Source of the DNA: Styela clava
Lineage: Eukaryota; Chordata; Ascidiacea; Stolidobranchia; Styelidae
Assembly: GCF_964204865.1 (NCBI RefSeq)
Contig: NC_135262.1
Coordinates: forward strand, 4,402,001-4,466,000
DNA: 64,000 bases
Direction: 5' to 3'
Shown: piece after piece, positions 1 to 64,000 of the stretch
How the letters are laid out: each line of letters starts with the position of its first letter
Position numbering within the stretch: position 1 is the stretch's first letter
Translations under genes and position numbers: made by a program
Notes under the pieces: model-generated
Databases searched by the model: none
Told to the model about the DNA's origin: nothing
The model's input: only the letters and a program-made list of their open reading frames with translations

Positions 1-780
1 CCTCCTTCGGGAGTCGTCTGGACATTGTTGTCCCTCAATATCGGTAATACTACAGTATAATGAAGTTGCGCAAAATACTACAAAAAAACGCAATCTAGTA
101 ACGTCATCATTGAATTCCTTGGGAAAAAATAATCCGATTTACCGGAGGAAAAAAAATTTTACCGTAGCATTCGAGAGTTTTCAGCAAAAAACGGCAATTT
201 TGGTCATGTGACGGCGCGATTAATTTAGATTATTATTGAGACAAGCATGGCGTGATATAAAGCATCTGACGTGGTCCCAGACGCCCCTCGTTTGTGAGAC
301 ACATGGAGTGTTTGTTTTATTGAGCCAAATGGAGGGAAATTCTTGGAATTTGGATAGTGCGCTGTACTGTACTGGTAGACTATGCATAGCATGCAATGAA
401 AAATTAGCTGAAAATCTCTGCAGAAATTTGCTCGAATTCCGTGAATTTTGAAAATGCAACAGACTACAATAAATGATCTGCATACCAACTTAACAATAGA
501 TAGTGCTTTAGCCCCAGAAAAGCTGTTCTATATTGCAGTAGTCACATCATCACCATTCAGCCATTGCAAAAAAATGTATTCGATGCCGTCTGGCAGTGAA
601 GTATACCTATTTGTCGCTTACAAACTGTTTTACTCGTTCCATAACACTCATTTTTCTGAACTAATATTTGATTACGGTACTGCAACGATAACAGATATTC
701 TCAGAAAACAAAATCAACATTGATTCATTTGATTTATTTCTAATTTCGGAAATACAACCGAAAACCGAGGAATAGCATGC
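1..780. other. No recognisable gene
   Basis: Only short open frames without domain character occur here on either strand. I recognise no transposon end, RNA gene or splice-supported exon. The interspersed repeat described next begins at about 781. Confidence 0.4.
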
Positions 781-2085
781 AAAACAAGAGAGCTATGCTC
801 AAATATATGGACACGTAGAGTCACATAATTTTGATGACGTCATAGCGAAAAAAAAAGTAATAGCCTTCTGGAGAAAATTTTTATCTTTAACCACTAAAAA
901 TTTCAAAGCAATTGGTCCAGTATTCGAAGAGAAAAGCGACTTTTAAAAACGTGTCAAGCGGTACTGAGTTAGCAGTCAGGCAGCATCTTACCTGTACACT
1001 GTAGGCCATATACGGTAATTGATCACAGAACAGTTGTTCCCTTGCAAATTTTATGTTGTTTACACTTTAGGACAGATAATTGATCACAGAACAATTCTTC
1101 CCTTTCAAATTTTATGTTGTTTCCAGTAGACTCTCATCAAAATAAACAAATATAGTAGGCTACAAGTGCTACAACGCTTGCATTACTGCACTGGTAGGAC
1201 CGTGAAAGAATAAGTTACGGTAATTTCATTGTGGTAAGACACCGGTACCGGCACCAGTACCGTACTTACGTACTGAGCTACCAGTACCGGTTAGCAGTCA
1301 GCCAGCATCTTACCTGTACACTGTAGGCCATATACGGTAATTGATCACAGAACAGTTGTTCCCTTGCAAATTTTATGTTGTTTACACTTTAGGACAGATA
1401 ATTGATCACAGAACAATTCTTCCCTTTCAAATTTTATGTTGTTTCCAGTAGACTCTCATCAAAATAAACAAATATAGTAGGCTACAAGTGCTACAACGCT
1501 TGCATTACTGCACTGGTAGGACCGTGAAAGAATAAGTTACGGTAATTTCATTGTGGTAAGACACCGGCACCAGTACCAGTATCGTACTTACGTACTGAGC
1601 TACCGGTACCGAACATGTAGGTCTGATATTCCGTTCCGCATACGATAGGCTATAAAACTTGCATTGCAGCATTAGTAATACCGCGGAAGGAATAAGTCAA
1701 TTTCACTGCGTTACGGTACCTGTATGGCAACTTACCAGTACCGACCTACAGTAGCTGTAGTACTGAGCAAGACAATCGATCGCGAAACCGCTTGAAATAA
1801 GTGTAAAACAGTGTTCCCATGAGTAAAAATAAATACCGCGAAATTTTGTATGAAATATCATATCTCATAGGATTCATATAAAATTTAAGAATAAACAAAA
1901 GTAATAGCCTTCTAGCGAAAAAATTAATCTTTAACCACTAAAAATTTCAAAGCAATTGGTCCAGTATTCGAAGAGAAAAGCGACTTTTTAAAAACGTGTC
2001 AAAGAACAAGAACAAGAACAACAACAAGAACAACAACAACATAATATTGAAACGATCGTTATGTCCACTACGTGTCCAAAAACAA
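781..2085 (+). repeat. Interspersed repeat split by a tandem array (inverted partner at 3994-4252)
   Basis: The outer parts (about 781-957 and 1900-2085) match the reverse complement of 3994-4252 segment by segment. Shared landmarks are the AAACAAGAGAGCTAT end, the CTTTAACCACTAAAAATTTC core, a CAA/GAACAA-rich stretch and the ATTGAAACGATCGTTATGTC end. A roughly 100-bp core occurs twice as direct repeats (857-957 and 1900-2002) flanking about 940 bp of extra sequence. No coding capacity is visible. The family is not one I can name. Confidence 0.6.
969..1612. repeat. 322-bp tandem duplication (two copies plus a decayed third)
   Basis: Positions 969-1290 and 1291-1612 are near-identical head-to-tail copies starting TTAGCAGTCA. 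A degenerate partial third copy runs over about 1640-1760. Each unit holds an internal imperfect 60-bp duplication (AATTGATCACAGAACA at 1017 and 1077 in the first copy) and ends in a run of CCGGTACC-like palindromes. It lies inside the larger repeat flanked by direct repeats at 857 and 1900. Confidence 0.8.
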
Positions 2086-2335
2086 ACGCACCTATCTGCT
2101 GATCCGAGCGAATGAGTCAGTCACCTTTGACCTCTTGATGATTCGTGAATGTTACGAAAATAAATAAGAAAGTCGATGCTTGGGATACATCTTTGCTGTG
2201 CATCATTTATCGATCTCACCAAAGATAAAAACAAATTGCCAGTAACGGTAACGTACAACTATAATATGGCACGCACAATATTTTAATTGCAGGCACTGCG
2301 ATAGCACACATTTTAAATGTTACTTCCCTTATTTG

Positions 2336-3327
2336 TAGGGTTACCATATTTTTGTGACTTCAAATCGAGAGAGAGAGTTTATTTAATTTTGTCAAACCAA
2401 GGAAACAATTCATGCACACATGAACAAATATCAAAAAAATAGTTTTCGGTATATGACTGGGGGGCAACGATACGACCTTTGGGGGTCATCAGAGTCAGTT
2501 ACCACCCAATTATATTAAATGAGCATAAAAATAACAGGTTCGTGTCAATATATCAATGTCTCTCACGATTTATACTATGTACAATATTTACATGAATTTA
2601 ATATTTTCAATTATGGAAGCATTCTTTTAAATAATGGGATTTTGCACAAATTGAAATTATATTGCAAAATATAATATGATCGAAACGAAAAAAAGTGGGA
2701 AAGCAGGTCAGACAAGCTACCCATTATTTGGGTAACTTGTTTTATTGAATGAATATAAGTTAAACATATCAAGTGGGATTTTGAACAAGCAAATATGGGT
2801 AGAGTTCTATTCTACTATACACACACTAGTGCAATGTAATCAGAAGCGAAGAATCGGGACGCCTCGAAAGACAACGACCCCTTAGCTGTGATTTTATAAC
2901 TTCACATTTTCCGATTTTACTACATAGGCCTACATTCCTACATTTAAAGCTGTCTCGGCTGCCTTTATTGACCCTATTGCTATCGAAATTTCATGCGCAT
3001 ATTCCCTGTCCAAATATCGGGTTCAGTTCGAAAAATAGGAAGGAATTGACGTTAACGATATCGGTACAAATAATTCAAATTTAGACTAATTAGTATTGGT
3101 TTTACATGCGATACGTCTGCCAATCTGTCAATGGGAATCAGCGGGAAACGAACGCATTCACCTTCAGTAAATAGGCTAGCGCTGCGCTACACAGAAACAA
3201 CAGTAACAAGGTCATGTTTGTGTATTATGCTGGAAAAGCGGGACTTTTGGCTGACTTATCGGAACGGCGGGACAAAACGCTGAAAAGCGGGACTGTCCGG
3301 CCTAAAGCGGGACGTATGGTAAGCCTA
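2336..3327. mobile_element. Non-autonomous hAT-type element, 992 bp
   Basis: The left end TAGGGTTACCATA and the reverse complement of the right end (TAGGCTTACCATA) match at 12 of 13 positions. The element is flanked by a perfect 8-bp duplication CTTATTTG (2328-2335 and 3328-3335), the length typical of hAT insertions. No transposase frame is visible. The right part is rich in GCGGGAC motifs. Positions 2370-2530 resemble a reversed non-LTR 3' tail and may be a nested insertion. Confidence 0.8.
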
Positions 3328-3335
3328 CTTATTTG

Positions 3336-3993
3336 TCTTGCTGTACAGTAGAGGGGGGAGCGTATTGGAAGCAGATCTGGGTTAAGTGCGTTTCGTTGAC
3401 GAAAAGCGGAACGGAAGCGGTTTAGGAAAAGAACAAAAGGCCTTTAATAAAAGGGGTAGATCTGTAAAAATTCGTGTCTAGGTAGAAAGAGTATGCTTGA
3501 CGATCGCTTTATTACTATGTATTTGTTCGTAATTTTTTTAATTATTTATTCCATTTAATTTGATAGAGAGTTTTGACCACTATAGATAATTTCAGAAGAA
3601 TGAGCAACAATTCTAATCTAAATATTACACAGCGTCTCCACGATCGGGTTCATGGTTCGGTTCCCTGGATACCCTATCAACTCGTTTGGCTCGATTGATG
3701 CATAATGTTTAGCGGTTGAATGTTTTACAAATATTTTGTTTTCGAATCAAAATGTTTCGATTCGAATATTTTCGAATCTGATTCTATTCAGTACAACGTC
3801 ATATTATCGTTAATTAAGTTTAAAAGAACTATAGTATAAATTGTGATCAAATAATAATGATGAACTAATGAATTAAGTTAGTAGAATCAAATACATTCAA
3901 TGGATGCATCAACTAATATATAAGGGCTGAGAAAATTAAAGAAAGGCCCCAAGCCTTAGAAGCCTCGACATTTATTCATTAACAATTATTTAT
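3336..3993. other. Intergenic, nothing recognised
   Basis: AT-rich sequence without a supported coding frame or a transposon end that I can identify. Confidence 0.4.
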
Positions 3994-4252
3994 TGGACAC
4001 GTTTAGTGGACACAATGATCGTTTCAATATTTTGTTGTTGTTCTTGTTATATTATTTTTCGTCATCATTATAAAATCGCTTTCTCTTTGAATACTAGACC
4101 CATTGCTTTGAAACTTTCAGTGAGTAAAGATTATATTTTTCGCTAAAAGGGTATTACTTTTATTTATCGTTTTTTGTGTGCTATGACGCCATCAAAATTT
4201 GCCACTATGTGGGGCAACGTGACATATATTTGAGTATAGCTCTCTTGTTTTT
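3994..4252 (-). repeat. Inverted copy of the 781-2085 repeat
   Basis: The reverse complement aligns with 781-957 and 2003-2085 and lacks the tandem array inserted in the other copy. It therefore shows what the uninterrupted family member looks like. The two copies form a long inverted pair about 2 kb apart. Confidence 0.65.
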
Positions 4253-4812
4253 AAATTGAAGGGACCTGCCCAAAATGTTTCAATATTTCCTGTTTCGAAT
4301 AATTTACATTTAAACGGTCAAAAAATTAAAAGACGGTCGAATAAATGAATTTGCTTAAATTTAGAAAGCTTAAGCTCCTCAAGGTTATTATACATTTTAC
4401 TATGTTTGAATCTTTTTTAACTGTAATGTTCTATTTATTAGTAATTTGTCCATGTCTCCCCCCACCTTCTCGCTACCAGAAAGGTAGTATAATATGACGT
4501 CGGGTTTTCTCGTGTCTTGACGTTTTATTACATATTCCAGTTTCTTTAAGTGTGTCTAAACACAACTTATTATCCAATCTACTTCAGTGATTAGCGTACA
4601 TTTTTGCATTACCTAAAATTTTAAAACATCTGTGACCCCATAATAAATATATCACGTAACAATAAAGGATTTTTATGACGTCATTGTAATAATCACAAAT
4701 GACCTAGCCTAGGGGCGTCTCGTCGACGTCGTCTAAATCCTGCCCTGCTCATATCTATATCGGTAACTTAGGTTTCATTGATTTAGTGACTTTTTTAATA
4801 TCCGTTCGAGTT

Positions 4813-5464
4813 CGGTGTTCCCAACCTTTTTTTGCCTCACGATCCTCTTTGAATATCTTCTAAAATACCGCGACCCCTTCCACGATATTTACTAAATTTA
4901 TATTTAAAAAATGCACTAAATTCATAGCATAGCCACATATATTTATTCGCAGTCAACTGGTAATATTTAATGTGATAGTTTGGCGTGTATGTGTCTGTGT
5001 AACCAAGACTGGAAATTTGTGGTTGTTTGTTATAATATAGAGCAAGGGTTCCCAATCTTTTTTCTTCAAGCGACCCAAATTTTTTCAAAAGTAAATTTTG
5101 TAAAATCTCGCGACCCAATGATATATTCGCATACTAAACGGCATGTAGTGCTTTTATGCCCGCAAAATTAAATGGCTCTAAATTAAATTAAACCGTCATT
5201 TTTACATGGTAATCATATCAGCAGAAATTAATTAATTCAAAGTTGTTAGTGAGTAAGGAGTGGTTCTTTGCCATCAGCGAGTTTTTGAAGTTGTGGCGTA
5301 GGTTCACTTAACTTAAGTCAAACACGCATTGTATAAAATTACGATTGAACAATACTATACTACCAAATATACAATATGCAATTAAATTTACTAGAAAATA
5401 TTTCTGTCGAAAAAACAGGCGACGACCCAGCTTTTGGTCGCGACTCATAGGTTGGGAAACACTG
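4813..5464. mobile_element. Decayed hAT-like element(s)
   Basis: Two left-end-like motifs, GGTGTTCCCAACCTTTTTTT (from 4814) and CAAGGGTTCCCAATCTTTTT (from 5043), face one right end, GGTTGGGAAACACTG, ending at 5464. The GCGACCCA-type motifs next to the ends are usual for this class. Target-site duplications are not clear: the 8-mers around 5043-5464 match at only 5 of 8 positions. The boundaries, and whether this is one element or two nested ones, remain uncertain. Confidence 0.4.
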
Positions 5465-6925
5465 TTAAAGACAAAGACAAAGCAGGCATCTGTTCATCTT
5501 CTACCTTCAATCTGTTTTGGCCTTCCGTTTTGATACGTAAGAGTCGAAAATCCGCTCTCGCACATGTACGTCATAGCGAAGGGAAGCAGTACTCGAAATG
5601 CCAGTTTCGATATTTTTGGATATGATTTATTACCATTTCACACCAAAATTGTGATAGGCACTTCTGGTAAATATTGTTACACCCCCTTACACTAAGATCA
5701 AGCTAAATTATGTATATGTTGTATATATTAATTAGCTTTAATTAACTTTTTATTATTATTTATCCTCGCACCATGGCAAAGAAATTTCATACAACTTCGG
5801 TTTCTCGTCGATTGCGATAGTTTCCGATTTCAGGTAATTGAGCTTTGCAGGAATATTATTTTAAATAATTGGCCTACAAAATCCCCTGACTGCTTGCTTA
5901 GGCAGAAAAGCATTATTTGAACAATATTGCGTAAAAATTCCCGCTATTGTGGTTGACATACGATATGCGTTTTCTCATAATTTTCCAATAATTGCAGAAA
6001 AGACTGTAACAGAAACCCCCGTGCAAAAATATAAAGGGTAAGCTTCAGAACCAAATTGAACCTAAGACATAATAATAATTATATCGGAAAGAAACGCTAT
6101 CTACCGTGTCTTTGAATCTTCCGAAGCGATTTGGTGATATTGAATCTTCAACCCTTTGCTATCATATTATTTAATTTTCTTTTTCTTTCATCAAGTATAT
6201 ATTTTTTATGGGCAGCAGCGAAATTCAAATCATAATCACACGAATTCAGGTACTCCCGTGGTATGTGTACCAGGTTAGGGTTAGGCCATAATTTTATTCC
6301 TATTTTCCTCATATTAGTTCTATCACGAGTTCGGGACTGTCTGTGAGAATACATCCCCTGTCCATAGGTTTCAGTTCCTTTCCACAACTTGATGTAAAAT
6401 AAGCGAACAAAATTAGTTACCTCTATATTGATATACACACTTCCGCCCGAATTTACAACTTCACCAATTCTCTCACTTGTTTTTCGTAACACTTAATGCC
6501 TTATCTAGAGCCGTACTTTGTGGAAAAGAGACATTTCACTTGCATTTAAACACACTATATCGGCATGGGTAATAATAGGAAATATCTTTGCAGTTATAAC
6601 ATAATAAGAGATCAAAATGCGTAGCTAATAATTCAAGTATTTTACTTATCACAAAACAATAATAAGCGGCCGCTAGTTGTTAGCCGACAACACAATTATT
6701 AAACTGTTCAAAAAAAAAAAATTAACTGTTGCTGACATTTAATTATGTATCTGTCAAGACGGCGGTTAATTGACCAATCTAACATTAATTTATAGCGGAA
6801 TGGAATGCCTATTTTCTAATTTATTAACTTCTGTTTGCCTCACTTAAATCGATTGTCGGAATCTAATTTGCGGCGAAATCCTTTTCATCAAATGCAGTGC
6901 CTCATAGTGATTCTAGCGATGGATT
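5465..6925. other. Intergenic, mostly unrecognised
   Basis: No supported gene. Positions about 6250-6290 (GTATGTGTACCAGGTTAGGG) resemble the centre of the foldback repeat found intact at 11164 and 18801. The lectin gene's last exon ends at 6926 on the minus strand. Confidence 0.4.
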
Positions 6926-9900
6926 TTATATCTGACAGACAACACCAAAGTGATTGAAAGTAGGATAGGAATTCCTCATCCCTGGGTTCGAAGACGCAAA
7001 GAGATAAACATGTTGGTGTTTCTTATAATCCAGTCCTATAGATGGGAAGTTTCTGCTCCACTTTGTGAAGGTTTCTGGATTAGGGTAGATGACGTCACCA
7101 CTCTGCAATTGAAATATTTGAATTTTAGAATACGACAACCTAACCCTTGGAGCATATTCGTCCTTTATTTGCAATTTTTCATAGGTACAAAATGTTTTTA
7201 GATATATAAGTATATAGTATTTCTGTTTATTGGAACCGGTTAAAAACTGAACGCAAAAAGATTTTTTTTTTAATTTCTAAAATTATCTCAAACGACTGCA
7301 AATGAAATTTTTCCCTATTTAGAAAGATCTTAGTTTCACAGAAGTCTTATAGGAGGCATAAACAAATACAATAGTCTATATAAAAAGGGAATATCCCCCG
7401 AGCTGGTAACTGAACTTGAAATAGTTATAAATGTTTAGCGACTTGTAATATGAGCTGTTCTACACCAGAGCTCATAAATTACTTCGTAAAATTCACCTAA
7501 CAAAAATAAAATAGGCTATAAGTATTAATCATAAAAAAAAAGTGGGAAATGACATGCGACCTAGGCAGATTTACCAACACACAACGTGGTCCCCGGCACA
7601 TTTTCCAGTTTGACACACTGCGTCATGGCCCGATATACCAGTCATTGATATTGACAGGAATCGTAGGAAGCTTGGAATAGTGTTTGGAATTATTACCAGT
7701 CAGAATTCCACTGCTTGCAATCTCGATCACAATAGAATACCCCGTCTGTCTATCAATGCTCAAACAACGATATTTGGCAACTAATAATTAATTAGTCTTG
7801 GCGACATGGCGCATAGTACTAAGTGTTAACAAATGCGTTTGTCATTGCAACTCCGATTACCCTTCGTGGGTTCGCAGGTTGGGAAATTATGTGCGAGAGG
7901 ATTGCTGGATTCCTCGCCGCCGTATGGTCCATGTTACGCTGGTAACGGCCTTCTTCATCACCAAGTCCATGCATCTGAAAACATATCATGGCTTACTAGT
8001 CCAATACCTGACATGAACTAGCAACTGAAAGGGAGGCCGTTGTACGCTTTTTTATTTATCCGTCTGGTAGGCTTTCCTCCCCGCTCCGGAATAAATCTGG
8101 AAAATCTTGTCTGTGAATAAATGTAATGTATATATATTGCTTACCATCACATTAATTTTGATCCCGAGCCACAAGTTCGTGTACGATCTTCCTTCTATTT
8201 TTTCTCTAACATTTGCTACGATGTCGTCGTAAATTTCCTGGTTTGGAATAATCGCCAACTTTGCTTCATCATCCGAGCAGATCGCCTTCGCTTGTTCATA
8301 GCTAACATTGGACACTGTGTTTATCTTGGAGTAGAAACATGCACCTTCCATACGAACTTCGCAAAGTTCTACAGAAGAAAAAATTGAAAATGAACACGAT
8401 CGTCAGCAGCCAGTGCCGTTGCATACAATTGCATCCGCAGATTTTAGCCCCCACATACAGATTTCGCCCATGAACATTTGCGCACCCATGGACATTTGCA
8501 CCCATAGATATTTGCACCCATAGACATTTGCACCCACAGACATTTGAACCAAAGGACTTTAGCACCTACGTACTTTTGCACCCGCGAACATTTGCACCAA
8601 CGTACATTTGCACTCACGAACATTAGCACCCACGGATATTCGCATCTATGGACACTTGTACGTTGTACCCATGGAATTTTGCACCCAAAAGATGTTCTAT
8701 TGTCATTTGCGTCGAAATAGGGACATCATAATGTTATATTTTGTAATGAAAACGAGCTAACTGCAAACCCGAGCGTACATGGGTGAAAATATCTGTGGCT
8801 GCAAAGGAATTTTATACACGTGATCTTATACTTGTGAGTTTGTGGCTTAGTTTGGATGTTTATTTAATAAAACAAACGTTTATACTTTCTATCTTACTTT
8901 GACCCGTAAAAATTTATTTTCTTGTATAACGACATTCATAATCTGTTTTCCCCCGAATTATTTTTTAATTTAGGTATAAGGGGCATCATTATTAGAAACT
9001 CGCCCCGGGCAGCAGAAAAGTTTGTCACGCCCCTGACTCTATGTGAGGCGGCATTGGATTTACACCTAAAATGTGTATTCTGCAATGCTATCTCGGGTTC
9101 ACACACATTCCCCTCCCGACGGTGTAATAATTTAGGTAGACAATGCCGAATTCCGACCTCTTTATATAGATAACTGTGGCTTGCATAGAGCCCTGTTCAG
9201 AGCAAAGAAAACAAAAAAAATCTAGTTATATATATATATATATATTCAATAGGCGAATAAAAGTTAAAACTAATTTGGTGATTTATTTTCCCACTAATGG
9301 AATCAACATCCGTGCGAAATGTACCTTTCTCTAAGTTTGATACATATTACTAAATGCTACTTACCGGGCGGTAGATCATCCCTGTTTATTGGTTTGACTT
9401 CGCAAGAAGCTGTTTTATTGTTTGTAATTGATTCAACCAAAGTATTTTCAAGTTCTTCAAAGTTTTCATCAGCTTCTGCCGCTATGGCATCCCCAAGATT
9501 GCCGAATTTTTCTGTCATTTCTGCTTTCCATTTGTCCATTACTGCAATAGAAAAATAGTTCTGGAATATATTTAGTTATGCGTCTATACTTCAACTGAAA
9601 AGCGAAAACCAGCCGGTCAACCAGCCACATCAAGGGGCGGGTGAGCAATAATTCGGATAATCGAAATGTTTTGGCGCAACCTACAGAATTGTTGAATATA
9701 ATGCAAGTGGTTCAAGTTGCTGAACTGACCCGAACAAAGAATTTTTTAAAAAGGAACAAAGTTTTATTGTAATTAATTATTATACTTATACCATCGCTTA
9801 TTCTGAAATTAAATTATTACCTATAGCAAATCTATCCTCAATCCCTTCGTTTATTCGGTCATAATCCACCAATTGGACGTCGTCATCAGAATCTGGCAGA

Positions 9901-9986
9901 GTCACGCAGATTTGAGTGGCTTGTACATTGACTATTTGTTGACTTACAAACAGGCAAATGGGGCAGAATGCTTTCAGAAAGTTCAT
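6926..9986 (-). CDS. Secreted C-type lectin domain protein, four coding exons
   Basis: Four minus-strand exons join in frame: 9986-9821, 9541-9365, 8368-8145 and 7102-6926 (stop TAA at 6928-6926). Donors are GTAATA, GTAAGT and GTAAGC; acceptors are TTGCAG, CTGTAG and TTGCAG; the intron phases are 1, 1 and 0. The predicted protein is about 247 aa. Exon 1 gives a signal peptide (MNFLKAFCPICLFVSQQIV) and an acidic stretch. Exon 2 is a charged, probably helical or coiled-coil spacer. Exons 3 and 4 form a C-type lectin fold: the CEVRMEGACFYS opening, SYEQAKAICSDDEAKLAIIP helix, NLWLGIKI strand, FTKW and the closing FGVVCQI. The KAIC and VVC cysteines fit the outer disulfide, but the usual inner pair and EPN/QPD plus WND calcium-sugar motifs are absent, so sugar binding is doubtful. 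Introns carry a SINE and a minisatellite. The domain call is firm; the ligand is unknown. Confidence 0.8.
7801..7912 (+). mobile_element. tRNA-derived SINE-like repeat, copy 1
   Basis: This shares TGGCGCAT..GTGCT-like and GATTACCCTTCGTGGGTTCG-like blocks with copies at 14650-14775 (minus strand) and 26837-26930. It shares GAGAGGATTGCTGGATTC with the 14650 copy. The blocks resemble pol III A and B boxes. It lies in intron 3 of the lectin gene, antisense to it. Confidence 0.5.
8432..8692. repeat. 16-bp minisatellite (about 15 degenerate units)
   Basis: The unit is close to CACCCATAGACATTTG, repeated head to tail with point changes (8473-8661 is the clearest part). It lies in intron 2 of the lectin gene. 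Because 16 is not a multiple of 3, every frame gives Cys/Gly/Val-rich pseudo-repeats on the minus strand, which are not genes. Confidence 0.85.
9228..9246. repeat. (TA)n microsatellite
   Basis: Short run of alternating TA in intron 2 of the lectin gene. Confidence 0.8.
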
Positions 9987-11163
9987 TTTTTTTCAAAATT
10001 AGTATTAATATGGTGTCTAAGTAGATATGAAAAGCAAAAAATTTGATAATGAATTTGACTGCTAAAAATCTTATATTTTATCTGGATTTGTATTATTATT
10101 ATGACGTCAGAAATGTTTTTAAAATTTTATTTACATTCCAGTCTCGGTCCTAAACAGAAAATTTCAGAAACTGTTTCTATATTCTTGTCTTTGATTGAGT
10201 GTCTCTGCACTAATGCTGCCTTTTGGCGTTTTGTCTTAAATCAGAGCAACGTAGTAAACGTGGCCCATGATAACATGTGGGGCAAACATAACACAAGATA
10301 TATGCTCCATTTTTTCGCACAATTCCTTTGTAGAAATTTGTTGCAAATTTGCCTGCCCAGTCGTGTCCCTCTAAGTTTGGCACTTTTTATGCTTATACAA
10401 ACGATTTTAATGCTTAGATTTATAGCTGACATCGAAGTTCGCTTGATAAGAATCCTGTTTCGCAAAAAATATTGCCAATGCACGAAAATGCGTTACGTAT
10501 ATCCTATATAGCACAAAACAGAATCGGATACTTTTTTTTATTAACAACGATATCAGATTCAGAACTTTTTCCGCCCAAAGCACTCATTGGCTGCTACAAA
10601 GTGAGATTATTTGCAGCGAAGCGATTTGGTTTTACAATTAGTTTCCGATTTCGGGTAATTTTGGATTATTTTAAGATCAAATTTCCGGAGGTAAAATAAA
10701 TATGGATTATTGTTCCAAGCTTGACCAAGGATGTTGCGTCACCTAATTTGACCTTAAATTCAAATAAATTGAGGTCGTGTCGCAACAATTTAGCAAATCT
10801 ATGAACGTAAATATAGGCGCTTTATTATGGGTCAAAAGTCATACCATACTGTCAGGCCGTTTTAAGTTAATTGGGTCAACCGAACCGTGCGCGTCACAAT
10901 TTTTCTGTACAGTTCGAAGTGGCGGGTATCAGAATTCTCCCAGAGAACTTCTGATGTGTTACCTATTATGAAAGCGTACCATTCATATGCCGAAGACACA
11001 GAAAATTGTCCAATCGTCATTATTTAGGCATATATATTCCAATTCATCAAGCAATACGCGCTCTCAACATAATTCGGATTTTTTGTACAAAGCCCCCGCC
11101 ACTAATGCAAAAATGTAAGTTTGAGAAAAATATCTCCGCCACCACGTTTTAAATAAACAAATT
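9987..11163. other. Intergenic, nothing firmly recognised
   Basis: This is the upstream side of the minus-strand lectin gene. A 136-codon open frame at 10101-10511 has no domain character and is judged non-coding. No promoter element could be assigned. Confidence 0.4.
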
Positions 11164-11280
11164 AGGGACCTCCAGAAATATGTGCACCAAGATGGCGCAC
11201 AATCTGAACATAGTATGTGTACCAGGTTTGGGTTCAGGTTGTGCGCCATCTTGGGACCTCCAGAAGTATATTCACCAAGT
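11164..11280 (+). repeat. Foldback (palindromic) repeat, copy 1
   Basis: The arms CCAAGATGGCGCACAATCTG and CAGGTTGTGCGCCATCTTGG are inverted around a short centre, TAGTATGTGTACCAGG. The unit begins and ends with GGGACCTCCAGAA. The reverse complement of 18801-18899 is a near-identical copy. Confidence 0.7.
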
Positions 11281-13438
11281 TTTGGGCGGAGGCTTTGTAC
11301 AAAATATCCCATTATTTCACAAAGAGGTATCTGGTAGTGATGTACACATGTTTTTTTAATATACAGGGTGTTAAAAAAGTCACGCAAAATTAAGGTCAAA
11401 TTTTTCGCCATGGCAACGTTAAAAAAGTAACTGTTAAAAAGCGTCAGTTGTGAAATTTTTAAATGACATTTTACCGTAATTCAATACTGTTAAATGTGTC
11501 AGTCGTTAAATGTTTTAAGTAGCATTTCTTCTTAACTTCTGTAAAATTTGCCTTACTTTTACAACACACTGATATTTATCAGCAATATCAGACGGAAGCA
11601 AATACTTAGCATTGAACGAATGGTCTCAGGTAGATAGACAGCAGTATCATATGAGATATTCTCGAAATATAGAGGTCCAATTTTGTGAGCAATACAAATT
11701 TAATAAGCATGAATTTCATCCGGTTCTACCCCACATTGCCACATGCAATAATAGGTGCGATTGTTGTGTAATTCCGCAAAGAGTTCAATACCCTCCAATT
11801 ATCAGCTGATAATCCAATTATCTTTTTCGTGCATTTTGTCATCTGTTTGCTTTTCTCTAACTACCAATACTTACTGTAGAGTTAATATAATCAAATGCGC
11901 AATTATGAACATGCGTGGTATACGTAAAACAAATTTTATTCATATCAATTTAATTAAAGTGGTTCAAAGTCCGTGTAGGACAGGGGTGGGCAATCTTTTT
12001 CGGCTCTTGTGACAAAATTGGCTAAATTTAACGAAAAAATTTCTCCGCATGCCGACCAAAATTAAAAACAGGATTAAAATAAGCATATATAGATGAAAAC
12101 AGAGAGAGTAATGCATTTGCAAAGTTTATACTTTATAGGACATGGAAAATTTCCGGAAATGGCAACCGATCACGCAGTAGTTCATTTTCTGCACTCTCGT
12201 GTATTCCCTTTTCTATCGCTTATATTTCTTTCGAAATCATTTTATAACATGAATTTAGCAAGTAACTTCAAACAACCAAGTTTACAACTCATTTGTTACA
12301 TCTTAATATATTTCTTTGTAGTCAGTTGAGTCCTTGGTGTCAATGTCACCTGATACAAGGACTTTTGAAACTCGAGAATTATAAATTTCCTCAATTCAAA
12401 CTTAAGTCGATACTGAGATGGCAGTGACTTACCTTGATTCGAGACTCGAAGTGTGGTAGTGTGTGGCATTAATGCTTTATCTTTATTGTTGGTATGCAAT
12501 TTTTTTTATCGTAGGGATGGTCAACGTAGAATGATTTACTATCCCAGAATATTTTGAAATAATTAGATCGAATCCAGAATACCGAATCCTATTTTGTTTT
12601 TACAATTATTTAAATAGTGGAAATTTAAGAATTTGAAACAATATTTTTTTTTTCTTTCAAATTTATGTGATCCCTAAAAAGATGGAGACAGAGAGAGAGA
12701 GAGTGTGAGAGAGAGAGATGAGGGTCATCACGTGACAGGTCAGATGCTTGCCAGTTTCATTTGTTTATCTTCTTTGTGGGTCGCCTTTCAGTTCCTTTTT
12801 GTGAGTTGTGACTATTATTTCGGATTGTGATTGCCCTAGACTGCAAGAGCAAATATTCGACAATTGGGATCATACGCACTGGCATGTATGGCTATCTGGC
12901 TATGGTAAATATGTCTCATCTGTATGTAATGATTAATACCGGTATTATTATTTTATCTATAAAAAAAAAAATATACGGTACAAAGGACAGGATTTACATA
13001 TTTATCCCGGGTAGAGGAGAGCCAATAAGACGGCTTAATCATTCATTTACCGGTACACCACGGCCTTTGGTCTGGTTACCGGTACCGGTTCATGTCGGGC
13101 ATGAGATTAGTTAGCCAGTTTAGGTGCCTCGACTTGATGGTGAACGAAGCCATAAGCATAACCGTGAACCACCCTTTGGCAGTATGGTGGCAAGGAGTTC
13201 AGCAATTCGGGTCTCACGACACGTAGTTTCATACCGCAATGACATGCTTCTAGTCACTGGTGGGTGTAGCATAACGATTTTCGCACTTGTCATTTGTCAA
13301 TCCTAAACCCCACCTGACTGCGGCGAACAAAAATACGTCCCTAACTCACTACAACGTTACAATCACATCAGAGCTTGCGAAAGTATACGGTACCATACAC
13401 CAGTCTGGATTTCATGGCCTTTTTGAACGAGAAATGGG
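11281..13438. other. Repeat-rich intergenic DNA
   Basis: I see a lone hAT-like end, CAGGGGTGGGCAATCTTTTT, at about 11982 with no partner found, and a (GA)n microsatellite at about 12690-12718. Short open frames have no recognisable domains. Confidence 0.4.
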
Positions 13439-13535
13439 GCGTGCAATCAGAAATTCCTGCGTGCAAATAAAAATTCCTGGCGTGCAATTATAGCTCACGG
13501 CGTGCAAAACAACTGCGCCCGCGTGCAACTGACTT
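13439..13535. repeat. Short tandem repeat with GCGTGCAA core, about 5 units
   Basis: Five GCGTGCAA motifs are spaced about 20-21 bp apart. The first units share the spacer AAATTCCT. Confidence 0.7.
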
Positions 13536-14649
13536 CGACATTAGATGGGGGGTGTAGCCAGTCTGTGGACGATGACGTGTGAATTTACTTTCTACGATCG
13601 GGGGTTAAAGCTATACAAACCATCAAAGTACGACACTTAGAAGACTATTTGCGACCAAACGACCAGTGTGCGACCAAGGCTTTGAACATTGTTTCTGCTG
13701 CGTCGAGACTAGAGCATACGCAGCCATGCGTGAAAAAATTGGGCTTCTAATTGCATTTCTCACTGTCATATATTTTAAGAACACGGTCATTTCGAACAAA
13801 ACTCGTTGAATTGAATACAAAGCACCGCATCACAGCAATCAAACAGACAAAAACACGGTGGTCGCAAATTGGTCGTCAAAGATATTATCGACGTATTGGA
13901 AATGCGCACCCCTTTAATATTCCCCCTCCTTTAAATGTAGAAACGTGAAAATTTAAAGGTGGGTGAAAGAAACACAACTCTACCCCCTTGCCAAGTTTCA
14001 TCTTTTTATCTCTTAGAGTTGTATGGATTTTCAATTTTTTTTAATGAGACAATGGGTAGTTGGCGACATGAAAAAATGGTACGTTTTTTTTTCTTCGGTC
14101 AGGTTTTCGGTTGTAACTTTTTTGTTTGTGGCCCCATTTTAGTGTAATTTTGCAGAGCTATGAGGGACAAGTGGACGATAACGTGTGAGAAATATCGTCG
14201 TAGTTCGTTAATATTTTCGGCATTAACTAGATCAATGAAGCTGATGGCTGCGAATAGATCGTGGCCGCAAAGTAAGCCACCGTACCTCTCAATACATCCG
14301 CGTAAAATTACCAGTATTGGACAAAAAATATGTTGAATCATAGCAAAAATGGACATTTGACCTTTGACCCCAAACTTTGTTTGTATACTTTGTCTCTAAT
14401 TTTGAAGTGTTTGTGCAGCTTTAGATATCGGCACTGTTCAGTACATCCGTGTAAAATTATTGTATAAAAAATACGCTGATTCAGAGCCGTAACTGGCCAG
14501 CGTCGATGAAGGCGTTCTTCTCGCCCATAACAATTCTCACAGGATTCCTATCATTCAACACGATATTGTCTTTTTTGTTTCGCCATTGTCGATCAGGCTA
14601 AATCTTGCAAGACGTAATTTTGGTACGTACTTGAGGTACAAATCTACCC
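13536..14649. other. Intergenic, unrecognised
   Basis: There are weak internal repeats (GTGGACGATRACGTGTGA at about 13566 and 14170; ACATCCGYGTAAAATTA at about 14293 and 14442) but no gene. Confidence 0.4.
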
Positions 14650-14775
14650 TGGACCCAGCAATTCTCTCACACAGAATCCCCTCCCCCACTGATTTCACAC
14701 CCACGCACGTAGGGTAATCAGAGATGCGGTGGCGGGTGTATTCCAAACGCTCAGCACGATGTGCCCCACACATGA
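14650..14775 (-). mobile_element. tRNA-derived SINE-like repeat, copy 2
   Basis: The reverse complement starts GTGGGGCACATCGTGCTGAG and continues with GGAATACACCCGCCACCGCA, GATTACCCTACGTG and GAGAGAATTGCTGGGTCC. These blocks align with copies at 7801 and 26837. It lies about 130 bp upstream of the Neuralized start codon. Confidence 0.55.
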
Positions 14776-14905
14776 AATGACATTATATACATGGCCCAAA
14801 AATATCATGAAGTTTTTCTTTTATTTGACTTGGTTTTAATTTCTTCTGAATATTTTCTCAGGATAAAATGTGAACATATATAATTTAATCACACCTTACA
14901 CTGAG

Positions 14906-17200
14906 ATGGGCAACAACAAGTCTCAACATCATTCCAAATATTCGGAATCTGCATCGAAGCGTCAGAGACTAGATTATTTTGCTAGTAGCAACTTTGACGG
15001 ACTCTCTGCTGCGTCGATAAGAGCTAAATACCCTAATCCAGTTCGATCAACACCTTTGAGATTCCACAGAACTCATGGTGTTAATATAACCATTACCTAT
15101 GGTGGTAGGGTCGCTTCAAGAGGTAATAGTTTCTGTTATGCTATTGCTTTCTCATCACGACCTATCAATGTTGAAGAACGTGTGAAAGTTAAATTGAAAA
15201 CTGTGCAAAGGGGATGGAGTGGGGCAATAAGGTTTGGGTTTACAACCAATGATCCTGCTAGTATGGAAACTGCAGACCTACCACGTTATGCCTGCCCTGA
15301 TTTAACAAATCGGAAAGGGTATTGGGCAAAAGCAATGCCTGAACAATTTGCGGAACAAGGCAGTATTGTATCTTTTTACGTCAACACTTCTGGTACAGTT
15401 TTTTTCTCTGTCAATGATGAATTGCAAGGAACTATCCTTGAATCTGTTGACGTAACAAGCCCATTGTGGGCTTTGTTTGATGTTTATGGTAATACAACAT
15501 CACTCGAGCTTGTAAGCCGCATGGAAGATCAAATTGTGGACATAGGGGTAAATGATAGAAATTCTTCTGGTATGTCAACGCTCATGCCTGTTCATTTGCC
15601 ATCCGATATGCCGAGATTTGCAAGAGAGAAGCTTTGTACAGATGAACACATTATTCCAATGACATTTTCTGCTACAATGGGAAAACAGTTAAAATGTCGC
15701 AACTTAATTCAGCTCACAAGGAAAGATGATGTCATAGAAAGTTCATTAGCGTTTACAAGCACTGCACTTAAAGCTGGACAGACAGCTTATTTTTATTGTG
15801 CTCAAACAAAACCTCATCATCTTCCCATGATAGAGGAGATAGGGTTTGGTGTTGGGATCACCACTTGCGATCCTTCATCAATACCAATCAATGAGTTGCC
15901 ATTTGATTCTACCATGATTATGGATCGATCAGAATATTGGATTTTATTCAGAGATTTTGAGCCGCCACGTGAGACAGAATATTTTGCATTTACTGTTGAA
16001 AAAGGAGGATGTCTTACTTACACACGTGAGGGAGGTCAGAAAACTGTGCTTTTCCATATGGATGTCTCCCAGCCCTTGTATGTTGTACTTGACATGTGCT
16101 CAAAGGTATCGTGTTTAGCAATTGTGGGAATGAGCACACAGCTGGAAATTGAAAACGATATTCAAGAATCGTATAATAATCTGGATGGATATACCAGCAT
16201 TCTCGATAATATGCCGACTTTCGATGGAAACTCATCAATGAGCAGGACACATTCTCTGCTACATGAGATGGATGGCTCAACTGAAAGGCCAATTCGACCA
16301 GCCAGTGAGTCTTTCGCTTCTCTAATGCTGCCTAGAACCACAAGTGGGGGACCACGCAGATCCCCAATGGCTGGTATTTCTATTTCTACAGCAAGAGAAG
16401 AAAGTGATGCGGAATCAGAATCACAAATGTCTTCTGGTATTTATCCACATGGTGGTGATTCTCATACCAGTGGAGTATACCCTCATGAAAATGCAACGAA
16501 TTCAAGTGAGGGCGGTTCAAGTGGGGCAGTTGCCGTGGCAATGGCTGCAGCACCTGTTGTAGTATCTGCAATATCCTGGCTGGGAAATACTATGGTTAAC
16601 AGATGGAATCAAAATACAGACAGTGGGAGTGGAAATCGCGAAGTTGTAAACGAAACATCTTCATCAGATTCTAGCAGTAGCAGTGGAATAGATGGTGATA
16701 ATGAAAGTGAAGAAGATCTGGAAAGTGGGGAAGATATGTTCTTTAATGCAAATGATACCAGTCGATCGAATAATGATTCTGATGAGGATCCATCCACACA
16801 GCTTCCAAGATTACTTGAAATGCTAGATGCTGATCTTACAGAGCTGCTGCGTCCGTTGGATTTAGCTGGAGCTGATACGGGTATGAATACTCCAGGAACA
16901 AGTCGTATCTCACAAGAGGTAACTCCATCTTTGACAGTACCAAAAGAAATTGAGACAACGACTTCGAAAGACGAAGAAAAGCAGACCACAGACACTTCTG
17001 GCAAAGAAAAGCAAAGCACAGACACTTCTGACAAGGAGTGTGTAATATGTTGTGATGCATTTGTGAACACAGTTATGTATTCATGTGGACATGCATGTTT
17101 ATGCTACGAATGTGGGCAAGTTATTTTAAGTCGCCGCAATCCAAATTGTCCAATTTGCCGTGCTGACGTGAAAGACATTATTCGGGTTTATCCAGCATGA
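14906..17200 (+). CDS. NEURL1: Neuralized-like E3 ubiquitin-protein ligase (NHR-NHR-RING)
   Basis: The protein is 764 aa with no intron in the coding region. The start is the first in-frame ATG: an in-frame TAA lies at 14864, and the only intervening start-like codon is GTG. The protein begins MGNNKS, like vertebrate Neuralized-1, with Gly2 and Ser6 fitting N-myristoylation and so membrane targeting. There are two Neuralized homology repeats at about 53-208 (GWSGAIRFGFT, YACPDL, YWAKAMPE, PLWALFDVYG) and a more diverged one at about 251-408. The C-terminal C3HC4 RING spans about 712-764 (CVICC, CGHACLCYECG, CPIC). Neuralized proteins ubiquitinate Delta/Serrate Notch ligands to promote their endocytosis (family knowledge). 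The Ser/acid-rich linker (about 420-700) makes it longer than the vertebrate protein of about 574 aa; it contains a doubled KQxTDTSxKE motif. TTTTCTCAG at 14853-14861 may be the acceptor of a 5' UTR intron. Confidence 0.93.
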   Translation: MGNNKSQHHSKYSESASKRQRLDYFASSNFDGLSAASIRAKYPNPVRSTPLRFHRTHGVNITITYGGRVASRGNSFCYAIAFSSRPINVEERVKVKLKTVQRGWSGAIRFGFTTNDPASMETADLPRYACPDLTNRKGYWAKAMPEQFAEQGSIVSFYVNTSGTVFFSVNDELQGTILESVDVTSPLWALFDVYGNTTSLELVSRMEDQIVDIGVNDRNSSGMSTLMPVHLPSDMPRFAREKLCTDEHIIPMTFSATMGKQLKCRNLIQLTRKDDVIESSLAFTSTALKAGQTAYFYCAQTKPHHLPMIEEIGFGVGITTCDPSSIPINELPFDSTMIMDRSEYWILFRDFEPPRETEYFAFTVEKGGCLTYTREGGQKTVLFHMDVSQPLYVVLDMCSKVSCLAIVGMSTQLEIENDIQESYNNLDGYTSILDNMPTFDGNSSMSRTHSLLHEMDGSTERPIRPASESFASLMLPRTTSGGPRRSPMAGISISTAREESDAESESQMSSGIYPHGGDSHTSGVYPHENATNSSEGGSSGAVAVAMAAAPVVVSAISWLGNTMVNRWNQNTDSGSGNREVVNETSSSDSSSSSGIDGDNESEEDLESGEDMFFNANDTSRSNNDSDEDPSTQLPRLLEMLDADLTELLRPLDLAGADTGMNTPGTSRISQEVTPSLTVPKEIETTTSKDEEKQTTDTSGKEKQSTDTSDKECVICCDAFVNTVMYSCGHACLCYECGQVILSRRNPNCPICRADVKDIIRVYPA

Positions 17201-17923
17201 ATTAAGCCAAGTTCGGTATTTTTAAATCCATAATTATATTATCGTGTTTCATCAAAATGAATTTTGTTTGATTTATTTAATTGGTGCACAATTTTATAGT
17301 TTGCAGTTGTAATATTTAAATATTTTTTCGAATTTGAATCACAAATGATTACTTATAAGATTTGGTTATGTCTATAGAAATTTATGTTCCTAATATGAGA
17401 TCCCTTTTTGTGTGATTTTATTGGGTGATAACTTTACTTAAAGATTTTTCTCTTAAAACACTTTGACAGTATATCCACTATTTTTTATCGTTTCCCTTTC
17501 TTTGGGCAAATAATGTGAAAATAAGTTGCATAATTATATGATATCATTTTATATGGTGAATGGTGATGCATCTCATTTTTATGACTGTAGTCAACGAGTC
17601 ACTCGAACTTTGCATTTAGTTCTTTCCGCCTTGTGACAGTCAAATTTGAAATCATGATCATGCCAAAAGTTTGATCTATATTATTATTGTGCATATTTTC
17701 AGTTTATTAGAATTTAATGGCCAGTCATACTTTCAGAATACCATAATGCTAGATATGAATATCCCACCTCAACACTGATTTTTTTCATAAATTAAATTAA
17801 GTACCAGCCATTTTTTCTCCACCAGTGAATATTTTAATAAGTATGGATTGCAAATGGCTGGTACTTATTTTGTTCTTCTGCTTCAACCTGAATTTACAGA
17901 TAATCCACTTGTATCTTCTAGTG
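17201..17923. other. Neuralized 3' flank
   Basis: AT-rich sequence, probably including the 3' UTR. I could not place an unambiguous polyadenylation signal. Confidence 0.4.
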
Positions 17924-18552
17924 CAGTGGTTCTCAATCTTTGTGGGCTGCGCCCTTTTTATAGAATTTGAATTTGTAAGCAATAATATACATTGGCATAA
18001 AAAATAAAAATGTCAGCAATATTTTTTCAACTTGTGCGAAACTTGCTTTTTTATGTCATTGCGCAACTGTTTAATATCAACAGATAGTTTTGATACCGCA
18101 CAACGTAACTGGCTCCTCAAATTGTCATTCGTCAGCTTACTCCTATGCTTCGACTTTATAATTTTCAATTTAGAAAAGAAAAATTTGCACAAATATGTTG
18201 TTCCTATTGCCGCCGCAATACGCATTGCCATTTGTCTCAGGATGGGAAACTTATCGATATCTCCATCGTTGACTGTAGAATTGAAGTTTTCTATTTCTTT
18301 GAAACAAGTATTTCAGTTCCGTTTTTGATTGGATCAATTCAAGTTGCATGTCTTCTGGGGCATCTTCTACTCGAATGTAAAATGAACACATAAAAATTTT
18401 AAAGAGATTGTCGAATTTTTGTAAGTAAGCGAATCTCCTCTTCAATGATTTCACCAACTTTGCGACTTCGTCGCAATATTTATAAAAACTTCAAGTGGGC
18501 CGCACAAATTCTTCCAGTGGGCCGCATGCGGCCCGCGGGTTGGACATCGCTA
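17924..18552 (-). mobile_element. hAT relic carrying transposase C-terminal fragments
   Basis: The left end CAGTGGTTCTCAATC and the right end (reverse complement TAGCGATGTCCAACC) are flanked by 8-mers TTCTAGTG (17916-17923) and TTCCAGTG (18553-18560), matching at 7 of 8. On the minus strand two frames resemble the C-terminus of domesticated-type hAT transposases (ZBED5/GTF2IRD2-like). About 18457-18251 holds VEDAPEDMQLELIQ. About 18231-18013 holds TYLCKFFFSKLKIIKSKHRS and ends near VSH. The two pieces are in different frames, so the copy is dead. Confidence 0.7.
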
Positions 18553-18800
18553 TTCCAGTGCACCAGTGGTATCAGTAACAACGACCTCGGTACAGCTTAC
18601 ACATGACTGGTATTGCGACTGTTATCAATCCCTGATTTATTATATTATTAATTAGAAAATACATTTCTTTATTCAACTAATAGTAATTCCTTATGTTATA
18701 AGTTGGAGTCAACTTTCATATATCTTTCATAAATTATGCAGTGGTGGAGGATTGGTGCTCTTTGATTAAACAAATGGGAAATTCTATTGGCGCTCCCAAA

Positions 18801-18899
18801 GTGTGCACCAAGATGGCGCACAACCTGAACCCCAACCTGGTACACATACTATGTTCAGCTTGTGCGCCATCTTGGTGCACATACTTCTGGAGGTCCCTC
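18801..18899 (-). repeat. Foldback repeat, copy 2
   Basis: Reverse-complement copy of 11164-11255, with the same arms (CCAAGATGGCGCACAACCTG and its inverse) and the GGACCTCCAGAAGTATGTGC edge. Confidence 0.7.
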
Positions 18900-21364
18900 T
18901 TTAATTGTATTATGCCACCTATTCATTGATGGACACAATGGGTGATCATTTTGTATTTTCTTCTCTTGTCGTGAAAAATTGCTTTGGAATTTTCAGTAGT
19001 TGAAGATTGTTGTTATCGCTGGGCTATTACTTTTATTTATTTCAAAACTTACTGTGGGCTTTGTGGGAATCGTTCGGCTATCTGAAGTTTTGTGTGGTGA
19101 CATCACCCAAATTAATTGCAGTGATTCCGTGACCATGGATACCAAGCTTGGGAAGAGTACGGTATCATACTGGTACTGTGAAAGATTAGATACCCTCACT
19201 ACTTTGTGTCCATACATTTGAGCATTGCTCTCTGGTTTTGTCTAATTCTATTATTTTAACAATTCTGATTGTTTTTCGGACACTAGCCTTTTAAATTGTT
19301 GCTGGAAAGCATAATGAAAAAATAAAAAGTGAAATGAAAATTATAAAGTGATTCAAGTCGTCCCACATCATGGCTAAGCAGGGCATACCCAGGGTCAAAC
19401 AGACCCTAATACGAAAGAAGCTACTATGTTTTGGATTGAGGTTGAACCTTCGGTTTTCCATGGTCGCCGATCGAATATCTTGTGCTCTGAATGTGGTAGT
19501 CATAAAATATGATTGGGATGAATCCAACATTTTTGATCTTCGACTGAACTGCAATATAGGCAGGCTAACGTTTGCAAGCTCAGTATTATTTAAGCCTATT
19601 TATTAATGTTGTATCATACAATTAGATTTATATGAATGCATTAAAGCATCTTTAATTTGCATGTGTTGTGTTGTGACGCTTTGCATAATTCCTTGCCACT
19701 ATTTGATGCAAAAAGAAGTTACCCAAAATAGAAAAAAGTGTTGATATTAATAATAATTTTAATTTTTTAGTAATTTTCAGGCTTTTTTCCGCTTTGCATG
19801 GTTTTGAGTTATTTTTTTGCCTTTGTTTATCAGTGATCATGATATGTTACTTGATTCTGAAGTTCTATTGTTTCTCTGTACATCTATTAATAAAAAATTG
19901 AGTAACTTCTTCGATTTTTTTGTCACAAAACAAGACTTTCTTGTATCATTTTTGGGGGAAGAACAGTCACGGTTTTCCTAAGATGTATTCGCAAATATGA
20001 ACTGATGATAAAGGTTTACAATATCAGAATAACTGGCCAACACAGTTCAGTTTTTTGTTTACACCGTAAATCCACCTTGAATATTTCCTGATTAAATACT
20101 AGATCTTTGCTCATTTTATACTACATAGTTTCATATTTTTATGGCGAGGAAAGTTTATCAGAGAGTTTACGCATACATGGTGACTGACTTTATCACCATA
20201 AAATTAAAGGTTAGAAAAATCTAACAGAGATGGTCAAATGCGACGCAACTACCTGTATCCAATATCTACAGTACCAATATCTGTGAGAGAAGCCAAGAAA
20301 TCCCAATTCCAACTCGAAATTGCCATTTTTCATTTTCAAAAATTAAAAATTTGGACGAAGACACCGGCTATGATTACAGTTCAGGTTAATTTTGTTTGTA
20401 AAATATTATACTGATGCATGACCCATAGTATAAAGCTCTAAATTCAGAGGATCACGGTTTCGAATAAATACATCCCTATTTCATAATTCTTATTTTTGTA
20501 CTATTGCCAGTAGTTATTACTACAGGTATTTGAATAAAGACCAGGTACTTTGACCGCACCAACAGGTATGGAAGGCAGGACCAGTGATTTCCCCTGCACC
20601 GAACTCCTGACGAAGGTGAAAAACAAAACAGATGGCCACTCCCCTTACGTATATACTAGTGCAGATCGTCAGTCAAAAAGATAACACATTTTTATAAGTT
20701 AGAAATAGTTCTTTTCACTAATAGCAAAATATCTAACACCCTCTAAATTTGGAAAGCAAATGAAGAACTGGTGATAACACTGGGCTCGTCCGATTTCCAA
20801 GGGAACGGAATTCATGATGCATGTCGATATAAACATTGCAGGCAGCTGGGCGGGAACTCAAGAACTGAGGCGCAGTTCTTACCACCTAATGGCAGCTCCT
20901 GCCACGAACGAACCGCGGCAGCTCTTGCCATGGTTTTATAGCGCTATTCAGTATTCAGTAATCAGTATTAACAGTATTCACAAATTAATGTACCAGATTT
21001 TAATTAATCATGTGGAATTATATCTACTTAAACCCTAACCCTAACCCCAAATCAATCAAAACTGTATCCATAAGAAAGACGTTCCAACTTACCCAATATT
21101 TGTCACCATAATAGACAGCCCTGTCTTTACGGCCCACCTGCCGCGGTTACGGCAGCAAAATTTTACCTGCCATTGGTTTTCAATTTGCTGCCGCGGTAAC
21201 GGCAGCTCGACATTGGTTTGTGGCAGCTAAAAAGTCAGTTGCCATGAGTTTGGTCGTAGCGGCCATGGTATGGAAATACTGCCATGGTTTTGCGGCAGCT
21301 GCAGATGCCACAGAATACTTAAAACTGCACTTGCAAGAACTCGTGCTTTGCAAAATTTTGCATG
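18900..21364. other. Intergenic upstream of GST kappa
   Basis: No supported gene. Positions 21031-21047 contain three CCCTAA telomere-type units. Positions 20840-20945 and 21120-21310 are rich in GGCAGC/TGCCATGG motifs, including two hairpin-forming palindromes, CTGCCGCGGTTACGGCAG (21138-21155) and GCTGCCGCGGTAACGGCAGC (21187-21206), just upstream of the first exon. Confidence 0.4.
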
Positions 21365-24300
21365 ATGTCTTGCAGGCGGCATTTGGTTGAACTGTTTTAC
21401 GATGTTCTGTCCCCATATAGCTATATTTCTTTTAAGTTACTGAATCAATGCAGCAAGCAGTGGAAAAGTATGGATCTTCAGTTACGTCCGGTTCTTGTAG
21501 GCGGGATATTCAAGGAGATTGGAAATCAGGCTCCTCGCATACTTCCTATCAGGGGAAAGTAAGTACTCAGGTTTCTTTCTATCTATCATATGGTTATTTT
21601 AATCAGCAAAAAAGGCAACTGTCTCAATTATCTGAGTTAATGGATGTTTTTTGTATTAGCGGTTTTATTTTTGTACATTTAGTTCCTCTTTCTCATTTTA
21701 GCGATTACCAGTCTACTGGTCATAGGGTTAGGAGAGGACATTTAAGTATTTATCATTTAAAGGTGATTTTCATTGTGTAGTGCGCCATGTTCCTTGTCTA
21801 GTTGGTAGATTCAGTATGGGATATTCAACTAATCAGTCAGTCGATCAAGCATTGCTGCATTAGAAACACAGGCATAAATCTCAAGCATTTGAAATGACTA
21901 ACTGGTTTTGGTTATCTATTCTTATTCCGAACAAGAACTTGTAACCAGATGAGAGAACGTATGGCGTATATATTGATTTGCCTTATAGGCTTTCCTCTGC
22001 GATAAATATAAATTTCTGTCCTAAGTTGAAGTTGTGATGCTGGATTTGAGGGGCTCGAAACATGCTCCCCACATACGACGAAAGCAAGTACCGGTACCGC
22101 ATATTATATCTCAGTGCGCCAAATTTTTTCAATTTCAACTTACTGATTTCTCCGTTTTATAGTATTGTGAGTAATTATAGTAGATTAATAGTTATGCTAC
22201 AATTTTGCTTGAATATCTAAAATTGAAAACAAGCTTGGCATAAAAAACATGAAATTACCAGGCTGAATCAATTGTATTTTTATGCTCCAGCTTATAGGCA
22301 GATTTTCTTAATCTAGTTTGGTCAATCAATCAATCAATCGTTTATTTTGTCATCACAAAAAAACACGTTCAAACATAAAGTGACACAATGAATAAATTAC
22401 AGTACTAATCATGTTTTTGCGTGACCGGAGTCGCGAGGGACCTAAGAAGGTCTTCAAGCAGCGACACCTACAGCGCTACAGGTTAGAATAAATATAGTTA
22501 AATGAGGGATAAAATGAATAAATCCTAGGAATAAGTCACAACTGATACAATTACAGCGACATTCGAAATGTACGCGATTATGACACAGTAAAACAGTAAC
22601 TTTCACGGAATAATTACTAACAACTAATAAAAACGCGAGGAAAACAAGATAAAAGCACAGAAGAAATATAGGAAGGGCAAGTTTGGCGGAATATGTAACT
22701 AAAAGCAATATAAGGCAAACAGTAAATCGAAAACATTTACAGCAAATGCAATTTAGGAGGCACTTACGAAAAATTGATAGAGTCTAATGAGGAATACAAA
22801 CAAACTATTACATCTATATAATGTACATAATAAAGAGGAAAAGATAAAACGGCCTGGTCATTGAAAATAATAGCGAACGTAGGAGGGCAATAAGCTATCG
22901 CTCTCCACTCTGAACGATTTTTGAATCAACTATTAACACAAGTCACAGAAGGCACAAGTCACAGAAACATTGCGGCCAAATTAAGACAAAGATAAAGACA
23001 AATTAAGCTATGAATCTCATAGGTATGCAAACCGCTGACTATAACAGTATATACAATTCCGACTTTCACGAGTCTAACACAGACTGACAGATTGGATTTA
23101 ATGTGAGAAATTGTAACAGTGTACGTAGTATAAAATATACTTTTCTGAGATAAAGAGTTTTAAGATTTTAATGCTGTATAGTGTCTATATATGTTACGCA
23201 TGCATAAGATTATATGTTTGAAAAATATTTTTCTAAACTACAACTTGTGCTTCTCGTCTTTTTAAAATTGATTGAGTGCTTCTTTCGGTGTTCTCCCAGC
23301 CCCAAAAAATTGCTTATTAAAGTGTTTCAGGAAATGTTCAACAGCTATATTTGTTGTACAGTATTGTGTTTCAAATTGGAGGGGTGAACCTCCAACTTTT
23401 TGTCCGATATATTCCATTATTTACTTGATTTCTGGTTCTCTTTTTAGCTCTTCCTTTGTCATCTGAAATTATTGATATAGGCCTACAGCTGTGTGGGATA
23501 TTGTTGTGTCATTTAGTACTGAAAAAGTGGACATACTTACTCAATTGTTCTGTTCTATGTAGAGGTTTCACATTGCCATATTGTATGCTTTCTTTTGAGG
23601 ACCGTATTTTCCGTCAAATAAGCTGATTTTCTGGAACACCAGTTTTGTTCCAATTTTCTGGGGGCAACTTTTTGGGCAGCGCTGCCTATCTTCAATCAAT
23701 ATTATTATGTGTAGTAAATGATGAAAACAAGTAGCTTTGGCACATGTACTGTAATGTAAACATGTTGAAGCAGTGGTTCTCAAACTTCTTGGTATTGTGA
23801 CGCTGATATATGATCAACTTGCGACTCCTCATGAAAACGTCTTGATACCTTTTAATAAAAGACCTCTTTTTTATTTAAATTATGCCTGAAGACTACTATC
23901 ATGGTGTCAATATTAAATCCTTCGAGTCAAGGCGCAGACAAAGTCCTGAACGTCGCTCAACAACGCTCGATATGCCCATGTTCATGAAAGGATCAGAAAT
24001 GCATGACATGCATGGTTCGAGCTGACCTATCCTCAGTGTTTGTGTTGTCATAATTGGAACAGCAACAAATGATCCGTGACGTTAGCGATATATACGTTAT
24101 ATTGTCATCTCCAGTTCTCAAGTGTTATTCAAACGAGAATTTTAACTCTCCTACGAACCGCAGGTACAATTCCTCAAAAGCAGAACGCCCTAGCAAAATT
24201 GAAACGACGCACATTGGGCTTCGCGACGCCCACTTTGAGAACCACGGTGTTAAAGGAAAGAAAGATAGCGCAATGGCAAGGAGCTGGGGAATATAAGTAT

Positions 24301-27300
24301 AAATGAATAAAGCAAAATAGAATGCACATTGGTGTTGAACTTTCAAGCAGAGAAAAAAGTAATGCAGCTTTCCTGCCTCAGATTATTTGGTAATAATATA
24401 AAAAAATCCTTTTTTTATTGCTAAAAATCGGCGCTGTTTGTTTGCAGAGTCGACTTATTAGCCGTAACATACAGTACTTTGTTCAGTTTCTGTGACATTT
24501 TAGACTTGATATAAAGTTAGTGTTTTTGCAAAGGTTCACTCACAAAATGTATTTCAAGTTTTCATTCAATACCCCGTAGCTCTTATCACTTCAGTTTTTT
24601 GTAACCTCACTCACTAGATTTACAGGATTCCTGAATAGGATTGGATTTTTGAATACCGTACTTGGAAGAAGAAAAGTCAATGCAATAACTCGATCATATA
24701 GTAATTGATTTGTCTATCCTTTCATAACCAGTTTATGGGTAGGGAACCAGTCAGTTAGTGCAGAACTATCTGTATATTATATATAAATATGATTGTTTCA
24801 AATGACTGTGTAGCTGAATTATTGCAATTAATGAATGATTCGTTTTTTGTCAGGATAAATTGTTATTTCAATGTGGAAATCAGTATTTTTGAGAAATGTC
24901 TTTAAAGCGCCATTTGGTGGAATTGTTCTACGACGTTTTGTCACCCTATAGTTATATTTCTTTTAAATTTGCTAAGAAACCTTAGCAAACAATGGAATAC
25001 CATGAATCTTCAGCTTCGTCCTGTTCTCGTTGGTGGAATTTTCAAATCTGTTAAAATTCAGGAACCTTTGACCCATCCTACTAAAGGAAGGTGAGTGTAG
25101 ATCATGTATGTCAGAGTGTCGAAGCCATTAAATAACAATACAAAAGAGAACATTCCTAAAATTTTGAATCTCAAACGCATACAAAAAATCCACCGCTGCC
25201 AATCAGCTCGGTTCTTTTGGCACATTCTTAATGAAATCGCCACAAAATTTTTTCGCTGCTCAAACTTCCTAATTGACAATTTCTGCCGAGTCTGATTCTT
25301 CGCTCGCTTGGAATTAAAAAAAATTAGGCATTCGGATGCCACCGCTATCGTTGCGAATAAAATTCATCACACTACTCATGGAGATGGAGGGATACAATAA
25401 CTTTCTCATACTGCAAAAATTGTTGTAGAATCGTTCGTCAGCCAGGGCACACAATATTTGGCAGGTTCGTTTCTAAAACTTGGATGCAGTGAAACTTGCA
25501 TTTGTACACAATAATATGCTTTAACAGCCTTGCCCAGACTCAAATACTATATGCTTATATCGTATTTTGCCCATGCAAAGTGCTATGGTATTGCTGTTTT
25601 GAAACACACAAAATTCGCTGCATGAAACTGATTCAAGGCAATTTTGGGAGGTATGTTATCAAAATCACTCAACATCAGACAGTTCAACATTAGAGTTTAA
25701 AACTCAAAAATATATTGCCTAACTAAGATGTCGTCTTATATGCACATGACTAAAAATTGGGCTTATACACGCATAACTCTGAACTGGAAAGATCGAACTG
25801 GAGAGTTTGACAGTGATAGTGAGGATGATTATGAGGAATTTTGAGACACTTCTTACCGTTATTAATAAAAGTAAAACATAGCGACTATGGTTATCATTTC
25901 TATTACCCTACATTCTCGCATATATGTCAATCACGCATATAAGCCGACCCTACAAATCGTAACACGTCGTATCACAGTTAAGAATATCCAAGTATTCGAA
26001 TACTTTTTCGCCTGATTTTTGAATAATAGCCACTTTTCGCCCACATCACGGTGTTTCGTTGACAAGAAAAGTATTAAAACAAATTTTAGCACTTTGCCAC
26101 ATATTAAAATGACAACGATAAATAAAATCGACACTTTGATTGTTTATCTTCTTTGCGACCCTGCACCTCATATTGTTGCGACACATTTGCATGGTTGTGT
26201 GTTGGGCATTGCCGCCATTTCTTTGCAATGCTTCTTATTTTACACGTTATATCCATTACGTCGCAAAATTGAACATTATATTGTTAAAAGTTGTATCTCT
26301 GTCCGGTAGAATGTAATAAGCCATGTCATGTGTGGTCATGACTGAAAAGATATTATCGTTGATAACATTCTAAAGGAGGTTTTTGAAGTTTACACAATGC
26401 GAGGATATACGTATATATTATTTTAATAATAAATTAATTAAAGTATTGAATGGAAAAGAGTTTTTGAAATAAAATTCAGTACCGTATTCCTTGACGAATA
26501 AGTCTACCCGACAAATAAGAAGAAACCTATTTTCAGCACTGAACCATATAGCACTCCAATAAGACGGGACAGAAAAATAGCTTCTTTGTTGGTCAGCTAA
26601 ACACCGATATGTATCCATAATTTTATATAGTTAGAACCAGGTTTTGCTTGTTTCAGGTAAAATAATACTCACAGCATTAATTCTTACCAATAAAATGGTA
26701 GCTTTTATTGGCGGAAATTGTGTTTAGTTTGGTATAGTTGTTTATTTCAATTATGTAGCTCAACTTTTTACTCCCTGACTATACCCCCTATACTTATGTG
26801 TGATTGTTTGACTGAAGCCGCGGGATCTCTTCTAGAGGGGTGGCGCATCGTGCTTAGCCTTGGGAATACACTTGCGACCGCACTTCTGATTACACTTCGA
26901 AGGTTTGCAGGTCCACATTCGAACCCATACATACATTCAATATCTTTGAAATGATAGTTGGAAAGTTTAGTGGTTATTAATGATCAAATGAGTAAATTTA
27001 TTTATTCAAACAATTCAATACTCAGTTAGCTGTTGTTATCAGTGAGAGCCTGTTCTTCAATATGAGGTTTATATGTGCTTGTAGGGTTGACAGTTTGTGA
27101 TGATAATTTGGAATATTGTAATTAGCACTGTGAAAATTATTGGTATTATTGGCACTCCTCTTATCAGCGTTGGTGTGAATATCACTGCCGCTCTTTTCCT
27201 TTCAGTATCGACTCAATCTGGCATTTACTCAGTTCTGCATGATTTCATTAATAGATATTGGAGTCGCAGGTCCGTGAAATGAGATTTAAATTTGGTTTAA

Positions 27301-28347
27301 TCTTGTACATGCGAGTAATTTCAATCTCTTTGCGTTGCAAAGCCTCTAATTTATTATCTATGCCTATGGCATTACAATGCCCTAACTAGCTTGTCATAAG
27401 ATCAATAACCAAAATTTTTGCTCCTGCGCTACTAGAAAGCCTATGTTAAATGAAGGTTTGGTTTGTGGTTTCACCCAGTTTTTTGTATCTGGCTCCTCAG
27501 CCCTAGAGTAAAAATCATGAATTCAAACTTTCAATGATGATTATCGAAGTGGAAAAATTCTGACACTAAATCAAATATTATTTAGTTAAGTAAGCATTCT
27601 CAACAGACAATTAGCAAAGGATTGCATGGGGGAAAAACTTTTTGTTCAGGCTAACGTTTTTTATTTGAAATATTGTTTTCTGAGATGGGGATGGAGTCAG
27701 AACTTTCTCCAGCATGGAGTCTGTGTTCAGAGTCAAAACTTTTGTTAACCAGAGTTGGAGTTATTTTTAAAATTGCTAGGAGTTGAGTCGGTTGAAAGTT
27801 TTTCAAGACCACATAACACTCCTATCACTAAATATCTGGAATGGATTATTAACAATCATCATTTGTTCTCAGGTACATGTTTGAAGATCTTGACCGAATA
27901 TCTGGATACTATCGCGTTCCGTTCAGACTTTCGAAAAACATAGAACAGGATTTCTTTGCGAAAGGTTCTGTTAAAGCTCAGCGTCTGTTGACTTATGTAC
28001 AGGAGAAATCACCGGACCTATTGAATGGAATTTCAGATGAGATTTTCAAAAGAATCTGGGTTGACAATATTGACATTTCTGAGAAAAAAAGCTTACGAGA
28101 AGCGTGTGAAGCAGCTGGATTGTCCTCCACAGAATCTTCCAATGCTTTGGATGAAATAAATCATCAATCTGTTAAGGAAGGGCTGAAGAAAGCTACTTCG
28201 TATGCTATTGAGTGCGGGGTGTTTGGCACTCCTACCTATATTTTACACAGAAATGGAAAGAAGGACATGTTATTTGGTACTGATAGAATCTTCCTTCTTG
28301 CTCATTATTTGAATGAACCTTGGCCAGTGTTCCCAAATGAGGAATAA
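21365..28347 (+). CDS. GSTK1: Glutathione S-transferase kappa, two coding exons
   Basis: Exon 1 is 21365-21558 (donor GTAAGT, phase 2) and exon 2 is 27873-28347 (acceptor TTCTCAG, stop TAA). The join gives an intact protein of 222 aa, against about 226 in human. Kappa GSTs have a DsbA-like thioredoxin fold and conjugate or reduce substrates with glutathione in mitochondria and peroxisomes (family knowledge). The N-terminus ELFYDVLSPYS places the catalytic-type serine at residue 16, as in the human enzyme. RPVLVGGI follows, then the helical insertion, the FGTP cis-proline loop (about 182-185) and FGTDR (about 199-203), equivalent to the glutathione-binding FGSDR. An upstream ATG at 21362 adds one Met; 21365 is chosen by alignment with the duplicate exon. 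No peroxisomal C-terminal tripeptide is seen. The 6.3-kb intron holds a frameshifted duplicate exon 1. Only this exon 2, of five copies in the window, keeps a normal acceptor and an open frame. Confidence 0.82.
22322..22490 (-). mobile_element. Possible reversed non-LTR retrotransposon 3' end
   Basis: On the minus strand a GAAGACCTTCTTAGGTCCCT-type segment leads into GACAAAATAAACGATTGATT and a TGAT-type simple-repeat tail (22322-22340). This is typical of LINE 3' ends. No reverse-transcriptase frame is visible, and the 5' limit is unknown. Confidence 0.35.
23771..24247. mobile_element. Non-autonomous hAT element, 477 bp
   Basis: The left end CAGTGGTTCTCAAACTTCTT and the reverse complement of the right end, CCGTGGTTCTCAAAGTGGGC, match at 13 of the first 14 positions. 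The 8-mers TGTTGAAG (23763-23770) and TGTTAAAG (24248-24255) match at 7 of 8. It lies in the GST kappa intron. Confidence 0.75.
24896..25090 (+). pseudogene. Duplicate GST kappa exon 1, frameshifted
   Basis: This parallels exon 1 at 21365: it begins MSLKRHLVELFYDVLSPYSY, ends in a GTGAGT donor, and has the same intended splice phase (it would complete an Arg codon with exon 2). One extra T in the run at 24968-24970 shifts the frame and brings a TAG about 14 bases later. It sits in the intron of the intact gene. Either it is a dead alternative first exon, or the extra T is an assembly error and it is usable. Confidence 0.8.
26837..26930 (+). mobile_element. tRNA-derived SINE-like repeat, copy 3
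   Basis: GGGGTGGCGCATCGTGCTTA, GGAATACACTTGCGACCGCA, CTTCTGATTACACTTCG and CATTCGAACCC (B-box-like) align with copies at 7801 and 14650. It lies in the GST kappa intron. Confidence 0.55.
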
Positions 28348-28408
28348 TGACAGAAAATAACTGATTCCTCCATCAAGTCTATTGATAAATATGCATGAGG
28401 GGCCTGAG

Positions 28409-28711
28409 CAGTGGTTGGCAACCCTTTTTCAGTGACGGACCGGTAACATCTGACCAAAATTTTGGCGGACCACCTTCATACAAATTACAGACAAACTTAT
28501 CTAACGTGATAATTTATACGCGCTAGGAAAGTTGACAATACATTCAAAAACAAAGTAGTTTTTGTAGTTGTCAATTTTGAAAATCTGACCACACATACTG
28601 GTAACAATGCTATTAGGGCATTGTACGTTTTTTGTGTCACCTTTCTGCGGGCCGGTAGTACTCTTTCCGTGGACCGGCGATGGGCCACGGCCCGGTGGTT
28701 GCCGACCACTG
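28409..28711. mobile_element. hAT-type MITE, 303 bp (twin at 48042)
   Basis: The left end CAGTGGTTGGCAACCCTTTT and the reverse complement of the right end, CAGTGGTCGGCAACCACCGG, match at 14 of 15. GGACCGG and CGGCCCGG motifs lie just inside. The copies downstream of the GST-kappa-like ORFs at 34.4 and 42.5 kb have the uninterrupted sequence. Flanking 8-mers do not match clearly. Confidence 0.7.
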
Positions 28712-30582
28712 TTCTATAGTATAAGTAGGCATTCGGTTGATATTGTGCATAGCCTATTGCTGACGTAGCTACATAAAAATACAGATTGGAAATCTTCTTG
28801 AAAATAAACTATTTTCTAATCTTCGATTCGATTGGCGGTTCTATTATCCACACAACAAACTACGGATATCTCCTGTCACCCCTTTAACAATTAGCTCTGA
28901 ATTCATTGTTTGCAACACAGTATCTCATTATTGTTGTTATTTAAATGTATAACAGTCTTGTTCGGTGTGCCTACCATGTGATTTATTGCAGATTCATGCC
29001 GTGTTTCACTGTAATATAAGACCTAGCCAGAAATTTTGGAATGATTTTAATGCAAGCCCTCTCTTTAAAAGAAGACCTAGTCGATAGCGCGAACTTTTTT
29101 GACCTAAGCAATAGCAAGAAATCTTTTCCACACAATTTAAATGAATAATCTAAAACGTGTGAGAGGGGGAAAAGGTTCAATGACCTGAATAATCTATGTT
29201 CAGCATTTTTTTGCTAACAAAAACGTGTTATCGGTTTTCATATTTTGTATATTCTCTTCTTTGTAATTTTGTTTTTATTAAATAAAAGAAATTCTCTAAA
29301 AATAAGCCGTGGTATTATGGAGAAAATTGAAATAAAACCCTGTTTTATTTTCAGGGAAACACGGTATGCTTCTTGTATTACCTATATTATTTTGGCTTTG
29401 TAGCACAACCTTTTTGTGCACTAATGTTCTCATGAAAATTTCTTTAAAATGTTAAAATTTTAATTGGGGCAATTTTGTATTATTATTCATTTTATATTGC
29501 TCCCATATCATGTAAGATTATTGCATGCTTTGTCAGTGGCCACTACATTTTGATAAATATTTTAAATCAAGTTTTATTCCAAGCGAAATTTCGATCAAAC
29601 AGGTTCGAAAAACCCCAGTTCAATTGATTTTATTTATTATCATAAAAGATGCCAATCGAAAAAATGTGTAATAACAATTTGACGCGAAACACTCGAAGAT
29701 CACTCAACATTATTGAAATACACTTATTGTATGATTATATTATACCTGTGACCTTTGAATTTTTTATATTTAAACTATATCCATATAAAAATATTGACAA
29801 CCCCGGGACTGGGAACCTTATTTCAAAATCACTGTTCTTAATCAATGTCACAGATATGGGCAATGAAGCACTTTGCACCTGCAAAGTATCCAGTGATCCT
29901 GTCTCTCATGATCAACTTTCAAGAGATTCTAATCTGCGAACATGCAGGTTTTCAGCAGTGCAATGGCAAGCCTGTTCCAAACTTACCTATTGGTATGGCT
30001 GTCCAAGCGAACCGAATATTCAAAATCGAATCAAATTGCATAATATTCAAATTGTTTCAAGATTAATTTGCGAATCCTTAAAATAGGTACATGAAGCGGA
30101 AAAACCTATTGACTACCTTTGCACAGCGTTTTCCACCGGGCAAGTGGCGTCGCAGCGTTCTTAGAGGACTCTTGCCCTTCTGCATTACTGGTTTTCTGAT
30201 ATTTCTCTCTCCTTAATTTGTGTGAAAAAGGAATGCCCGATGGCATGTCATTAGCAATTTGGTCATGCATGGTCATAACTGAAAAGTTATTATCGGCTTG
30301 ATATTAAAAACATCACAAAAATATTCGATTCCAATCAAAAAAATATTCGATCTTGGACAGCCCTCGCTATTAACCAGTCAATTTAATTATATTTTATAAA
30401 CATGCAATACTTTACATGCCCCTTGTATACCCACAATTAGTGGAACCTTAATTCTGAAGCATGTAGCCTCAATTAAAATCAAAATTTTTATGAAATGATG
30501 TAAATAAAAATTCCTAACAATTATCAATATAAGCCTATTGAATTCCAGTAATATTTTTTAACCAATTGCTAAACTTCTCCAG
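28712..30582. other. K1 upstream region
   Basis: No independent gene is recognised. An open frame at 29649-30086 is discussed in the findings. The region ends at a conserved pyrimidine-rich acceptor, CTTCTCCAG, at 30574-30582. Confidence 0.4.
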
Positions 30583-30617
30583 GTTGCATGGTCATATTTT
30601 TTGTGAATATTATTTAG
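30583..30617 (+). promoter_or_regulatory. K1 5' leader: conserved acceptor and 9-codon uORF
   Basis: The sequence CTAAACTTCTCCAG|GTTGCATGG is shared by all six kelch genes and looks like the acceptor of a 5' UTR intron. The ATG at 30588 opens a short frame closed by TAG at 30615-30617, 15 bp before the kelch start. Confidence 0.5.
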
Positions 30618-30632
30618 AGTAATAACTTGACG

Positions 30633-32279
30633 ATGTCAAAGGTTTCAGATGATGAGTTTGATTTGGATATTGATGTAAATGAACACAATGCATTGATGAT
30701 GGGAAAAATGCATAGTATGAAAAAAGACGGACAACATTCTGACCTCGTCATCAAAGTAGTAAGTGAAGAGTTCCTGGTTCACAGGAACATGATGTCAGCG
30801 GGTTCTGATTATTTTAATGCGATGTTGTCACATGATAACTTGGAAAGCAACACTGGAATTGTTGATATGAAGGAAGTCGATGTCAATTCTGTGAAAGTTT
30901 GCATTGATTATATTTACACTGGAAAAGCTTCAATTACTTTGGAGAAAAGTGAACGACTACTCCATGTTGCAGCTTTGATGCAATTATCAGTACTTTGTGA
31001 TAAGATAGCTGTGTTTCTTGAAGCCAAGTTGGATGTGAAATCACTTCTCATCATCAAACAAATTGCTTCTATGTTTGAAATTCAAATATTAAAAACAGCA
31101 TGTGATGAATTTGCATTGACTAATATGGGAGCAATTTCACAGGAAGAATACTTCAATGAATTGGATGTGGAATTCATCTCTTTCATGGTTGGATCGAAAA
31201 ATTTAGATTATTCTGAGGATTCTAAACTTGCTGTTCTTCTGCAATGGATCAAAGCTGATATTGGCCAAAGAAAGAAGCTTCTTGTTGAAATGATAAATCT
31301 GATAAACCTGAACAATGTTTCATCTCGATATGCAACATTCTTAGTGGAAAATGAAAGCCTGTGTGTTGAATCACCTTTAATCATGAAATTATTGTTTCTC
31401 AAAATGACAGAGAAATTTGGTGTTAAAGGAGAATCTGCAAAAATCCCCGCTAATGCATCTGAATTCAATACTTTTGCTGTTTTTGACAAAACTTCGACGA
31501 AAATCAAAACATTCCATTCAGAACAAAATGAATGGCAAGAACTAAAAAATCTGCATGATAGTATGGTAGACAGCCTTTACACTGCAGTCATGGTGAAGGA
31601 TTTCATCTATGTTTTTATTGATGATAATCGTTCTGTATATCGTATTAATATTTCTGAACCAGATTCAACTTGGACGAGATTGTCTGATCAGCAATGTGAC
31701 CATGAAATGTATTTACAAGCAGCAGTTTGTAATGAATTCATTTATCTGTGTGGCAATGGTACATTGGAGGAGTACATTATCAGCAAAAATATGTGGAGTG
31801 TGGTGAAAAGTGAAAAGATTGTGCTAATGTATTGTACATTAGTTGGATTCCAGGAATCACTTTATGTGATTGGAGGTTACTCAGGTCGTAGTTTAGCATC
31901 TGTGAATCGATATTTACAACAATCCACTTGGTCTTCAGTCAAAGCAATGAATGTTCCTAGGCAGATTCCTGCCGCTACTGTTTATAGAAATCGAATATTT
32001 GTGGCAGGCGGATATGGTCTTGGATCCTTATCAAGTTCAGAGTTCTATGATGCACAAACAGATTCTTGGACAAATTTAGCCTCTATGACTGTTCCTCGGT
32101 ATGGTTTTAGCCTTTGCACTGTTGGTGATGAATTATTTGCAATAGGAAGTGATAAAGTCGGATCACAATTAGTTGAGAAATACAGTTTTGAATCAAATCG
32201 TTGGGAGCATCATATTAATATTCCAGAAAATATGAATATTGCTCCACTTGCCAGTCTGGCATATAAACTTCCGTCTTAG
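30633..32279 (+). CDS. BTB-BACK-Kelch protein K1
   Basis: Intron-less, 548 aa. The start is ATG in TTGACGATGTC; the preceding in-frame TTG is not used. A BTB domain spans about 26-130 (HSDLVIKV, FLVHRNMMSAGSDYFNAML, CIDYIYTGKASI, CDKIAVFL), BACK about 135-245, and Kelch repeats about 280-548. The best blades are the last three (SLYVIGGYSG, RIFVAGGYG, ELFAIGS), with the W-x6-M spacing of STWSSVKAM and DSWTNLASM. The earlier blades lack the Gly-Gly pair. KLHL proteins generally use BTB-BACK to bind Cullin-3 and Kelch to bind the substrate (family knowledge; the target is unknown here). It is near-identical to K4: Arg51/Lys, Asp192/Ala and Glu358/Asp are the only differences I see. A tunicate- or lineage-specific paralogue is likely, so no symbol is assigned. 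Confidence 0.93.
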   Translation: MSKVSDDEFDLDIDVNEHNALMMGKMHSMKKDGQHSDLVIKVVSEEFLVHRNMMSAGSDYFNAMLSHDNLESNTGIVDMKEVDVNSVKVCIDYIYTGKASITLEKSERLLHVAALMQLSVLCDKIAVFLEAKLDVKSLLIIKQIASMFEIQILKTACDEFALTNMGAISQEEYFNELDVEFISFMVGSKNLDYSEDSKLAVLLQWIKADIGQRKKLLVEMINLINLNNVSSRYATFLVENESLCVESPLIMKLLFLKMTEKFGVKGESAKIPANASEFNTFAVFDKTSTKIKTFHSEQNEWQELKNLHDSMVDSLYTAVMVKDFIYVFIDDNRSVYRINISEPDSTWTRLSDQQCDHEMYLQAAVCNEFIYLCGNGTLEEYIISKNMWSVVKSEKIVLMYCTLVGFQESLYVIGGYSGRSLASVNRYLQQSTWSSVKAMNVPRQIPAATVYRNRIFVAGGYGLGSLSSSEFYDAQTDSWTNLASMTVPRYGFSLCTVGDELFAIGSDKVGSQLVEKYSFESNRWEHHINIPENMNIAPLASLAYKLPS

Positions 32280-33588
32280 TAAATGCAATATGTATTGCAT
32301 CAGCATTAAGAATATAGGAAACAGGCCACTATGAGTTCCATTTGATTTTTAAGTGTTTCAATTTGATTAAATTATCTATTTTGATATTATATGTAGCAAA
32401 CAATGAATGATTATTATAGTACAATTTTCTGTAATTAAGACAAATTTTATTGATATGCTCATATATATGATCTTATTATTATGTTTGAAAAACTTAAACA
32501 AGTTGAATCATGTATTAATATTTCGTTTTATTCTATAGTTAGTCTTCATATGTATGTGTAGTTCTATATACTATATCGTTTAAATTTGGTTTGTTCCCTG
32601 AATGCATTTTTATTCAAAACATAACTTGATGGTGTGAAACTGGCCACTGTTTTTTACACCTGGTTTGCTTTTTCTCTCAAAAAGGAAGGCTGTTGAAGAA
32701 ATGAGCTTTGATAAATACTTTTCCAAGCGGATTTTAATTTAGGGAAAAGGCTTTCATCCTTTATGAGCCTTGCTTGCGGTTGAATTCAAAGGATGTATGC
32801 AGTACGTATTGATTTACTGTTTATTATCACAAATATTGTACTACGTTTTTCATTTGTTACATTTATCTTTACATATTTTTCGGCTTATTGTCTAAAAATC
32901 CCCTTGGCTTACTGCATTCAATATTGGTTTATCGCATCTTCCTTCACACTGAAATGCATTTTTTTCACCTGGTTCTATTCTGTAAAAATATTCTGTCTTC
33001 GACATGTGTAAAAATAAACTACTGATGACTGGTGGTTACAAAAGCTTAATTTGGAAGTGAGAGGGGACATTACACCCATTACAGTTTTAAGAAAAGTTCA
33101 TGATACAGTGGTCACTTGCTTTTCTATTGTCCTGTATAACATTGTGAGCATATATATATGATCGAACTATGGTAGCATGACAGTTTAACATCTTAGATTC
33201 AAATCCCATGGCCACCACCTAAATTAGTACGACTTTTATATCACAACCTAGATGATGTAAATACCATTTGTTAGCTTTTTATACTTCGCTTTCTTATATT
33301 CTTCATTTAATAATTCTTATACTTAGCTAATTCGTTGAATCAGACATGTGTTGTAGCATCGATGGCAATAAAATTCTGAGTCACCAACAAAATTTGTTAT
33401 TGTGCATTCCCAGATAAGGTTTTTACAATTTTAAATAATTGTGTTAAGAAGTTGGAATAAAAATTAATCAGGAATTTCTTCAAATATATTGTATGAAATG
33501 GTATGCATGTTACATTTTACTGCATTTAATATTGTGTTGTATTAAATTTAGTTTTATATCTAGTGAGTTGTCTAAATATTTGATTCTA
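32280..33588. other. K1 to relic-2 interval
   Basis: K1 3' flank. The undisturbed target site of the 52864 hAT insertion is at about 33245-33252 (ACCTAGAT once). A tRNA-like AGATTCAAATCCC motif lies near 33195 and recurs after the other kelch genes. No gene was seen. Confidence 0.45.
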
Positions 33589-33756
33589 ATGGAATTTGAT
33601 CTTGGTATCGATGAAATTGAACACAAGAACATGATGATGAAACGTGATGATTTGAAAAAGAAGAATCGCCATTCTGAAAAGAAGAATCTCACAATCAAAG
33701 TAGGAAATGAAGAGTTTCTGCAAAGTTTTCAATCTCAAATTTTGGGTTTTCCCTGA
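33589..33756 (+). pseudogene. Relic of a kelch gene 5' end (relic 2)
   Basis: The frame MEFDLGIDEIEHKNMMMKRD aligns with the kelch N-terminus (EFDLDIDVNEHNALMMGK), then LTIKVGNEEFL aligns with LVIKVGSEEFL, and it stops soon after. Nothing of the remaining BTB, BACK or Kelch follows. Confidence 0.7.
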
Positions 33757-33932
33757 AATAGGGTCAGAATTTTCTCCAGCATGGAGTCAAAACTCTTGTT
33801 AACCTGAATTGAAATTATTTTCAAAATCGCTAGGAATTCAAGTTTGGAAGTGGAGACGGTGGATATTTTTTTAGGATCACATAACTCTATCAATAATTTA
33901 TCAATAATTAACAATTATCATTCTTGCCCAAG

Positions 33933-34419
33933 TACATGTTTGAAGATCTTGATCGAATATCCCAATACTATTATGTTCCGTTCCAACTTCTGAAAAACAT
34001 AGAGAAGGATTTCTTTGCGAAAGGTTCTGTTAAAGCTCAGCGTCTGTTGACTTATGTACAGGAGGAATCACCGGAACTATTGAACGGAATTTCAGATGAG
34101 ATTTTCAAAAGAATCTGGGTTGATAATGTTGACATATCTGAGAATAAAAGCTTACAAGAAGCGTGTGAAGCAGCTGGATTGTCCTCAATCTTCCAATGCT
34201 TTGAATGAAATAAATCATCAATCTGTCAAGGAAGGGCTGAAGAAAGCTACTTCATATGCTATTGAGTGCGGAGTGTTTGGCACTCCTACCTATATTTTAC
34301 ACAGAAATGGAAAGAAGGACATGTTGTTTGGAACTGATAGAATCTTCCTTCTTGCTCATTATTTGAATGAGCCTTGGCCAGTATTCCCATGTGATGAATG
34401 TGAAAGAAAAATAAACTGA
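33933..34419 (+). pseudogene. GST kappa exon 2 copy 2, broken
   Basis: This corresponds to 27873-28347 but lacks an upstream exon 1. The acceptor is changed (CCCAAGTACATG instead of CTCAGGTACATG). A 5-bp loss near 34185, where the reference reads TCCTCCACAGAATC, shifts the frame after LSS. The second half stays open to 34419 and ends CDECERKIN instead of NEE. Confidence 0.85.
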
Positions 34420-34785
34420 TTCCTCTGTCAAGTCTATTGATAAATATGCATAAGGGACCTTCAATAGTATAAGTAGGCATTCTGTTCATATTGTGCATAG
34501 CTTATTGCTGACGTATCTACATAAAAATACAGATTGGAAATCTTCTTGAAATTAAACTATTTTCTCTTCTTCGATTCGATTGGCCGGTCTATTATCCACA
34601 CAACAAACTACAGATATCTCCTGTCTCCTCTTTAACAATTAACTCTAAATTCATTGTTTGCAACACAGTATTTCATTAATGCTGTTGTTTAAATGTATAA
34701 CACTTTTGTTTGATGTGCCTGAACCACTGCCATCTTTAAGATGTGATCTATTGAAGATTCATACCGTTTTTCACTGTAAAATAAG

Positions 34786-35591
34786 GGCCATTCCAAGCAA
34801 AAGTTGAATTCCCTCAATTTTTCAAAAAGTGTAGTGAAAGTAATTTTATTTTATTTTTGATATAAAAGACATTGGAATTTTATTGGACTGCATTCATTTC
34901 ATCGAACAATTTAAAATTTCCCCCAGGTTTTTGATGGTTTATAAAAAATGGCCTGAAATGTAGAAATTTTGGTATAATTGACATATTATGTGATGATTCC
35001 TGACACAAAGTGTTTGATTGTGTGGTACAGTTATTTCATATGGAATTGACGCACTGGATTTAAGTTAATAAAGTTTGAATGTTTGCAGTGCTGTAGAACA
35101 TTTCTTCACCCATTTAACGATTTATTACCAGAATTTTAAGAGATGATAGAGGCCGCTATTCCGAAGTGGAAAAATGTCCTGTGGTTTCACGTCCTGTAGT
35201 GTCACATACAATATGCACATTATTGGCATGGATTTACAGTGTTACATTAATAACTTGAGCAACACATAGAGGGGTAGTTCAGCTACTGCACCAGAAAATA
35301 TTATGGGCTCCTACTGTACCATCGCAAAAATTTACAGCACAACACAACGTACTGTTAGTACACGGTGGATTTGCCGTCCTGTAGTGTCACGCTATATTTT
35401 ATTATTATTTTTTTATCTACTAAGTAAGTCTTGGGTGTAACTTTTGTGCAATTTTTTACATATTCAATAAAGCAACTGATTGGACAATGAAACAAAACAT
35501 GCTGAAACATAGCTGAAAATGTGAAAATATATTGCATTCAACAACATGCAAAATTTCTGGAATTGTCCTGTAGTGTCACTCGGAATAGTCC
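34786..35591. mobile_element. Unclassified terminal-inverted-repeat element, 806 bp
   Basis: The left end GGCCATTCCAAGC and the reverse complement of the right end, GGACTATTCCGAGTG, are similar. The flanks ATAAG (34781-34785) and ATGAG (35592-35596) suggest a 5-bp duplication. The sister sequence near 29015 reads straight through (ATAAGACCTAGCC), so it is an empty site. Inside, GTCCTGTAGTGTCAC occurs three times plus one variant (about 35175-35207, 35374 and 35566). No transposase is seen, and the superfamily is undetermined. Confidence 0.6.
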
Positions 35592-37035
35592 ATGAGACCT
35601 AGCCTGGAATTTTAAAATGATTTTAATGCAAGCCCTCCCTTTAAAAGAAGGCCTCGTCGATAGTGGGAATTTTTTTGATCTAATCGATAACAAGAAATCT
35701 CTTCTACACAATTTACATGATTAATCTAAAACATGGGAGCGGGAAAAAGGTTCAATGACCTGACTAATCTATGTTCAGCAGTTTTTTTCTAACAAAAACG
35801 TGTTATCGGTTTTCATATTTTGTATATTTGAAAATAATTAAAAGACACCCTCCAAAAATAAGCCCTGGTATTTATTTTTTAAGGAAAATTGAATAAAGAC
35901 CTTGTCTTATTTTTGGGGAAACACGACATGCTTCTTGTATTATATTATTTTGACTTTGTTGCACACCCTTTTTGTGCACTAATGTTCTCATAGAAAATTT
36001 CTTTTAAATGTTAAAATTGTAATCTGAGCATTTTTGTATTATTATTCATTTTATATTGCTCCCATATCATGTAAGATTATTGCATGCTTTGTCAGTGGCC
36101 ACTACATTTGGATAAGTATTTTATTTCAAGTTTCATTCCAAGCGAAATTCCAATCAAACAGGTTCGAGAAACCCCCTTGCAATTGATTATATTTATTATC
36201 ATAAAAGATGCCAATCGAAAAAATGTGAAATAACGATTTGACGCGAAACACTCGAAGATCACTCAACATTATTGAAACACACTTATTGTATAATTATATT
36301 ATACCTGTGAATTTGATTATATTCAAACAATATGCATATAAGAATATTGACAACTCATGGACTGTACTGGGAACCTTATTTAAAAATCACTGTTCTTAAT
36401 CAATGTCACAGATATGTGTTATAAACCACCTTGCACCTGCGAAGTAAGAGATTCTAACCTAAAAACTTGCAGTTTATCAGTAGTGCGATGGAAAGCTTGT
36501 TACGAACTTAACTATTAGTAGTGCTGTCCAAGCGAAATGAATATTCGAAATTGATTCTCAAATTTTTTGAATCAAATCGAATAAAGTGGAAAAACAAATT
36601 GACTACCTTTGCACATCAGTTTTCACTGGGCAAGCGGCAGTGCATCCTGCTTATGCGACTCTCGCCTTTCACACAACTGTTTACCCGATATTTATCTCCC
36701 CTTTCATTTTGTGTTAAAAAATGCCCGGTGGCATGTTATTAGCAATTTCATGCATGGTTATAACTGAAAAGTTATTTTGACAAACCGATTTGAGAAAAAT
36801 TTTCATTTTTAGACAGCCCTACCTATTAACCAGTCAATTTAATTAGGTATATTTTATAAACATGCACGGCTTCACATTCCTCTGGTATATCCACAATCAG
36901 TGGTACCCTAATCCTGAAATTTGTAGTTTCAATTAGAATCAGAATTTTCATGAAATGCTGTAAATTAAAATTCCTGACAACTATCAATATAAATGAATTT
37001 CAATATGTTTTCACCTAATTGCTAAACTTCTCCAG
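35592..37035. other. K2 upstream region
   Basis: A diverged version of the sequence upstream of K1 and K4, with no gene. It ends in the conserved CTTCTCCAG acceptor at 37027-37035. Confidence 0.45.
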
Positions 37036-37055
37036 GTTGCATGGTTATATTTTAG
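37036..37055 (+). promoter_or_regulatory. K2 5' leader: acceptor and 4-codon uORF
   Basis: Exon start GTTGC, then ATG at 37041 closed by TAG at 37053-37055. Confidence 0.45.
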
Positions 37056-37088
37056 TGAACATAAGTTAAATACAGTAATACCTTGACA

Positions 37089-38738
37089 ATGGCTAAGGTT
37101 TCGGATAAAGAGTTTGATCTGGATATTGATGTAAATGAACACAATGCATTAATGATGGGAAAATTGCATAGTATGAAAAAAGATGGTCAACATTCCGACC
37201 TCGTCATCAAAGTAGGAAGTGAGGAGTTCCTGGTTCACAAGAACATGATGTCAGCGGGTTCTGATTATTTCGATGCGATGTTGTCACATGATAACTTGGA
37301 AACCAACACAGGAATTGTTCAAATGCAAGTTGTTGATGTGGAATCGGTAAAGATTTGCATTGATTACATTTACACTGGAAAAGCTTCAATTACTTTGGAA
37401 AAAAGTGAACAACTACTCCATGTTGCAACTTTGATGCAATTATCAGTACTTTGTGATAAGATAGCTGAGTTTCTCAAAGCAAAGTTGGATGTGAAATCAC
37501 TTCTCATCATCAAACAAATCGCTTCTATGTTTGAAATTCAAACATTAAAAACAGCATGTGATGATTTTGCATTGTCTAATATGGGAGCAATTTCACAGGA
37601 AGAATACTTCAATGAATTGGATGTAGAATTCATCTCCTTCATGGTTGGATCGAAAAATTTATCTTATTCTGAGGATTCTAAACTTGCTGTTCTTCTGCAG
37701 TGGATCAAAGGTGATATTGACCAACGAAGAAAACTTCTGGTTGAAATGATAAATCTGATAAACCTGAATAATGTTTCTTATCGATATGCAACATTCTTAG
37801 TGGAAAATGAAAGCCTGTGTGTTGAATTACCTGTAATCTTAAAATTATTGTTTCTCAAAATGGCTGAGAAGTCTGGTGTTAAAGGAGCATCTGCAGAAAT
37901 TCCCACCAATGCACCTGAATTCAATGCATTTGCAGTTTTTGACAAGACTTCGAGAAAAATCAAAACATTCCGGCCAGAAAAAAAAGAATGGCAGGATCTA
38001 AAAAAACTGCATGATGGTATGGTAAATAGCTATTACACTGCAGTCATGGTGAAGGATTTCATCTATGTTTTTATGGAGAATCGTTCAGTATATCGTATTA
38101 ATATTTCTGGACCAGATTCAACTTGGAATAAAATAGCTGATTACCAATTTGAACATGGCCAGTTTTTGCGAGCAGAATTTTGTAATGAATTCATTTATCT
38201 TTTCGGCATGAAAACATTAGAGGGGTATGATATCAGCAAAAATGTGTGGGGCCTGGTAAAAACAGAAAAAATGACACTATTCAACTGTACATTAGCTGGA
38301 TTCCAGCAATCAATTTACATACTAGGAGGTTCTAATAATGGTAGTTTATCATCAGTGAATCGATATTCACTGCCATCCACTTGGTCTTCATGCAAAGCCA
38401 TGAATGTTCCTCGGGAGCTTCCTGCTGCTACAGTTAATGGGAATCGAATATTTGTGGCAGGCGGATTTAATAATATCTACGGGTCATTATCTAGTTCAGA
38501 GTTTTATGATCTACAAACAGACTGTTGGACAAATTTAGCCTCAATGACAGTTCCTCGGTGTTATTTTCGCCTTTGCACTGTTGGTAATGAATTATTTGCA
38601 ATTGGGGGTGAAAAAGGCCGGTCAAAATCGGTTGAGAAATACAATTTTGAGTCAAGTCATTGGGAGAATCTTATAAATTTTCCAGAAAATATGAATATTG
38701 CTCCACTTGCCAGTCTGGCATATAAACTTCCACCATAG
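37089..38738 (+). CDS. BTB-BACK-Kelch protein K2
   Basis: Intron-less, 549 aa, ATG in TTGACAATGGC. The BTB domain is close to K3, K5 and K6 (FLVHKNMMSAGSDYFDAML). BACK follows, and Kelch shows SIYILGGSNNG, RIFVAGGFNN and ELFAIGGEKG blades. The first half of the propeller differs strongly from K1 (FRPEKKEWQDLKKLHDGMV; FEHGQFLRAEFCNEFIYLFG). From about residue 175 to the end it is near-identical to K5, whereas the earlier part is not. The stop TAG (38736-38738) is 1 bp before a hAT element, so the original 3' UTR is displaced by 1.7 kb. Confidence 0.92.
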   Translation: MAKVSDKEFDLDIDVNEHNALMMGKLHSMKKDGQHSDLVIKVGSEEFLVHKNMMSAGSDYFDAMLSHDNLETNTGIVQMQVVDVESVKICIDYIYTGKASITLEKSEQLLHVATLMQLSVLCDKIAEFLKAKLDVKSLLIIKQIASMFEIQTLKTACDDFALSNMGAISQEEYFNELDVEFISFMVGSKNLSYSEDSKLAVLLQWIKGDIDQRRKLLVEMINLINLNNVSYRYATFLVENESLCVELPVILKLLFLKMAEKSGVKGASAEIPTNAPEFNAFAVFDKTSRKIKTFRPEKKEWQDLKKLHDGMVNSYYTAVMVKDFIYVFMENRSVYRINISGPDSTWNKIADYQFEHGQFLRAEFCNEFIYLFGMKTLEGYDISKNVWGLVKTEKMTLFNCTLAGFQQSIYILGGSNNGSLSSVNRYSLPSTWSSCKAMNVPRELPAATVNGNRIFVAGGFNNIYGSLSSSEFYDLQTDCWTNLASMTVPRCYFRLCTVGNELFAIGGEKGRSKSVEKYNFESSHWENLINFPENMNIAPLASLAYKLPP

Positions 38739-38739
38739 T

Positions 38740-40446
38740 CAGTGGCGCAGCCAGGGGGGGGTTTCGGGGTCGAAACCCCCCCCCCCCCCCCCCCCTTTGA
38801 ATTTTCCGAAAAGTGAAAAAGTTGCCGATAACACGCGCAATTGCCTTCTGCTGAAATCGCCGTTCGTTTTCATCAACGCGGCATTTTATTTATTCCGTGA
38901 ACGCCCTTTACATTGGTGTTTATTCTCTTTAAATCACAAATTTGTGCTGCGGGAACAATGGAACTATTTTATTTTTGTACCCGCACGGAAATGTGAAAAC
39001 TGAAAAAGCGTGCAATTGCCTTCTGCTAAAATCGCCCATGTTTTCATCAGCGTGTTATTTGGGCCGTAAACGCCCTTACGTCGGTTTTTATTCTATCTAA
39101 ATCATAAATCTGTGCCACGATAAACATGATAATTATTTTATTTTTGTACTTTGCACGGAATTGTGAATTCGTGAGTTATTATACGTTCATCGGTGGCGAG
39201 GTTCTAAAGACAAAAGAAGGAGTAAAACCGCGATCTAAATTTGATTGAAATTATAAAGTACTGAAAATAAAACCGTAAACAATATAAGTTTTGTTGAGTC
39301 CCGCGACAGTCTAAAAACGCTTTTCTAGTCGCAAAATCGCAAAATTTCTTGTGCCTATGGCGCACATTATGTTTGGTCACCGTTTAGGAACATACCGTCA
39401 CTAAAATCGAAACACGGTTAATTGTGGGTGGGATTTGCCTTTTATCCATTACTTTAAAATTGTCGTAGAAAATTTTCGTGTTATCATTAAACAAGGTTGA
39501 AAACGTGATTTTTTTCCCGGTTTGTGATGATATATAAGATAATTAATCCGAAGTATATTCATCAATTTTTATTGTACTAAAATAAATTTTACTCCGTGAG
39601 AATTCACAGCAGATTTAGGGATTTTTCAGGAGGTTTTATCTTTAAAAATAATCGGAGTGTCAGCATTGCGATTGAACGGAGTCAATGTTACAAGCACATC
39701 TCAAATTTGTCGAATTTGCAGAATAGAAAAAATACGGATCAAAACAATATATGATAGGCGACGGGCAGTTACCACAAATTTTTATTTTTATGTCGGCAAA
39801 TGGCCGAGGTATTTTAAAATTGTGAATTGTAAAAAATTGTTTTGTTTTGTCGACGCAAACGCTGGTTAAATTGAAGACAATTAAATTAATAAAGCAAGAC
39901 ATTTTAAATATGCCCTTATCGGTCACGAATTGATTACTTTGCACAACAGAAAAATCATTTTTCGTTGTAAACGTCAGCTCTTTTAACAAGTGGCGTAATC
40001 GCGGCGATGAATATGTATTTTTGATTTAACCATATACTTCATACGCATTTTCATTGTGCGAAATAAAATTGTACTTTTCGGGATTTTATACCAGTTATTG
40101 AGATTTTTCTAACGGCCGTAACGAGTTGGCAAGATTCCAAAAATACGTATTAAAATTAAATACACCGTTTATCCTCATATTTTACTTATTTCAGAGAACT
40201 AATGTTTTAGTTTTGACGTAAGAAGAAGCAACCGCGAGTTACGTTGGACACAATTAAACTAATATATAAAGACATTTTAGAATTTTGTAGTTGTCAGAGA
40301 TTGAATATTTCACGCGACAAGAATAATCATTATACGCTGAAAAGACGTCCCTTTAACGAGCGCGTAATTCGAAGACTGTTACAGACCGCAATGGGAAGTT
40401 ATGATTATGAAACCCCCCCCTTTTGAAAATCCTGGCTGCGCGCCTG
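38740..40446. mobile_element. hAT-type element directly after the K2 stop, 1707 bp
   Basis: The ends CAGTGGCGCAGCCAGG and (reverse complement) CAGGCGCGCAGCCAGG match at 14 of 16. The perfect 8-bp duplication ACCATAGT lies at 38732-38739 and 40447-40454. The duplicated 8-mer contains the K2 stop codon. A G/C homopolymer-rich stretch lies inside each end. No transposase is visible. The twin copy is 56883-58595. Confidence 0.88.
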
Positions 40447-40454
40447 ACCATAGT

Positions 40455-41678
40455 CAATGCTATATTTATATCATAAGCATTAAGAATATATGAAACAGGC
40501 CACTATGAGTTCCACTTGATTTTTAAGCGTTTCAATTTGATTAAATTATCTATTTTGATAATATACATAGACAATGAATGATTATTATAGGGCAATTTTC
40601 TGTATTTGAGCCGAATTTTATTGATATGCTAGTTTGAAAAACTCAAACAAGATAAATCATGTATTAATATGTAGTTTTACTCTATAGTCTTCATATCTAT
40701 GTGTAGTTCTATACGCTGTATCGTTTAAATTTGGTTTGTTCCATGAATTTTATTTTTTATTCAAAACATAACTTGATGGTGTGGAACTGGCCACTGTTCT
40801 ATATTCTCTTTGCTGACTGAATAGCTGAAGGAAGAGTTCTATGAAAAATTCACCGAGGTTTAATTTTAGAATGAAACTTCTTATCTTTTAAGATTTGTTT
40901 GTGGCTGAACTCAGAGGGATATGTACTGATTAATTTCTACTAGTATAAATATTGTTCGTTTTTTATTTATTGCAATTATTTTATATATTTTGCAGCTTAT
41001 TCGTATTTGGCCAAGTTTCTATTAATCTCAATCTATGTGAGGAATTTAGGTCTCAGTGCTAGTAAACCATATCCTATAATTGTTACCTTTAGTATTTATA
41101 TTTTTCTTTAGCGTAGTGTTGGGTGCAAAAGCTTAATTTGGCAGTGAGGAGGGACATTACGTCCATAATAGTTGGAGAAAATCATCTCACAATATATAAC
41201 ATTGTTCTGTGTAAAATTGTGAGAACTTGTGTTCGAACTGAGTTAGCATCAGATATTAATATCTTAGATACAAACCCCATGGCCACCTCACCGAGTACGA
41301 CTTGTATATCACAACCTAGATGATGTAACTTTCTTTTGTTAACTCATATATACTTTGCTTTCCTATATTCTTCATTTGATAATACTCATGCCTGGCTATA
41401 TTGATCAATCAGACATGTCTTGTAGCATTGAGCAAGCACTGTTATTGGCAAAAAATTTGTAGTCACCAACAGAATTTGTTATTGTGCATCCCCAGTGCAT
41501 TCTCAAAGGAAATTTTTATAATTTTATATAATTGATTTAAGAAATTGCGGTAGGTAATCAGAAATTTCTTCAAATATACTGTATAAAATACTATGCATGG
41601 AACATTTTACTGCATTTAATAACTTGTTGTATTATATTTAGTTTTAAATCTAGTGAGTTGTCTAAATATTTGATTATA
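40455..41678. other. K2 to relic-3 interval
   Basis: The original K2 3' flank (CAATGCTATATTT, conserved after K3 as well) followed by unrecognised AT-rich DNA. No gene. Confidence 0.45.
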
Positions 41679-41843
41679 ATGGAATTTGACTCTGGTATTA
41701 ATGAAAATGAACACAAAAACATAATGATGACGAAATTTGATGATTTGAGAAAGAAGAATACCATTCTGATCTCACAATCAAAGTATGAAGCAGAGAGTTA
41801 CTGCAAAGTTTTCAATCTCAAATTTTGGGTTTCTCTGAAATAG
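41679..41843 (+). pseudogene. Relic of a kelch gene 5' end (relic 3)
   Basis: MEFDSGINENEHKNIMMTKF aligns with the kelch N-terminus, then the frame departs and stops. Near-identical to relic 5 at 59809. Confidence 0.65.
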
Positions 41844-42033
41844 AGTCAGAATTTTCGCCAGCATGGAAATGTATTCGAAGTCACAATCTTTGTTAACCCA
41901 AATTGGATTTGCAAAATCAATAGGTGTTTGGAAGTGGAGTCAGTTGAAAGTTTTCCAGGACCACATAACTCTTCTAGTCCTATCAATAAATATCTAGAAT
42001 GAATATTTAACAATTATCATTCTTTCTCAAGTA

Positions 42034-42505
42034 AATGTTTTTAGATCTTGACCGAATATCTGAATACTATCGCGTTCCGTTCCAACTTCTGAAAAACACA
42101 GAGGAGGATTTCTTTGCGAAAGGTTCGGTTAAAGCTCAGCGTTTGTTGACTTTTGTACAGGAGGAATCACCGGAACATTTAAACGGAATTTCAGATGAGA
42201 TTTACAAAAGAATCTGGGTTGATAATGTTGACATTTCTGAATATAGAAGTTTACAAGAAGCGTGTGAAGCAGCTGGATTGTCCTCCATAGAATCTTCCAA
42301 TGCTTTGGATGGAATAAATCATCAATCTGTTAAGGAAGGGCTGAAGAAAGCTACTTCATATGCTATTGAGTGCAGAGTGTTTGGCACTCCTACCTATATT
42401 TTACACAAAAATGGAATATGGGACATGTTATTTGGTACTGATAGAATCTTCCTTCTTGCTCATTATTTGAATGAGCCTTGGCCGGTGTTCCCAAATGATG
42501 AGTAA
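42034..42505 (+). pseudogene. GST kappa exon 2 copy 3, no valid acceptor
   Basis: The frame from ATG 42035 is open for 156 codons to TAA and looks intact in DsbA-like and FGTDR regions. However the acceptor reads CTCAAG and the codon before the Met is TAA, so it cannot be spliced like copy 1. No exon 1 lies upstream. Changes include CRVFGTP and NGIWDML. Confidence 0.75.
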
Positions 42506-44225
42506 TGACAGAAAATAACTGATTCCTCCATCAAGTCTATTGATAAATATGCATGAGGGGCCTTCTATAAAATAAATAAGCAATCAGTTAATATTGTGCA
42601 CAACTCAATGTTGACGTAGCTACATAAAAATAAAGCTGCCCAAAATCAAACAATTTCCCCTTCTTCTATACGATTATCCACATGACAAACTACAAATGTC
42701 TTTTGTCACCTCTTTACCAATTAGCTCTGCCTCTGTTTTGATAGTTGTAAAACACAATATCTCATTATTACTGTTGTTTAAATATACAACTCTTGTTGGA
42801 GGTGCCTGAACCACGACCAGTTTTTAGATCTGACCTATTGAAGATTTATATGCTTCTTGGATTATATTATTTTGACTTTCTAGCACACCTTTAGACTGCA
42901 CCAAGTGGTGGCTGTAAGCTTGTAACCTCATGTTTTCATAAAAATTTGTATAAAATGTTAAAATTTTGATTGGGGTAATTTTTAAATTGTTCATTTTACA
43001 TTGCCACAAAATATCATCAGAAATTTGATTGTGGTGATAGTGGCCGTTACATCTCGATAAATATTTTTATCCAAGTTTCATTTGTCGGGTAGTATAATCA
43101 TGTTTTTGTGGTCATTTGTTCGGAACAAGGCTTTGGTTAAAGTATCGCACAGATATATACCGTACATGTATATGTTGAACAAATGAATCAGTGTTGTTAT
43201 AATAGAAGAGGTTCCTTGATATTGACTTATTACACGAGGAACTTCCGTGCAATTGGTTATTTTCATTATCATAAAATATGCCAATCAAATGTGAAACAAC
43301 AATTTGACGCAGAACAACTGAAGTCACTCTACATTAGTGAATCACATTTATTATATGATAATATTATACCTTATATCTGTGATCTGTGTATTTGATTATG
43401 TTTGAACAATATGCAACTAGGAATTTTGCCATTTCGATTGGAATAGGGACATGCGGAACCCCTGGACTTACTGGGGGAACCTAGGTGGAAATCACTGTTT
43501 TAGATTAATGTTACAGATATGGGTAATGAACCACCTTGCACTTGTAAAGTATCAAGCGATCCTGTCTCTCATAATAGTCTTCTAAGAGATTCTAACTTGC
43601 GAACCTGCAGGTTTCCAGCAGTGCAATGGCCAGTTTGTTCCAAACTTACCTCTTAGTAGGGCTGTCCAAGTGAACCGAATATTCGAAATCAAATTGCATA
43701 TTATTCAAATCGTTTTAAGACTAATTTTAGGAATCGTTAAAGTAGGTAGGCTACATTAAGCGGAAAAAGCCTATTGACTACTTTTGCACAGCGTTTTTTA
43801 CCTGGCAAGTGGCGGCGCAGCGTGCAGCAGAGGTTTCCAGTTATTTCTTTCTCCCTCATTTTGTGTTGGAAAAGAATGCCCGTGGCATGACATTAGCTAT
43901 TTCATGCGTGGTCATAACTGAAAAGTTATTATCGGTTCGATATTAAAAACATCACAAAAATATTCGAAATTCGTTCGAATTGGAAAAAAAATTCGTCCCT
44001 ATTAGCAAGTCAATTCAATTATATCATATTTTATATACATACAAGACATTACATAAATGCCTCTTGTCTACCCACAATTAGTGGAACCTTAATTCTGAAT
44101 TCTGCTTCAATTAAAATCAAAATTTTTATGAAATGATGTAAATAAAAATTCCTGACAATTATCAATATAAGCCTAACCTGTTGAATTCCAGTAATATTTT
44201 TTAACCAATTGCTGAACTTCTCCAG
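42506..44225. other. K3 upstream region
   Basis: Diverged K1-type upstream sequence, no gene. It ends at the CTTCTCCAG acceptor (44217-44225). Confidence 0.45.
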
Positions 44226-44284
44226 GTTGCATCACTTACATGGTCATTTTTTGTGAATATAAGTTAGATACAGTAATAACTTGA
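44226..44284 (+). promoter_or_regulatory. K3 5' leader: acceptor and 14-codon uORF touching the start
   Basis: The ATG at 44240 opens a frame whose TGA (44282-44284) overlaps the first kelch ATG in TTGATGATGG. This stop-start overlap is not seen in the other five genes. Confidence 0.45.
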
Positions 44285-45930
44285 TGATGGCAAAGGTTTC
44301 GGATAATGAGTTTGATTTGGATATTGATGTAAATGAACACAATGCATTAATGATGGGAAAATTGCATAGTATGAAAAAAGATGGACAACATTCTGACCTC
44401 GTCATCAAAGTAGGAAGTGAGGAGTTCCTGGTTCACAAGAGCATGATGTCAGCGGGTTCTGATTATTTCGATGCGATGTTGTCACATGATAACTTGGAAA
44501 CCAACACAGGAATTGTTCAAATGCAAGTTGTTGATGTGGAATCGGTAAAGATTTGCATTGATTACATTTACACTGGAAAAGCTTCAATTACTTTGGAAAA
44601 AAGTGAACAACTACTCCATGTTGCAACTTTGATGCAGTTATCAGTACTTTGTGATAAGATAGCCGAGTTTCTCAAAGCTAAGTTGGACGTGAAAACACTT
44701 CCCTTTATCAAACAAATTGCATCTATGTTTGAAATTCAAACATTAATAACAGCTTGTGATGATTTTACATTGTCTAATATGGGAGCAATTTCTCAGAAAG
44801 AATACTTCAATGAATTGGATGTGGAATTCATCTCCTTCATGGTTGGATCAAAAAATTCAGCTTATTCTGAAGATTCCAAACTTGCTGTTCTTCTGCAGTG
44901 GATCAAAGCTGATATTGGCACTCGAAGGAAACTTCTGGTTGAAATGATAAATTTGATAAACCTGAACAATGTTACTTATCAATATGCAACATTCTTGGTG
45001 GGAAATGAGAGCCTGTGTTCTGAATCACCTGTGATTTTGAAATTATTGTTTCTCAAAATGGCTGAGTTGTCTGGTATTGAAGAAGCATCTGCAGAAATAC
45101 CCGCTTGTGCATCTGGATTCAATGCTTTTGCTGTTTTTGACAAGACTTTGAGAAAAATCAAAACATTTGAGCCGAGGAAAAATGAATGGCAGGATCTAAA
45201 AAATCTGCATGATGGTATGGTAGACGAAGATTATACTGCAGTCATGGTGAAGAATTTCATATATGTTTTCATGAAAAATGGTTCAGTATATCGTATTTCT
45301 ATTTCTGAGCAAAATGCAACTTGGAATGAAATGTCTGATCATCAGTGTCACCATGGCAAATATTTACGAGCAGCAGTTTGCGACGGATTCATTTATCTGT
45401 GTGACAAGAAAACATTGGAGAAATACGATATCATCAAAAATGTATGGAGTGTGGTCAAAAGTGAAAAGATTATATTACACAATTGTACTTTAGTTCGACT
45501 CCAGGAATCACTTTATGTATTGGGAGGTTATTTAAATGGTAGTTTATCATCAGTGAATCGATATTCATTATCCTCTTGGTCTTCAGTCAAAGCAATGAAT
45601 GTTCCTCGACAGGTTCCTGCTGCTACCGTTTATAGAAATCGAATATATGTTGCAGGGGGTTGGAAAAATGGAGAAATTTCGAGTTCAGAGTTTTATAATT
45701 CGCAAACAGACTGTTGGACAAATTTAGCCTCGATGACTGTTCCTCGGTATGGTTTTTGCCTTTGCATCGTTGGCAATGGAATATTTGCAATAGGAGGTAT
45801 CTGTAATAAAGGATCAAAATCAGTTGAGAAATACAATTTTGAATCAAGGCGTTGGGAGCATCTTTTGAATTTTCCAGAAAATATGAATATTATTCCACTT
45901 GCCAGTCTGGCATATAAACTTCCCTGTTAG
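44284..45930 (+). CDS. BTB-BACK-Kelch protein K3
   Basis: Intron-less, 548 aa from the first ATG. The second ATG at 44287 aligns with the start of the paralogues. BTB is nearly identical to K2 (first about 130 residues), BACK has the variant DVKTLPFIKQIASM shared with K5, and Kelch blades include SLYVLGGYLNG, RIYVAGGWKNG and GIFAIGGICN. The outer part of the propeller (FEPRKNEWQDLKNLHDGMV; CHHGKYLRAAVCDGFIYLC) is closest to K6. Expected role: Cullin-3 substrate adaptor, by family. No inserted element follows the stop. Confidence 0.92.
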   Translation: MMAKVSDNEFDLDIDVNEHNALMMGKLHSMKKDGQHSDLVIKVGSEEFLVHKSMMSAGSDYFDAMLSHDNLETNTGIVQMQVVDVESVKICIDYIYTGKASITLEKSEQLLHVATLMQLSVLCDKIAEFLKAKLDVKTLPFIKQIASMFEIQTLITACDDFTLSNMGAISQKEYFNELDVEFISFMVGSKNSAYSEDSKLAVLLQWIKADIGTRRKLLVEMINLINLNNVTYQYATFLVGNESLCSESPVILKLLFLKMAELSGIEEASAEIPACASGFNAFAVFDKTLRKIKTFEPRKNEWQDLKNLHDGMVDEDYTAVMVKNFIYVFMKNGSVYRISISEQNATWNEMSDHQCHHGKYLRAAVCDGFIYLCDKKTLEKYDIIKNVWSVVKSEKIILHNCTLVRLQESLYVLGGYLNGSLSSVNRYSLSSWSSVKAMNVPRQVPAATVYRNRIYVAGGWKNGEISSSEFYNSQTDCWTNLASMTVPRYGFCLCIVGNGIFAIGGICNKGSKSVEKYNFESRRWEHLLNFPENMNIIPLASLAYKLPC

Positions 45931-47155
45931 GTTAATGCTATATTTATTGCATCAGCATTAAGGATATATGAAACAGGCCACTATGAGTTCCACTTGATTT
46001 TTAAGCGTTCCAATTTGATTAAATTATCTATTTTGATAATATAATGAATTATTATTATAGGACAATGTTAATTTAGCCAAATTTTATTGATATGATCTAT
46101 CTTATTGTTATGTTCGAGAAACTGAAACAAGTTAAATCATGTATCAATACATAGTTTTATTCTATATTCTTTATATCTAAGTGTAGCTCGATATGCTGTA
46201 TAATTTAAATTTGATTTCTTCATAAATTTCATTTTTATACAAAACATAACTTGATTGTGTGGAACTGTCCACTGCTTTTTTATACTTTTTTTTTAAAGAC
46301 AAGGCCTTTGAAGATTTTAATGTAAGGAAAAGGCTTCTATCCCTTATGAGTCTTGCTTGCGGCTAAATTTAAATGCTATATGCACTGATTTACAGTTTAT
46401 TATTACAAATATTGTACTATGTTTTTCATTTATTATATTTATCTTTACATATTTTTCAGCTATGTTTTTCCCTTTTATAGGGAGATTTTTGGTTTCAATG
46501 CAAGTAAACTATATCCTATAATTATTACCTTTTGTATTTGTATTTTCCTTTATCTTGCTTCTTTATCTTTAGCGTAGTGTTGGGTGCAAAAGCTTAATTT
46601 GGGATTGAGATGAGACATTACACCCATCATAATTAGAGAAAATCACTTGACTATGTAATCTATTATGTAACAGTGGTCACTTGATTTTCTTATTGTTCTG
46701 TATAACATTGTTAGTACATATGATCGAACTATGTTAGCATCACAGTTCAACATCTTGGATTCAAACCCCATGCCCACCCCCTTACCTATTAAGACTGGTA
46801 TATCACAATTAGATGATGTAACTTTCATTCGTCAGCCCATATATATTTCGCTTTCTCATATTTTTCATTTAATAATACTCATACTTGGCCAAATCGTTGA
46901 ATCAGACCTGTGTTGTAGCATTGAGCAATGGCGCTGTCAATGGCAATGAAATTTGTATTTACCAACAGAATTTGTTATTGTGCATCACAAAACGAGATTT
47001 TTATAATAATTGTGTTGAAAAGTTGGAATAAAAATTAATCAGCAATTTCTTTGAATATATTGTATACTATACATGGAACATTTCACTGCATTTAAAACCT
47101 TGTTGTATTATATTTGATTTTAAATCTAGTGAGTTGTCTCAATATTTGATTATAA
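45931..47155. other. K3 to relic-4 interval
   Basis: K3 3' flank. The tRNA-like motif TTGGATTCAAACCCCA lies at about 46753-46769. No gene. Confidence 0.45.
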
Positions 47156-47282
47156 TGGAATTTGATCTTGGTATTGATGAGAATGAACACAAGAAGATAA
47201 TGATGAAGAAACTTGATGATCTATGAAAGGGGAAATGTAATTCTGATCTCACAATCAAGGTAGGAAATGAAAAGTTCCTGTG
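47156..47282 (+). pseudogene. Relic of a kelch gene 5' end (relic 4)
   Basis: MEFDLGIDENEHKKIMMKKL aligns with the kelch N-terminus but ends at TGA (47224-47226). The following bases still match the LTIKVGNEKFL portion. Confidence 0.65.
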
Positions 47283-47514
47283 AAGTTTTTAATCTCAAAC
47301 TTTGGGTTTTCTCTGAGATAGATTCAGAATTTTCTCCAGCATGGAGTCTGTATTTGGAGTCGAATCTTTTGTTTACCTGAATTGGAGTTATATTTAAACT
47401 CGCTAGGAGTTGAGAAGTTTAGTCAGTTGAAAGTTTTTCAGGACCACATAACTCTTCTAATCCTATCAATAAACATCTGGAATGAATAATTAACAATCAT
47501 CATTCGTTCTCAGG

Positions 47515-47980
47515 TACCGGTACATGTTTGAAGATCTTGATCGAATATCTGATATCTCGCGTTGCGTTCAAACTTCCGAAAACATAGAAAAGGATTTTTT
47601 GCAAAATTGTGGATAAAGCTCAGCGTCTGTTGACGTATGTACAGAAGGAATCACCTGAACATTTGAACGGAATTTCAGATGAGATTTTCAAAAGAATCTG
47701 GGTGGACATTTCTGAAAATAAAAGCTTACAAGAAATGTGTGAAGCAGCTGGTCTGTCTTCCACAGAATCTTCCAATGCTTTGGATGGAATAAATCATCAA
47801 TCTGTCAAGGAAGGGCTGAAGAAAGCTACTTCATATGCTATTGAGTGCGGGGTGTTTGGCACTCCTACCTATATTTTACACGGGAATGGTAAGAAGGACA
47901 TGTTATTTGGTACTGATAGAATCTTTTTTCTTGCTCATTATTTGAATGAGCCTTGGCCAGTGTTCCCAAATGATGAATAA
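47515..47980 (+). pseudogene. GST kappa exon 2 copy 4, multiple frameshifts
   Basis: The acceptor CTCAG is preserved, but a 6-bp duplication (GTACCG) follows and several small indels disrupt the first 90 bp (GATATCTCGCGTTGCG region). The frame is open again from 47609 to 47980 and lacks the DN residues of WVDNIDIS. Confidence 0.85.
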
Positions 47981-48041
47981 TGACAGAAAAGAACTGATTC
48001 CTCCATCAAGTCTATTGATAAATATGAATGAGGGGCCTGAG

Positions 48042-48344
48042 CAGTGGTTGGCAACCCTTTTTCAGTGGTGGACCGGTAACATCTGACCAAAATTTTGGCG
48101 GACCACCTTCATACAAATTACAGACAAACTTATCTAATGTGATAATTTATACGCGCTAGGAAAGTTGACATTACATTCAAAAACAAAGTAGTTTTTGTAG
48201 TTGTCAATTTTAAAAATCTGACCACACATACTGGTAACAATGCTATTAGGGCATTGTACGTTTTTTGTGTCACCTTTCTGCGGGCCGGTAGTACTCTTTC
48301 CGTGGACCGGCGATGGGCCGCGGCCCGGTGGTTGCCGACCACTG
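48042..48344. mobile_element. hAT-type MITE, 303 bp (twin of 28409)
   Basis: Same position and same ends relative to the flanking GST-kappa-like sequence as 28409-28711. It was carried along in the segmental duplication. Confidence 0.7.
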
Positions 48345-50189
48345 TTCTATAGTATAAGTAGGCATTCGGTTAATATTGTGCATAGCCTATTGCTGACGTA
48401 GCTACATAAAAATACAGATTGGAAATCTTCTTGAAAATAAACTATTTTCTAATCTTCGATTCGATTGGCGGTTCTATTATCCACACAACAAACTACGGAT
48501 ATCTCCTGTCACCCCTTTAACAATTAGCTCTGAATTCATTGTTTGCAACACAGTATCTCATTATTGCTGTTATTTAAATGTATAACAGTCTTGTTCGGTG
48601 TGCCTACCATGTGATCTATTGCAGATTCATGCCGTGTTTCACTGTAATATAAGACCTAGCCTGAAATTTTGAATTCTTATTAAAAGTCGATAGCGCGAAC
48701 TTTTTTGACCTAAGCGATAGCAAGAAATCTTTTCTACACAATTTAAATGAACAATCCAAAACGTGTGAGAGGGGGAAAAGGACCTGAGTAATCTATGTTC
48801 AGCATTTTTTTGCTAACAAAAACGTGTTATCGGTTTTCATATTTTGTATATTTGAAAATTTCTTAATTCTCTTCTTTGTAATTTTGTTTTTATTAAATAA
48901 AAGACATTCTCCAAAAATAAGCCGTTGTATTATGGGAAAATTGGAATAAAACCCTGTCTTATTTTCAGGGAAACACGATATGCTTCTTGTATTATAATAT
49001 TTTGACTTTGTAGCACAACCTTTTTGTGCACTAATGTTCTCATGAAAATTTCTTTAAAATGTTAAAATTTTAATTGGGGCAATTTTGTATTATTATTCAT
49101 TTTATATTGCTTTCATATCATGTAAGATTATTGCATGCTTTGTCAGTGGCCGCTACATTTTGATAAATATTTTAAATCAAGTTTCATTCCAAGCGAAATT
49201 CCAATCAAACAGGTTCGAAAAACCCCAGTTCAATTGATTTTATTTATTATCATAAAAGATGCCAATCGAAAAATGTGTAATAACAATTTGACGCGAAACA
49301 CTCGAAGATCACTCAACATTATTGAAATACACTTATTGTATGATTATATTATACCTGTGACCTTTGAATTTGTTATATTTAAACTATATCCATGTAAAAA
49401 TATTGACAACCCCGGGACTGGGAACCTTATTTCAAATTCACTGTTCTTAATCAATGTCAAAGATATGGGCAATGAACCACTTTGCACCTGCAAAGTATCC
49501 AGTGATCCTGTCTCTCATGATCAACTTTCAAGAGATTCTAATCTGCGAACATGCAGGTTTTCAGCAGTGCAATGGCATGCTTGTTCCAAACTTACCTATT
49601 GGTATGGCTGTCCAAGCGAACCGAATATTCAAAATCGAATCAAATCGCATAATATTCAAATTGTTTCAAGACTAATTTGCGAATCTTTAAAATAGGTACA
49701 TGAAGCGGAAAAACCTATTGACTACTTTTGCAGCGTTTTTCACCGGGCAAGTGGCATCGCAGCGTTCTTAGAGGACTCTCGCCCTTCTGCATTACTGGTT
49801 TTCTGATATTTCTCTCTCCTTAATTTGTGTGAAAAAAGAATGCCCGATGGCATGTCATTAGCAATTTGGTCATGCATGGTCATAACTGAAAAGTTATTAT
49901 CGGCTTGATATTAAAAACATCACAAAAATATTCGATTCCAATCAAAAAAATATTCGATCTTGGACAGCCCTCGCTATTAACCAGTCAATTTAATTATATT
50001 TTATAAACATGCAATACTTTACATGCCCCTTGTATACCCACAATTAGTGGAACCTTAATTCTGAAGCATGTAGCCTCAATTAAAATCAAAATTTTTATGA
50101 AATGATGTAAATAAAAATTCCTAACAATTATCAATATAAGCCTATTGAATTCCAGTAATATTTTTTAACCAATTGCTAAACTTCTCCAG
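48345..50189. other. K4 upstream region
   Basis: Near-identical to 28712-30582, with a short loss near 48680. No gene. Ends at the CTTCTCCAG acceptor. Confidence 0.45.
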
Positions 50190-50224
50190 GTTGCATGGTC
50201 ATATTTTTTGTGAATATTATTTAG
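50190..50224 (+). promoter_or_regulatory. K4 5' leader: acceptor and 9-codon uORF
   Basis: ATG at 50195, TAG at 50222-50224, same as K1. Confidence 0.45.
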
Positions 50225-50239
50225 AGTAATAACTTGACG

Positions 50240-51886
50240 ATGTCAAAGGTTTCAGATGATGAGTTTGATTTGGATATTGATGTAAATGAACACAATGCAT
50301 TGATGATGGGAAAAATGCATAGTATGAAAAAAGACGGACAACATTCTGACCTCGTCATCAAAGTAGTAAGTGAAGAGTTCCTGGTTCACAAGAACATGAT
50401 GTCAGCGGGTTCTGATTATTTTAATGCGATGTTGTCACATGATAACTTGGAAAGCAACACTGGAATTGTTGATATGAAGGAAGTCGATGTCAATTCTGTG
50501 AAAGTTTGCATTGATTATATTTACACTGGAAAAGCTTCAATTACTTTGGAGAAAAGTGAACGACTACTCCATGTTGCAGCTTTGATGCAATTATCAGTAC
50601 TTTGTGATAAGATAGCTGTGTTTCTTGAAGCCAAGTTGGATGTGAAATCACTTCTCATCATCAAACAAATTGCTTCTATGTTTGAAATTCAAATATTAAA
50701 AACAGCATGTGATGAATTTGCATTGACTAATATGGGAGCAATTTCACAGGAAGAATACTTCAATGAATTGGATGTGGAATTCATCTCTTTCATGGTTGGA
50801 TCGAAAAATTTAGCTTATTCTGAGGATTCTAAACTTGCTGTTCTTCTGCAATGGATCAAAGCTGATATTGGCCAAAGAAAGAAGCTTCTGGTTGAAATGA
50901 TAAATCTGATAAACCTGAACAATGTTTCATCTCGATATGCAACATTCTTAGTGGAAAATGAAAGCCTGTGTGTTGAATCACCTTTAATCATGAAATTATT
51001 GTTTCTCAAAATGACAGAGAAATTTGGTGTTAAAGGAGAATCTGCAAAAATCCCCGCTAATGCATCTGAATTCAATACTTTTGCTGTTTTTGACAAAACT
51101 TCGACGAAAATCAAAACATTCCATTCAGAACAAAATGAATGGCAAGAACTAAAAAATCTGCATGATAGTATGGTAGACAGCCTTTACACTGCAGTCATGG
51201 TGAAGGATTTCATCTATGTTTTTATTGATGATAATCGTTCTGTATATCGTATTAATATTTCTGAACCAGATTCAACTTGGACGAGATTGTCTGATCAGCA
51301 ATGTGACCATGACATGTATTTACAAGCAGCAGTTTGTAATGAATTCATTTATCTGTGTGGCAATGGTACATTGGAGGAGTACATTATCAGCAAAAATATG
51401 TGGAGTGTGGTGAAAAGTGAAAAGATTGTGCTAATGTATTGTACATTAGTTGGATTCCAGGAATCACTTTATGTGATTGGAGGTTACTCAGGTCGTAGTT
51501 TAGCATCTGTGAATCGATATTTACAACAATCCACTTGGTCTTCAGTCAAAGCAATGAATGTTCCTAGGCAGATTCCTGCCGCTACTGTTTATAGAAATCG
51601 AATATTTGTGGCAGGCGGATATGGTCTTGGATCCTTATCAAGTTCAGAGTTCTATGATGCACAAACAGATTCTTGGACAAATTTAGCCTCTATGACTGTT
51701 CCTCGGTATGGTTTTAGCCTTTGCACTGTTGGTGATGAATTATTTGCAATAGGAAGTGATAAAGTCGGATCACAATTAGTTGAGAAATACAGTTTTGAAT
51801 CAAATCGTTGGGAGCATCATATTAATATTCCAGAAAATATGAATATTGCTCCACTTGCCAGTCTGGCATATAAACTTCCGTCTTAG
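50240..51886 (+). CDS. BTB-BACK-Kelch protein K4 (near-identical to K1)
   Basis: Intron-less, 548 aa. Three residue differences from K1 are visible (Lys51, Ala192, Asp358). Domain order and positions are as in K1. The high identity extends through the upstream region and about 2.9 kb of 3' flank, so this is a recent segmental copy or a gene-converted one, not an old paralogue. Reading frame and leader are fully preserved. Confidence 0.93.
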   Translation: MSKVSDDEFDLDIDVNEHNALMMGKMHSMKKDGQHSDLVIKVVSEEFLVHKNMMSAGSDYFNAMLSHDNLESNTGIVDMKEVDVNSVKVCIDYIYTGKASITLEKSERLLHVAALMQLSVLCDKIAVFLEAKLDVKSLLIIKQIASMFEIQILKTACDEFALTNMGAISQEEYFNELDVEFISFMVGSKNLAYSEDSKLAVLLQWIKADIGQRKKLLVEMINLINLNNVSSRYATFLVENESLCVESPLIMKLLFLKMTEKFGVKGESAKIPANASEFNTFAVFDKTSTKIKTFHSEQNEWQELKNLHDSMVDSLYTAVMVKDFIYVFIDDNRSVYRINISEPDSTWTRLSDQQCDHDMYLQAAVCNEFIYLCGNGTLEEYIISKNMWSVVKSEKIVLMYCTLVGFQESLYVIGGYSGRSLASVNRYLQQSTWSSVKAMNVPRQIPAATVYRNRIFVAGGYGLGSLSSSEFYDAQTDSWTNLASMTVPRYGFSLCTVGDELFAIGSDKVGSQLVEKYSFESNRWEHHINIPENMNIAPLASLAYKLPS

Positions 51887-52855
51887 TAAATGCAATATGT
51901 ATTGCATCAGCATTAAGAATATAGGAAACAGGCCACTATGAGTTCCATTTGATTTTTAAGTGTTTCAATTTGATTAAATTATCTATTTTGATATTATATG
52001 TAGCAAACAATGAATGATTATTATAGTACAATTTTCTGTAATTAAGACAAATTTTATTGATATGCTCATATATATGATCTTATTATTATGTTTGAAAAAC
52101 TTAAACAAGTTGAATCACGTATTAATATTTCTTTTCATTCTATAGTTAGTCTTCATATGTATGTGTAGTTCTATATACTATATCGTTTAAATTTGGTTTG
52201 TTCCCTGAATGCATTTTTATTCAAAACATAACTTGATGGTGTGAAACTGGCCACTGTTTTTTATACCTGGTTTGCCTATTCTCTCAAGAGAGAAGGCTGT
52301 TGAAGAAATGAGCTTTGATAAATACTTTTCCAAGAGAATTTTAATTTAGAGAAAAGGCTTTCATCCTTTATGAGCCTTGCTTGCGGTTGAATTCAAAGGA
52401 TGTATGTAGTACGTATTGATTTACTGTTTATTATTACAAATATTGCACTACGTTTTTCATTTGTTACATTTATCTTTACATATTTTTTGGCTTATTGTCT
52501 AAAAATCCCCTTAGCTTACTGTATTCAATATTGGTTTATCGCGTCTCCCTTCACACTGAAATGCATTTTTTTATCTTTTTTTATCCAATGTTTATTTTTC
52601 GGCATGTTTAAAAATTAACTACTGATTACTGGTGGTTACAAAAGCTTAATTTGGGAGTGAGAAGGGACATTACACCCATTACAGTTTCAAGAAAATCATA
52701 TTTCAATGACAAATATGACATGGTTACTGGGTTCATAATACAGTGGCTCTTGTTTTTCTATTATCCTGTATAACATTGTGAGCACATATATGATCGAACA
52801 TCTTAGATTCAAATCCCATGGCCACCACCTAAATTAGTACGCCTTTTATATCACA
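51887..52855. other. K4 3' flank
   Basis: Near-identical to 32280-33244. No gene. Confidence 0.45.
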
Positions 52856-52863
52856 ACCTAGAT

Positions 52864-54650
52864 CAGTGGTTCCCAAACTTTTTTGACCATCGCCCCCCTA
52901 AAGTAGTTTATACAACTTCATCGCCCCCCAGCACTACAAAAAAATGTAAAGTCAGAAACGAATATATTACAGACCAAATGAGAAGACAAATCATAGTTTA
53001 TAGTGTTTGTTAATGAGATGGATGAGCTTGGTGTTCTTCAGCAAGTTTTTTATTAGTAGCACGGCTCAAAAACGCTTTTTCACCATATATTAGGTCGGAA
53101 ATGAAAGAATCCAGGGTTCTATCTCCTTAAAAAACGTCGTGTACTCTTGCCTTATAGCATTTCACTTCCTAAATTCACCAAATTTCACATTAAATTAATG
53201 AAAGCAAAGTTAATTTTCGCATATATTTTTTAAAAGTTAAAAACGGAACAACGCGCGAAAACTGAGACAATTCGTGAACTCAACTCAGTCGTCTTATTAA
53301 AAAATATTACAATGACATTTAATGTGACACTGTCATGTTGATGCATCACGCTTGATAGCTTTACGACGCCAAGATTGGAACATTTTCTAAATGGGCATCA
53401 CTAATCCCAGTTCTTCGCTTGTTCTTTGTAATGTCTCCATTTTCGAAAAAAATTGTTTGCACAAAAATATGTACTTCCAAACATCTAAGTGAATATTCTC
53501 GCATGGTTTGTGAAATTTTGATAAAGATTTTTTTTAGGAAGATACTTTCTTACAAAAATTACGCAGTGATGAATCTCTCGAATAGAATATGAATTTTAAT
53601 TCCTTATTGCATTGCAATATATTCGAGTACTTACTGCGCTATTGAACCCCTGCCCTCAGCATCAACTTTTTTTCCTCGTGTTTCCATTTGTCTAATTATA
53701 ATTAAATTCTAAGCTCGTTAAACGAGTAGCTAGCTGTTTAATAGAATTTTTAGGCTATAATAAAATTTAGTCTAAACGTGTCTCACGATAAATTCTGTTA
53801 CGTAAAAAAATGTAATTTACTCCTCGAGCGTAGATAAATAAAATAAATTCATCGTCAAAACCGCCGTTTGGATGTTTCCCCGGGCATAGACTTCCTTGCT
53901 TACATCGTGACATTGGCCAATCAGCAAGATGCAAAAATAAACGTAACAATGCCCCCTTTCGCATCCGCTCAGACAGACTTTCAGGCGTGGTCGTGAACAT
54001 TCCTCATTTTTGAATTAAATTCGTTAGTTTTTAGTTGTTTTTCGGAAATTTAAATAAAAATCATATAAGTCAATGATTACTTTGTCCTCCTATGAGTTTC
54101 AGTTTAAATACGGTAATCAAAAATTGGTGTAGAAATAGCTGTGATGGACTATAGGCTAAATTTTTTTATCGGTACTTTTAAAAAACAGATTGTTGAATGG
54201 TATGAATTAGAATGATAGTTTGAAACAAATACCCTATTTTACAGGCAAACACTCGCGAAACCACTCTTAAAAATAAGCACCGAAAATTTAAAAATGATAA
54301 AGTATATAGGAAGAATTTTACGCGGTCAAAAGTCGGGGATAGGTCTATTCAGTGAATCGTCCCGGGCCATATTTTTTTACTTAAGCCGTATTTTGTCGAC
54401 CACTGGGATACGCCAACTACCGTACCTTACTGCGGAGACGAGTCCAGAAATCCTTTCGCGTGTGATAATTGACCACGTGAATCAAGTCTGCGAATGCACA
54501 CAGCGTAGGCTACAGAATTGAGTGCACGATACGCAGAGCAATAACAGATTTCGCGAAATCGCCCCCCTATCGCCCCCTTCGACTTTTTCGCCCCCCTCTG
54601 TATCGTTTTCGCCCACCGGGGGGCGATATCGCCCACTTTGGGAATCACTG
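52864..54650. mobile_element. Young non-autonomous hAT element, 1787 bp
   Basis: The ends CAGTGGTTCCCAAACTTTTT and (reverse complement) CAGTGATTCCCAAAGTGGGC match at 13 of the first 14 positions. The perfect 8-bp duplication ACCTAGAT lies at 52856-52863 and 54651-54658. The sister locus at about 33240-33260 carries ACCTAGAT once and no insertion. CGCCCCCC-type motifs lie inside both ends. No transposase frame is recognisable. Confidence 0.92.
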
Positions 54651-54658
54651 ACCTAGAT

Positions 54659-55182
54659 GATGTAAATATCATTTGTTAGCTTTTTATACTTTGCTTTCTT
54701 ATATTCTTCATTTAATATTTCTTATACTTAGCTAATTCATTGAATCAGACATATGCATCGATGACAATAAAATTTTGAGTCACCAACAAAATTTGTTATT
54801 GTGCATTCCCAGATAAGGTTTTTATAATTTTAAATAATTGTGTTAAGAAGTTGGAATAAAAATTAATCAGGAATTTCTTCAAATAAGTTATTACCGGTTC
54901 GATATTAAAAACATCACAAAAATATTCGATCTTGGACAGCCGTCCCTATTACCCAGTCAATTCAATTATATCATATTTTATATACATACAAGACATTACA
55001 TAAATGCCTCTTGTCTACCCACAATTAGTGGAACCTTAATTCTGAATTCTGCTTCAATTGAAATCAAAATTTTTATGAAATGATGTAAATAAAAATTCCT
55101 GACAATTATCAATATAATCCTAACCTGTTGAATTCCAGTAATATTTTTTAACCAATTGCTAAACTTCTCCAGGTTGCATCAC
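54659..55182. other. Recombination junction upstream of K5
   Basis: Up to about 54884 the sequence follows the K1 3' flank (33253-33485). From about 54886 it follows the region upstream of K3 (from about 43923). The relic, GST kappa copy and 806-bp element that lie between K1 and K2 are absent. Confidence 0.75.
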
Positions 55183-55226
55183 TTGCATGGTTATATTTTT
55201 TGTGAATATAAGTTAGAGTAATAACT
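55183..55226 (+). promoter_or_regulatory. K5 5' leader: acceptor and 9-codon uORF
   Basis: The leader is of K3 type (GTTGCATCACTTGCATGG). ATG at 55197, TAG at 55224-55226. Confidence 0.45.
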
Positions 55227-55231
55227 TGACG

Positions 55232-56881
55232 ATGGCAAAGGTTTCGGATAATGAGTTTGATTTGGATATTGATGTAAATGAACACAATGCATTAATGATG
55301 GGTAAATTGCATAGTATGAAAAAAGATGGACAACATTCTGACCTCGTCATCAAAGTAGGAAGTGAGGAGTTCTTGGTTCACAAGAACATGATGTCAGCGG
55401 GTTCTGATTATTTTGATGCGATGTTGTCACATGATAACTTGGAGACCAACACAGGAATTGTTAAAATGCAAGATGTTGATGTGGAATCAGTAAAGGTTTG
55501 CATTGATTACATTTACACTGGAAAAGCTTCAATTACTTTGGAAAAAAGTGAACAACTACTCCATGTTGCAACTTTGATGCAGTTATCAGTACTTTGTGAT
55601 AAGATAGCCGAGTTTCTCAAAGCTAAGTTGGACATGAAAACACTTCCCTTTATCAAACAAACTGCTTCTATGTTTGAAATCCAAACAATAAAAACAGCAT
55701 GTGATGATTTTGCATTGTCTAATATGGGAGCAATTTCTCAGGAAGAATACTTCAATGAATTGGATGTAGAATTCATCTCCTTCATGGTTGGATCGAAAAA
55801 TTTATCTTATTCTGAGGATTCTAAACTTGCTGTTCTTCTGCAGTGGATCAAAGGTGATATTGACCAACGAAGAAAACTTCTGGTTGAAATGATAAATCTG
55901 ATAAACCTGAATAATGTTTCTTATCGATATGCAACATTCTTAGTGGAAAATGAAAGCCTGTGTGTTGAATTACCTGTAATCTTAAAATTATTGTTTCTCA
56001 AAATGGCTGAGAAGTCTGGTGTTAAAGGAGCATCTGCAGAAATTCCCACCAATGCACCTGAATTCAATGCATTTGCAGTTTTTGACAAGACTTCGAGAAA
56101 AATCAAAACATTCCGGCCAGAAAAAAAAGAATGGCAGGATCTAAAAAAACTGCATGATGGTATGGTAAATAGCTATTACACTGCAGTCATGGTGAAGGAT
56201 TTCATCTATGTTTTTATGGAGAATCGTTCAGTATATCGTATTAATATTTCTGGACCAGATTCAACTTGGAATAAAATAGCTGATTACCAATTTGAACATG
56301 GCCAGTTTTTGCGAGCAGAATTTTGTAATGAATTCATTTATCTTTTCGGCATGAAAACATTGGAGGGGTATGATATCAGCAAAAATGTGTGGGGCCTGGT
56401 AGAAACAGAAAAAAATACACTATTCAACTGTACATTAGCTGGATTCCAGCAATCAATTTACATACTAGGAGGTTCTAATAATGGTAGTTTATCATCAGTG
56501 AATCGATATTCACTGCCATCCACTTGGTCTTCATGCAAAGCCATGAATGTTCCTCGGGAGCTTCCTGCTGCTACAGTTAATGGGAATCGAATATTTGTGG
56601 CAGGCGGATTTAATAATATCTACGGGTCATTATCTAGTTCAGAGTTTTGTGATCTACAAACAGACTGTTGGACAAATTTAGCCTCAATGACAGTTCCTCG
56701 GTATTATTTTGGCCTTTGCACTGTTGGTAATGAATTATTTGCAATTGGAGGTGAAAAAGGCCGGTCAAAATCGGTTGAAAAATACAATTTTGAGTCAAGT
56801 CATTGGGAGAATCTTATAAATTTTCCAGAAAATATGAATATTGCTCCACCTGCCAGTCTGGCATATAAACTTCCACCATAG
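55232..56881 (+). CDS. BTB-BACK-Kelch protein K5 (K3/K2 chimera)
   Basis: Intron-less, 549 aa. The leader and about the first 165 residues follow K3 (for example KTLPFIKQ in BACK). From about residue 170 to the end it follows K2, with a handful of differences (Glu for Lys in GLVETEK, Cys for Tyr in EFCDLQ, RYYFG for RCYFR, APPAS for APLAS). Domain order is unchanged, so a working BTB-BACK-Kelch protein is predicted. The stop (56879-56881) is 1 bp before the same hAT element as in K2. Confidence 0.92.
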   Translation: MAKVSDNEFDLDIDVNEHNALMMGKLHSMKKDGQHSDLVIKVGSEEFLVHKNMMSAGSDYFDAMLSHDNLETNTGIVKMQDVDVESVKVCIDYIYTGKASITLEKSEQLLHVATLMQLSVLCDKIAEFLKAKLDMKTLPFIKQTASMFEIQTIKTACDDFALSNMGAISQEEYFNELDVEFISFMVGSKNLSYSEDSKLAVLLQWIKGDIDQRRKLLVEMINLINLNNVSYRYATFLVENESLCVELPVILKLLFLKMAEKSGVKGASAEIPTNAPEFNAFAVFDKTSRKIKTFRPEKKEWQDLKKLHDGMVNSYYTAVMVKDFIYVFMENRSVYRINISGPDSTWNKIADYQFEHGQFLRAEFCNEFIYLFGMKTLEGYDISKNVWGLVETEKNTLFNCTLAGFQQSIYILGGSNNGSLSSVNRYSLPSTWSSCKAMNVPRELPAATVNGNRIFVAGGFNNIYGSLSSSEFCDLQTDCWTNLASMTVPRYYFGLCTVGNELFAIGGEKGRSKSVEKYNFESSHWENLINFPENMNIAPPASLAYKLPP

Positions 56882-56882
56882 T

Positions 56883-58595
56883 CAGTGGCGCAGCCAGGGG
56901 GGGGGGGGGGGGGGGGGGGTTCGGGGTCGAACCCCCCCCCCCTTTTGAATTTTCCGAAAAGTGAAAAAGTTGCCGATAACACGCGCAATTGCCTTCTGCT
57001 GAAATCGCCGTTCGTTTTCATCAACGCGGCATGTTATTTATTCCGTGAACGCCCTTTACATTGGTGTTTATTCTCTTCAAATCACAAATTTGTGCCGCGG
57101 GAACAATGGTAACTATTTTATTTTTGTACCCGCACGGAAATGTGAAAACTGAAAAAGCGTGCAATTGCCTTCTGCTAAAATCGCCCATGTTTTCATCAGC
57201 GTGTTATTTGGGCCGTAAACGCCCTTACGTCGGTTTTTATTCTATCTAAATCATAAATCTGTGCCACGATAAACATGATAATTATTTTATTTTTGTACTT
57301 TGCACGAAATTGTGAATTCGTGAGTTATTATACGTTCATCGGTGGCGAGGTTCTAAAGACAAAAGACGGAGTAAAATCGCGATCTAAATTTGATTGAAAT
57401 TATAAAATACTGAAAATAAAACCGTAAACAATATAAGTTTTGTTGAGTCCCGCGACAGTCTAAAAACGCTTTTCTAGTCGCAAAATCGCAAAATTTCTTG
57501 TGCCTATGGCGCACATTATGTTTGGTCACCGTTTAGGAACATACCGTCACTAAAATCGAAACACGGTTAATTGTGGGTGGGATTTGCCTTTTATCCATTA
57601 CTTTAAAATTGTCGTAGAAAATTTTCGTGTTATCATTAAACAAGGTTGAAAACGTGATTTTTTTCCCGGTTTGTGATGATATATAAGATAATTAATCCGA
57701 AGTATATCCATCAATTTTTATTGTACTGAAATAAATTTTACTCCGTGAGAATTCACAGCAGATTTACGGATTTTTCAGGAGGTTTTATCTTTAAAAATAA
57801 TCGGAGTGTCAGCATTGCGATTGAACGGAGTCAATGTTACAAGCACATCTCAAATTTGTCGAATTTGCAGAATAGAAAAAATACGGATCAAAACAATATA
57901 TGATAGGCGACGGGCAGTTACCACAAATTTTTATTTTTATGTCAGCAAATGGCCGAGGTATTTTAAAATTGTGAATTGTAAAAAATTGTTTTGTTTTGTC
58001 GACGCAAACGCTGGTTAAATTGAAGACAATTAAATTAATAAAGCAAGACATTTTAAATATGCCCTTATCGGTCACGAATTGATTACTTTGCACAACAGAA
58101 AAATCATTTTTCGTTGTAAACGTCAGCTCTTTTAACAAGTGGCGTAATCGCGGCGATGAATATGTATTTTTGATTTAACCATATACTTCATACGCATTTT
58201 CATTGTGCGAAATAAAATTGTACTTTTCGGGATTTTATACCAGTTATTGAGATTTTTCTAACGGCGGTAACGAGTTGGCAAGATTCCAAAAATACGTATT
58301 AAAATTAAATACACCGTTTATCCTCATATTTTACTTATTTCAGAGAACTAATGTTTTAGTTTTGACGTAAGAAGAAGCAACCGCGAGTTACGTTGGACAC
58401 AATTAAACTAATATATAAAGACATTTTAGAATTTTGTAGTTGTCAGAGATTGAATATTTCACGCGACAAGAATAATCATTATACGCTGAAAAGACGTCCC
58501 TTTAACGAGCGCGTAATTCGAAGACTGTTACAGACCGCAATGGGAAGTTATGATTATGAAACCCCCCCCTTTTGAAAATCCTGGCTGCGCGCCTG
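56883..58595. mobile_element. hAT-type element directly after the K5 stop, 1713 bp
   Basis: Same ends and same ACCATAGT duplication (56875-56882 and 58596-58603) as 38740-40446. It differs mainly in the length of the G and C runs inside the left end. Confidence 0.88.
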
Positions 58596-58603
58596 ACCAT
58601 AGT

Positions 58604-59808
58604 CAATGCTATATTTATATCATAAGCATTAAGAATATATGAAACAGGCCACTATGAGTTCCACTTGATTTTTAAGCGTTTCAATTTGATTAAATTATCT
58701 ATTTTGATAATATACATAGACAATGAATGATTATTATAGGGCAATTTTCTGTATTTGAGCCGAATTTTATTGATATGCTAGTTTGAAAAACTCAAACAAG
58801 ATAAATCATGTATTAATATGTAGTTTTACTCTATAGTCTTCATATCTATGTGTAGTTCTATACGCTGTATCGTTTAAATTTGGTTTGTTCCATGAATTTT
58901 ATTTTTTATTCAAAACATAACTTGATGGTGTGGAACTGGCCACTGTTCTATATTCTCTTTGCTGACTGAATAGCTGAAGGAAGAGTTCTATGAAAAATTC
59001 ACCGAGGTTTAATTTTAGAATGAAACTTCTTATCTTTTAAGATTTGTTTGTGGCTGAACTCAGAGGGATATGTACTGATTAATTTCTACTAGTATAAATA
59101 TTGTTCGTTTTTTATTTATTGCAATTATTTTATATATTTTGCAGCTTATTCGTATTTGGCCAAGTTTCTATTAATCTCAATCTATGTGAGGAATTTAGGT
59201 CTCAGTGCTAGTAAACCATATCCTATAATTGTTACCTTTAGTATTTATATTTTTCTTTAGCGTAGTGTTGGGTGCAAAAGCTTAATTTGGCAGTGAGGAG
59301 GGACATTACGTCCATAATAGTTGGAGAAAATCATCTCACAATATATAACATTGTTCTGTGTAAAATTGTGAGAACTGGTGTTCGAACTGAGTTAGCATCA
59401 GATATTAATATCTTAGATACAAACCCCATGGCCACCTCACCGAGTACGACTTGTATATCACAACCTAGATGATGTAACTTTCTTTTGTTAATTCATATAT
59501 ACTTTGCTTTCCTATATTCTTCATTTGATAATACTCATGCCTGGCTATATTGATCAATCAGACATGTCTTGTAGCATTGAGCAAGCACTGTTATTGGCAA
59601 AAAATTTGTAGTCACCAACAGAATTTGTTATTGTGCATCCCCAGTGCATTCTCAAAGGAAATTTTTATAATTTTATATAATTGATTTAAGAAATTGCGGT
59701 AGGTAATCAGAAATTTCTTCAAATATATGCAACATTTTACTGCATTTAATAACTTGTTGTATTATATTTAGTTTTAAATCTAGTGAGTTGTCTAAATATT
59801 TGATTATA
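58604..59808. other. K5 to relic-5 interval
   Basis: Near-identical to 40455-41678. No gene. Confidence 0.45.
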
Positions 59809-59973
59809 ATGGAATTTGACTCTGGTATTAATGAAAATGAACACAAAAACATAATGATGACGAAATTTGATGATTTGAGAAAGAAGAATACCATTCTGAT
59901 CTCACAATCAAAGTATGAAGCAGAGAGTTTCTGCAAAGTTTTCAATCTCAAATTTTGGGTTTCTCTGAAATAG
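59809..59973 (+). pseudogene. Relic of a kelch gene 5' end (relic 5)
   Basis: Near-identical to relic 3 (41679-41843), with Phe for Tyr in AESFCKVF. Confidence 0.65.
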
Positions 59974-60163
59974 AGTCAGAATTTTCGCCAGCATGGAAAT
60001 GTATTCGAAGTCACAATCATTGTTAACCCAAATTGGATTTGCAAAATCAATAGGTGTTTGGAAGTGGAGTCAGTTGAAAGTTTTCCAGGACCACATAACT
60101 CTTCTAGTCCTATCAATAAATATCTAGAATGAATATTTAACAATTATCATTCTTTCTAAAGTA

Positions 60164-60640
60164 AATGTTTTTAGATCTTGACCGAATATCTGAATACTAT
60201 CGCGTTCCGTTCCAACTTCTGAAAAACACAGAGGAGGATTTCTTTGCGAAAGGTTCGGTTAAAGCTCAGCGTTTGTTGACTTACGTACAGAAAGAATCAC
60301 CTGAACATTTGAATGGACTTTTAGATGAGATTTTCAAAAGAATCTGGGTCGACAATGTTGACATTTCTGAAAATAAAAGCTTACGAGAAGCGTGTGAAGC
60401 AGCTGGATTGTCCTCCATAGAATCTTCCAATGCTTTGAATGAAATAAATCATCAATCTGTCAAGGAAGAACTGAAGAAAGGTACTTCATATGCTATTGAG
60501 TGCGAGGTGTTTGGCACTGCTACATATATATTACACAAAAATGGAAGATGGAATGGAAGGACATGTTGTTTGGTACTGATAGAATATTCCTCCTTGCTCA
60601 TTATTTGAATGAGCCATGGCCAGTGTTCCCAAATAATGAA
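60164..60640 (+). pseudogene. GST kappa exon 2 copy 5, broken
   Basis: The acceptor is lost (TCTAAAG) and TAA precedes the Met, as in copy 3. Its first 120 bp equal copy 3; after about 60280 it matches copy 4 better (VQKESPEHLNG). An insertion near 60545 (GGAAGATGGAATGGAAGG) shifts the frame, and the end reads out of phase to 60608. FGTA replaces the FGTP loop. Confidence 0.8.
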
Positions 60641-62301
60641 TGAATATGAACTAATTCCTGTGTCAACTCTATTGATAAATATGATTAAGGGGACTTAAAT
60701 ATTATAAGTATGATTTCGGTTAATATTGTACACAGCTTATTGCTGACATACATAAAAACACAGCTACATAAAAATATCAATCGAAAAGCTGCCGAAAATT
60801 GAACAATTTTTCCATCTTTAATGCGATTGGCGAGTCTATTATCCACATGACAAACTACAGATGTCTTTTGTCACCTCTTTATCTATAATCTCTGATTTGA
60901 TTGTTGTAAGCACAGTACCTCATTATTGCTGTTGTTTAAATATATATTACACCTTTGTTGGAGGTACTTAAACCACTGCTATCTTTAGATGTGACCGATT
61001 GAAGTTTAATACCGTATTACCCCGAATATAAGTCCTAGCCTGAATTTCAAAAATGATTAAAATAAGACCTAATCGATTATGCAAAATATTTTTTTGACTT
61101 AGTTGATAGCAATAAATTTCTCCTACACGTTTTGAAGGATTAGTCAAAAACGTATGAGAGAGAAAAAGGTTTAAAGATCTGAATAATCTATGTTTAGCAG
61201 TTTTTTAAACTAAAAATATGTTATTCATAAGTAAATTGATCTCGGTTTTCATATTTTGTATATTTAAAAATCTTTTAATTCTTTACTGTGTAATTTCGTT
61301 TTTGATAAATGAAAATAAAAAATCCTCTAAAAATAAGCCCTGGTGTTATTTTTTGAAAGAAAATTGAAATAAGACCCGGTCTAATTTTTGAGGAAACACG
61401 GTATACTTCTTGTATTATATTATTTTGACTTTGTAGCACACCCATTTTGTGCACCAATGTTGTCATAAAAATTTCTTTAAAATGTTAAAATTTTATTGGG
61501 TTATTTTTAAATTATTCATTTTGTATTGCTTTCATATCATGTAAGATTATTGCATACTTTGTCAATGGCCACATTTAAATTTACATTTTGATGAAAATTT
61601 TGAGTTAAGTTCCATTTGTCTTTGAATGTGATCATATTTTTTGTTCATTTGCTCGGAACAAGGCTTTAGACAAATTATAGCAAAAATATATTTGTTGTTG
61701 AACCGATTAACCATCGTTAGTATAATAGAAAAAGCCTTTTCATATTCATCCCATAAGGAGTGAAAATCAATACCATAGCTTAGTCATATAGTGAACTACT
61801 TACTGCCTCTTATTCAATTACCAGACCAAGAGGTATATTTTCTCTGGTTATTCAGTCTAGATCAGTGGTTTTGAACCTTTTTGGTGTAGCGAAATATTGC
61901 CCTTCGCATAACTGGTTTCTCGATATTTCTCTCACCTTCATTTTGTGTTAAAAAAATGCCTAGTAACCTGTTATCAGCAACTTCACGCATGTTCATAACT
62001 GAAAGATTCAGTGATAAACACCGATTAGAGAAAAATATTCGATTCAAGTCGAAAAATTATTCGATTTTGGACAGCCCTACCTATTAGCCAGTCAATTGAA
62101 TCATATTTTATAAACATGCAAGACTTTACATGCCCCTTGTATACCAACAATTAGTGGTAGCTTAATTTTGAAGCATGTAGCTTCAATTGGAATCAAAATT
62201 TTTATGAAATGCTCCCTTTGATAATTTCTAGTAGCTATCAACATAAACCCAACCCAATAAATTCCAGTAATATTTTTTAACCAATTGCTAAACTTCTCCA
62301 G
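60641..62301. other. K6 upstream region
   Basis: Diverged K1-type upstream sequence. A truncated hAT left end (CAGTGGTTTTGAACCTTTTT) starts at 61863. No gene. Ends in the CTTCTCCAG acceptor. Confidence 0.45.
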
Positions 62302-62321
62302 GTTGCATGGACATATTTTAG
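62302..62321 (+). promoter_or_regulatory. K6 5' leader: acceptor and 4-codon uORF
   Basis: ATG at 62307 closed by TAG at 62319-62321. Confidence 0.45.
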
Positions 62322-62354
62322 TGAACATAAGTTAATTAGAATAATAACTTGACA

Positions 62355-63998
62355 ATGGCAAAGGTTTCGGATAAAGAGTTTGATTTGGATATTGATGTAA
62401 ATGAACACAATGCATTGATGATGGAAAAAATGCATAGTATGAGGAAAGACGGACAACATTCTGACCTCGTCATCAAAGTAGGAAGTGAGGAGTTCCTGGT
62501 TCACAAGAACATGATGTCAGCGGGTTCTGATTATTTCGATGCGATGTTGTCACATGATAACTTGGAGACCAACACAGGAATTGTTGACATGCAAGATGTT
62601 GATGTGGAATCAGTAAAGGTTTGCATTGATTACATTTACACTGGAAAAGCTTCAATTACCTTGGAAAGAAGTGAACAACTACTCCATGTTGCAACTTTGA
62701 TGCAGTTGTCAGTACTTTGTGATAAGATAGCTGAGTTCCTCAAAGCTAAGTTGGATGTGAAATCATTTCTCATCATCAAACAAATTGCTTCTATGTTTGA
62801 AATTCAAACATTAATAACAGCTTGTGATGATTTTGCATTGTCTAATATGGGAGCAATTTCTCAGGAAGAATGCTTCAATGAATTGGATGTGGAATTCATC
62901 TCTTTCATGGTTGGATCGAAAAATTTATCTTATTCTGAGGATTCTAAACTTGCTGTTCTTCTGCAGTGGATCAAAGCTGATATTGACCAACGAAGGAAGC
63001 TTCTGGTTGAAATGATAAATTTAATAAACCTGAACAATGTTTCTTATCGATATGCAACATTCTTAGTGGAAAATGAAAGACTGTGTTCTGAATCACCTGT
63101 GATTTTGAAATTATTGTTTCTCAAAATGGCGGAGAAGTTTGGCGTTGAAGGAGCATCTGCAGAAATCCCCGCTAGTGCATCTGAATTCAATGCTTTTGCT
63201 GTTTTTGACAAGACTTCCAAAACAATAAATTCATTCTATCCAGAAAAAAGTGAATGGCAGGAATTAAAAAATCTGCATGATAGTATGATAAACAGCAATT
63301 ACACTGCTGTCATGGTGAAGGATTTTATCTATGTTTTTATTGGTAATTGTTCAGTATATCGAATTAATATTTCTGAACCAGATTCAACTTGGAATAAAAT
63401 TGCTGATCATCAATGTCACCATGGTCAATATTTACGAGCAGCAGTTTGTGATGGATTCATTTATTTGTGTGACAAGGAAACATTGGACGAGTACAATATC
63501 AGTCAAAACATGTGGACGGTGGTAAAAAGTGAAAAAATTACGCTATACAATTGTACTTTAGTTGGACTGCAGGAATCACTTTATGTAATAGGAGGTTTTT
63601 TAAATGGTAGTTTATCCTCAGTGAGTCGATATTCACAACAATCTTCTTGGTCTTCAGTCAAAGCGATGAATGTTCACAGGCAAAATCCTGCTGCTACTGT
63701 TTATGGAAATCGAATATTTGTAGCAGGCGGATTTGATGGTGTATATTTATCTAGTACAGAGTTCTATAATCCACAAACAGATTCTTGGACAAATTTATCA
63801 TCCATGACTGTTCCTCGGGGTGGTTTTTGTCTTTATGCTGTAGAAAACAAACTATTTGCAATTGGAGGTAATAGACAGGGATCAAAATCAATTGAGAAAT
63901 ACAATTTTGAATCAAGTCGTTGGGAGCATCTTATGAATTTTCCAGATAATATGGATATTGCTCCACGAGCCAGTCTGGCATTTAAACTTCCACCATAG
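62355..63998 (+). CDS. BTB-BACK-Kelch protein K6
   Basis: Intron-less, 547 aa, ATG in TTGACAATGGC. BTB is nearly the same as K2, K3 and K5. BACK has DVKSFLIIKQ. Kelch blades include SLYVIGGFLNG, RIFVAGGFDG and KLFAIGGNRQ. The outer propeller segment (FYPEKSEWQELKNLHDSMI; CHHGQYLRAAVCDGFIYLC) is nearest K3. Here His replaces the Pro of NVPR (AMNVHRQNPAATV). The stop is 2 bp before the window end, so the array may continue beyond it. Confidence 0.92.
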   Translation: MAKVSDKEFDLDIDVNEHNALMMEKMHSMRKDGQHSDLVIKVGSEEFLVHKNMMSAGSDYFDAMLSHDNLETNTGIVDMQDVDVESVKVCIDYIYTGKASITLERSEQLLHVATLMQLSVLCDKIAEFLKAKLDVKSFLIIKQIASMFEIQTLITACDDFALSNMGAISQEECFNELDVEFISFMVGSKNLSYSEDSKLAVLLQWIKADIDQRRKLLVEMINLINLNNVSYRYATFLVENERLCSESPVILKLLFLKMAEKFGVEGASAEIPASASEFNAFAVFDKTSKTINSFYPEKSEWQELKNLHDSMINSNYTAVMVKDFIYVFIGNCSVYRINISEPDSTWNKIADHQCHHGQYLRAAVCDGFIYLCDKETLDEYNISQNMWTVVKSEKITLYNCTLVGLQESLYVIGGFLNGSLSSVSRYSQQSSWSSVKAMNVHRQNPAATVYGNRIFVAGGFDGVYLSSTEFYNPQTDSWTNLSSMTVPRGGFCLYAVENKLFAIGGNRQGSKSIEKYNFESSRWEHLMNFPDNMDIAPRASLAFKLPP

Positions 63999-64000
63999 TC

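Follow-up and report, generated by a model that had tools for sequence, protein, structure and literature searches.

A tandem array of BTB-BACK-Kelch genes interspersed with GST kappa exon-2 pieces in Styela clava, and possible diversification of its presumed substrate face

The window analysed here is a 64,000-nucleotide stretch of the Styela clava genome (C17:4402001-4466000, in 376.6 Mb). It carries six open BTB-BACK-Kelch frames (K1-K6), each a single exon of 547-549 codons with TAG as its stop. All six are on the + strand, which bears out what had been predicted from the letters alone:

K1, 30633..32279, + strand: BTB-BACK-Kelch, single coding exon
K2, 37089..38738, + strand: BTB-BACK-Kelch; Pfam BTB, BACK and Kelch_1
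K3, 44287..45930, + strand: BTB-BACK-Kelch
K4, 50240..51886, + strand: BTB-BACK-Kelch; protein 99.5% identical to K1
K5, 55232..56881, + strand: BTB-BACK-Kelch; protein 97% identical to K2
K6, 62355..63998, + strand: BTB-BACK-Kelch

The original prediction bounded the array at 27873..63998, but its right end was misplaced: four more kelch genes (K7-K10), and then a second, diverged GST kappa (GSTK) gene on the - strand, lie further on, beyond the window. Eight of the kelch genes belong to one type, K_A, with K9 being of the K_B type and K10 of the K_C type. In a self-comparison of the window, stretches of 5.7 kb and 6.1 kb matched at 94.2% and 94.5%, respectively, a self-similarity well beyond chance, and at least 78 matches to K2 were found in the genome, 71 of these in five arrays.

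Pfam matches in K2 were obtained for BTB (PF00651, E 1.2e-20), BACK (PF07707, E 3.9e-10) and Kelch (PF01344, E 6.9e-25, two stretches passing); BTB and BACK were also matched in K9 and K10 (three of the ten genes scanned). Six blades were tentatively read by eye from the motif; the AlphaFold model of K2 is weak (mean pLDDT 58.1). The best solved chains were KLHL11 and KLHL3 for the BTB-BACK part and, for the whole protein, designed propellers (SAKe), then KEAP1 and KLHL12. Judging from these domains, the array genes are likely Cullin-3 adaptors of the KLHL type.

Pieces of a GSTK gene lie among the kelch genes. Only GSTK-A is a whole two-exon GSTK gene in the window, and the four other exon-2 pieces there have no exon 1:

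GSTK-A exon 1, 21362..21558, + strand: DSBA domain; donor AA/GTAAGT, phase 2
Decayed second GSTK exon 1 copy, in GSTK-A intron 1, 24896..25091, + strand: frameshift and stop; found by tblastn
G1 (GSTK-A exon 2), 27873..28347, + strand: open; acceptor CAG/G; PDB matches are GST kappa
G2, GSTK exon-2 piece, 33933..34401, + strand: 5-base deletion; acceptor CAGG changed to CAAG
G3, GSTK exon-2 piece, 42032..42505, + strand: no indel; codon 1 is TAA
G4, GSTK exon-2 piece, 47518..47983, + strand: several indels
G5, GSTK exon-2 piece, 60162..60643, + strand: 8-base insertion; mosaic, with a G3-like 5' part

As read from the sequence, the phase-2 junction runs from AA/GTAAGT of exon 1 to CAG/G TAC ATG at 27873, and repeat homology at G1 starts at 27656. 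The decayed exon 1 copy retains 76% DNA identity over 152 bases. All five predicted exon-2 copies were recovered in the window by tblastn (match starts 27874, 33933, 42035, 47521 and 60165), and a genome-wide DNA search for exon 2 gave these five plus one shattered copy (C17:4467292-4467596), all within the array. It had also been proposed that only the copy at 27873 keeps an acceptor, an upstream exon 1 and an open frame. This is correct for the three features together, but not for the acceptor by itself, as G4 (47521) also keeps CAG, with 6 extra bases after it. G2, G3 and G5 have either lost the acceptor or carry it out of phase, and G2, G4 and G5 are frameshifted.

The array also contains relics, each made of the 5' flank plus the first 42 codons, or of the flank alone, of a K9-type kelch gene; K9 itself is whole and lies outside the window:

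r1, 33280..33720, + strand: K9-type 5' flank and 42 codons, up to the junction; 83% to K9 region 74036-74481
r2, 41342..41803, + strand: 1-base deletion
r3, 46836..47280, + strand: stop at codon 24
r4, 54637..54884, + strand: 5' flank only; no GSTK piece after it
r5, 59494..59933, + strand: 1-base deletion in common with r2

Kelch relics had been rightly noticed, but they look like breakpoint fragments of a K9-type gene rather than whole genes that died. The K9 homology of r1, r2, r3 and r5 stops at one K9 base, 74481 (that of r7 at 74473; r4 and r6 are flank only), and these four junctions keep one join, in which K9-type codon 42 is fused to GSTK intron 1. By BLAST, GSTK homology begins 5 bases past the end of r3 and 37-43 bases past the ends of r1, r2 and r5. 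As r2 and r5 fall in one recent exchange block, there are three distinct junctions among the four. Between the eight K_A genes, 7/7 junctions have a relic and 5/7 have GSTK exon 2; the proposed unit (kelch relic, GSTK exon 2, leader, kelch gene) is present at most junctions, but not between K4 and K5, where the relic has no GSTK piece. No relic was found at 25100-27656, to the left of G1, and the K9-K10 interval had no other match in the array with cut-offs of E 1e-5 and 60 bases.

Two blocks point to later exchange between units:

Recent exchange block, 37590..42103, + strand: common with 55733-60233; 0-4 mismatches per 100; right edge in GSTK exon 2
Second exchange block, 28172..32613, + strand: common with 47805-52220; 0-8 mismatches per 100; left edge in GSTK exon 2

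Exchange edges are found within GSTK exon 2 and, in the kelch genes, within BTB-BACK. When K9 and K2 were compared at fourfold sites, codons 46-120 had 26 the same and 2 different, and the rest of the gene had 23 and 47 (p 5.5e-8). On these counts, the BTB of K9 is apparently held similar to its neighbours' BTB by gene conversion; against K10, the dip in BTB divergence was significant in only one of three comparisons.

Codon models (own script, GY94, F3x4, naive posteriors) were run on seven of the eight K_A genes of the window array (K4, near K1, was dropped), and pooled counts were made on six of the eight (K4 and K5 dropped). Omega was 0.21 for the N-terminus plus BTB, 0.40 for BACK and 0.41 for Kelch, with omega = 1 being rejected in each case (2dlnL 45.6, 19.4 and 66.0, respectively). 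The proposed dN/dS check thus gave values not near 1, and selection on the kelch genes is confirmed. The related suggestion that selection keeps many kelch copies understates the data, in which change concentrates on the presumed substrate face. For the BACK domain of the window array, M8 also prefers a site class at omega 2.7 (2dlnL 5.4), a result that could arise from exchange between genes.

Loop classes were assigned by eye from the Kelch motif pattern, and were fixed before the C1 sequences were fetched. Besides the window array, we used a second C17 array (6 of 17 matched rows, three of them cut at the N-terminus by the coordinates chosen) and a C1 array (10 of 33 matched rows, hand-picked non-randomly from the stronger matches to K2). 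Pooled pN/pS for bottom loops, top loops and strands was 0.82, 0.45 and 0.42 in the window array (6 genes), 1.10, 0.56 and 0.41 in the second C17 array (6 genes), and 1.20, 0.51 and 0.42 in the C1 array (10 genes). By these counts, the fastest change appears to be concentrated in the b-c and d-a loops, the presumed substrate face; in KLHL20, according to an excerpt of PMC6720452, the substrate surface is shaped by the BC and DA loops.

Comparison of M8 with M8a gave 2dlnL of 9.3 in the window array, 12.4 in the second C17 array and 112.7 in the C1 array. With a tree for each quarter, the first two became 9.0 and 9.3 (4 df each), and with a tree for each piece the C1 array gave 80.2 on 8 df, 35.9 of which was contributed by a single piece, K2 positions 415-448, where loop columns are gapped. 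Fifteen of the 18 C1 sites with a posterior above 0.9 are in bottom loops, and the BTB omega of that array is 0.18. The evidence for positive selection is strong in the C1 array, but only suggestive in both C17 arrays. The bottom-loop pN/pS of the window array (0.82) is still below 1.

Drift might account for the array if it were young and rich in conversion, with redundant copies that are not yet dead and no selection for number or diversity. The exchange blocks are common, and K1/K4 and K2/K5 are almost identical, so that divergence is not universal among the copies. However, the remaining K_A pairs have dS of 0.24-0.34 and omega of 0.31-0.49, the loop-specific change recurs in three arrays, and site rates in one of these arrays correlate with those in another (Spearman 0.29, p 2.4e-6). 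We consider drift an unlikely explanation.

The contrast between intact kelch genes and decayed GSTK pieces had been offered as evidence of selection, but this argument is not supported. The pieces were apparently truncated when copied, so their condition is no sign that selection preferred kelch, and their omega (0.30-0.37 in groups) is slightly below that of the Kelch domains (0.41). It is also far from the value near 1 that is predicted for pieces simply dead on arrival, so that this simple reading was rejected; the low omega also weighs against the founding-duplication history favoured below. As a founding duplication leaves a whole GSTK on the left, a whole K9 on the right and fragments between them, the contrast says little about selection.

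A related alternative is that whole GSTK-plus-kelch units were duplicated, with the GSTK copies decaying and the kelch copies being kept for number or dosage. Open and constrained kelch frames beside four other window GSTK pieces that are frameshifted or have a first-codon stop would agree with it, the low omega of the pieces would suit GSTK copies that were functional until recently, and three relic indels are in multiples of three (r1 -3 and +9; r7 +12). It is opposed by the same break at four junctions, and by relic codons that fit neutrality (omega 0.83, 2dlnL 0.19). In addition, divergence within 50 bases of the junction (33/271) is near that of the spacer at 50-250 bases (202/1188), so exon 1 was probably absent early in unit divergence. 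The slightly lower value beside the junction may leave room for the junction having spread later; a single deletion recently carried across entire units would predict low divergence there, and is disfavoured by so small a dip. Duplication of whole units is, in our judgement, quite improbable.

The GSTK pieces might instead work, or have worked, without an exon 1 of their own, either by serving GSTK-A as alternative terminal exons or in relic-GSTK chimeric transcripts. Their omega of 0.34 (2dlnL 21.2 against omega = 1) is below the neutral yardsticks, namely simulation medians of 0.68-0.96 and 21 noncoding unit frames at 0.59-1.46, of which two exceed 3.84 in 2dlnL (highest 6.0). Pairwise, omega = 1 was rejected at 3.84 in 8/9 exon-2 pairs, the exception being G1-G3 (2dlnL 3.2). 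Except for the G3-G5 pair, exon divergence (0.07-0.13) is below that upstream (0.16-0.25), and G1 is no more conservative than the pieces (8 replacement and 2 silent private changes, against 31 and 27 in all for the pieces). The damaged acceptors and frames of G2-G5 argue against such a role. Moreover, because exchange edges lie inside exon 2, the functional gene may have re-seeded the pieces; the omega of about 0.55 that we estimated for re-seeding is only weakly rejected (2dlnL 2.8, 5.5 and 4.1 with three star trees). Conversion homogenising exon 2 alone was set aside, as in 5/6 G2-G5 pairs the exon is at least as diverged at silent sites as the upstream flank. A relic-GSTK chimeric gene was also rejected on the neutral omega of the relic codons, yet their pairwise omega is lower (0.23-0.68, from few changes; r2-r5 undefined) and the three indels keep the frame. 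Overall, we give working pieces little chance.

An assembly artefact, with alternative haplotypes stacked as tandem copies, might be suspected from two blocks differing by just 0-8 per 100, but it is highly improbable, as these blocks interleave with units having spacers that are mostly 15-30 per 100 apart, and the junctions and end pattern require true tandem structure.

The account that we favour, and regard as fairly probable, is that the array arose by a founding duplication and later unequal exchange, and that selection acting on the target-binding face has maintained and diversified it. Judging from the shared junctions and the end pattern, the ancestral row would have been GSTK - K_A - K_B (K9 type) - K_C (K10), and a tandem duplication would have had its breakpoints in GSTK intron 1 and at K_B codon 42. 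The repeat would then be GSTK exon 2 - leader - K_A - K_B 5' end, leaving GSTK whole only leftmost and K_B whole only rightmost. Later inter-unit exchange, the edges of which can be read in GSTK exon 2 and BTB-BACK, spread blocks and gave K9 its K_A-like BTB. According to the codon statistics, the BTB is conserved, with the b-c and d-a propeller loops changing fastest. The putative outcome is that the BTB docks Cul3 and each protein delivers a substrate of its own for ubiquitination, with targets that are probably fast-changing: parasite, viral, selfish-element or rival host proteins.

Tentatively, the arrays of this genome may even form a germline-diversified intracellular recognition system, like a defence repertoire of KLHL proteins, with BTBs alike and substrate faces diversifying under positive selection. 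With BTB domains kept alike by conversion, paralogues could pair as heterodimers, and the recombination edges would allow shuffling of BTB-BACK and Kelch modules.

KLHL proteins have mostly been studied as conserved one-to-one regulators. In the arrays described here, from an animal genome, the presumed target-binding loops evolve fast and the putative Cul3-docking half is held alike; if this is true, Kelch propellers enter the short list of recognition-receptor-like ubiquitin adaptors, with testable residue-level predictions. Array-breakpoint gene fragments, for their part, are unsafe as a neutral contrast for selection.

Like the KLHL/BBK proteins described in PMC1257465, the array genes have BTB, BACK and Kelch in identical order. 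In KLHL proteins the loops are conserved within each protein, as stated in a section of PMC10146909, whereas the array paralogues differ most in those loops. As in GST kappa (GSTK1), the GSTK gene has a DSBA-like domain and two exons, and in the PDB its exon 2 matches three GST kappa sequences; unlike plain GSTK1, only exon 2 was carried into the repeat, with five further copies having no exon 1. Among the titles and abstract openings of the leading literature matches, no paper was found to treat positive selection in an animal array of KLHL genes. The nearest known kind is the fast-evolving ubiquitin-ligase adaptor families. Nematode F-box and MATH-BTB adaptors, according to PMC4334554, which cites the original study, undergo birth-and-death evolution, with positive selection in the substrate-binding and not in the cullin-binding domain. 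The array genes resemble them in that the presumed cullin-binding domain is under purifying selection (omega 0.21; 0.18 for the C1 BTB) and that positive selection in the substrate domain is seen in the C1 array and is suggestive in both C17 arrays; they differ in having a Kelch propeller as the module, fast change concentrated in b-c and d-a loops, and BTB conversion between subfamilies.

The + strand of the window (C17:4402001-4466000) carries six open BTB-BACK-Kelch frames (K1 to K6), each with one coding exon, as the original prediction described; that description of the array is confirmed but needed correction, for example, in that four further genes follow beyond the window. These were reached through loci L009-L028 of the genome (376.6 Mb, 379 contigs).

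Kelch genes beyond the window (window coordinates continued)
66768-68414, kelch gene K7
70952-72604, kelch gene K8
74356-75978, kelch gene K9
77550-79283, kelch gene K10

Pfam BTB, BACK and Kelch domains were confirmed in K2, K9 and K10, the three of the ten genes that were scanned. K1 to K8 form one type (K_A), with protein identity to K1 of at least 76%, while K9 (46%) and K10 (39%) are two older kelch types. An acceptor-like motif, cttctccag|gttgcat, lies about 50-60 bases 5' of the ATG in all eight K_A genes, which may thus have a 5' leader joined by splicing; an exon further upstream was not found. Close to the array, a 763-codon open frame (14909-17200, + strand) encodes a RING finger at the C-terminus as well as two Neuralized stretches and represents another ubiquitin-ligase type gene. 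Elsewhere, the window holds a 322-base tandem pair with 98% matches (968-1611) and a short 16/48-base tandem array (8467-8658).

Between the K_A genes lie kelch relics (r1 to r7) and copies of GST kappa (GSTK) exon 2, the relics being present at 7/7 internal junctions and exon 2 at 5/7. All relics match the K9 5' flank. In r1, r2, r3 and r5 the match extends to position 74481, the end of K9 codon 42 (r2 and r5 share one recent exchange block, leaving three distinct cases); in r7 it stops 8 bases short of this position, and r4 and r6 match the flank only. Homology to the GSTK intron (BLAST) begins 5 bases past the end of r3 and 37-43 bases past those of r1, r2 and r5. No relic was found at 25100-27656, left of the first GSTK exon 2, and on the right the series of relic-like sequences ends with K9, a whole gene. 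This pattern is what a tandem duplication with breakpoints in GSTK intron 1 and codon 42 of a K9 ancestor would leave. Both sets of fragments resemble products of the breakpoints, so comparing intact kelch genes with dead GSTK copies, the basis on which selection for many kelch copies had been proposed, is no measure of selection. That proposal is supported in part, the kelch genes themselves being constrained.

A DNA search found six GSTK exon-2 copies genome-wide, all within the window array, the sixth being shattered. It had been claimed that only the first copy (G1) keeps an exon 1; this holds, and the two exons of its gene, GSTK-A, join in phase 2. Of the other four within the window, G2 has a 5-base deletion, G4 several indels and G5 an 8-base insertion; G3 has no indel, and its first codon is TAA. 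In GSTK-A the first exon occurs twice, at 21362-21558 and, in broken form, about 3.5 kb further on at 24896-25091; this doubling is what remains of an earlier partial duplication. An insertion of about 300 bases (28405-28712), bounded by what looks like an inverted repeat, follows G1 and G4, is absent after G2, G3 and G5, and looks like a small transposon carried along with an exchange block. After K10, a diverged two-exon gene ends the array (identity to the first GSTK gene 55% in exon 1, 45% in exon 2).

Second GSTK gene
L011:1476-1928 and 3272-3445, - strand

Near full-length DsbA-like matches, each in a single frame, also occur at C6:18787549-18788157 and C13:16291734-16292321, one with an internal TGA.

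Exon-2 pieces that were dead from the start should show omega (dN/dS) near 1 among themselves. However, omega among G2 to G5 was 0.34 (2ΔlnL 21.2), and pairwise values of the exon-2 copies were 0.25-0.51, with omega = 1 rejected in 8 of 9 pairs. For comparison, omega was 0.59-1.46 in 21 noncoding frames taken from the units (2ΔlnL above 3.84 in two, the highest being 6.0) and 0.83 in relic codons; simulated neutral pairs had medians of 0.68-0.96. The low omega counts against the simple dead-from-birth version. Two recent exchange blocks have edges within exon 2, and G3 and G5 differ at 2/221 bases upstream and at 39/471 in the exon. Re-seeding of the pieces from the working gene would give omega of roughly 0.55 by our own estimate, a value weakly rejected in three star trees (2ΔlnL 2.8, 5.5 and 4.1). 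Private changes of G1, the copy in the complete gene, are no more conservative (8 replacement to 2 silent) than those of the pieces (31 to 27), and divergence is slightly lower near the junction (summed, 33/271 within 50 bases versus 202/1188 at 50-250 bases).

In seven K_A genes (K4 excluded), omega was 0.21 for the N-terminus plus BTB, 0.40 for BACK and 0.41 for Kelch, each below 1; the dN/dS near 1 that would have spoken against selection did not occur. The BTB of K9 is a conversion patch: fourfold sites agree with K2 in 26/28 cases in codons 46-120 and in 23/70 elsewhere. A BTB dip reached p < 0.05 in one of three comparisons for K10 and, in weaker form, in 13 of 15 for the second C17 array (L041-L045 versus K1, K2 and K8).

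A K2 protein query gave at least 78 genomic matches, at least 71 of them in five arrays; 79 of 569 candidates were scored, making these counts lower bounds.

Kelch arrays matched by K2
C17:4.43-4.48 Mb, + strand, window array, at least 10 matches
C17:4.68-4.77 Mb, - strand, second C17 array, at least 17 matches
C1:23.02-23.31 Mb, C1 array, at least 33 matches
C18:3.13-3.15 Mb, C18 array, at least 4 matches
C10:2.68-2.76 Mb, C10 array, at least 7 matches

Kelch blades were placed by eye from the repeat motif, and the b-c and d-a loops were termed "bottom". The class limits were fixed after the site lists of the two C17 arrays and before C1 was fetched, so that the C1 array (10 of at least 33 matches used, L046-L055, C1:23.02-23.31 Mb) tests the classes independently. 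In the window array, pooled pN/pS was 0.82 for bottom loops, 0.45 for top loops and 0.42 for strands; the corresponding values were 1.10, 0.56 and 0.41 in the second C17 array, and 1.20, 0.51 and 0.42 in C1. When the classes were shifted circularly, the contrast always stayed below that observed, in all three arrays. M8 versus M8a gave 2ΔlnL of 9.3, 12.4 and 112.7, respectively, and a tree per piece, which allows exchange, gave 9.0 (4 df), 9.3 (4 df) and 80.2 (8 df), one C1 piece with gapped loop columns supplying 35.9 of the 80.2. Of the C1 Kelch sites with posterior above 0.9, 15/18 fall in bottom loops. Exchange can mimic positive selection, and the BACK domain of the window array, where M8 prefers a class above 1 (2ΔlnL 5.4), is a warning of this; the C1 BACK domain showed no such class (2ΔlnL 0.1). 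Positive selection is thus well supported in C1, and the evidence for it in the two C17 arrays is suggestive. The signal is strongest in C1 (Kelch M1a versus M2a, 2ΔlnL 117).

What stands out across the arrays is the pairing of a diversifying substrate face with conversion of the BTB. BTB-Kelch proteins are substrate adaptors for Cul3 ligases (PMC6484134; PMC1257465); the array proteins may likewise bind Cul3, be expressed and have targets of their own. In KLHL20 the substrate surface owes its shape to the b-c and d-a loops (PMC6720452).
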